Part shown: one piece after another, positions 1-34,823 of the stretch
How the letters are laid out: each line of letters begins with the position of its first letter
Position numbering within the stretch: the first letter of the stretch is position 1
Assembly (NCBI GenBank): GCA_021811565.1
Contig: JAJZOL010000172.1
Location: 1 to 34,823, forward strand
DNA: 34,823 nt
From: a bacterium
GTDB taxonomy: Bacteria > Armatimonadota > Chthonomonadetes > Chthonomonadales > CAJBBX01
Reading direction: 5' to 3'
Translations under genes and position numbers: made by a program
Notes under the pieces: model-generated
Databases searched by the model: none
What the model saw: only the letters and a program-made list of their open reading frames with translations
Told to the model about the DNA's origin: nothing

Positions 1-26
1 ACAAATACTCGCCAACACCTTATAAT
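1..26 (+). promoter_or_regulatory. Possible sigma-70 promoter cut by window edge
   Basis: A perfect -10 hexamer TATAAT lies at 21-26. With a 17-bp spacer the -35 box would end at base 3, and the first three bases are ACA, the right end of TTGACA. The rest of the -35 box lies outside the window. It would drive the zinc-ribbon gene starting at 160 with a leader of about 125 nt. Confidence 0.35.
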
Positions 27-159
27 TGCAAGATGTAAGCATATGCCAGGGATGCAATTCCATTGGAAAACGTTCCGTATATTTTCATGAAGATTGCGGG
101 AGTGGATAATTTCATTCGTTCCGGCGGGGATTGCAACTGGAAAGCGAGAGGTGAACGAA

Positions 160-1026
160 ATGCGATGTACGACATGCGGTGCAAGAGTGACCGAAAAAAT
201 GCAGCGATGTCCGGAATGCGGAAGGGCAATCCAAGCAGCTTCGACAGGATCGGCAGGCAAAAAAATCGCATTGGGGTCTGCAATTTTGGTTATCTTGGCT
301 GGAGCAGTAATCGCCTATATTCTGATGCACCATCCCTCATCCATTGCTGATATCAAGGCAATGCCAGCGACGCCGTCCAATCTCACCATCAAAGATAACA
401 CGGTCCCTCCGATGGCCAATCCAACAACCGCAACCACAGTTGTAACTCCCCCAACCGCACCGCCTCAGGATGTACTGGACTTCATCGCGTTTATTCAGCA
501 GATGGAGATGAAAAGGGTTAGACTGGAACAAGCGCAAATCGGTCAGGTGATCGGTTTGGGGGCGAACCTTACCAAAAACATGCTTGAATCGCAGATGTCA
601 ACCAACGGCAACACTCAAATGGAGCAACAAGCCACACAGCAGTTCCAACAGTCACTAAACGGGTGGGCGGCGCAATGGCAGGAGTTAAGCGCCTATTACA
701 CCAGTTACAACAAGCCCGTGCCTCAATCCTGCGATGCTTTGCGAGACACCTATTACGCGCTCTTGGGGAAGACGAGTGCGGAGATGGCTTCCATATCAGC
801 ATCTTTCGCTCAGGGAGTAAACGGAGATCCGTCAAAGGCGCTGCAGGCATTGCAACAGATGAAAGGTTCCTCTTCCCAGCTTGGTTCTGCCTCTCAGCAG
901 GTAAACCAAGCATGTCAAGCTGCGGACGCTTCGCTCGCCGCACTCTGTGATCAGTATAAAATCCGCAAAACATTCTCCATCACCGATGACAGTTCCGGAG
1001 CCAATCCTTTGGATATGGTTCTGTGA
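160..1026 (+). CDS. Zinc-ribbon, single-span membrane protein of unknown function
   Basis: The 288-residue product opens with a zinc ribbon (C3-x2-C6, C17-x2-C20). A basic stretch and one membrane segment follow at about residues 33-55, then a Pro/Thr-rich linker, then a mostly helical, Gln- and Ala-rich domain that should lie outside the membrane. The ATG at 160 is chosen because GAGAGG sits 9 nt upstream and translation then starts directly in the zinc ribbon; the reading frame is open back to 94. No catalytic motif is visible and I do not recognise a named family. It converges on folC with a 46-bp gap. A second protein that starts with a zinc ribbon and carries membrane spans begins at 5754, so the pair may be related in architecture. 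Confidence 0.8.
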   Translation: MRCTTCGARVTEKMQRCPECGRAIQAASTGSAGKKIALGSAILVILAGAVIAYILMHHPSSIADIKAMPATPSNLTIKDNTVPPMANPTTATTVVTPPTAPPQDVLDFIAFIQQMEMKRVRLEQAQIGQVIGLGANLTKNMLESQMSTNGNTQMEQQATQQFQQSLNGWAAQWQELSAYYTSYNKPVPQSCDALRDTYYALLGKTSAEMASISASFAQGVNGDPSKALQALQQMKGSSSQLGSASQQVNQACQAADASLAALCDQYKIRKTFSITDDSSGANPLDMVL

Positions 1027-1072
1027 ATGAGACAATGACAATGCGGAAATATCGTTCCGATGGCGGCTATCG

Positions 1073-2395
1073 TCAAAGAATTACAGGGGATGGGAATAGT
1101 TCCCAAGGGCGGATATCCCCAACCGTGTAGAACGAGCCGGTCACCAGCACCAAATCATCCGCATTCGCTTCCTGAATGGCTTTTCTCGCGGCTTCCAACG
1201 GAGGGGTGACGCACTCCACACGCGGACAGTATCGGCTCGCCGTCTCGGCGATGGTTGCCACGTTCAATCCCCTCGTCCAGAGAGGCTGGGTGGCGTACAC
1301 CTTGTGAGCCAGAGAGGCTATCGGTTCAAGCACTCCTTCAGGGTCATGCCCGGAAACCATTCCCACCACAAGCAATAGTCGCTTGAATTTGAGATTCACT
1401 ATCTCGTTGGCGAGGATTCCGGCGGCGAGTTGATTATGCGCCCCGTCCAAGATCACATCGGGATGCGAATGAATTTTTTGCATTCTTCCTGGCAACCATG
1501 CCTTCAGCAGACCGTCGCGCACCGCTTCCGGAGTGAGTACCCATCGAAACTTCCTTGATAAATGCTCCACGGCGCCTACTGCGCAGGCGGCGTTGAGACG
1601 CTGAACCTCCCCCGCCAAGCTAAGCCTGAGTTTCGGGTAGATTTCCGCCGGAGTTTGGACGGCGAATTCACTCCCGTCTTTCAAAACACGAATTACGGGA
1701 TCAGGCGCATCCGCAGTCATCTCGGATAAGGTGACGAAGGTAAGCGGGGATCCTTTCTCCTTCGCAACATTTCGTATTACCGCAAAAGCCTCCTCCTTGT
1801 CCGCCGCAGTGATTATTGGAACTCCCTCCTTGATAATGCCCGCCTTTTCCGATGCGATTTTCGCCAAAGTGTCCCCTAAAATTTGGGTATGATCCAACCC
1901 GATGTTGGTGATAACCCCCACATCGGATGCGACAATGTTCGTGGCGTCGAGTCGGCCGCCGATTCCCACTTCAATCGCTGCGTAATCCACCACGCGTTCC
2001 GCAAAGTATTTCAATCCTATGGCCGTCTTTAACTCGAACTCCGTACAACTCCCGTGGGGGGTTTCCCGCAGATCGTCGATCAATGGCTTGATGAGATTTA
2101 CGAGCCGTGTGAAGTCCGCTCTCGGTATATTTTGCCCGTCCACCTGTACTCGCTCGCAAAGGTCATACACATAGGGCGAATAGTATCCACCAACGTGAAA
2201 TCCCGACGAACGAAGAATGGAAGCGATCATCACCGTGGTGGATCCTTTCCCTTTGGTTCCCGCCACATGAGCGATTCTGTAATGGTTCTGTGGAGAGCCA
2301 AGCATCCGCATAAGTTCGGATATTCGGTCGTTACCGAGCTTTATGCCGAATCGATGCAGCGATTGAAGGTACTTTACAGCCTCTTCATAGTTCAT
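1073..2395 (-). CDS. folC: Bifunctional folylpolyglutamate synthase / dihydrofolate synthase
   Basis: This cytoplasmic ATP-dependent ligase adds glutamate to folates and, in bifunctional forms, makes dihydrofolate from dihydropteroate. The 440-residue length is normal for the family. The Mur-ligase P-loop GTKGKGS is at residues 46-52. The family signature with DH, LG and EKAGIIK (text ITNIGLDHTQILGDT followed by IASEKAGIIK) lies near residues 160-190, and DGAHN marks the start of the C-terminal ligase domain. The ATG at 2395 lacks a strong ribosome site, but no better upstream start exists. The gene stands alone on the minus strand, convergent with the zinc-ribbon gene and divergent from the DUF2344 gene. 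I cannot tell from sequence whether both activities are retained. Confidence 0.95.
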   Translation of the reverse strand: MNYEEAVKYLQSLHRFGIKLGNDRISELMRMLGSPQNHYRIAHVAGTKGKGSTTVMIASILRSSGFHVGGYYSPYVYDLCERVQVDGQNIPRADFTRLVNLIKPLIDDLRETPHGSCTEFELKTAIGLKYFAERVVDYAAIEVGIGGRLDATNIVASDVGVITNIGLDHTQILGDTLAKIASEKAGIIKEGVPIITAADKEEAFAVIRNVAKEKGSPLTFVTLSEMTADAPDPVIRVLKDGSEFAVQTPAEIYPKLRLSLAGEVQRLNAACAVGAVEHLSRKFRWVLTPEAVRDGLLKAWLPGRMQKIHSHPDVILDGAHNQLAAGILANEIVNLKFKRLLLVVGMVSGHDPEGVLEPIASLAHKVYATQPLWTRGLNVATIAETASRYCPRVECVTPPLEAARKAIQEANADDLVLVTGSFYTVGDIRPWELFPSPVIL

Positions 2396-2860
2396 GGAAA
2401 AACACTTTCATTCGAGGGAATATATCAAGTCTCATAGCAAGGTGATCACAGCATTCACTTTTAGGTATATTCATCCAGCTTAAAAATGAGATAAAACTCA
2501 CGTGCTCCAAAGATAGCAAACCCCTCGGGCTATGTAATATCCTCTCATTACTTTAAGGGATGCATTGAAATCCGAAAACCGCTCCGCTGCATGCCAAATT
2601 CACCCTTTATAATGACATTTGGAACCTAAACTCAGGAAGATTTATTCGACCGATCCTGGTCAAACAGATCGACTCAAAAAGATTACCAGAGGGTCTACGG
2701 ATTGTCAACATCGATAAAAAGGCGTTTATGCATCCATTGTGGTATTATTTGACTGGACCTATTGCAAGTTCTAATGAAATTCCTTAGGAATAGACACAAG
2801 GGACGAAGCTAACGTGAAGGATGGTCATTCATCGATTAGGTGGCTATCTGACCGCCAAAC
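2396..2860. other. Gene-free divergent intergenic region
   Basis: This 465-bp stretch separates folC from the DUF2344 gene. It is AT-rich with frequent stops in all frames. I see no RNA gene, repeat array or insertion sequence. A TATAAT at 2608-2613 has no matching -35 box. The best promoter candidate is listed separately at 2749-2775. Confidence 0.6.
2749..2775 (+). promoter_or_regulatory. Weak sigma-70 promoter candidate for the DUF2344-RNase G pair
   Basis: TTGACT (2749-2754) and TCTAAT (2770-2775) each match consensus at 5 of 6 bases. The 15-bp spacer is short, so the call is tentative. It points at the gene starting at 2861. Confidence 0.3.
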
Positions 2861-3517
2861 ATGAGATATGCACTTTTATTTGAGAAAGGGGAAACGGCTC
2901 GCTGGCTAGGACATTTGGATGTTGTGCGAACATTTGAGCGCGCATTGCGCCGTTCGCAACTGCCGGTTAAGTTCACGAACGGCTTCAATCCTCGAATTAA
3001 GCTTGCATTTGCTTCCGCCCTCGGTGTGGGTAGCACGGGGGACGCAGAGGCGGCGGTGCTGGAATTGACAGAGGAAACGCCCTCGGATGAGATCGCGAAC
3101 AGACTAAACGCCACGCTTCCCCCAGGTTTTAGAGTTCATAGCGTTCAGGCGATACAATCGAGAAACGCTGGAGAATACCTATCGGGATTCACCCACGTCC
3201 GCATGCGTATATGGTGCCGTATGGAAGCGAAGTTAACGATTTCGGATGTGGAATCCGCAATAAATTCGATCCTGCAGCGAGACGAGTTGATAGTAACTCG
3301 AATCAAAAACGGCAAGACGCTTCGCAAGAATATCCGTCCCTGCCTGGAGAGCATTCTTATCGAAAGCGTCAACAATGACAGACTTATCCTTCAGACCAAA
3401 CAGGATTTAACGCACAATTCCTCCGCCAAGCCCTCGGAGATAGCGGAAACTCTTGATGAGCTATTGAAGGGAATATCATACATAAAAGCGCACCGGATCG
3501 AATTATTGCGCGAATAG
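2861..3517 (+). CDS. DUF2344 / TIGR03936-type radical-SAM-linked protein
   Basis: The 218-residue protein starts with MRYALLFEKGETARWLGHLD, followed by a segment containing FTNGFNPRIKLAFASALGVG. Both are hallmarks of DUF2344, called radical-SAM-linked because it is normally encoded beside or fused to a TIGR03960-type radical SAM protein. Its biochemical role is not established. Here the radical SAM partner is absent from the flanking sequence, but the equally common neighbour, RNase E/G, follows 151 bp downstream. GTG at 2840 looks tempting but is closed by a TGA three codons later, so ATG 2861 is the only sensible start, although it lacks a close Shine-Dalgarno sequence. Family confidence is high; function is unknown. 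Confidence 0.88.
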   Translation: MRYALLFEKGETARWLGHLDVVRTFERALRRSQLPVKFTNGFNPRIKLAFASALGVGSTGDAEAAVLELTEETPSDEIANRLNATLPPGFRVHSVQAIQSRNAGEYLSGFTHVRMRIWCRMEAKLTISDVESAINSILQRDELIVTRIKNGKTLRKNIRPCLESILIESVNNDRLILQTKQDLTHNSSAKPSEIAETLDELLKGISYIKAHRIELLRE

Positions 3518-3653
3518 GTTTTGTCGGATGATTCCGACGATAAATGAAATAAACAAAATATTCCGGTGATTGTGAAATCCGCCATTATGCAGTTACTTAA
3601 GCGTAAATCTCATTATAGAGGATAAGCATTAAGGGTTTTTGCAATTACTACTT

Positions 3654-3663
3654 AAGGAGGTGA
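3654..3663 (+). promoter_or_regulatory. Strong ribosome binding site fixing a TTG start
   Basis: AAGGAGGTGA is nearly a perfect anti-Shine-Dalgarno complement. It sits 5 nt before TTG at 3669 and lies inside the longer open frame that begins with ATG 3639, so it decides for the TTG start of the RNase E/G gene. Confidence 0.8.
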
Positions 3664-3668
3664 AATCG

Positions 3669-5507
3669 TTGGCTAAGGAAATTGTGGTCAACGTTGGCGA
3701 AAGAGAAACGCGAATCGCCGTCACCGAAGATGGCAAGCTTGTTGAGTTGCATGTGGAACGCGAGGAACGCGTTGTTGGTAACTTGTACAAGGCGAGGGTG
3801 GAAAATGTTCTGCCCGGCATGGACGCCTCATTCGTTGATATCGGATTGGAACGAAACGCATTTCTATATGTCGGGGATGTGCTCCCCACGGTTGAAGGTG
3901 AGACGCAGAAATTTAACGAAAACGAATCCATGAATGCTACGGAGGAGGATTCAGATGATTTCACAGGAGATCTCGGTGAGGAAATAGAGGATGCGGAGGA
4001 AATCGAAAATTCCCCACCCGCACATAAAAAGAGAATCTCCACAAGAAGATCATATCTTCGCCAGCAAAACATCACCGAGGTACTCAAGATCGGCCAGGAG
4101 ATTCTGGTACAGGTGATCAAGGGCCCTCGCGGCACCAAAGGAGCACGGGTATCCACGCGTATCTCCCTGCCAGGAAGATACCTTGTGCTAATGCCTGAAG
4201 CCGATAACATCGGGATATCCCGCAAAATCGAGGATGGCAAGGAGCGCGACCGACTGAAAAAGATCGGAGTCGCTTTAAAGGAGCCGGGGTTCGGAATCAT
4301 CATTCGCACGGAGGCTGAGGACAAGACCGAACAGGAGCTAAGATCCGACAAGGACTTTTTATTGAAACTCTGGCGGCAGATCCAAAACCAGTTCCACAAA
4401 AGCACCGCCCCCGCCCTTATTCATCAGGACCTGACCCTGGTGTATAAAACCATTCGGGATGTTTTCGGTTCCGACATTCAGCGCTTGATCATAGACGACC
4501 CTGTGGAGTATGAGAAGGCGAACGAATTGCTGGATATGGTGTCGCCAAGGCTTAAAGGACGCATTCAGCTTTATACCGGCGAGGAACCGATTTTCGACCA
4601 CTATAATATCGAGACGGAAATTGAAAAGTCGCTGAAGAGGAAGGTTTGGTTGCGCACCGGAGGCTATCTTATTATTGATGAGACGGAAGCCTTGACGGTA
4701 ATAGACGTCAACACAGGAAAATTCGTTAGCGGTGGAAGCCTTTCGGAGACAATCCTGAGAACGAATATAGACGCCGCCAATGAGATCGCCCGCCAAATGC
4801 GCCTGCGGGATATCGGCGGGATTATCGTGATTGACTTTATTGACATGAATAATTCCCGCGATAAGCAACAGATCATCCGCACATTGGAAACGGCTCTAAA
4901 GCGAGACCGCTCCCGCACCAAAATATCCAATATCAGCCCGTTGGGTTTGGTGGAAATGACACGCAAACGCACAGCGGAGACTCTCGTGGACTTCATGACC
5001 GAGCCATGCACCTATTGCGGTGGAAAGGGCAAACTGCCTACGCCGGAAACCATAAGTATTTTGCTGGAGCGCGAATTACACCGAACGGTAAGAACGGAAC
5101 GCAAGAGCCGCGAGGCTTATCTCATACTCTGTCATCCCTGCATTGCTGAACTGCTTGTTGGATCGGAAGGGGAGATCGTGGATCGTATGGAGCGAGAGGT
5201 GCAAAGGGCGATCTTCATTCGAGCGGATAAATCTCTGCATCCCGAAAAATATGAGATAATAGGCGGGGATATCGCGGAGTTCATCAAAAAATATCAGGGA
5301 TACAAACGCGGACAGACTGTTGATTGCGTCGTAAGCTTATCACAACTGCGTCCCGAGCCTGATGTTATCGGATGGACGGATGGGTATCTCTTGGAATTGA
5401 ACGATGGAAAAAGATTTATCGGTCAGACATTGAAAGTCAAATTGCAGGATGTTCGTCGTTCATATGCCATGGCCGTGGTATTGCCGGGAGGATCCGGCAA
5501 GAATTAA
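3669..5507 (+). CDS. rng: Ribonuclease E/G
   Basis: This endoribonuclease processes rRNA and tRNA precursors and starts mRNA decay. From the TTG start it has 612 residues, close to RNase G plus an insertion. The N-terminal RNase H-like/S1 region contains EIVVNVGERETRIAV, and the S1 core (around residues 30-140) is interrupted by a highly acidic stretch of about 45 residues. Catalytic aspartates are D346 (in VIDVNTGKF) and D389 (in IVIDFIDM), 43 residues apart as in E. coli RNase E D303/D346. The Zn-link is C447-x2-C450. There is no long C-terminal scaffold, so it is more RNase G-like. An upstream ATG at 3639 would add MQLLLKEVKS and hide the ribosome site in coding sequence, so TTG is preferred. 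Confidence 0.93.
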   Translation: MAKEIVVNVGERETRIAVTEDGKLVELHVEREERVVGNLYKARVENVLPGMDASFVDIGLERNAFLYVGDVLPTVEGETQKFNENESMNATEEDSDDFTGDLGEEIEDAEEIENSPPAHKKRISTRRSYLRQQNITEVLKIGQEILVQVIKGPRGTKGARVSTRISLPGRYLVLMPEADNIGISRKIEDGKERDRLKKIGVALKEPGFGIIIRTEAEDKTEQELRSDKDFLLKLWRQIQNQFHKSTAPALIHQDLTLVYKTIRDVFGSDIQRLIIDDPVEYEKANELLDMVSPRLKGRIQLYTGEEPIFDHYNIETEIEKSLKRKVWLRTGGYLIIDETEALTVIDVNTGKFVSGGSLSETILRTNIDAANEIARQMRLRDIGGIIVIDFIDMNNSRDKQQIIRTLETALKRDRSRTKISNISPLGLVEMTRKRTAETLVDFMTEPCTYCGGKGKLPTPETISILLERELHRTVRTERKSREAYLILCHPCIAELLVGSEGEIVDRMEREVQRAIFIRADKSLHPEKYEIIGGDIAEFIKKYQGYKRGQTVDCVVSLSQLRPEPDVIGWTDGYLLELNDGKRFIGQTLKVKLQDVRRSYAMAVVLPGGSGKN

Positions 5508-5753
5508 AGTTTCCCAAACGGATACGACGCCATTCGGAACATATCAGACAGGTTGAAGGCAATAATCATGTATTCCATTCACTTGCCGGATAAACTCTCC
5601 TGTGGCGAATTTTGCAATTAACGGTTCCGGAAAAAGCGAATCCAAACAGGTGATGTCTTGTGAGGTCAATCGTAAACTTTACAAATATACGCTTTTCAAA
5701 AATGACGGTGGTGCGAAAGATGATTTGCGCGCAGATGCGAATGGAGGACGGGT

Positions 5754-7103
5754 ATGTTCTGTAAATGGTGCGGGATGGAAAGCGATACGGAGGATATATG
5801 CAGTTGGTGCGGCGCCGCCCTCACACCAGCCGGCGTGGCCCAAGTGGAAAAGCAAAAACAGGCATCAACGGACAAAGCGGAAACTAAGATCCCCGAAGAG
5901 GACTTCACTCAGGATATTGCCTCACAGGACATTACGGATCAAAGCGAATCGGGTCTTGTGAGCAGAGCCGCTCGATCTCTCGTTTCACCGGATGACACCT
6001 CCCCCTCCGAAGAGGGTCAACCCGCTTTGGCAGAGAATGTTGAAGAGTATCAAAGACCGGTTCCACGCCCTTTAAGCGAAGAGATGGATTCCGGCGTCAA
6101 AACACCGCCCAAAAAAGTGTTGCCTGGCATGCCACCTCCACCCAGAAGAAGCGGGGTGGTTCCACCTCCGATAATCGTACCGAAGCCTGTCGCTCCTGCA
6201 TTCAGCGCATCGGCGCCAGTGGAGCCTAAGGAGCCACTGGTAAAAGAGTCACCGCTTGTTTCCAACATGGGGACTGTCGACCAACCAAAGCCGGAAATCT
6301 CGTACAAGCCATCCCCTCTGAACAAAGAGATGGAGAAAACGGAGGAGCCTGCGCCGGAGGAGCCAAAAACGGAGACGGTGCAACCTGTTGAAACCGAAAC
6401 CACAGGTAAAACATGGTATTGCCGATGGTGCGGCATGGAAAGCGTCACGCAGAACGTCTGCAGTTGGTGTCACAAGGATTTGACCGCTCTTCCGGAGATC
6501 ACTCCAAGGGAAAAGCCCGAGAGCGCACCCGCTTCCGCAGAGACAAAGATATCCGCTCCCTCCACGCCAACCCAGCCGAGCAGGGAGTCAAATTCAAGAG
6601 CGTTTATCCTTCAAGAGGAGTCCGTTCTCTATCGTAAGTATTTGCTCACACGGAGCATCCAATACCTTGGATGTTTGGCGGTTATCGTCATTTTATCCTT
6701 GCTGGTTCTGCGACAAATACCATCCACCTACCTCTTTGTGATGGGAGCCGCCAATTTCGCATCATGCATTCTGATGCCCGTTATTGGCGTTGCACCTTTC
6801 GGAGAGGATGACTCCGAGGATATCGCTCTGGGACTTGGTCTCTTTCTAATCATGGGGCCTCTGGCGGGAGGAATTACTTACAGCGTCATTGGAATGATCA
6901 AGCAGAGTGTCAATCCTGCAATAATTGGGGTCTTCCTTACGTATCTCATAATCAGGATGAACCTGGATGTTTTCCTACATAAGTCCTTGGAGTTTATGCT
7001 TCCTTGGCAAGGTGGGATTGCAGAATACGTTCCGCAGGCGCTTATTTTGGCAGGTATTGCCGGATGGTACGCCGCAGGCGTTTTTCACAAACATGACGAA
7101 TGA
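5754..7103 (+). CDS. Membrane protein with two zinc ribbons and Pro-rich linker
   Basis: This 449-residue protein has a near-duplicated zinc ribbon: C3, C6, C16, C19 and again C223, C226, C236, C239. Both copies share the text WCGMES and CSWC. About 200 residues of Pro/Glu/Lys-rich, probably disordered sequence separate them. After a second linker come about five hydrophobic segments from roughly residue 303 to the C-terminus. The start is supported by GGAGGA 6 nt upstream of ATG 5754. The acidic sequence GEDDSEDIALGLGLF lies between spans 2 and 3. I do not recognise a family. The ribbons probably face the cytoplasm and could bind a nucleic acid or protein partner. A stable hairpin at 7157-7190 closes the transcription unit. 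Confidence 0.85.
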   Translation: MFCKWCGMESDTEDICSWCGAALTPAGVAQVEKQKQASTDKAETKIPEEDFTQDIASQDITDQSESGLVSRAARSLVSPDDTSPSEEGQPALAENVEEYQRPVPRPLSEEMDSGVKTPPKKVLPGMPPPPRRSGVVPPPIIVPKPVAPAFSASAPVEPKEPLVKESPLVSNMGTVDQPKPEISYKPSPLNKEMEKTEEPAPEEPKTETVQPVETETTGKTWYCRWCGMESVTQNVCSWCHKDLTALPEITPREKPESAPASAETKISAPSTPTQPSRESNSRAFILQEESVLYRKYLLTRSIQYLGCLAVIVILSLLVLRQIPSTYLFVMGAANFASCILMPVIGVAPFGEDDSEDIALGLGLFLIMGPLAGGITYSVIGMIKQSVNPAIIGVFLTYLIIRMNLDVFLHKSLEFMLPWQGGIAEYVPQALILAGIAGWYAAGVFHKHDE

Positions 7104-7156
7104 AGCGGAGCAGCTGGAACAATCGTCAACCCTTTGCTGATGGCGTTTAATTTCCA

Positions 7157-7190
7157 TAACGACGGGGCGATGCGGATCGTCCTGTCGTTA
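7157..7190 (+). terminator. Stable hairpin after the double zinc-ribbon gene
   Basis: Arms TAACGACGGGGCGAT (7157-7171) and ATCGTCCTGTCGTTA (7176-7190) pair over all 15 positions as RNA, with two G-U pairs and a GCGG loop. The following sequence is only moderately T-rich, so the terminator may be imperfect or factor-dependent. Confidence 0.5.
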
Positions 7191-7194
7191 TGTT

Positions 7195-7209
7195 GTCTGT
7201 CAGACAGAC
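7195..7209. promoter_or_regulatory. 15-bp palindrome, possible operator
   Basis: GTCTGTC and GACAGAC flank a single central A, forming a perfect inverted repeat. It ends 7 bp before the -35 box of the predicted promoter at 7217, a typical position for an activator or repressor dimer. No regulator can be assigned. Confidence 0.35.
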
Positions 7210-7216
7210 GAAATAA

Positions 7217-7245
7217 TTTACTCTAAAACAATTATTGTTCATAAT
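7217..7245 (+). promoter_or_regulatory. Sigma-70 type promoter for the tricorn-like gene
   Basis: TTTACT (7217-7222), a 17-bp spacer and CATAAT (7240-7245). Transcription would start near 7252, about 45 nt before ATG 7297. Confidence 0.45.
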
Positions 7246-7296
7246 GATTGTATTGGAGTTGTTGTTTTCCTATTTCTTCATCCATCGGAGATTTTA

Positions 7297-10200
7297 ATGA
7301 TTAAGACGGTCTTATGCATCTTGTCCTTGTTTTTCATCGTTCGGTTAAGCGCTAACGCGATGAATTACCCCACCCTCTCGCCAAACGGAAGTAAAGTATG
7401 CTTCGAAGCGAAAGGGAATCTTTGGGTTGCCCCCATACATGGGGGAAAAGCGATGCGCTTAACCGTGAATGATGCATTCGACGCATTGCCGAAATGGTCA
7501 CCCGATGGTAATTGGATCGCATTCTCCTCCACTCGCTCCGGTCATCTCGCCATATACATTATCCCAGCGGAAGGAGGCGCAGCGAAAAGATTAACCTTTA
7601 ACGACGCGCCGAATTACGTACAGGACTGGTCACCGGACGGATCCCATCTGCTATTCACATCCAATCGTCAAGGATCCAACGCAGATCTCTACGAATTAAA
7701 TGTGGTATCCGGCAGAGAGAAACGGCTCTTTCATGGTTATGATTCCGTTCAAAATGCTACGTGGTCTCCGAATGGCAAATGGATTGCGATGGCGGTTGGG
7801 GAACAACCTTGGTGGCGACCGCAATATCAAGGCGGCAAACATGACACAATCTATCTCATACCCTCAACAGGGGGAACACCGATAAGGGCGAGCGATACCG
7901 ACGGTCTTAACGCTTGGCCAATGTTCTCGCCTGACGGCAAAACGCTTTACTATGTTTCCCACCAACAAGGAAGCGCCAATATTTGGTCCGTTCCAATTGA
8001 TGATAAAACTCTGAATTCGGGGAAGGCATCGCCTCCCGTATGCATCACCCATTTTCACGATTACCGGATGAGGTTCGCCGCAATGGCTCGCAAATCACCA
8101 GTGATCGCTTACATCTCAGGGTTCCATATCCTCTCCTTTCGTATCGGCGCGGAAAAACCTTCCGAGATTGCAGTGAACACTGTATCGGATTCCATGGATT
8201 TGGCCGATCCCAGACAGGTGTTTCACAATAATCTCAAATCGTTTGACCTAGCCCCGGACGATAAATCCGTGGTATTCGAAGCCTATGATCAGATATGGAG
8301 TTTACCTGAGTCGGGCGGCGACGCAAAGGATCTTACCACGGGGCTTCATCCGCATTATGATCCGGTATGGTCTCCCGACGGTAAGAGCGTGGCGTATTTG
8401 GAACAAGACGGTGGACTTGGGGTGCGACTGCAAAATGTATCCACCAAGGTCGTGCAGGATGTCGACATTCAGCCGAAAACGGATGACGCTCTTGTGGAGT
8501 TCTCTCCAAACGGCAAATACGTCTCATGGGTCGAGGTCGGAGGCGACAAACCGGGATTGTACGCCAGAGATGTCTCCGCGACTCCATTTGGAAAGACGTA
8601 TCGGATTGCGGATGGAGTGAATATGGAATCCTATAAATGGTCGCCCGATTCTCGTTGGATTCTTTATTCCCAAAAAGACATATACGGCTCCACGAACCTT
8701 TGGGTGGTTCGCGGCATGGGAGGCGTATCGGTGAATATCACCCGTTATCCCGGATACAACGGCATGGCGGATTGGACAGCGGACGGTAAAAATATCGTTT
8801 TTGTTTCCGACCGTGGCGGGGATGACGGCGTATACCTCATTCCCTTGATGCCATCAATCGAAGAGAAGGTCCCCGTCTACATCGGAAAGGGAATTCCATC
8901 TCCACCCTCCACGGTGCAAATCAATTTCGATGAAATTTGGAACCGCGCCCACCCAATGTTCAAAACCGCGGAGGACATCCTGGGCTTATCCCTCTCACCG
9001 GACGCCCGGAACGCGCTCATAACGGTGTCAAATGGAGATCAGACCTCCTTCATCATGTTTGACATGGCGACAGGTCACGAGGCCGGCATGGAATTTTCGT
9101 CCAGCGTCACACCAAATATATGTTTCAGCAAAGACGGAACGACGTTCTACTTTCTCGCATCCGACGGCTCCCTGCTGAAGATTACGCGCGCTCAAAAAGG
9201 CGTGCAGCAAATCTCGTTGTCCGGAGTCATGCATCTTAGCCGCTCCGATCGATATAAAATGGATTATGAGGAGATATGCCGTTACATTAGGACGCGTTTC
9301 TACCTTCGTAATCTCTCAAATGAGCAATTAAACGGACTTTTCACGGAATATAAGCCTGAAATCTCCGAAGCGCAAACTGACGAGGATTTCGACATGATCG
9401 TCGAATCCCTGCTTGGAAAATTGAACGTATCCAACACTGGAATTATTTCTCCGGGGTCGTTGCTCGAAGCGAGCAACACCGCTTCACTCGGATTGGACTT
9501 TGACCAAAATTACACCGGTCCCGGATTGAAAGTGGAGGATGTATTGAAACATGGCCCCTCGGATCAACCGGGAGCGCAGGTGATGAATGGCGAATATCTG
9601 CTGGCCGTGGACGGCAAGGATGTTCAACCCAACGAGTCTTTTTACGAAGCTCTTTACGGTAAAGCGAATAAGTGGACCGAACTTTTGGTCAGTCCGACTC
9701 CGGATAAAAGCTCCGCCAGAACCGTGAAAATGAAGCCTTGGCCAGCGTCATTAACTAATACGATGCGGGATTTCAACATCGATGAGGCGAATAAGACGCG
9801 GGTGAGAGACCTTTCAGGGGGAACTATTGCCTATATTCATGTACGTATGATGAATGCGAACAATTTGGAAGCATTCAAACGTGCATTGTTTGGAGAAGAT
9901 CAAACCAAAAAGGGGTTGATTTTGGATTTACGAGACAACCCCGGCGGCAATCTTTCCGATCAATTTTTAGATCTCTTGTACCGTAAGCCTCTCGCGACCG
10001 TGGCGTCCAGAGATGCCGCGCCATCGGGGTATCCCTTGCAAACATGGAACCGTCCCATCGTCGCTTTGGTTAACGGCAACACTGCCGGGGACGCGGAGGT
10101 GTTTGCGCAGGCTCTTCAATATGATCATCTTGCGAAACTCGTCGGAACCGATACGGCGGGCATGGTGGCTGGGGCTAAGAACGTTCAATTGATGGATGGC

Positions 10201-10359
10201 AGTCTGTTTCGCGTACCGGAGAGCGATTGGCGCGATGCAAACGGACAAGCCATGGATGGTCATCCGATAATCCCAGACACGATAGTAAAAAATCCCGTTC
10301 AGGAGACGTCGGCTGTCGATGATAGCCAGTTAACCACCGCAGTGAACATGCTGCGCTAA
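7297..10359 (+). CDS. Exported tricorn protease homologue, probably catalytically dead
   Basis: The 1020-residue product has a signal peptide (hydrophobic core, cleavage likely after SANA at about 21), two PD40/WD40-like beta-propeller regions with many WSPDG repeats to about residue 600, a helical C1 region, a PDZ domain (about 735-800) and a C-terminal S41-type domain. Tricorn enzymes cut peptides using S745, H746, S965 and D966 (Thermoplasma numbering). The usual LN-x-SH-T motif here reads LNVSNT, giving N713 for His. The nucleophile motif reads NTAGDAE, giving G931 for Ser, while the next Asp (D932) is kept. The rest of the fold, including the LILDLRDNPGG motif, is well conserved. It is therefore probably a periplasmic binding or scaffold protein rather than a peptidase. 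GGAG 6 nt upstream supports ATG 7297. Confidence 0.9.
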   Translation: MIKTVLCILSLFFIVRLSANAMNYPTLSPNGSKVCFEAKGNLWVAPIHGGKAMRLTVNDAFDALPKWSPDGNWIAFSSTRSGHLAIYIIPAEGGAAKRLTFNDAPNYVQDWSPDGSHLLFTSNRQGSNADLYELNVVSGREKRLFHGYDSVQNATWSPNGKWIAMAVGEQPWWRPQYQGGKHDTIYLIPSTGGTPIRASDTDGLNAWPMFSPDGKTLYYVSHQQGSANIWSVPIDDKTLNSGKASPPVCITHFHDYRMRFAAMARKSPVIAYISGFHILSFRIGAEKPSEIAVNTVSDSMDLADPRQVFHNNLKSFDLAPDDKSVVFEAYDQIWSLPESGGDAKDLTTGLHPHYDPVWSPDGKSVAYLEQDGGLGVRLQNVSTKVVQDVDIQPKTDDALVEFSPNGKYVSWVEVGGDKPGLYARDVSATPFGKTYRIADGVNMESYKWSPDSRWILYSQKDIYGSTNLWVVRGMGGVSVNITRYPGYNGMADWTADGKNIVFVSDRGGDDGVYLIPLMPSIEEKVPVYIGKGIPSPPSTVQINFDEIWNRAHPMFKTAEDILGLSLSPDARNALITVSNGDQTSFIMFDMATGHEAGMEFSSSVTPNICFSKDGTTFYFLASDGSLLKITRAQKGVQQISLSGVMHLSRSDRYKMDYEEICRYIRTRFYLRNLSNEQLNGLFTEYKPEISEAQTDEDFDMIVESLLGKLNVSNTGIISPGSLLEASNTASLGLDFDQNYTGPGLKVEDVLKHGPSDQPGAQVMNGEYLLAVDGKDVQPNESFYEALYGKANKWTELLVSPTPDKSSARTVKMKPWPASLTNTMRDFNIDEANKTRVRDLSGGTIAYIHVRMMNANNLEAFKRALFGEDQTKKGLILDLRDNPGGNLSDQFLDLLYRKPLATVASRDAAPSGYPLQTWNRPIVALVNGNTAGDAEVFAQALQYDHLAKLVGTDTAGMVAGAKNVQLMDGSLFRVPESDWRDANGQAMDGHPIIPDTIVKNPVQETSAVDDSQLTTAVNMLR

Positions 10360-10413
10360 CATTATAAGCTTGTGATGGAACTAAAAGCCGCTTGTATCGA
10401 TATCATATAAACA

Positions 10414-10451
10414 CTCGTCATAAGCATTTCGCACCATTGTGCGTTTATGAG
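10414..10451 (+). terminator. Weak hairpin between the tricorn-like gene and topA
   Basis: An inner stem CGCAC/GTGCG (10430-10434, 10439-10443) and an outer stem CATAA/TTATG (10419-10423, 10445-10449) form a two-part hairpin. No U-tract follows, so termination is uncertain. Confidence 0.3.
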
Positions 10452-10462
10452 GGATGATCCGC

Positions 10463-10491
10463 TTGACAGAATCCAGTGCCATAGGTATCAT
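10463..10491 (+). promoter_or_regulatory. Strong sigma-70 promoter for topA
   Basis: TTGACA (10463-10468), a 17-bp spacer and TATCAT (10486-10491). The -35 box is perfect and the -10 box matches 5 of 6. The start point would be near 10498, a 30-nt leader before ATG 10528. Confidence 0.75.
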
Positions 10492-10527
10492 AGCACGGCT
10501 TAACCCAAATAGGGAACGGAAGAATGT

Positions 10528-12819
10528 ATGGTAAAGACATTAATAATAGTTGAATCACCCGCCAAAACCAAAACCCTGAAGAACTTTCTGGGCAAGGACT
10601 ACATGGTTGAGGCGTCGATGGGACACGTGAGGGATTTGCCTCAAAAGGAACTTGGCGTTGATATCGAGAACGATTTCACGCCGAAATACGTGCGCATATC
10701 CGATCGCAAGGATGTGATCAAAAAGATTGCGGAGGCTGCGAAGAAAGCGGATTCCGTATTGCTCGCCTCCGACCCTGATCGCGAGGGCGAGGCGATATCC
10801 TGGCATTTGGCTCAAGCCCTCCAGATAAAGAACGCCAAGCGTATCGAATTTAACGAAATAACGCGTTCCGCAGTCGAGAACGCCATTCAACATCCGCGTG
10901 AAATCGATATGAAACGGGTTAACGCCCAGGAGGCGCGAAGGATTTTGGATCGTCTTGTCGGTTATCGCCTCTCGCCGCTTCTATGGAAAAAGGTACGCAA
11001 GAACCTATCCGCAGGGAGGGTGCAGTCCGTCGCCGTTAGATTGATATGCGATCGCGAGCGCGAGATACAGGCTTTCATCCCGGAGGAATACTGGAGCCTA
11101 ACCGCCACTCTCACACCTCAGCCGCCAATCCCCAAATTCCCCTTCGAAGCGAAGTATGTGGGCAAGAACGGCAAGAAACAGGCAATCAATAACGAAGCCG
11201 AGGCGCAAGCGCTTCTGACCGAGTTACGAAATGTCCCATGGGCGGTTAAATCTGTCAAGAAACAGGAACGAAAACGAAATCCCTCCCCTCCTTTTATAAC
11301 CAGCACGCTTCAGCAGGAGGCATCACGAAAGCTCGGGTTCGGCAACCGCCGCACCATGTCCATCGCCCAGCAACTCTATGAAGGCGTGGATTTGGGCTCC
11401 GAGGGAGCCGTAGGCTTGATCACCTACATGCGCACCGATTCCACCCGCGTGGCGAAAGAGGCGCAGGAAGAGACACGTACCTTCATTACGGATCAATACG
11501 GTGACCCTTATCGACCCGCCACACCGCCGATTTATAAAGCCAGGAGCCAGGCGCAGGATGCACACGAAGCGATTCGCCCCACATCCATCTATCGTACGCC
11601 GGATATGCTATCCGATTTTCTGAACGCGGATCAACTCAAATTGTACCGCCTCATCTGGCAACGGTTCTTGGCGAGCCAAATGTCGCCCGCCATATTTGAT
11701 GTAACAACGGCGGATATTTTAGGAGGAGAGTATCTATTTCGCGCCACGGGCTCCGTTTTGCGGTTTAACGGATTTATGGCGGTGTATACGGAAGGCAAGG
11801 ATACGGAGGAGGTGACGGACGAGGAGCGCACTCCGTTGCCGGAATTGATCAAAGATCAGATTTTGGATTTGCTCAACTTGGAACCCAAGCAACATTTTAC
11901 GGAACCCCCGCCGCGCTACACCGAAGCCACCATAGTGAAAGCTTTGGAGGAAAAGGGAATCGGTCGCCCAAGCACTTATGCATCAATCATTTCCACAATT
12001 GTTGAGAGAGAATATGTTGTGCTGGATCAGAAGCGTTTCATTCCCACGGATTTGGGTTTTACGGTGAATGACTTGTTAGTCAAACACTTCCCGAATATTC
12101 TTGACGTGGGGTTCACGGCGGAGATGGAAACGAAACTGGACGATATCGAAGAGGGTAATCGCGAGAAGGTGCAGTTGCTGAAGGATTTCTACTTCCCATT
12201 CAATGAGACTCTCTCTGAAGCTCATGAAAAAATGGAACGTGTGAAACCGGAATCTGTGCTCACGGAAACCCTATGCCCCAATTGCGGCAAGCCGATGGCG
12301 ATCAGGGAAAGCCGAATGGGCAAATTCCTAGGATGTTCCGGCTATCCGAGATGCAAGACAATCCTCAATCTGGACGGCACTCCAAGGGAGGCTCCGCAAA
12401 AGGAGGAGCCAAAGGTTACGGATCAGAAATGTCCCAAGTGCGGCAAACCCTTGGTGGAGAGAATGGGAAGATACGGCAAATTTCTCGGTTGCTCCGGTTA
12501 TCCGAAATGCCGCACCATTATAAAGATTCAGGGGGAAGAGACGGAGCAACGCCCGGCGCAGGTTGTACTGGAGGGGGTGAAATGCCCCAAAGACGGCGGC
12601 GACATCCTGGAAAAACACAGCCGGAGAGGCACGATTTTTTATGGGTGCTCGAACTATCCCAAATGCGACTTCGCCACATCCCTTAAACCGATCCCGCAAA
12701 TCTGTCCTGAGTGCGGATGGGTGTTGGGGGAGGGAAAGCAACGTGGCAAGTCCGATATAGTGGTGAAATGCACCAATCCGGATTGCTCCTACATAATGAA
12801 GCAAAAGGATGATGGTTAG
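10528..12819 (+). CDS. topA: DNA topoisomerase I (type IA)
   Basis: The enzyme relaxes negative supercoils by passing DNA through a transient single-strand break. The 763-residue protein opens with the TOPRIM motif (LIIVESPAKTKTL; the acidic DPDREGEA triad follows). The catalytic tyrosine is Y300 in GLITYMRTDSTR. GRPSTYASII lies near residue 480. After about residue 585 there are four zinc-ribbon-like repeats: two standard four-Cys units (each ending in GCSGYP-x-C), a third starting CPKDGG in which the second Cys is replaced by Asp, and a last unit CPECGW with CTNPDC. A second ATG at 10524 is out of frame. The gene has its own promoter and no tight operon partner. Confidence 0.97.
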   Translation: MVKTLIIVESPAKTKTLKNFLGKDYMVEASMGHVRDLPQKELGVDIENDFTPKYVRISDRKDVIKKIAEAAKKADSVLLASDPDREGEAISWHLAQALQIKNAKRIEFNEITRSAVENAIQHPREIDMKRVNAQEARRILDRLVGYRLSPLLWKKVRKNLSAGRVQSVAVRLICDREREIQAFIPEEYWSLTATLTPQPPIPKFPFEAKYVGKNGKKQAINNEAEAQALLTELRNVPWAVKSVKKQERKRNPSPPFITSTLQQEASRKLGFGNRRTMSIAQQLYEGVDLGSEGAVGLITYMRTDSTRVAKEAQEETRTFITDQYGDPYRPATPPIYKARSQAQDAHEAIRPTSIYRTPDMLSDFLNADQLKLYRLIWQRFLASQMSPAIFDVTTADILGGEYLFRATGSVLRFNGFMAVYTEGKDTEEVTDEERTPLPELIKDQILDLLNLEPKQHFTEPPPRYTEATIVKALEEKGIGRPSTYASIISTIVEREYVVLDQKRFIPTDLGFTVNDLLVKHFPNILDVGFTAEMETKLDDIEEGNREKVQLLKDFYFPFNETLSEAHEKMERVKPESVLTETLCPNCGKPMAIRESRMGKFLGCSGYPRCKTILNLDGTPREAPQKEEPKVTDQKCPKCGKPLVERMGRYGKFLGCSGYPKCRTIIKIQGEETEQRPAQVVLEGVKCPKDGGDILEKHSRRGTIFYGCSNYPKCDFATSLKPIPQICPECGWVLGEGKQRGKSDIVVKCTNPDCSYIMKQKDDG

Positions 12820-12860
12820 CGCGAGATTAGTTTTGATCGGATGAAAAGCGATATTGTTAT

Positions 12861-12890
12861 TTGACATTCCTTCCCCCAGGAGGGTATCAT
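12861..12890 (+). promoter_or_regulatory. Sigma-70 promoter for the TIM-barrel and foldase operon
   Basis: TTGACA (12861-12866), an 18-bp spacer and TATCAT (12885-12890). The start point would be near 12897, leaving a leader of about 37 nt before 12934. Confidence 0.65.
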
Positions 12891-12933
12891 AATATGGTTT
12901 TCCATACGTTTCCAAATCCACCGAGCACACAAA

Positions 12934-13779
12934 ATGCAACTTTCCGTAATCACCGACGAGATATCCCAGGATTTTGAACATGCACTGGACGTAATGCTTG
13001 AATATGACGTTCGTGCGGCTGAGTTAAGGGGTCTATGGAATGTAAACATAGGCGACCTTACGGAGCCAATGGCGGTACGAGCAAAGGAGGCGTTGAAAGC
13101 GAGGGACATGAAAGTCTCTTGCCTTTCCACACCGATTTTCAAATGCGACCTCTTCACCGATTCTTCTGAAGCGAAGGGCCCATTGCATCTCGCCACCGCT
13201 AGAGGCATGGAGGAGCAACAGGAACTTCTGATGCGTTGCATCCGCTGGGCGCATTGGTTTGACACCCCCCTTTTACGCATCTTCACATTCTGGCGACAAG
13301 GCGTGGTTACCCCTGAAATTGAGAAACGCATAGCGGAGGCATTGAAAGGCATCATCCCCATCGCCGAAAAAGAGGGCGTTATTCTCGCACTGGAAAACGA
13401 ACACGCCTGCTTCATCGGCACGGGCGAAGAGACTCGCCACCTTGTATCGCAATTGCAATCCCCGGCGTTGCAAGTCTGCTGGGATGCAGGAAACGCTTTT
13501 TTCGCCGGGGAAAGACCTTATCCCGACGGATTCCACGCTGTGAAACCATGGCTGAAACATATTCACATTAAAGACGCTTATCGCAATGCGAACGGCAAGC
13601 CGTTATGGTGCGTGGTGGGAGAAGGCGAAATCGATTACGTCGGTCAGTTCGCTGAATTGAAAGAGATGAACTACACCGGATATTTGTCGTTGGAAACTCA
13701 TTACATACCTGATGGCGGCACATCAGAAGCAGGATCACGAGCGTGTCTCGCCGCAATGAAACGAATGACAAAGGATTAA
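12934..13779 (+). CDS. Sugar phosphate isomerase/epimerase-like TIM-barrel protein
   Basis: The 281-residue protein has the xylose-isomerase-like (AP endonuclease 2) TIM-barrel pattern. It begins with LSVITDEISQDFEHAL and ELRGLWN. Metal-ligand type residues appear in ILALENEH (Glu), VCWDAGNAF (Asp), HIHIKDA (His, Asp) and SLETHY (Glu). Family members isomerise or epimerise keto-sugars or act on inositol and sugar acids; the substrate cannot be read from sequence. It has its own promoter and lies 6 bp before the foldase gene, so the two are probably co-transcribed. It differs clearly from the second TIM-barrel protein at 24924. Confidence 0.85.
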   Translation: MQLSVITDEISQDFEHALDVMLEYDVRAAELRGLWNVNIGDLTEPMAVRAKEALKARDMKVSCLSTPIFKCDLFTDSSEAKGPLHLATARGMEEQQELLMRCIRWAHWFDTPLLRIFTFWRQGVVTPEIEKRIAEALKGIIPIAEKEGVILALENEHACFIGTGEETRHLVSQLQSPALQVCWDAGNAFFAGERPYPDGFHAVKPWLKHIHIKDAYRNANGKPLWCVVGEGEIDYVGQFAELKEMNYTGYLSLETHYIPDGGTSEAGSRACLAAMKRMTKD

Positions 13780-13785
13780 GAGCGC

Positions 13786-15540
13786 ATGCCTAATAAAAAA
13801 CGCCGGAGAGGGTCGAGGAATATAACGTCCATCACCTATTGGAGACAATTCTCCGCCAACCGTTTTTGGTATTTCGTGATAGCTATTCTATTCGCCTTGG
13901 GCATTATCGTATATTTCGGAGGCGGGCTGGGCATATCGAACCAAAGCGCCGAGGAAACCGCCGCCATAGGGCAAGTGATCGCCACGGTTAACGGTGAACC
14001 GATCACCCAGGAGGAGTTTGATCTTGCTTGGAACCAAATCCGCAACAACAATCAGAGTGGCAGTGAGTTGCAGAAAATATTAATGAAGGGTCAAGTATTT
14101 GCGGGAACACCCGGAATGCAAGGTTCTCCCGGATTAATTGACGAGGCGTTGCTGCGTTCGATTGCGAAGCAAAAGGGTTTCAAGGTTACCAACAAGGATA
14201 TTGATAAGCAGATCCAACAGATGAAAGTGCAGCTTGGGCAAGGGAAGCCCGTTTCCGATGATATATTCAATAACTATCTTCAGTCCATTGGATTAACGAT
14301 GAACAGCCTGCACAGAAATCTCTCGCGTGAATTGCTTCCCAAAATGCTGATTGATAGCATTACGGCGGGAATCAATGTCACTCGACAGGATTTAATCCAA
14401 TCATACGAGCAGGTTAAACTTAGACAGATTCTCATATCAAACCAAAAGCTTCCGGATCAACAGGCACAAGCGAAGGCTGAGAAGATTCTAAAGGCGTTGC
14501 AAGGCGGAGCGAACTTCGCAAAGATGGCGAACGAGTTCTCCGACGACCCAGGAAACAACTACGATCCCAAAACGCACAAACCGGCGAAACAAGGCGGGGA
14601 ATACGGTTGGACGCCGGTTGACAAGTATACTCCCCCGTTCGCAGCCGCCGTCGAAGCAATGAAACCGGGGCAGTTGAGCGGCATTGTGAAGACTCAATAC
14701 GGATATCATATCATCCTACTTGAGGGCAAGCGAACCGTTTTACCCAAGGATTTCAACAAAAATATAAGCCAACTCGCCGCCACGATGAAGCAACAGAAGG
14801 CGAATCAGGAGTTCCAGCAAATGCTTGCGGAAGGCATTAAAACCATGAAGGTTGTCTGGAAAGTCAACTCATACAAATGGATGTATGATTACGCCATGTT
14901 GATGAATAACCCCATGGAGATGATGTCACCTGGCGGGATGGATAATCTGATCGCGGAACTTAGAGCCGAGGTGAAATCCAATCCGATCGATTATGACGCG
15001 TCCTTATTGCTCGGTCAGTTACTCTACTATGAGGACTACCTTGGCGGACCCGCAATGATGGCGCCCAACGGTGCGCATCACGGCCCGTCTGCGGCGGAGA
15101 AAGCCAAAGTTCGTCCTGAAATCATATCAGCTTTAAGCTCGGCGCTGGAGCGCATCGAGGATGTCGGCAGCGAATTCACTTTGGCAAAACTGTACGAGGA
15201 CGCAAAAGAGCCTGCTCAGGCACTGCAAGTGTACGAGAGAATTCAGGATGCTCACCAATGGGACACCACTCCTGATATGATGCCATTGCACGAACAGCTC
15301 CTCACTATCTTTAAGAAGGCAAATCAGCCTGCGCGCGTCGCCAAGGAGGAGCAGATTCTGGCGAAAATCGCTCAATCCGTGAAGATCCAAAAACAGCAAG
15401 AAGCGCAAATTCAAGCACAGCAAAAAGCTGCGGCTGCGGCGCAGGGAGCCGGCAAGGGAGCTGGAACCGTCACCGTCCCGCCGGGCGGGAAATCATCCGT
15501 GCAAACGAATGCGCCTCAACCTTTGAAACCAAAGCAGTAG
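13786..15540 (+). CDS. Membrane-anchored SurA/PpiC-type peptidyl-prolyl isomerase with TPR-like tail
   Basis: The 584-residue protein has a basic N-terminus, one membrane anchor (about residues 24-47) and a SurA/PrsA-like N-terminal chaperone region starting at VIATVNGEPITQEEFDLAW. A parvulin domain follows at about 205-315 (LRQILISNQ, FSDDPGN, GGEYGWTP, YGYHIILLEG). The C-terminal 200 residues are helical and TPR-like, ending in a Gln/Ala-rich, then Gly/Pro-rich tail. It probably helps exported proteins fold on the outer face of the inner membrane. It starts 6 bp after the TIM-barrel gene and is followed by a strong terminator. Substrates could include the exported proteins encoded nearby, but nothing in the sequence shows this. 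Confidence 0.9.
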   Translation: MPNKKRRRGSRNITSITYWRQFSANRFWYFVIAILFALGIIVYFGGGLGISNQSAEETAAIGQVIATVNGEPITQEEFDLAWNQIRNNNQSGSELQKILMKGQVFAGTPGMQGSPGLIDEALLRSIAKQKGFKVTNKDIDKQIQQMKVQLGQGKPVSDDIFNNYLQSIGLTMNSLHRNLSRELLPKMLIDSITAGINVTRQDLIQSYEQVKLRQILISNQKLPDQQAQAKAEKILKALQGGANFAKMANEFSDDPGNNYDPKTHKPAKQGGEYGWTPVDKYTPPFAAAVEAMKPGQLSGIVKTQYGYHIILLEGKRTVLPKDFNKNISQLAATMKQQKANQEFQQMLAEGIKTMKVVWKVNSYKWMYDYAMLMNNPMEMMSPGGMDNLIAELRAEVKSNPIDYDASLLLGQLLYYEDYLGGPAMMAPNGAHHGPSAAEKAKVRPEIISALSSALERIEDVGSEFTLAKLYEDAKEPAQALQVYERIQDAHQWDTTPDMMPLHEQLLTIFKKANQPARVAKEEQILAKIAQSVKIQKQQEAQIQAQQKAAAAAQGAGKGAGTVTVPPGGKSSVQTNAPQPLKPKQ

Positions 15541-15568
15541 GTGCTTAGTAAATATCGCAACGCTTGAC

Positions 15569-15604
15569 AAGAACGTGGTGATCCCTTCACCACGTTCTTT
15601 CTCT
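15569..15604 (+). terminator. Rho-independent terminator after the foldase gene
   Basis: Arms AAGAACGTGGTGA (15569-15581) and TCACCACGTTCTT (15587-15599) pair perfectly around a 5-nt loop and are followed by TCTCT. Confidence 0.85.
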
Positions 15605-15669
15605 CAATATCATCTACGAAGTGTCTTCAATGTGATTCCCCCCTCGGTATCGGGGAGAGAAAGGGAAGC

Positions 15670-16515
15670 ATGTCCGATTCCGGGATTTTATACGTCGTTG
15701 CAACGCCGATAGGCAATCTGGAGGACATCTCTCTGAGAGCCCTGAGGATTCTCCGCGAAGCGGATATCATTGCTGCGGAAGACACCCGTGTCACGCGCAA
15801 ACTTTTAAGCCATTACGACATCCACACGCCCATCACTTCCTGCCACGAGCACACCAACGCGAATAAGCTTGATGATATTATCGAGAAAATGTTACAGAAC
15901 CAAACAGTGGCGTTGGTATCCGATGCGGGTCTTCCCGGTATATCCGACCCGGGACAACGCCTCATCCGCAAAGCAATCGATTCCGCTATTCCCGTTATCC
16001 CCGTTCCAGGACCAAACGCCGCGCTAAGCGGGCTGATCGTTTCCGGTTTGCCAACTGAGAGGTTCGTCTTTTTGGGTTTTCCGCCACGCACCAAGACGGA
16101 TCGGAATCAATTCTTCGAGGAAATGGCGAACCAATCTCTTACAATTATCCTGTATGAATCCCCCCGAAGGCTCGCACAAACACTGGAGGATATTGCGAAA
16201 CATCTCGGAAACATAGCCATAGCGGTAGCTCGGGAGCTTACCAAAGTTCACGAGGAGGTGTTTCGAGGGACGGTATGGGAGGCGTTGGACCATTACGCCT
16301 CACATCCGCCAAGGGGGGAGATCACCATCGTAGCACGCGCCGAAGCAATTCGACGCGACGCTCCGCAACAGAGTATGGGATGGGAGGAAAAACTAAGGTC
16401 GCTCATTGAGAGCGGCATGCGTCCTGTGGATGCCGCGAGGATGGTATCGAAGGAGTATGGATTGCCTAAAAAGACAGTGTATGATTTCCACGTTCGCAAT
16501 ACAGCACTGAAATAG
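15670..16515 (+). CDS. rsmI: 16S rRNA (cytidine(1402)-2'-O)-methyltransferase
   Basis: RsmI uses S-adenosylmethionine to methylate the ribose of C1402 in the 16S rRNA decoding centre. The 281-residue protein is of normal length. It shows the tetrapyrrole-methylase fold signatures VVATPIGNLEDISLRAL, AAEDTR, LVSDAGLPGISDPG and VPGPNA, and the C-terminal DNA-binding-like segment ending KEYGLPKKTVYDFHV. A purine-rich GAAAGGGAAG just before ATG 15670 serves as ribosome site. The gene lies alone between a terminator and the sigma-54 promoter of the sugar transferase. Confidence 0.95.
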   Translation: MSDSGILYVVATPIGNLEDISLRALRILREADIIAAEDTRVTRKLLSHYDIHTPITSCHEHTNANKLDDIIEKMLQNQTVALVSDAGLPGISDPGQRLIRKAIDSAIPVIPVPGPNAALSGLIVSGLPTERFVFLGFPPRTKTDRNQFFEEMANQSLTIILYESPRRLAQTLEDIAKHLGNIAIAVARELTKVHEEVFRGTVWEALDHYASHPPRGEITIVARAEAIRRDAPQQSMGWEEKLRSLIESGMRPVDAARMVSKEYGLPKKTVYDFHVRNTALK

Positions 16516-16536
16516 TCGGTTTTCCGCCCGATTCGC

Positions 16537-16552
16537 CCCTTAATTTTGAGGG
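16537..16552 (+). terminator. Small hairpin after rsmI
   Basis: CCCTTA (16537-16542) and TGAGGG (16547-16552) form a 6-bp stem with an ATTT loop. The downstream sequence is only weakly T-rich, so this is a low-confidence terminator. Confidence 0.25.
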
Positions 16553-16557
16553 TTGAA

Positions 16558-16569
16558 GATTAATTAGTT
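16558..16569 (+). promoter_or_regulatory. Candidate enhancer element, copy A
   Basis: GATTAATTAGTT lies about 65 bp upstream of the -24 GG of the sigma-54 promoter. The identical 12-mer, in the same orientation relative to transcription, occurs upstream of the PEP-CTERM gene promoter (33300-33311, minus strand). The match extends to 15 of 17 bases with flanks. It could be an activator site; this is inference from sequence sharing. Confidence 0.4.
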
Positions 16570-16625
16570 ACAGGCAATAAAAAATCTGGAAAAAAATATT
16601 GGGTCATCGCCTAAAAACGCCCGAT

Positions 16626-16642
16626 TTGGCATGGCTTTTGCA
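16626..16642 (+). promoter_or_regulatory. Sigma-54 (-24/-12) promoter of the sugar transferase
   Basis: TTGGCATGGCTTTTGCA fits the sigma-54 consensus at all but one conserved base: TGGCA, then G and purine, three free bases and TTGCA. GG at 16628-16629 and GC at 16640-16641 are exactly 12 bp apart. The start point would be near 16653, giving a leader of about 80 nt before ATG 16732. Confidence 0.8.
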
Positions 16643-16678
16643 GTTAATAAGATTGAGGATAGAAGAGTCCTTGTCCTG

Positions 16679-16698
16679 TTGCGATAATCATATCGCAA
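16679..16698 (+). promoter_or_regulatory. Hairpin in the leader of the sugar transferase mRNA
   Basis: TTGCGATA (16679-16686) and TATCGCAA (16691-16698) form a perfect 8-bp stem with an ATCA loop. It lies between the predicted sigma-54 start point and the ribosome site, and could stabilise or control the transcript, or be a protein-binding palindrome. Confidence 0.4.
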
Positions 16699-16731
16699 TG
16701 CTGCAATTTGGCATTATAGGAGACTCAGTAA

Positions 16732-17460
16732 ATGGCAATAACGGAACCAACACAAAATTCAATCAGTCTGCACTCTCTGGAGATGGGAGTGCAAACTTCA
16801 CTCTATCCCTCGTCAACATTCGATCCTGATTATAGCAGCCATGTTCCGGTTAAAGAAGTTCGGTATGCACAAGCTAAGAGGGTACTCGACATTCTTTTCT
16901 CTTTAGTCGGTTTGATTCTGTTTTCGTGGATTTTTGCGTTAGCGGCGTTGTTAATCAAGCTAACCTCGAAGGGTCCCGTCATATTCAAGCAAACCCGCGT
17001 GGGCGTGGGAGGGCGGCATTTCACCTGTTATAAATTCCGCTCCATGTGCGTGGATGCAGAGTCGAAGAAAAAAGACCTGTTGCATCTGAATGAATGCTCG
17101 GGTCCTGTTTTCAAGATAGAAAATGATCCGAGAATCACCCGAGTTGGTAGAATTCTCAGAAAACTGAGCATAGATGAACTGCCCCAGTTGGTGAACGTTC
17201 TCTTTGGCGATATGAGTATCGTTGGACCCCGTCCTCCCTTGCCCCATGAGGTTTCAAAATACACCCGATATGAGTTTGGGCGTCTGGCTGTGAAGCCAGG
17301 CTTGACCTGTTTATGGCAGATTAGCGGTAGAAGCAACATAGACTTCAAACGCTGGGTTGAGCTGGATATACTCTACATTGAAAATATGACTTTTTGGAAC
17401 GACATCAAGATCATTTTCAAGACCATACCCGCTGTGCTTACATGCCGCGGGGCTAAGTGA
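16732..17460 (+). CDS. Polyprenyl-phosphate sugar transferase (exopolysaccharide priming enzyme)
   Basis: The 242-residue protein is a short bacterial sugar transferase. It moves a sugar-1-phosphate from a nucleotide sugar to undecaprenyl phosphate on the cytoplasmic side of the membrane, the first step of polysaccharide assembly. It has one membrane or re-entrant segment (about 50-72) and then the catalytic core: GPVIFKQTRVG, YKFRSM, DPRITRVGR, SIDELPQL, GDMSIVGPRP and KPGLTCLWQISGRS. The multi-span N-terminal domain of WbaP/EpsE-type enzymes is missing, giving the PglC-like minimal form with about 45 extra N-terminal residues. AGGAG precedes ATG 16732 by 9 nt. It is monocistronic between a sigma-54 promoter and a strong terminator, so it is regulated apart from the downstream glycosyltransferases. 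Confidence 0.93.
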   Translation: MAITEPTQNSISLHSLEMGVQTSLYPSSTFDPDYSSHVPVKEVRYAQAKRVLDILFSLVGLILFSWIFALAALLIKLTSKGPVIFKQTRVGVGGRHFTCYKFRSMCVDAESKKKDLLHLNECSGPVFKIENDPRITRVGRILRKLSIDELPQLVNVLFGDMSIVGPRPPLPHEVSKYTRYEFGRLAVKPGLTCLWQISGRSNIDFKRWVELDILYIENMTFWNDIKIIFKTIPAVLTCRGAK

Positions 17461-17478
17461 ACCGATGAACCATTAAAG

Positions 17479-17517
17479 AAGCCTTTCCGCTCACGTCTCT
17501 GCGGAAGGCTTTTTTTA
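17479..17517 (+). terminator. Rho-independent terminator after the sugar transferase
   Basis: AGCCTTTCCGC (17480-17490) pairs with GCGGAAGGCT (17501-17510) with one bulge. A run of seven or more T follows. Confidence 0.88.
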
Positions 17518-17540
17518 TTGCATAGGGTGTTGCGTTTGCC

Positions 17541-17568
17541 TTTACAAGCAAAGATTGCGTATTATAAT
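17541..17568 (+). promoter_or_regulatory. Sigma-70 promoter of the glycosyltransferase operon
   Basis: TTTACA (17541-17546), a 16-bp spacer and a perfect TATAAT (17563-17568). The start point would be near 17575, about 50 nt before ATG 17625. Confidence 0.75.
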
Positions 17569-17624
17569 CCTGAACCTAAGTTTATACGAGCAATTATATT
17601 CTAACTCTTGGGCAAAGGAAACAC

Positions 17625-18359
17625 ATGAAGTCAAGCGATCGGCAAGAAGCGGAGATCACCTCATCTCCCGAACTCGCGATTCTTGTACCCGTATACAACG
17701 AAATGGAGCACTTGCCGGTTCTTATGGACAGCCTACTTTCGCTCCCCATATCCAAGGAGATCATCATCATCGATGATGGTTCGACGGATGGAACCACACA
17801 ACTCATCCGAAGCGAATTTGACGAAAAGCTCCCTGATGTTAGAGTGATATACTTTGCTCGGAACATGGGCAAAGGATATTGCCTCAGACAAGCGATTCCC
17901 TCCGTCAGAGCGAAATACGCCATCATCCAGGATGGGGATATGGAGTACGATCCTCAAGATATGCTGGAAATTCTCCGTAAATTCAAACAATCGAACGCAC
18001 CGGTGATTTACGGGTCACGTTTTCTTAACGCCTCGCCCCGCATGCACTGGGCGAATAGATTCATTAACTGGTTGCTGGCTTGGATGGTGCGATTTTTATA
18101 TCGTTCCCCGATGACGGACGAAGCCACATGTTACAAGGCGTTCCGAACGGAAATACTCAAATCCATTCCGCTGAAATGTCATCGATTTGAGTTCTGTCCT
18201 GAAGTCACTGCGAAACTGCTTCGTAAACGGGTTCCAATAATGGAAATCCCGATACATTACCATGCAAGGAGTGTGGCTCAAGGGAAAAAAATCCGGTGGA
18301 CCGACGGCGTGATGGCAATCTGGACGTTGATTAAATACCGTATTGTCCGCATTGAATAA
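17625..18359 (+). CDS. DPM1-like glycosyltransferase family 2
   Basis: The 244-residue GT-A enzyme has the nucleotide-binding start LAILVPVYNE, the IIIIDDGSTDGT motif and the metal-binding QDGDMEYDP, as in dolichol- or polyprenyl-phosphate mannosyl/glucosyl transferases. There is no C-terminal membrane domain, so it is of the soluble or peripheral DPM1 type. Such enzymes make polyprenyl-phosphate sugars that serve as donors for GT39/ArnT-like membrane transferases, and exactly such a protein follows 17 bp downstream. AAAGGAAA upstream supports ATG 17625. It is a paralogue of the gene at 19707. Confidence 0.9.
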   Translation: MKSSDRQEAEITSSPELAILVPVYNEMEHLPVLMDSLLSLPISKEIIIIDDGSTDGTTQLIRSEFDEKLPDVRVIYFARNMGKGYCLRQAIPSVRAKYAIIQDGDMEYDPQDMLEILRKFKQSNAPVIYGSRFLNASPRMHWANRFINWLLAWMVRFLYRSPMTDEATCYKAFRTEILKSIPLKCHRFEFCPEVTAKLLRKRVPIMEIPIHYHARSVAQGKKIRWTDGVMAIWTLIKYRIVRIE

Positions 18360-18376
18360 TTTCAAGAGGGATATTC

Positions 18377-19714
18377 ATGGATAACTCACATCTTACCTAC
18401 CGCCGCAACGCCTCGCTCATCTTTCTTTTTGGTCTGATCATTGCGCTGATATGGACATTCGTAATATTCGGTCGGGTTTCAGTTATACATCAGTGGTTTG
18501 ACATGGATGCATTCGGAGCGATAGGTGAACACATCTACCATGGACAAGGATTCAGCCTGGGGAATGGTCCAACAATGCGACGCGCCCCCCTTTACCCCGC
18601 TATAATCGCATTGGTCTTTACGATCTTCGGATTTAACCCTGCGCATCGCGAGGAATCCTACATTCCCGTTTTTGCATTGCAATGCATTTTTGCAGGTCTT
18701 TCCTGTCTTATTGTTTATACGATGGCTCGTCAGCTTTTTAACGAGAAGGTTGCGATTATCGCGGGGCTGCTATGCGCCATATGGCCCCAGTGTTTACGTT
18801 ATTTGGGCGTTGTTGACGATGGTACCACGGACTTGCTCCTAATAACCCTGCTCGCCTTTCTATCGCTGAGATATTACAACGAACCGAATGTAAAAAATGG
18901 GCTTCTCGCAGGAGCCGTGATAGGTTTGGCGGCGCTTACGAAACCGGTGCCTTTTTTGTTTCCCTATCCTCTCGTAGCAATTGCATGGCTCCAAGGCAAA
19001 AGGAACAAGAAGCCTTTTCCTGCGGGCGGAGCTATCGCACTTATCGGCGCAACGCTGGTGCTATGCATTCCATGGATCATTCGAAACAATATCGTTAGCC
19101 ACGGCCAGTTCACTGGCATCAGTTCCAACGCCAGCGGGGAGTTCCTGCGCGGTTATATCAATGCTCAGAGTAAATATTTCCTTTTAAGGAAAAAATTTCA
19201 GGGGAATTGGGATTGGGAGGCTAATTTATATGAAGATGGGATTCTCCATCGATTTGGTCTTGCATTCTTCACATACAAGGATGGTAAGATTGTTGGTAGT
19301 ATGCAGGAGAGTATCCATAATGAAATTACCAAGGAAAAGGCGGAAAATATCGTAGCGAAAAATGATGTGTTGCATCATCCTCTGATCTTTCTCAGGAAAT
19401 TTATCATCCAGCTATTCACATTCTGGTATGTAGTGGAGACCCCCGCGAAATCGCTAATGGTGGGTTTTTTTGCGATTCTGGCAATTGCAGGAGCGATTCG
19501 CGGGGTGCTAATAGCACGTTCCAACGGGGTGGATGTAATGCCGTTAGTGGCGGTCGTGCTATACTTTAATATCATATACGCTGCAATTCTAGCGTTTGCA
19601 CGGTATTCCATGCCTCTGTATCCTATCCTCATAACGCTGGCGGCAAACGGAATAGCAGGAAAAACGAAAAGCGGATCGGAAGTAAAAAAAATGGAGTCTG
19701 TCGTCAATGACTGA
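18377..19714 (+). CDS. GT39/ArnT-like integral membrane glycosyltransferase
   Basis: The 445-residue protein has about ten hydrophobic segments. The first periplasmic loop carries the acidic residues expected of GT-C enzymes (D42 and D44 in WFDMDAFG), followed by GQGFSLGNGPTMRRAPLYP. These resemble the PMT/ArnT superfamily, which moves sugars from polyprenyl-phosphate donors to acceptors outside the cell. The sandwich between two DPM1-like genes suggests these supply its donor. The acceptor (polysaccharide, lipid or protein) is unknown. A periplasmic domain lies around residues 245-330. Its end overlaps the next gene by 8 bp, indicating translational coupling. Confidence 0.85.
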   Translation: MDNSHLTYRRNASLIFLFGLIIALIWTFVIFGRVSVIHQWFDMDAFGAIGEHIYHGQGFSLGNGPTMRRAPLYPAIIALVFTIFGFNPAHREESYIPVFALQCIFAGLSCLIVYTMARQLFNEKVAIIAGLLCAIWPQCLRYLGVVDDGTTDLLLITLLAFLSLRYYNEPNVKNGLLAGAVIGLAALTKPVPFLFPYPLVAIAWLQGKRNKKPFPAGGAIALIGATLVLCIPWIIRNNIVSHGQFTGISSNASGEFLRGYINAQSKYFLLRKKFQGNWDWEANLYEDGILHRFGLAFFTYKDGKIVGSMQESIHNEITKEKAENIVAKNDVLHHPLIFLRKFIIQLFTFWYVVETPAKSLMVGFFAILAIAGAIRGVLIARSNGVDVMPLVAVVLYFNIIYAAILAFARYSMPLYPILITLAANGIAGKTKSGSEVKKMESVVND

Positions 19715-20465
19715 TCGGCAAACGGACATTTACGAGGCCAACATGACAACAAAAGATTTCATGGGACATGATTTCACACTCTCCGTGATAGTGCCGATCT
19801 ATAACGAAGTGAACACTCTTGAGGAAATTCTATGCCGCATCAGGGATGTTGATATTAAAAAAGAGATCGTGATGGTGGATGATGGTTCCAACGACGGCAC
19901 GCGAGAGCTTTTAAGAGATAAAATTGAGGGCAAGTATTCGGATGTGAAGGTGTTCTATCATGAAAGAAACAGCGGCAAAGGCGCTGCGGTTCGAACCGCC
20001 ATCGAACAATGCACAGGAGATATCGTCCTGATTCAGGACGCGGATCTGGAGTATGATCCTAAGGAATACTTCTCATTAATCGCGCCTATAGTCGAAGGAA
20101 AAGCCGATGTCGTCTTCGGCTCGCGTTTTCTCGGAGGCGGTGCGCATCGGGTGCATCTATTCTGGCATCGCATGGCGAACGGGATGCTCACCACGCTCTC
20201 CAATATGATGACCAACCTTAATCTGACCGATATGGAGGTCTGTTACAAGGTTTTCCGCAAGGAGATCATCAAAGACATACAAATTCAATCAAACCGATTC
20301 GATTTTGAGCCTGAGATCACTGCAAAAGTGGCGAAAAAGCGGTGTAGAATATATGAGGTGCCCATTTCATACGCTGGACGAGACTACGATGAAGGTAAAA
20401 AGATCGGCTGGCGGGATGGTGTCGTGGCGTTGTGGACGATATTCAAATATCGTTTCATTAAATGA
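19707..20465 (+). CDS. DPM1-like glycosyltransferase family 2, second copy
   Basis: This 252-residue GT2 enzyme has LSVIVPIYNEV, VMVDDGSNDGT and QDADLEYDP, like its paralogue at 17625, and the same C-terminal pattern ending with GKKIGWRDGVVALWTIFKYR. ATG 19707 overlaps the membrane transferase gene and has GGAG 10 nt upstream. A later in-frame ATG at 19743 is a possible alternative and would remove 12 poorly conserved residues. Two paralogues may make two different polyprenyl-phosphate sugars for the same or different transferases. The 271 bp after it hold no convincing gene or terminator. Confidence 0.9.
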   Translation: MTDRQTDIYEANMTTKDFMGHDFTLSVIVPIYNEVNTLEEILCRIRDVDIKKEIVMVDDGSNDGTRELLRDKIEGKYSDVKVFYHERNSGKGAAVRTAIEQCTGDIVLIQDADLEYDPKEYFSLIAPIVEGKADVVFGSRFLGGGAHRVHLFWHRMANGMLTTLSNMMTNLNLTDMEVCYKVFRKEIIKDIQIQSNRFDFEPEITAKVAKKRCRIYEVPISYAGRDYDEGKKIGWRDGVVALWTIFKYRFIK

Positions 20466-20736
20466 AGGGTTGGATCAATTCCGAGAATTTGCGATCAACG
20501 AGCTTTTGAAGCTTAAGCAAATCCCTAAAAACACTTATTTACAATTTCCCGGAATGAAACATGAAATATGGCTTATATCGAATGCAAAGTTCGGCTCTTG
20601 GGGCTTTCGCTTAGCTTGAATCGCTCGCTTATTATTTCAGGCGATTGCTTCTTCGCTTCGCATAAACATGCGGCATGGGGGTGAGGGGGCTAATTCCCTG
20701 GATTTGTAGTTAATGTTATTGAAAAGGGGTATGGAC

Positions 20737-21708
20737 ATGATTTTAGTCACCGGCGGAGCCGGATACATTGGGAGCCACTATGTTCTCTATGAACGCAATC
20801 GCGGAAATAAAGTCGTTGTTCTCGACAGCATGGTGTATGGACATCGAGGAGCGGTCAAAGACGTTCCTTTGGTGGTTGGCGATATGGGCGATCGATTGAC
20901 TTTGGATCGTCTGTTCAATAAATATCCAATCGACGCGGTGGTACATTTCGCGGCATTCGCCTATGTGGGGGAATCGGTCACCGATCCGGAAAAATACTAC
21001 AATAACAACGTTCGGTCCACTTTAAGCCTGTTGGATGCGATGCGTCAGTACGGGGTGAGGAACTTCATTTTCTCCTCCTCGTGCGCAACCTACGGCAACC
21101 CTAAATACGTTCCAATGGATGAGAAGCATCCTCAAAATCCCATAAATCCCTACGGTGAAAGCAAATTCTTCTGTGAGAAGATCATGAACGCATATGATAA
21201 GGCTTACGGATTGCGTTACGCCGCACTGCGATATTTCAACGCTTCGGGATCGGATCCGGATGGGAATATCGGCGAGAGTCATGACCCGGAAACCCATCTC
21301 ATTCCAATCGCCCTTCAGGTGGCTTCAGGAATGCGAGACAAAATGACGATATTCGGTGATGATTACGACACCCCTGATGGAACTTGTATTCGCGATTACA
21401 TCCATGTGCTTGACTTGGCTCAAGCTCACTCCCTGGCGTTGGAGAGATTACGCGACGGCGGTGAAAGCAGCTACTATAATCTCGGATCGGAAACAGGTTA
21501 CTCCGTTCGAGAGATTATAAACGTTTGCGAGAAGGTATCCGGAAAAGCTATCCCGGTTGAAATGGGACCCCGGCGTGAGGGAGACCCGCCGCGTTTGGTG
21601 GCAAGTTCGGCAAAGGCAAAACGAGAATTAGGCTGGGAGCCAAAATACACGGATATCGAGGCGATAATCCGCCATGCATGGAACTGGGAAACAAACCGAA
21701 AATATTAA
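20737..21708 (+). CDS. galE: UDP-glucose 4-epimerase
   Basis: GalE interconverts UDP-glucose and UDP-galactose with bound NAD. The 323-residue protein starts with the Rossmann motif MILVTGGAGYIGSH. Catalytic residues fit the short-chain dehydrogenase pattern: Ser in FSSSCATYG, then Y139-x3-K143 in NPYGESKFFCEK. ATG 20737 is preferred because AAAGGGG lies 8 nt upstream and the glycine-rich loop then sits at the very N-terminus. Two in-frame ATGs at 20713 and 20731 would add short unconserved extensions. It lies 44 bp ahead of rmlA and probably supplies galactose for the same polysaccharide. Confidence 0.94.
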   Translation: MILVTGGAGYIGSHYVLYERNRGNKVVVLDSMVYGHRGAVKDVPLVVGDMGDRLTLDRLFNKYPIDAVVHFAAFAYVGESVTDPEKYYNNNVRSTLSLLDAMRQYGVRNFIFSSSCATYGNPKYVPMDEKHPQNPINPYGESKFFCEKIMNAYDKAYGLRYAALRYFNASGSDPDGNIGESHDPETHLIPIALQVASGMRDKMTIFGDDYDTPDGTCIRDYIHVLDLAQAHSLALERLRDGGESSYYNLGSETGYSVREIINVCEKVSGKAIPVEMGPRREGDPPRLVASSAKAKRELGWEPKYTDIEAIIRHAWNWETNRKY

Positions 21709-21752
21709 CGTTCCACAGCATAAGCGAAATATACGCATGACAAGGAGGCAAG

Positions 21753-22817
21753 ATGAAGGGATTAATCCTCAGCGGCGGGAAAGGGACTCGACTCCGTCCC
21801 ATCACCTATACAAGCGCCAAGCAACTCGTACCCGTGGCGAACAAGCCAATCCTTTACTATGCCATCGAATGCATCCGAAACGCGGGCATTCATGAAATAG
21901 GGATCATTGTCGGAGACACCCAGGAAGAGATTCGTTCCGCCGTTGGGGATGGCTCCATGTGGGGGGTTAACGTGACCTACATCCCTCAAAGCGCTCCATT
22001 AGGACTCGCCCATGCGGTGATGACAGCGGAGGAATATCTCGGCGATGATTCCTTCGTAATGTATTTAGGAGATAACATCGTCAAAGATGGGATCACCCCG
22101 CTTGTCAAGGATTTCTCCAAACACACTCCGAACGCTCAAATCCTTCTCGCGCACGTTCGAAATCCGCAGGAGTTCGGTGTGGCGGAGTTGGATGGGGATC
22201 GAATTGTCCATCTCGTGGAAAAACCATCGGAGCCTAAAACCGATCTGGCGTTGGTAGGAGTGTATATGTTCGACAAGCGCATCTTCGAAGCGGTGCACGC
22301 CATCACCCCTTCAGCGCGCGGAGAGTATGAGATTACCGATGCCATTCAATATCTCATAGATCATGGTTACGAGGTGAAGTCCCACGTAATCGACGGGTGG
22401 TGGAAGGATACCGGCAAGCTCGATGACATGCTTGAGGCTAACAGAATCATCCTTGACACCCTCTCATATCGAATGGACGGGATAGCCGACGCCAGTTCCA
22501 TCCTGAATGGCAAAGTGGACATCGGAAAGGGGTCCCGCATACTCAGAAGCGAAGTGCGCGGTCCGGTTATCATAGGGGAGAACTGCGTGATTGAAGACGC
22601 CTACATTGGCCCGTTCACTTCCATTCACGATGATGTTCGCATCCTTCATAGCGAAATTGAGCATAGCATCGTGCTCTCCCACAGTTCCATCATCAACATA
22701 GAACAAAGAATCTCCGACAGTTTGATCGGAAGAAATGTGGAGGTTCGAAAAGAAGAAAGGCGTCCCCATGTATATCGTTTTATGCTTGGGGATAACAGTC
22801 AGGTGAGCATATCATGA
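21753..22817 (+). CDS. rfbA: Glucose-1-phosphate thymidylyltransferase, long form
   Basis: The enzyme joins dTTP and glucose-1-phosphate to dTDP-glucose, the entry to dTDP-deoxysugars. The 354-residue protein begins with the nucleotidyltransferase signature MKGLILSGGKGTRLRP and continues KQLVPVANKP. The last third has hexapeptide-like repeats (GPVIIGENCVIEDAYIGPF) forming a left-handed beta-helix, the long-form type seen in antibiotic and surface-sugar clusters rather than the 290-residue enteric RmlA. AAGGAGG gives a perfect ribosome site. Its TGA overlaps the ATG of the next gene. Confidence 0.94.
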   Translation: MKGLILSGGKGTRLRPITYTSAKQLVPVANKPILYYAIECIRNAGIHEIGIIVGDTQEEIRSAVGDGSMWGVNVTYIPQSAPLGLAHAVMTAEEYLGDDSFVMYLGDNIVKDGITPLVKDFSKHTPNAQILLAHVRNPQEFGVAELDGDRIVHLVEKPSEPKTDLALVGVYMFDKRIFEAVHAITPSARGEYEITDAIQYLIDHGYEVKSHVIDGWWKDTGKLDDMLEANRIILDTLSYRMDGIADASSILNGKVDIGKGSRILRSEVRGPVIIGENCVIEDAYIGPFTSIHDDVRILHSEIEHSIVLSHSSIINIEQRISDSLIGRNVEVRKEERRPHVYRFMLGDNSQVSIS

Positions 22818-23263
22818 CAAGTCAGATACCAGGAGTGGTTATAAACAAGCTAAGTCGTTTCACGGATGCCCGAGGATGGCTGTCCGAACTTTTTCGCGAA
22901 GATGAGCTTCCCGAAGGATTCCATCCCGTGATGGGTTACCTCTCTGTAACTCACCCGGGGGTGGCAAGAGGACCGCATGAGCATGTGACGCAATCAGACT
23001 GCTTCTGTTTTCTCAGCGGTAAATACCGACTAACCCTTTGGTTCCGATCCGATACAGGCATCCTCAAGGAGGTGCATGAAACGGGCGAGGAAAACGCCTT
23101 CTTGGTGATCGTCCCGCCGGGTGTTGTTCATGCATATGAAAACATCGGAGAGCAAGACGCCTTTGTGCTGAATTTCCCCGACAAGCTTTACGCCGGTAAA
23201 GGCAAGAAAGAGCCAGTAGACGAGATACGGCATGAGGATATCGACTCGGAGTTCAAACTATGA
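22814..23263 (+). CDS. RmlC-like cupin, dTDP-4-dehydrorhamnose 3,5-epimerase family
   Basis: The 149-residue cupin sits between rmlA and rmlB with 4-bp overlaps on both sides, so it should act on the dTDP-4-keto-6-deoxyglucose made by its neighbours. It keeps the epimerase-family His in ARGPHEH and a second His in VPPGVVHAYEN. However, true RmlC reads RGLHYQ, and the catalytic Tyr region (Y132 in RmlC) here reads FVLNFPDKLY, with no Tyr at the expected place. It is also shorter than RmlC (about 180). It may be a divergent epimerase or a ketoisomerase-like cupin (FdtA-like). The family is clear; the exact reaction is not. Confidence 0.75.
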   Translation: MTSQIPGVVINKLSRFTDARGWLSELFREDELPEGFHPVMGYLSVTHPGVARGPHEHVTQSDCFCFLSGKYRLTLWFRSDTGILKEVHETGEENAFLVIVPPGVVHAYENIGEQDAFVLNFPDKLYAGKGKKEPVDEIRHEDIDSEFKL

Positions 23264-24294
23264 GCCGTACGCTATTGGTCACAGGAGGCGCGGGATTTAT
23301 CGGAACCAATTTCGTGCGGTACTGGATGGAAAACTATCCGGATGATCGCATTGTCGTATTGGATGCATTGACATACGCGGGAAATCCGGCGAACATGGAG
23401 GAGTTGAGAAACGACTCCAGGTTTCGGTTTTATCCCGGTCGGATCGAGGATTTTACGGTTGTGGAAGGGATTTTCCGCTGGGAGAGAATCTCGCATGTTC
23501 TCAATTTCGCTGCGGAGTCTCATAACGACCGTAGTTTGATGGACCCCACGGGTCTTATTTCCTCCAACGTAACAGGCGTCAGCATCCTTCTTGAGTGCTC
23601 GCGAAAGTACGGTGCGGAAAGAATGCTGCATGTTTCGACGGACGAGGTGTATGGCGAAATCGAGAGCGGGTTATTCAGAGAGACGGATCCGTTGGAGCCG
23701 AGAACCCCTTACTCGGCGGGCAAAGCTAGTGGAGAGTTGCAAGTGCGAGCGCATCAAATCGCTTATGGTACAAAGTCTTTGGTGACTCGCGGCTCGAACA
23801 CATTCGGACCGTTCCAATTTCCGGAAAAAATCCTGCCGTTTTTCATCACCAGGGCGATGCAGGATAAGATGCTGCCTCTGTATGGCGATGGCAACCAGGT
23901 GCGAGATTGGATTTTTGTACGGGATCATTGCTCCGGCATCGCCACCGCCCTATTGAAAGGCGAGATCGGTCAGGTCTACAACGTAGGCGGTGGGAATGAG
24001 CGACCTAACATTGAAGTCACCAAAATGGTATTGCAAGCATTGAGCAAACCCGAAACTCTCATCAAACGAATTCCCGATCCTCGCGGAGCGTCGCATGACA
24101 AACGATACGCATTGAATACCGAAAAGATTGAAAAGCTTGGCTGGAAGCCATCCGCCACATTTGAAGAGGCGTTGGGGAAAACGGTGCAGTGGTATGTGGA
24201 TCATCGATTCTGGTGGGAGGAAATTGTGAACTCAACAAGGTACCGGCAATTTGTCAAGGCGTTTTACGGACCGTATCTTGGTGAGGATTTATAA
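23260..24294 (+). CDS. rfbB: dTDP-glucose 4,6-dehydratase
   Basis: RmlB converts dTDP-glucose to dTDP-4-keto-6-deoxyglucose using NAD. The 344-residue protein starts LLVTGGAGFIGTNFVRY. It has the dehydratase active-site motif STDEVYG and the SDR pair Y151-x3-K155 in TPYSAGKASGE, plus the family features RGSNTFGPFQFPEK and VRDWIFVRDHC. The GKAS sequence differs slightly from the usual SKA-x-S/D. It is translationally coupled to the cupin gene and lies 2 bp before the adenylyltransferase gene. No rfbD reductase for dTDP-rhamnose is in the window. Confidence 0.93.
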   Translation: MSRTLLVTGGAGFIGTNFVRYWMENYPDDRIVVLDALTYAGNPANMEELRNDSRFRFYPGRIEDFTVVEGIFRWERISHVLNFAAESHNDRSLMDPTGLISSNVTGVSILLECSRKYGAERMLHVSTDEVYGEIESGLFRETDPLEPRTPYSAGKASGELQVRAHQIAYGTKSLVTRGSNTFGPFQFPEKILPFFITRAMQDKMLPLYGDGNQVRDWIFVRDHCSGIATALLKGEIGQVYNVGGGNERPNIEVTKMVLQALSKPETLIKRIPDPRGASHDKRYALNTEKIEKLGWKPSATFEEALGKTVQWYVDHRFWWEEIVNSTRYRQFVKAFYGPYLGEDL

Positions 24295-24296
24295 AA

Positions 24297-24803
24297 ATGT
24301 ACGACCTGATCGGCATCCAAAACAAGGTGGTCCAAGCGGACGAACTTGAAAACATACTTAATGAAAGAAGAAAAAAAGGAGATAAAATCGTCTTCACAAA
24401 TGGGTGCTTCGATGTGCTCCACGTGGGACATGTGCGTTATCTTTTGCAAGCCCGACTGATGGGAGATATGCTTGTCGTAGGGCTTAACAGCGACAAATCC
24501 GTTCGCCTGCTGAAGGGAGACAAGCGTCCCATAGTCCCAGACAGGGAACGCGCGGAGTTGCTATCCCACTTGGCAAGCGTGGATTACATCTGTCTCTTCG
24601 ACGAACTGCGCCCGGATCGGCTGATCGAAAGAGTGAAACCCGATATTCATGTGAAAGGCGGCGACTATCGCGCGGAGAATCTGCCGGAAGCGAAAACGGT
24701 GGAGCGTTTCGGTGGGAAAGTGGTCGTAGTGGGGTTGGTGGAGGGCAAATCCACGACAAACATCATCGATAAAATTATCCAACTTCACGCCGCCCGCCCT
24801 TAG
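24297..24803 (+). CDS. HldE-C / RfaE2-type sugar-1-phosphate adenylyltransferase
   Basis: The 168-residue nucleotidyltransferase carries the cytidylyltransferase-like signature FTNGCFDVLHVGHVRYL (HxGH), then GLNSDKSVRLLKG and KGGDY. In Gram-negatives this domain makes ADP-D-glycero-beta-D-manno-heptose. Here it is stand-alone, without the kinase half of HldE and without gmhA, gmhB or hldD nearby. It lies 2 bp after rfbB as the last gene of the run. It may serve heptose synthesis with genes elsewhere or activate another sugar phosphate. Confidence 0.87.
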   Translation: MYDLIGIQNKVVQADELENILNERRKKGDKIVFTNGCFDVLHVGHVRYLLQARLMGDMLVVGLNSDKSVRLLKGDKRPIVPDRERAELLSHLASVDYICLFDELRPDRLIERVKPDIHVKGGDYRAENLPEAKTVERFGGKVVVVGLVEGKSTTNIIDKIIQLHAARP

Positions 24804-24827
24804 ATACAAAGTTTCAGCCAAATGTAA

Positions 24828-24858
24828 ACGGATCACTGGAATACGGGTAAGGATCCGT
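24828..24858 (+). terminator. Weak hairpin after the dTDP-sugar operon
   Basis: ACGGATC (24828-24834) and GATCCGT (24852-24858) can pair around a 17-nt loop. No T-run follows, so it may be a weak or factor-dependent end of the operon. Confidence 0.25.
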
Positions 24859-24923
24859 CCAATATTCAATCAAGCAAGTGAAATTTTCATCGTTTTTAAT
24901 ATTTATAGTCAAAGGAGAGAGAG

Positions 24924-25751
24924 ATGTATAGATGTTTGTCGCCGTGGGCTTTGGGAATGACAGTTAAAAACCTGCATGAAGAGTTGCAAATTGCGAGCAA
25001 AACCGGTTATGACGGATTGGAATTCAGCATACAGGAAGTTGCTGATTTAATAGATAAGGAAGGCTCCAACGCCGTAAGAGAGATGTTCTGCGAAGTGCAT
25101 TTATGGCCCGCCGGATGGGGGTTGCCCGTGGATTGGCGCGGGGCTGAAGACAGATGGCGGGAAGGTTTGCGCGCTCTGCCAAGGTTCGCCTCGGCTTCCC
25201 AGCAATTGGGTTGCTCCCGAACCAGTACTTGGATCATGCCGGGATCCAACGATAGGATGTTCGAGGAAAATCGTGCCTTCCATATTCAGCGATTCAAGCC
25301 CATCGCGGAGATTTTGGCCGAGCACGATTGCCGACTAGGCTTGGAGTTCGTCGGGCCGAAAACCTCCCGGGATGCGTTTAAATACCCATTCATTTACACA
25401 CTGGACGCCATGATGGATATGGCGAGGGAGATTGGGCCGAATGTGGGTTTACTACTCGATTGCTGGCATTGGCATACCTCCGGCGGGAGCGTGGAGGATA
25501 TTCTCAAACTGCAACCAAAGGATATCGTCTATGTGCATGTAAGTGACGCACCTGCAGGTGTCTCAATGGAGGAATACCTCGACCATCGCCGATGCCTCCC
25601 GGGAGCGACAGGCGTCATTGATCTGCCAGGATTTCTTAACGCTTTAAATGCCATTGGATATGATGGGCCGGTAACTCCCGAGCCCTTTGGAAATCCAGCC
25701 GTATGGTCATTGGACGGCTTGAACACTGCCTGGAGGAAAATAACTCGATAG
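24924..25751 (+). CDS. Sugar phosphate isomerase/epimerase-like TIM-barrel protein
   Basis: The 275-residue protein belongs to the xylose-isomerase-like TIM-barrel superfamily. Candidate metal ligands lie in LGLEFVGP (Glu), LLLDCWHWHTSGG (Asp, His), VYVHVSDAP (His, Asp) and TPEPFG (Glu). The strings YDGLEFS and LLDCWHWH resemble proteins annotated as sugar phosphate isomerases or inosose dehydratase/IolE relatives. AAAGGAGAG just upstream gives a strong ribosome site for ATG 24924. It lies 120 bp after the dTDP-sugar genes, behind a possible weak hairpin, so linkage to polysaccharide synthesis is uncertain. The substrate is unknown. Confidence 0.85.
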   Translation: MYRCLSPWALGMTVKNLHEELQIASKTGYDGLEFSIQEVADLIDKEGSNAVREMFCEVHLWPAGWGLPVDWRGAEDRWREGLRALPRFASASQQLGCSRTSTWIMPGSNDRMFEENRAFHIQRFKPIAEILAEHDCRLGLEFVGPKTSRDAFKYPFIYTLDAMMDMAREIGPNVGLLLDCWHWHTSGGSVEDILKLQPKDIVYVHVSDAPAGVSMEEYLDHRRCLPGATGVIDLPGFLNALNAIGYDGPVTPEPFGNPAVWSLDGLNTAWRKITR

Positions 25752-25790
25752 GATGGATATACGCCAGGCATGTAACCGTATGAATACTAT

Positions 25791-25807
25791 GAGGATGTCA
25801 TATCCTC
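25791..25807 (+). terminator. Short hairpin before the M50 protease gene
   Basis: GAGGAT (25791-25796) and ATCCTC (25802-25807) form a 6-bp stem with a 5-nt loop, followed by TCATTTTC. It is a weak terminator candidate for the TIM-barrel gene. Confidence 0.3.
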
Positions 25808-25832
25808 TCATTTTCAATTGGGAGTGTTCGTA

Positions 25833-26972
25833 ATGTCCGTACCGCCCGAAAAAGATCGTCATACCGCTCAGCACGTCACGCCTGGCGGAGCATGGACCCT
25901 CAGCTTGGGCACGGTGGCGGGCATTCCTATCCGTATTCATTTCACTTTTTTGCTTCTGCTTCCATGGATTGCGTTTGTCTCCAATGGAAACATGACCTTC
26001 ATCACCATCATATACGTGCTGGGGCTTTTCTCCTGCGTTCTCCTGCATGAACTTGGTCATAGCATTGTTGCGCAGAAGTTCGGTCTCAAAGTTAATGAGA
26101 TTGTTTTATACCCCATCGGGGGAGTGGCACGCATGGAGGAGTTGCCCGCCAAGATGCAGGAACTGATCGTGGCGTTGGCTGGCCCCGCAGTAAACGTGGT
26201 GATCGCCGCGATCATCCTAACGGTTCTCACCGCATTCGGGAAGCTCGCGCCATGGAGCGCTACGCTTTACACCACGAACGGGTTTTGGTGGCAGAAAGTG
26301 GCGGGCGCCAATATCGTTCTGGCGCTATTCAATCTCATTCCGGCGTTTCCAATGGATGGCGGGAGGGTGCTACGCGCCATTCTAGCCATGAGAATGGGAC
26401 AGGTTCGCGCCACTGACATCGCCGCATCTGTGGGTCAGTTCCTCGCCATAGTGTTCGGCTTTGTCGGGATATTCGAAAGCCCCATGCTCATCATCATCGC
26501 CTTCTTCATCTATCTTGGCGCCGGGCAGGAAGCCGCAATGTATCGGGGAAAAGCTCTTGTGGAGGGCGTGAAGGTCGCCGAGGCGATGATTACCGACTTC
26601 AAGGTTTTGCCCGTTGGCGCCACACTGCAGCAAGCCGCTGAATTGCTGTTGCAAACCTCCCAACAGGATTTCCCGGTAATGATGGACCGACAGGTGATAG
26701 GCGTTCTCTCCCGGCAGAACTTGTTAAGAGGGATTTCCAACATTGGAGGCGATGGATACGTGGCGGGCGTGATGGATCGTGAGTATCTGACCGCGACTCC
26801 AGAGGATAGCCTGAGTGATTTGGCCGCGAAAATGAGCGGCACTCAAAACACCTGCGCAATGGTGATGTATCAAGGCAATCTGGTTGGGATTGTCACGATG
26901 GAGAACATGGCGGAGCTTCTTGTTTTGAGAAAATTGATGCAAAAGAATAACCCCAACCCTCACAACGTTTGA
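25833..26972 (+). CDS. M50 site-2-type intramembrane zinc metalloprotease with CBS domains
   Basis: The 379-residue membrane protease has the zinc motif H72-E-L-G-H76 in a membrane segment. The third ligand is D175 in the family motif NLIPAFPMDGGR. About six spans run to residue 240, followed by a paired CBS (Bateman) domain (about 245-370; VLPVGATLQQAAELL, FPVMMDRQVIGVLSRQ, VGIVTMENM). This is the SpoIVFB/Rip3-like group 3 of site-2 proteases, in which CBS domains probably sense adenine nucleotides. Substrates are typically membrane-bound anti-sigma or signalling factors; none is evident here. ATG 25833 has GGGAG 7 nt upstream; a TTG at 25818 is less likely. Confidence 0.93.
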   Translation: MSVPPEKDRHTAQHVTPGGAWTLSLGTVAGIPIRIHFTFLLLLPWIAFVSNGNMTFITIIYVLGLFSCVLLHELGHSIVAQKFGLKVNEIVLYPIGGVARMEELPAKMQELIVALAGPAVNVVIAAIILTVLTAFGKLAPWSATLYTTNGFWWQKVAGANIVLALFNLIPAFPMDGGRVLRAILAMRMGQVRATDIAASVGQFLAIVFGFVGIFESPMLIIIAFFIYLGAGQEAAMYRGKALVEGVKVAEAMITDFKVLPVGATLQQAAELLLQTSQQDFPVMMDRQVIGVLSRQNLLRGISNIGGDGYVAGVMDREYLTATPEDSLSDLAAKMSGTQNTCAMVMYQGNLVGIVTMENMAELLVLRKLMQKNNPNPHNV

Positions 26973-26974
26973 GA

Positions 26975-27004
26975 TTGACGTTTCACGGTTCCATTCGCTA
27001 TACT
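26975..27004 (+). promoter_or_regulatory. Strong sigma-70 promoter for the tRNA-Ser transcript
   Basis: TTGACG (26975-26980), an 18-bp spacer and TATACT (26999-27004). The start point would be near 27011, leaving about 88 nt of leader before the mature tRNA. Confidence 0.75.
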
Positions 27005-27015
27005 ATTAAGGAATT

Positions 27016-27087
27016 TATGGCGGATGGAATGGCAAATGCCACACTCGGCGAAATCCCTGAAAGGCGTTTTTGCAGCATACCGCCATA
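27016..27087 (+). ncRNA. Structured leader RNA of unknown class before tRNA-Ser
   Basis: The leader is closed by an 8-bp stem TATGGCGG (27016-27023) / CCGCCATA (27080-27087). Inside are a hairpin TGGC/GCCA around 27030-27041 and a 6-bp helix GCGAAA / TTTTGC near 27048-27073 (one G-U), giving a plausible three-way junction. It starts only about 5 nt after the predicted transcription start. It does not match the SRP RNA, T-box or common riboswitch cores I know. It could be a processed leader, a small RNA or chance pairing. A 34-codon frame from ATG 27018 runs into the tRNA and is a less likely reading. Confidence 0.35.
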
Positions 27088-27098
27088 TGAAGTTTTAT

Positions 27099-27182
27099 GG
27101 AGAGGTGTCCGAGCGGTTTAAGGACCCCGTCTTGAAAACGGGTAGGTGATGAGCCTCGCGGGTTCGAATCCCGCCCTCTCCG
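27099..27182 (+). tRNA. tRNA-Ser (anticodon UGA)
   Basis: An 84-nt cloverleaf: acceptor GGAGAGG / CCTCTCC with discriminator G at 27182, D-stem TCC/GGA, anticodon stem CCCGT/ACGGG with loop CTTGAAA (anticodon TGA at 27133-27135), a long variable arm typical of serine tRNAs, and T-arm GCGGG-TTCGAAT-CCCGC. CCA is not encoded, so it must be added after transcription. No terminator is seen between it and the beta-galactosidase gene 56 bp downstream. Confidence 0.96.
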
Positions 27183-27238
27183 TATTCGATCCCTCCCTCT
27201 AATCGTAAATCAAATTCACCCTTTTACAGGAGATTAAC

Positions 27239-30214
27239 GTGAAACGGAACCTCTTCAGAAATGTCCTCCCTTACGGCATCCTCCTTACGTTGTTCTTCGG
27301 GGTAGCGGCGTTACAGGCGAAAGCCAATGACCATATCTTTCCCCCATCTCCTGCTGCAAGCCCTTACATCAATTTCGATAGTCACGGTTTTTTGATCAAT
27401 GGCAAACGAACTTTCATCGTCTCCGCCGGAATGGAGTATGCTCGCGTGCCTCGAGACCTCTGGCGAGACAGATTGCTGAGACTAAAACGAGCGGGATTTA
27501 ACTGTGTGGAGATGTATAACTTCTGGAACTGGCATGAACCGGAAGAGGGAAAATTCGATTTCACCGGCAGTCATGATCTAAACGCTTACCTGCAACTGGT
27601 GAAAAAGATGGGGATGTACGCGATCTGCCGTGTGGGACCCTATTACTGCGCTGAGTGGACGAACGGAGGATATCCTATCTGGCTTCGCTCCAAGCCAGGT
27701 CTGGTTGCGCGTGTGAACAACCCGGTCTTTCTCAAATATGTCGATCGCTATTTTGACAAACTCATACCGATCGTCGCGAAGAATCAAATCAATCACGGGG
27801 GACCGGTAATATTGGTTCAGTTGGAGAATGAACACCCTGGCGGATGGGGCACCGAGGATCACACAAACGGGTACCTTTCTCACCTGAGGAAAAAAGCGCT
27901 ATCGCTTGGTTTGCAGGTGCCATATTTCTACAGCGGGCTGCATCATGGAAGCGACCCGGCGGGAAACAGCATGCTTGACGATCCAACCCGCCCCAATCCT
28001 TGGATGACCACCGAGTTCTGGAGCGTGTGGTACTCCGATTACGGTCCGCATCCCGGTGACGCCAGAACATACAGTCGCCGAACTTGGAAGATCATAGCTC
28101 ATGGCGGCAACGGATACAACTACTACATGGCGCATGGGGGTTCCAACTTCGGTTACACCAACAACAACGAAGACGCAGCCTCTTACGATTACGGCGCGGC
28201 GGTGGGTCAGGGAGGTGATCTTCGCCCTATGTACTACGCCTTCAAACGCGCAGCGTGGTTCGCTCGGAGCTTCGAGGATATTCTTGAAAACAGCAACGAT
28301 GCTTCCGAGGACTATCAAGGAACGGCATCGAATTCAGAAGTGCGCGTTACGGCGAGAAAAAGCCCCGCCGGAACGATCGTATTCTTGGATAACCCGTCTA
28401 ACTCATCGGCTGAAACCACCGTGCAAGTGCCGCAAAACACCGGTCTTTCAACCTCAGGCGAATTAACATTGGAACCGGAAGAGATCATTCCCGTAGTCGA
28501 GGGATTTAAAATCGCGCCAAATGTGACCATCTCCTGGGCGCCGACAAGAGTTTTGGGAATCTTTCCCCAAGGCGATACGGTTACCATGGTGGTATACGGT
28601 CAACCCGGATCGCCAGCCGAGGTGTTATTCAAAGCCCCACCCGGAGCTCATATCCTTCAAGGCGCACGAAACATGAAACGCATGGAGGGTAACTTCATCC
28701 TACTTAAAACTCGATTCTCCGATGGAGAACCCGAAGAGTATGTTTTTTCGGACGGCAAGAGGAGAATTCGAGTATTAGCGATGAGCCAATCGCTTGCGGA
28801 AAGGACTTGGCTTGTACACTCAGGCGAACAGCCTTTTATCGTATGCGGCCCCCATTATATCGGAGACGCCTTCCTTCGGAATGGAAAGCTGATCATAAAC
28901 GCGGAGTTGCCTTGGGTTCAAACAAAGGTTCCAGCAGCACTCGCCTACTCCGCGTCTGACATCCCTGTTCGACTGCGATCGGAACGCGTATCCTTCAATC
29001 ATCCCAAGCAACTCACTCTGAGCGGATGGGAGGTTCGCAGCGCCATGCAGGCTGCATCCCCCCATTACAAAGATCAGACTTGGTTGAAAAGCGCCAAGCC
29101 GCTTCAAATGGGTTCCGATGGGGATTTAACCGCCGACGCATGGTATCGCACTAGGATTGACGTTCCAAAAGCGGGTGACTATTCCTTCCACGCTCAAGCA
29201 GGAGGGGACCGCATGATCGCCTATGTCGATGGAAAGCGCGTGGGTGCGGGTAACCTCCACGAAGGAAATATCACACTCCGTCTCCCGTCGGGAAGGCATA
29301 TCCTCGCAATCTTCACCGCGCATGATGGCAGAAGCAAGATATGCTGCAGCCCGGGACCGATCGACACTTACGATCCCAAAGGGCTGATGGGAACGGTTTC
29401 GCTTCAAAACGGAAAACGGGTTGAGTTGCAAGGCTGGCGGATGATGCCCGCAAACGGTCGAGAAGACGTGACCAACGGTCCTCCATCACCCGATGATCCT
29501 CGTTGGAAAAGCTACATGGTGGGAGCGGACGCATTTAATCAGCAGCCCGGGTATGCATGGTTCCAAACAACATTCACTCCCGTCGTGACAAAGAATCAAA
29601 TGCTGATCTTCGAGAGCGTGGATGACAACGGAACCGTCTTCGTAAACGGCAAGGAGATTTCTCATCACACCGGATGGAATGAACCCTTCAATGTCTCATT
29701 GGATGGTATTTTGAAGGCGAATGAGCCTGCGGTTGTATCCGTCTTTGTGCATAACACAGCAAACGTGGGCGGAATCGCCAAACCGGTCTACTTCACGAAT
29801 TACACCGGAGAGGGGGTTTCCATCGGAGAGTGGCGAATGAAGGGAGGTCCAGGAGATCCCAATTCCAACATCGGATGGTCGAAATTGACCCAATCTGAAA
29901 AATTCGCTGGCCCGACATACTTCCGCACATCCTTCATCACCGATCCTCCAGCGGAGATCGGAACGCACCCCATTTGGAGGGTTGTCATCACCAGCATGGG
30001 GCACGGTTCGGTATGGGTGAACGGGCACAATCTCGGCAGATATCCAGAGAAAATCCCGATTAACGGGTTATACATCCCCGAATGCTGGTTGAAGCATGGC
30101 AGGAACACATTGGTAATCTACGATGAGGATGGCACTCGCCCGGACAAGGTGACGGTATCCTCGGAACTTGCCGCCAGCAGGGATGCTTATGAGTTGGTTG
30201 GCGAGACAAGGTAG
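27239..30214 (+). CDS. Secreted GH35 beta-galactosidase
   Basis: The 991-residue protein starts at GTG 27239 with AGGAGAT 5 nt upstream and carries a signal peptide (hydrophobic core at about 12-26, cleavage near QAKA). The GH35 (beta/alpha)8 barrel covers about residues 45-345, with the hallmark ARVPRDLWRDRL and the stretch around YNFWNWHEPEEGKFDF. The acid/base is E198 in LENEHPGG (family usually NEYG) and the nucleophile is E259 in MTTEFWSVWY (family usually EFW-x-GW). Several beta-sandwich domains follow, the last two jelly-roll-like with VNGKEISHHTGW and VNGHNLGRYPEKIP. It should remove terminal beta-galactose from outside polysaccharides. It may be transcribed by read-through from the tRNA promoter. 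Confidence 0.93.
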   Translation: MKRNLFRNVLPYGILLTLFFGVAALQAKANDHIFPPSPAASPYINFDSHGFLINGKRTFIVSAGMEYARVPRDLWRDRLLRLKRAGFNCVEMYNFWNWHEPEEGKFDFTGSHDLNAYLQLVKKMGMYAICRVGPYYCAEWTNGGYPIWLRSKPGLVARVNNPVFLKYVDRYFDKLIPIVAKNQINHGGPVILVQLENEHPGGWGTEDHTNGYLSHLRKKALSLGLQVPYFYSGLHHGSDPAGNSMLDDPTRPNPWMTTEFWSVWYSDYGPHPGDARTYSRRTWKIIAHGGNGYNYYMAHGGSNFGYTNNNEDAASYDYGAAVGQGGDLRPMYYAFKRAAWFARSFEDILENSNDASEDYQGTASNSEVRVTARKSPAGTIVFLDNPSNSSAETTVQVPQNTGLSTSGELTLEPEEIIPVVEGFKIAPNVTISWAPTRVLGIFPQGDTVTMVVYGQPGSPAEVLFKAPPGAHILQGARNMKRMEGNFILLKTRFSDGEPEEYVFSDGKRRIRVLAMSQSLAERTWLVHSGEQPFIVCGPHYIGDAFLRNGKLIINAELPWVQTKVPAALAYSASDIPVRLRSERVSFNHPKQLTLSGWEVRSAMQAASPHYKDQTWLKSAKPLQMGSDGDLTADAWYRTRIDVPKAGDYSFHAQAGGDRMIAYVDGKRVGAGNLHEGNITLRLPSGRHILAIFTAHDGRSKICCSPGPIDTYDPKGLMGTVSLQNGKRVELQGWRMMPANGREDVTNGPPSPDDPRWKSYMVGADAFNQQPGYAWFQTTFTPVVTKNQMLIFESVDDNGTVFVNGKEISHHTGWNEPFNVSLDGILKANEPAVVSVFVHNTANVGGIAKPVYFTNYTGEGVSIGEWRMKGGPGDPNSNIGWSKLTQSEKFAGPTYFRTSFITDPPAEIGTHPIWRVVITSMGHGSVWVNGHNLGRYPEKIPINGLYIPECWLKHGRNTLVIYDEDGTRPDKVTVSSELAASRDAYELVGETR

Positions 30215-30283
30215 CGTAAGTCGGCTGTCGGGCTTAAACGTCTGATTTCCGAAATCGTCACTTCATCCGGATGATTATGAAGC

Positions 30284-30329
30284 GAGCGTTGGCGAAAATG
30301 ATCCTTGGATCATAGCCAACGCTCTTTTT
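30284..30329 (+). terminator. Rho-independent terminator after the beta-galactosidase
   Basis: GAGCGTTGGC (30284-30293) pairs perfectly with GCCAACGCTC (30315-30324). An inner stem ATGATCC/GGATCAT extends the hairpin, and TTTTT follows. Confidence 0.9.
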
Positions 30330-30390
30330 CACATAGCATCAATGATTGTCCCTATGCGGTCACCGAATGCAGACCTATCGATATGCGTGT

Positions 30391-30419
30391 CAAAAATGCA
30401 TATGCGCAAAGCATTTTTG
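30391..30419 (-). terminator. Possible terminator of the Na/Pi cotransporter gene
   Basis: CAAAAATGC (30391-30399) and GCATTTTTG (30411-30419) form a perfect 9-bp inverted repeat with an 11-nt loop. A-rich and T-rich halves let it act in either direction; on the minus strand it lies 71 bp past the stop codon of the gene ending at 30490. Confidence 0.45.
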
Positions 30420-30489
30420 AAAATGTGAATACAAGGATTGAATCAGATATTTACATAATCAACCGATTTCGTTCCCCTAAATATACGGT

Positions 30490-32124
30490 TCAGACCGCCT
30501 GTGGAGCCGCAGGAGCGTCCCCGGTGACGGAAGCCTTCTCTGTGGCGGGAGAGATATTGGAAAGCAACTTGGAGAGCCGATGCGTCATCCAGCCCACAAG
30601 CTCGAAATCGTCCACCAACGCCAGGAGGGACACTCGGGCGCTCATATCCCCCTCCGCAGCCGTCATGCAGAAAGTCCGCACATCCTCTATCAACGGTCCG
30701 TGCGTTCGGGTCTGCACCCGAAGCGTTTCGATGTCGTTTGCATTCAAAGTGTCAGCAGCCGTTGCCGCAAGAGCGAGTAGCTGGTCAATGGCATCTGTCA
30801 GCTTTTTGACCACCTCCTTCTCCTTATTTGACTCCGTGAGGCGGATTGCCGCATCCTTGAATTCGATCACGCTCTCCTCGAGATAGCGGATCAAAGAGAG
30901 CTCCTCGCGCATATGGTGCAGCCGATCCGCAGCGTCCGAACTCAATTGATTATGACTTGAAAGCCGATTGGCGAAGTTTTCCGCCTCCCCTGCAAGGGTG
31001 CTGAACGCCTCCTGAACCGGACTTGATCCGGATCCGGATTTTCCGTTCTCCGCAAGCACATCACGGATATGCCGCAGCAGTCTCGCATGCTCCTTTGCGA
31101 GCAGATCCATGGCTGTGAGTGAATCCCCTATCGCCTGTTCATTGATATACTGCGGTCGTGAATCCTTCTCCTCCCGCGCGTCGGGCCAAATCCTTTTCAG
31201 AACCGCCCAACAGGGAAGTATGACGAACATCAGGGTCAACGCCGGTAAGAGGTTGGAAAGGAGAAACGCCGCCGCCACCTGTAGCCTGCGATCGGGATTG
31301 AACGCGATCACCGCCGCCTTGACGAGCGGGATCCCCGTCAAATTTTCCAAATAGAAGAGCGCGATCATTAATATCCCGCTCCAAACGCAGAACAGGTCTT
31401 CAAGGCGCACCAATCTAAGAGAGGTTCCGCGTAATCCCGACGCGAGGATCGCCCGGAGCGCGATCGCCCCGAGGTTGGTTCCGTAGATCAGCATCAAAGC
31501 CTGGTTCATGTTGAACGCCCCCGCGCCGGTCAGTGTAATGATGAGGAGCGCGGCGCCTGTGTTGGATTGCAGCAGAGCCGCCGCAACGATACCAACCAAA
31601 AACGCCAGCATGGGAGCGGAGGCTGTGGTGGCAATGATCGCATGAAACCACACCATGTTTTTCAACGGAGCGGCGCCCCGCCCCATCGTCTCCAAACCAT
31701 AAAGCATTAGAGCCACTCCGAAGAGCGCCCCTGCGGCGGGCCGCCACCCAGGCTTGCGGATCACACCCACCAAAATGCCCGCGAAACCGACGCAATACGC
31801 CACGATGGGATGAATATTGAAGGTCGCCACAAACGCCAGAAAGGTCAAACCCACATTAGCCCAGACGATTACGGGAAGGGCGCTCTGGGAATCGATCACA
31901 GTGCTGCTTACCATACTGACAAGGATGAACGTTACGGCGGTGGCGCTCTGCATCAATGCACCGAACACCGTCCCCATCAGACAGTCCCCCCAGACGGAAC
32001 CCGTGCTTTTGGCAACCGCAGCGCGAAAGCTGCTCGCGGAGACCCTTCGCAGGTTATCTCCCACGGATTGCAAACCGACGAAAAACAGCCCCAGCCCCAG
32101 AACCAAAGATTCCAACATGCCCAT
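30490..32124 (-). CDS. Na/Pi cotransporter-like membrane protein with PhoU-like tail
   Basis: The 544-residue protein has two repeated transporter halves in residues 1-310. Each holds the family's QS motif: LMQSATAVTFILV in the first and LLQSNTGAALLII in the second. The C-terminal 200 residues are soluble, helical and PhoU-like (heptad-rich HARLLRHIRDVLAEN and similar). The layout matches NptA/YjbB-type sodium/phosphate cotransporters, which often move phosphate out of the cell. The QSS motif of classical members is changed to QSA and QSN, so phosphate specificity is not assured. GAGGTGAG upstream of ATG 32124 is a good ribosome site; ATG 32118 is also in frame. No phosphate-regulon genes are adjacent. 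Confidence 0.88.
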   Translation of the reverse strand: MGMLESLVLGLGLFFVGLQSVGDNLRRVSASSFRAAVAKSTGSVWGDCLMGTVFGALMQSATAVTFILVSMVSSTVIDSQSALPVIVWANVGLTFLAFVATFNIHPIVAYCVGFAGILVGVIRKPGWRPAAGALFGVALMLYGLETMGRGAAPLKNMVWFHAIIATTASAPMLAFLVGIVAAALLQSNTGAALLIITLTGAGAFNMNQALMLIYGTNLGAIALRAILASGLRGTSLRLVRLEDLFCVWSGILMIALFYLENLTGIPLVKAAVIAFNPDRRLQVAAAFLLSNLLPALTLMFVILPCWAVLKRIWPDAREEKDSRPQYINEQAIGDSLTAMDLLAKEHARLLRHIRDVLAENGKSGSGSSPVQEAFSTLAGEAENFANRLSSHNQLSSDAADRLHHMREELSLIRYLEESVIEFKDAAIRLTESNKEKEVVKKLTDAIDQLLALAATAADTLNANDIETLRVQTRTHGPLIEDVRTFCMTAAEGDMSARVSLLALVDDFELVGWMTHRLSKLLSNISPATEKASVTGDAPAAPQAV

Positions 32125-32403
32125 GGCGGCTCACCTCGATAAGGATTGGGTCGATGATCGAAGATAAAAAAGGAATGCTCGTAACGTTAACCTTAAGAAT
32201 ACACCCCAAATGGGAAATTTCCTATCTTTGGAAGAGGAACAGGGGAAAGTTAGGAATTGAAAGTCAAAATTTTCTTAAGAACCGAGGATATCTGTCTTTC
32301 CTTTTGTAACAAAGTGGTCTCGTCAAATGATAGAAAGACAAAATACCGGTATGAAACTTCCTCATCCCGGATTATTACAATCATCAGAACGCGCATTCCA
32401 TCA

Positions 32404-33114
32404 TTAGGCTAATGATAATCGCCGCTTTAGCAGGAACGCCAATCCGGGAAAAACACCGGATAAAAGAAACGGTAAACACCCGGGTTCCGGAACAGATTTT
32501 GCGGGAGCGGATGGATCATATTTTATGTCTAACGTATTGATTGCAAATGAATCTCCTCTGTTGACCATTTTAAAATCAATCCTTGAAATATTCGGCGTGT
32601 CACTGGATACACCTAAAAACACGGCGGGAAGGCCACTCGAGGAATCTGCATATCCTGATCCGCTATAGATGCCTAATAAGCCATTATGGCTATCATAGGC
32701 TGATATGCTTGCCGTATACCCTCCCCCATTATACGGCATGATATTCGCCCCCGCCGATGATATGGGAGTATCGAATGTGATGTTCAAACTGCTATTACCT
32801 GTCCAATCCCACAATATTATCGATCCGTGTGGCAACAGATTCCCCCACCAACCATAAGCGGATTTATTAATGGATAATTGACCGCCCATTGAATCGCTAA
32901 TGGTACCGGTGATTCCACCCAATGAGTTGAAATTGGATGGGTCTGAAATGAATTTCGCTCCTGTTCCATATTGGCTCCAATCCACTGAATCCGTCGCATT
33001 CAAACTCCCTCTGTCACCAATAAAAAACACCTGCGTCTTGGCTGTCTTGCTCATACAGAAAATCATGAACGTTGCGGACGCGAATGCGGCAATTACTCTC
33101 TTCTTGAAAAGCAT
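32404..33114 (-). CDS. PEP-CTERM sorting-domain surface protein, copy 1
   Basis: This 236-residue protein has a signal peptide (basic MLFKKRV, hydrophobic core, cleavage near SKTAKTQ) and ends with a typical PEP-CTERM sorting signal: VPEPG, a hydrophobic segment and KRR near the C-terminus. Exosortases cut such proteins after export to the cell surface or exopolysaccharide. The beta-rich central domain shares SAAGANI, ISAYDS-x-N-x-LLG, FLGVSS and FAINTLDI with the neighbouring paralogue, which is also exactly 236 residues. ATG 33114 is chosen because AAGGAG lies 7 nt upstream; ATG 33129 would overlap that site and adds five residues. A sigma-54 promoter lies 57 bp upstream. No exosortase is in the window. 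Confidence 0.88.
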   Translation of the reverse strand: MLFKKRVIAAFASATFMIFCMSKTAKTQVFFIGDRGSLNATDSVDWSQYGTGAKFISDPSNFNSLGGITGTISDSMGGQLSINKSAYGWWGNLLPHGSIILWDWTGNSSLNITFDTPISSAGANIMPYNGGGYTASISAYDSHNGLLGIYSGSGYADSSSGLPAVFLGVSSDTPNISRIDFKMVNRGDSFAINTLDIKYDPSAPAKSVPEPGCLPFLLSGVFPGLAFLLKRRLSLA

Positions 33115-33170
33115 TTTAGTCTCCTTCATCCTGAAAGTGTAGGGTATACAGTCCCTTAAATATCAAATAC

Positions 33171-33187
33171 TGCAATTATCATGCCAA
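33171..33187 (-). promoter_or_regulatory. Sigma-54 (-24/-12) promoter of PEP-CTERM gene 1
   Basis: On the minus strand this reads TTGGCATGATAATTGCA. It has the same TTGGCATG and TTGCA boxes as the sugar transferase promoter and exact 12-bp GG-to-GC spacing (33185 to 33173). The start point would be near 33161, about 47 nt before ATG 33114. Confidence 0.8.
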
Positions 33188-33299
33188 ACTGTTAGCTGAT
33201 TCATGTAATAATAGATATATTTACCAGGCTAAAGCACCTATTCAACACTAACAATGTTATCTTTGAGTAGTCACATATCCTCCTTATGATAATTTGAGA

Positions 33300-33311
33300 A
33301 ACTAATTAATC
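33300..33311 (-). promoter_or_regulatory. Candidate enhancer element, copy B
   Basis: GATTAATTAGTT on the minus strand, identical to the 12-mer at 16558-16569 and in the same direction relative to its promoter. It lies about 120 bp upstream of the -24 box, within the normal range for sigma-54 activator sites. Confidence 0.4.
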
Positions 33312-33328
33312 ATCCCATGGTGTCACAT
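33309..33328 (-). promoter_or_regulatory. 20-bp element shared by both PEP-CTERM upstream regions, copy 1
   Basis: Minus-strand ATGTGACACCATGGGATGAT matches the element at 34646-34665 at 17 of 20 positions. It abuts the 12-bp candidate enhancer element. A perfect palindrome TCACATATGTGA (33323-33334, plus strand) overlaps its end. Confidence 0.35.
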
Positions 33329-33330
33329 AT

Positions 33331-33600
33331 GTGAAGGTGCATTCCAGTGGCGACAGCGTAATTTTGTCAAAAGGCTTCGCAATCATCTCTCCTCAAATCC
33401 AGCTACATTCCGTGCTCAAAGGCGGATTGGAAAAGATATACGGCTGGACCAGCGATGACGGCGGCATACGACACGCCCTCATGGAGGGGGATACGCCGCC
33501 CACCTTCGCTGACGCGAAGTTCATGCTCGTGGCATGCTCGGCGCTTATGAACTACCTAACCACTAAAGCGGCTGAGAACGGTTTGGATATAAACTTGTAA
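33331..33600 (+). pseudogene. C-terminal remnant of an abortive-infection-like (HEPN-type) protein
   Basis: The open frame of 89 codons (GTG at 33331) contains LEKIYGWTSDDGGIRHALME and FADAKFMLVACSALMNYL. From memory this closely resembles the last 60-70 residues of AbiJ-like abortive-infection proteins, which are normally several hundred residues long. The rest of such a protein is missing: upstream frames are closed, and the GTG sits inside a palindrome next to the PEP-CTERM regulatory region without a clear ribosome site. The first 25 residues have no resemblance to the family. It is therefore most likely a decayed fragment stranded between the two PEP-CTERM genes. The family name is recalled, not searched. 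Confidence 0.5.
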
Positions 33601-33741
33601 TAAATACTCATCATACGATTGATGATCCGCTCTCCTCTCCTATTTCGATGAATTGGATTCCAAAACGAAAGGCTTGCTCACGCCTCATCCTGTCATAAGG
33701 CGATAACGGTGCGGAGTGTCACTTAATAGAGGAACATGAAA

Positions 33742-33772
33742 ACATAACAGGGGACGAGATACCCTCGTCCCC
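33742..33772 (-). terminator. Rho-independent terminator of PEP-CTERM gene 2
   Basis: GGGGACGAG (33750-33758) and CTCGTCCCC (33764-33772) form a perfect 9-bp GC-rich stem with a 5-nt loop. On the minus strand it is followed by the T-rich TGTTATGTTTTC and lies 29 bp past the stop codon. Confidence 0.85.
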
Positions 33773-33800
33773 GTATTACCTTCTCAATTGGCGCAATCCA

Positions 33801-34511
33801 TCAAACGGCTTTGGCATAACGTCTCTTCATTAGAAAAGCCAATCCGGGGAGGAAACCGGCAAGGAGGAAAGCTAAATCGCCGGGCTCCGGAACGGCTGTT
33901 GAGGGATTCTGCCTGATTCCAAGCTGATTGATGGCGAAGTCGTTACCGGCGCCATTTGATATCCCATAGGTTATTCTTGAAATATCGGCTGTGGAATTAG
34001 ATATTCCAAGGAATATCGCAGATCCGTCATTGTTTGCATTTGAATTGCCAGGCTCAGTAAAAGTACCGAGCAGATTATTACTCGAATTGTAGGCGGATAT
34101 GGTTGCGTCAAATGTACCATATAAATCCGACTGTATATTGGCTCCCGCAGCGGATACAGGGGTATTGAAGCCGACATTCAAATACTCTCCCGGATTTGCA
34201 ATCTCAGACCATAGTACGTACTCGCCTTGAGTGAAATTACCTATCCACCCGTTTTCCTGTTGGCGTATCTGCATCTGCGAGGAATCGCTGGTGGAAATCT
34301 GGCCGGTGAGCCCATTATTGGATGTGAAAGTGGATGACTGTGCGACATTGGTGCTTGTTGGACCAAACTGACCCCAATTTACCAAATCCGTACCTCCCAA
34401 ACCCGTGCGGGAGATAACCTCAAGCACTTGAGCGCCTGACCACGCGCTTACAAAGAATACGATAAATACTGCAAGGATTGTTGGCAACACCACACGAGAA
34501 CTGAATTTCAT
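33801..34511 (-). CDS. PEP-CTERM sorting-domain surface protein, copy 2
   Basis: This 236-residue paralogue of the upstream PEP-CTERM protein has a signal peptide (MKFSSRVV, long hydrophobic core, cleavage near WSGAQ). A Ser/Asn/Gly-rich beta domain follows, with VSAAGANI, ISAYNSSNNLLG, IFLGISNSTADISRI and FAINQLGI. The C-terminal sorting signal VPEPG, hydrophobic helix and MKRR ends the protein. An open frame continues to ATG 34580, but that codon lies inside the -12 box of the sigma-54 promoter. ATG 34511 has GAGGAG 6 nt upstream and starts exactly at the signal peptide, so it is the true start. A strong terminator follows. Confidence 0.9.
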   Translation of the reverse strand: MKFSSRVVLPTILAVFIVFFVSAWSGAQVLEVISRTGLGGTDLVNWGQFGPTSTNVAQSSTFTSNNGLTGQISTSDSSQMQIRQQENGWIGNFTQGEYVLWSEIANPGEYLNVGFNTPVSAAGANIQSDLYGTFDATISAYNSSNNLLGTFTEPGNSNANNDGSAIFLGISNSTADISRITYGISNGAGNDFAINQLGIRQNPSTAVPEPGDLAFLLAGFLPGLAFLMKRRYAKAV

Positions 34512-34575
34512 CTTTTTCTCCTCATAACAAATCCATCGCCATACTCGGTATTTATTTGGCAACACATCTATTATC

Positions 34576-34592
34576 TGCATGTTTTATGCCAT
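34576..34592 (-). promoter_or_regulatory. Probable sigma-54 promoter of PEP-CTERM gene 2
   Basis: Minus-strand ATGGCATAAAACATGCA keeps TGGCAT and TGCA with exact GG-to-GC spacing of 12 (34590 to 34578) but has ATGC instead of TTGC at -12. The start point would be near 34566, about 55 nt before ATG 34511. It is weaker than the other two sites. Confidence 0.6.
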
Positions 34593-34616
34593 TTCAGTCA
34601 TTATTACAATATAATT

Positions 34617-34823
34617 TAAATATATTTTAACCCATGGAATATCAGATAATCCCATGATGTCATATTGGAACCAGGTTCTCCCACTGGCCGGTGTTTCGCA
34701 TAGGGATCGTCAGTGATATCTATTTCAATCATTGGAATATCACGTATATTATTCGATGCCGAAAATGCCCAACACTCTCGCCTTCGACTGAATGATCTGT
34801 TCCATGGAGTTAAAATATATTTA
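34617..34823. mobile_element. MITE-like element with terminal inverted repeats
   Basis: The 23 bases at 34617-34639 (starting TAAATATATTTTAAC, ending CCATGGAA) recur in inverted form at 34800-34823, identical except for one extra base. Weaker similarity (CAGATAAT versus CAGATCAT) continues inward on both sides. The 207-bp unit has no gene and includes an internal inverted repeat GTGATAT/ATATCAC (34713-34719, 34737-34743). The size and structure fit a miniature inverted-repeat element. The right flank lies outside the window, so a target-site duplication cannot be checked. Confidence 0.5.
34646..34665 (-). promoter_or_regulatory. 20-bp element shared by both PEP-CTERM upstream regions, copy 2
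   Basis: Minus-strand ATATGACATCATGGGATTAT matches the copy at 33309-33328 at 17 of 20 positions. It lies about 65 bp upstream of the -24 GG and inside the inverted-repeat-bounded region. Confidence 0.35.

Follow-up and report, generated by a model that had tools for sequence, protein, structure and literature searches.

A probable genome-wide RpoN regulon for surface matrix genes, run by a single activator without a DNA-binding domain, in the Chthonomonadales

Three short sequences in the stretch of DNA analysed here (34,823 nucleotides, hereafter the window) resemble the -24/-12 promoters of sigma-54 (RpoN), and they precede the genes for a priming sugar transferase and for two PEP-CTERM-like surface proteins. 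Are these sites part of a larger regulon, and what would switch it on? A sequence-only reading had proposed that a regulon like that of RpoN with PrsK/PrsR exists here in an apparently non-proteobacterial lineage; the lineage is indeed non-proteobacterial, since the host is a Chthonomonadales MAG of the Armatimonadota.

Results

All three sequences were found in the places and orientations claimed for them (16627-16642 on the plus strand, 33171-33186 and 34576-34591 on the minus strand), each with its GG and GC 12 bp apart. Their common motif, TGGCATN6TGCA, occurs three times in the window, against a mean of 0.08 and a maximum of 1 over 100 dinucleotide shuffles. It had also been claimed that the other genes of the window have no comparable site, and this holds at up to one mismatch, which adds only two matches (30739-30754 and 34035-34050), both in coding frames, and the resulting total (5 vs 4.6 expected) is at chance level, as are the matches with two mismatches (63 vs 55.1 expected).

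The first site, TTGGCATGGCTTTTGCA (16626-16642, plus strand), is an identical 17-mer at an equal distance in the sister species and stands upstream of the priming sugar transferase gene (16732-17460, plus strand; 242 aa; PF02397, 237.5 bits; TIGR03025, 303.9 against a cut-off of 295.55, in a match that covers only the C-terminal part of the profile). The next glycosyltransferase gene (17625-18359) is preceded by a sigma-70-like promoter (17541-17568, plus strand; TTTACA-16-TATAAT, 11 of 12 matches), which would be compatible with its proposed expression from sigma-70; such 11/12 matches are common by chance, with 8 in the region and 6.1 expected. Two loci may be mentioned here in passing: the product of one (L029) looks Wzz-like by eye and has no family match, and that of another (L016) looks glycosyltransferase-like by eye only (PF13704, E 0.18).

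The second site, TTGGCATGATAATTGCA (33171-33187, minus strand), from which the sister differs by one spacer substitution, lies upstream of PEP-CTERM-like gene 1 (32404-33129, minus strand; 241 aa), whose product ends in VPEPG..KRRLSLA and scores 12.1 bits with PF07589, below the cut-off of 20.7. The third, ATGGCATAAAACATGCA (34576-34592, minus strand; ATGGCACGCATCTTGCA in the sister homologue), lies upstream of PEP-CTERM-like gene 2 (TIGR02595, 14.8 bits, below the cut-off of 16). For this gene the likelier start appears to be the ATG at 34511, which follows AGGAGAAAAAG and gives a protein of 236 aa (33801-34511, minus strand); a paralogue also starts with MKFSS, and the 259-aa frame would begin within the -12 box. 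With both tails below the curated cut-offs, their VPEP, hydrophobic stretch and KRR were recognised by eye.

As judged from their sequence, the three window sites belong to a genome-wide set. The expectation that such sites precede PEP-CTERM genes and the polysaccharide-priming gene was borne out by a scan of the genome, and the set extends far beyond three promoters. There are 44 strict -24/-12 sites, 26 of them noncoding (6.1 expected), and 23 of these 26 face a called gene start, so that elements with a fixed spacing face gene starts as in a set of sigma-54 promoters; in the sister species, 40 of 59 strict sites are noncoding (8.2 expected). The raw count of 44 compares with 18 for the reversed pattern in the genome, but it is only modestly above the 32.5 expected from a first-order Markov (dinucleotide) model of the window, and the case therefore rests on the placement and conservation of the sites.

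Half of the noncoding sites (13/26) lie upstream of 12 PEP-CTERM-like genes. The further targets include the window sugar transferase, a receiver-PilZ protein (its PilZ motif, RxxxR and DxSxxG, recognised by eye), pseudopilin-like proteins and a sigma-70 factor, as well as a RecN-like protein with no obvious matrix role. Target genes were taken from a home-made codon-score gene caller. One PEP-CTERM gene that escaped it, at C206:76552, and another that a regular expression failed to catch, at C240, were added by eye. When the genes are taken as the starting point, 6 of the 11 PF07589 matches have an upstream strict site (P ~2e-13, given the density of sites in this genome), and three of the 11 have none.

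For 18 of the 23 targets the sister homologue, at least 68% identical, also has the site, and 12 of the target sites are identical 17-mers in the two species; the remaining five have weak or paralogous counterparts there (36-51%). Strict sites were found at 19 of 30 sampled PEP-CTERM genes in rpoN-bearing relatives of two families (0.12 expected), in three cases (L265, L266 and L268) no more than 100 bp into the stop-to-stop frame; at only 2 of 22 in a third family of the order, which has an activator of equal type; and at none of 12 in genomes without a detected rpoN. Antisense and reversed controls with the strict pattern gave 0/83 sampled PEP-CTERM genes; a laxer pattern gave 2/83 in each control, and the strict pattern alone was used. 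One genome in which rpoN was not found (G022) holds 217 pattern matches against 35 for the reversed pattern; a 298-kb sample of it, with 12 matches, has a Markov expectation of 22.8 per Mb, or ~141 for 6.2 Mb, and base composition therefore accounts for most, not all, of this excess. Finally, in 8 of 15 neighbourhoods, which come from several genera, a strict site separates the activator gene described below from a receiver gene that follows it; the other seven have no strict site ahead of a following receiver gene.

Which proteins could act at these sites? Both rpoN and an exosortase had been proposed as genes to look for, and both turned up. The genome has one rpoN (PF00309, PF04963 and PF04552 over cut-off; TIGR02395, 314.7 against 277.35), and an exosortase with 121 bits for TIGR02602 (cut-off 105.55; a second match, at 90.9, is below it), which together with 11 PF07589 matches, 8 of them over cut-off, makes up a PEP-CTERM/exosortase system. 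There is one strong sigma-54 activator, composed of a receiver, a Sigma54_activat (AAA+) domain and an AAA lid, with the contact loop NAFTGA; the Pfam scan of this protein revealed neither a helix-turn-helix nor a Fis DNA-binding domain. Its best NCBIfam profile is AtoC (501.6, cut-off 714), and it scores 341.7 with the Campylobacter FlgR profile (cut-off 750). Beside it are encoded the receiver-PilZ target and a GAF-GAF-PAS histidine kinase, in which no clear membrane span was seen and whose best NCBIfam profile, in a scan of the sister's complete copy, is AtoS (329.2, cut-off 646). The proposed control by PrsK/PrsR was not supported: no product of the genome reaches either cut-off, the best match to PrsR (TIGR02915) being 391.3 against 502.6 and that to PrsK (TIGR02916) 90.7 against 300 (81.9 for the kinase described here), and the activator is AtoC-like and has no Fis domain.

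The kinase-activator-PilZ operon is on a separate contig (C63), which most likely adjoins the left end of the window, because the sister homologue (L177:13073-13948) of the left-end gene (94-1026, plus strand) comes after that operon. Among 41 genomes, rpoN and an activator occur together in 25, neither occurs in 15, and rpoN alone in one (64% complete); the PrsR cut-off is not reached in any of the 41. A second activator overlooked in this genome, whose assembly is 92% complete, is unlikely, since there is exactly one strong activator in every one of the 16 order-level genomes that possess any.

The short tail of the activator is shared by 16 of 16 order-level genomes and by two outlying Armatimonadota (G033 and G035), whereas 36 of 38 outside relatives have tails of 86-128 aa. 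In the activator tree, which took in 36 of the 38 outside loci (39 of 72 related loci were read, the others matching only partly), the domain-less clade has a support of 92/92 and the DNA-binding domain would have been lost once for these 18 activators; the short tail of G038, which sits on a long branch, is a case apart. In the short activators beyond G035, the sigma-54 contact loop reads NAFTGA in 16 and SAFTGA in one.

A motif search of 23 upstream regions, with 8 shuffles per width, returned an AT-rich motif that outscores every one of its 8 shuffles at all three widths (LLR 50.9-69.1 vs shuffled maxima of 44.1-56.5 at widths 16 and 20). This motif is of low complexity and far weaker than the promoter motif (229 vs a shuffled maximum of 50.3). 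Upstream sequence is conserved with the sister species at ~0.81-0.94 per 8-base bin, with no sharp peak in this comparison. Where PrsK/PrsR control has an enhancer motif ~63 nt before the -24/-12 element, what we found, in a shuffle-controlled search of 23 regions, is this weak AT-rich motif. Since it exceeds the shuffles, the promoters may yet have an enhancer to which another protein binds.

Discussion

We consider it likely that the three window promoters are part of a genome-wide RpoN regulon for the surface matrix, run as a single switch by one enhancer-free activator of group 5 (the FlgR/CtcC type). The GAF-GAF-PAS kinase would sense a cue and phosphorylate the activator, which would then assemble and contact sigma-54 polymerase from solution at every -24/-12 promoter, with no enhancer; and because the genome has a single activator, the RpoN regulon in its entirety would behave as a single switch. 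Since the targets include the receiver-PilZ protein and a sigma-70 family factor, the output may extend to c-di-GMP signalling and to a second sigma factor. Of the similar RpoN regulon that had been proposed outside the Proteobacteria, the rpoN, the exosortase and the sites before PEP-CTERM and sugar-priming genes are supported, and PrsK/PrsR is not.

Other explanations deserve consideration. The sigma-54 promoters could be real and the short activator recruited through an upstream element or some other protein sitting on the DNA, control being still enhancer-like; the AT-rich motif and the well-conserved upstream sequence speak for this, but the low complexity of the motif, its weakness beside the promoter and the lack of a sharp conservation peak make it unlikely in our opinion. 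It is more doubtful still that a conventional pair is at work, in which each promoter has an upstream enhancer for a Fis-type PrsR whose gene is missing from the assembly: the targets do resemble the proteobacterial PEP-CTERM regulon as described in PMC1569441, the assembly is incomplete and a weak upstream motif is present, but the best profile matches fall below both cut-offs, no genome of the 41 reaches that for PrsR, and the 16 order-level genomes that possess a strong activator have a single one each. Because GCA-N7-TGC is partly palindromic, with GCAT-N5-ATGC within several sites, one might also suppose that they bind another dimeric regulator and are not sigma-54 promoters. This would be very surprising, given that the strict sites face the gene (antisense 0/83), that the GG-GC spacing is fixed by the pattern, that they are missing from the 12 genes sampled where rpoN was not detected, and that one adjoins the activator gene in several genera.

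The regulon with an enhancer-free activator that we favour resembles the proteobacterial PEP-CTERM regulon, as far as the relevant passages describe it (Haft 2006, PMC1569441; PMC9850573), in the -24/-12 sites before many PEP-CTERM genes, in the two-component sigma-54 activator and in a genome that contains both exosortase and polysaccharide genes. However, it shows differences: (i) the activator is below the PrsR cut-off and lacks a DNA-binding domain; (ii) the kinase is not PrsK-like and has no clear membrane span; (iii) there is no convincing enhancer motif; and (iv) sites also precede genes outside the PEP-CTERM group, the sugar transferase among them. In the pepA study of Aquincola, exopolysaccharide genes are apparently outside RpoN1 control (PMC9850573). 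In domain make-up, the likeness is with the group-5 bEBPs FlgR and CtcC, which, in the passages concerned, consist of a receiver and an AAA+ domain with no DNA-binding domain and are proposed to act from solution without an enhancer (PMC7175178, PMC7482065, PMC3162934); Chlamydia, there too, has a single sigma-54 activator (PMC3162934), and CtcC is described as closest to AtoC (PMC7482065), as is the Chthonomonadales activator. The phylum, the matrix targets and the NAFTGA loop are different here, and the likeness is one of domain make-up. With AtoS-AtoC, the best NCBIfam profiles for kinase and activator, the differences are the scores below cut-off, the lack of a Fis domain and the predicted targets, which are surface genes.

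As for the lineage as a whole, we are inclined to believe, if only slightly, that in the Chthonomonadales and the two outlying Armatimonadota the sole strong activator lost its DNA-binding domain and, beyond G035, changed the first residue of its contact loop. In that reading, the loss made RpoN a single-input switch worked from solution, which in the window's family would drive the matrix (PEP-CTERM, sugar-priming and pseudopilin-like genes, PilZ and the sigma-70 factor).

In the literature searched we found no published report of an RpoN-PEP-CTERM regulon outside the Proteobacteria. If our reading is true, this would be a lineage of group-5 activators additional to the two named in the cited review passage; sigma-54 control of exosortase-anchored surface proteins would not be peculiar to Proteobacteria, and would depend here on another kind of activator, which works in another way. 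The loss of the DNA-binding domain and the altered contact loop, with one activator per genome, offer a natural test of the dispensability of enhancers, and the regulon supplies work on Armatimonadota biofilms with a definite set of genes, most of them uncharacterised.

Putative sigma-54 promoters in the window and the genome

The window makes up the whole of contig C9; the genome measures 4.007 Mb in 248 contigs and is 92.4% complete. TGGCATN6TGCA has three occurrences in the window, where 0.08 would be expected, and these sites agree with the sequence-only reading: allowing one mismatch adds only two window matches, both within coding frames. The first lies 91 bp upstream of the gene for a 242-aa priming sugar transferase (PF02397; TIGR03025 above cut-off), and each of the remaining two precedes a PEP-CTERM-like gene whose C-terminal signal falls slightly under the curated cut-offs. 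An 89-aa frame (33331-33600, + strand) also lies upstream of PEP-CTERM gene 1, in a region where the window and the sister species hardly differ; a Pfam search to E 10 gave no match for it. In the sister homologue of gene 1 (locus L329; G001:C19, near 14928), the VPEPG tail is out of frame with the start; this copy looks frameshifted or misassembled, though its promoter is conserved.

Genome-wide, the strict pattern TGGCAYN6TGCW occurs 44 times and its reverse 18 times; since dinucleotide content alone predicts about 32 strict sites, these counts are weak evidence. Their placement, by contrast, is strong evidence: 26 of the 44 are noncoding by one home-made gene caller, against 6.1 expected from 110 kb chosen independently of the pattern, and 23 of these 26 point towards a called gene start no more than 400 bp away (10 have a gene start behind). 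The sister has 59 sites, 40 of them noncoding where 8.2 would be expected. Half of the noncoding sites (13/26; 11 flagged by target calling and 2 by reading of the sequence) stand upstream of 12 PEP-CTERM-like genes, 2 have no called gene, and 11 precede other genes. Four products of these other genes have no Pfam match; the rest are the sugar transferase, a receiver-PilZ protein, two proteins bearing N-methyl pilin motifs, a sigma-70 family factor, a DUF4352 protein and a RecN-like protein. Starting from the genes, a strict site is found upstream of 6 of the 11 PF07589 matches; of the other five, one has a site that departs from the pattern at a single position but is strict in the sister, one sits at the end of its contig, and three have no site upstream. 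The promoter set is well supported by sequence.

Two particular arrangements were observed. On contig C241, one PEP-CTERM gene is preceded by two strict sites (926-941 and 1075-1090, -) separated by about 150 bp, and the same doubling is seen at a related sister gene. The sigma-70 family factor (regions 1.2, 2, 3 and 4; locus L048, 1698-2786) has its site 147 bp upstream, at C206:21536-21551, and the sister factor has the same site at the same distance; a sigma-54 to sigma-70 cascade is possible.

Conservation among relatives

The closest named relative is 'Chthonomonadales bacterium isolate clean347' (activator identity 97%), and NCBI places the order in Armatimonadota. Window positions 8147-33632 align at 90% identity with the sister, which belongs to the same genus. 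Each of the 23 called target rows finds a sister protein whose gene also has a site; identity is at least 68% for 18 of them and 36-51% for 5, whose matches may be paralogues. The two genomes share 12 identical 17-mers, and over 14 site pairs mean identity is 0.94-0.96 in the element and 0.77-0.94 in the remaining 8-base bins, the former being inflated at constrained positions as pairs were picked for matching sites.

For other genomes, 85 PEP-CTERM stretches were picked among the matches listed, and 83 were scored, two being too short. Strict sites were present in 19 of 30 stretches from five rpoN-bearing genomes that belong to this family or to one neighbouring it (0.12 expected), in 2 of 22 sampled genes from a third family having the same rpoN and activator type (G013, G017, G019, G020, G024 and G025; 0.12 expected), and in 2 of 19 from remoter rpoN-bearing genomes. 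Four further genomes gave no rpoN match (two of them are 73-78% complete), and 0 of 12 stretches from these had a strict site; antisense and reversed controls with the strict pattern gave 0 of 83.

A single activator without a recognised DNA-binding domain

The earlier reading had suggested looking for rpoN and exosortase genes, and both are present: rpoN has all three domains, and there are two exosortase genes (C25:18695-19396 and C225:1411-2136), one above the family cut-off and neither above any subtype cut-off, XrtD/XrtW being the nearest profiles. No strict site directly precedes either gene. The C25 protein has a weak EpsI-like C-terminal match.

The only strong sigma-54 activator of the genome, on contig C63, is a 403-aa protein with a receiver, an AAA+ domain and an AAA lid, in which no helix-turn-helix was found. 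A kinase gene, cut off by the contig end, lies immediately 5'; the full-length sister kinase has two GAF domains and one PAS domain, with no clear membrane span. Immediately 3' is the receiver-PilZ gene, which has a strict site of its own. The sister carries this operon beside the homologue of the gene that opens the window, so C63 most likely joins the window's left end. A 724-912 aa frame lies directly upstream of the activator in 13 of 15 neighbourhoods (10 of the 13 with a recognisable histidine box), and a strict site separates activator and following receiver gene in 8 of 15.

Among 41 genomes, rpoN occurs together with an activator in 25 and by itself in one (64% complete); the remaining 15 have neither. 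Within the order, 16 genomes have a strong activator, in each case a single one, the next matches being much weaker (1e-8 and up). The protein ends 29-36 aa past the sensor-II motif in all 16, and also in the outlying genomes G033 and G035, whereas 36 of 38 relatives outside the phylum continue for 86-128 aa, in which a Fis-type helix-turn-helix can be made out by eye; that reading did not parse the remaining two, one of which had shown an 84-aa tail in an earlier one. In a 62-row tree, these 18 short-tailed activators form one group (92/92), nested in an Armatimonadota group (100/99) that contains three longer-tailed proteins; the short-tailed G038 activator sits apart on a long branch. Of the 17 activators beyond that of G035, 16 have NAFTGA as their sigma-54 contact loop and one has SAFTGA; the first residue of the loop is G in G035 and in every one of the 36 outside proteins for which it was read. 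Remoter Armatimonadota activators (L080-L106) vary at the second G (GAFTNA, GAFTSA, GAFTDA, GSFTNA, GSFTDA; in G031, G038, G039, G032 and G034), some with tails carrying a weak-looking helix-turn-helix.

Discussion

In Proteobacteria, sigma-54 sites with an upstream motif precede 99 of 167 PEP-CTERM genes and are tied to PrsK, PrsR and PrsT; such motifs are reported to be common to Proteobacteria only, among the species discussed (Haft 2006, PMC1569441). The Aquincola pepA start has been mapped, with GG and GC boxes (PMC9850573). By title and abstract start, we found no report of a regulon like the present one in the literature on PEP-CTERM with RpoN/sigma-54, Armatimonad with PEP-CTERM, or Chthonomonas with exosortase, a scope mostly outside subscription papers; the Armatimonad and PEP-CTERM match concerns LuxI/LuxR. 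A word search of two sigma-54 surveys (PMC3162934, PMC12316311) returned neither 'PEP-CTERM' nor 'Armatimonad'. The wider sigma-factor literature, which is less telling, does not name these bacteria among the matches listed.

The earlier reading had proposed PrsK/PrsR as regulators, and this is not supported here: judged by its domains, the activator appears to be of a different kind. FlgR and CtcC, group-5 activators, share its architecture (PMC7175178, PMC7482065). Upstream of the sites, an enhancer search returned nothing but an AT-rich motif. At each width it outscored all 8 shuffles (LLR 35.6 vs 31.5, 50.9 vs 44.1 and 69.1 vs 56.5), yet it is far weaker than the promoter element, which scores 229 against 50.3 for shuffled sequence; this favours enhancer-independent activation, without proving it. 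Judging by gene adjacency, the kinase would phosphorylate the activator, whose AAA+ domain would then open the sigma-54 promoters untethered.
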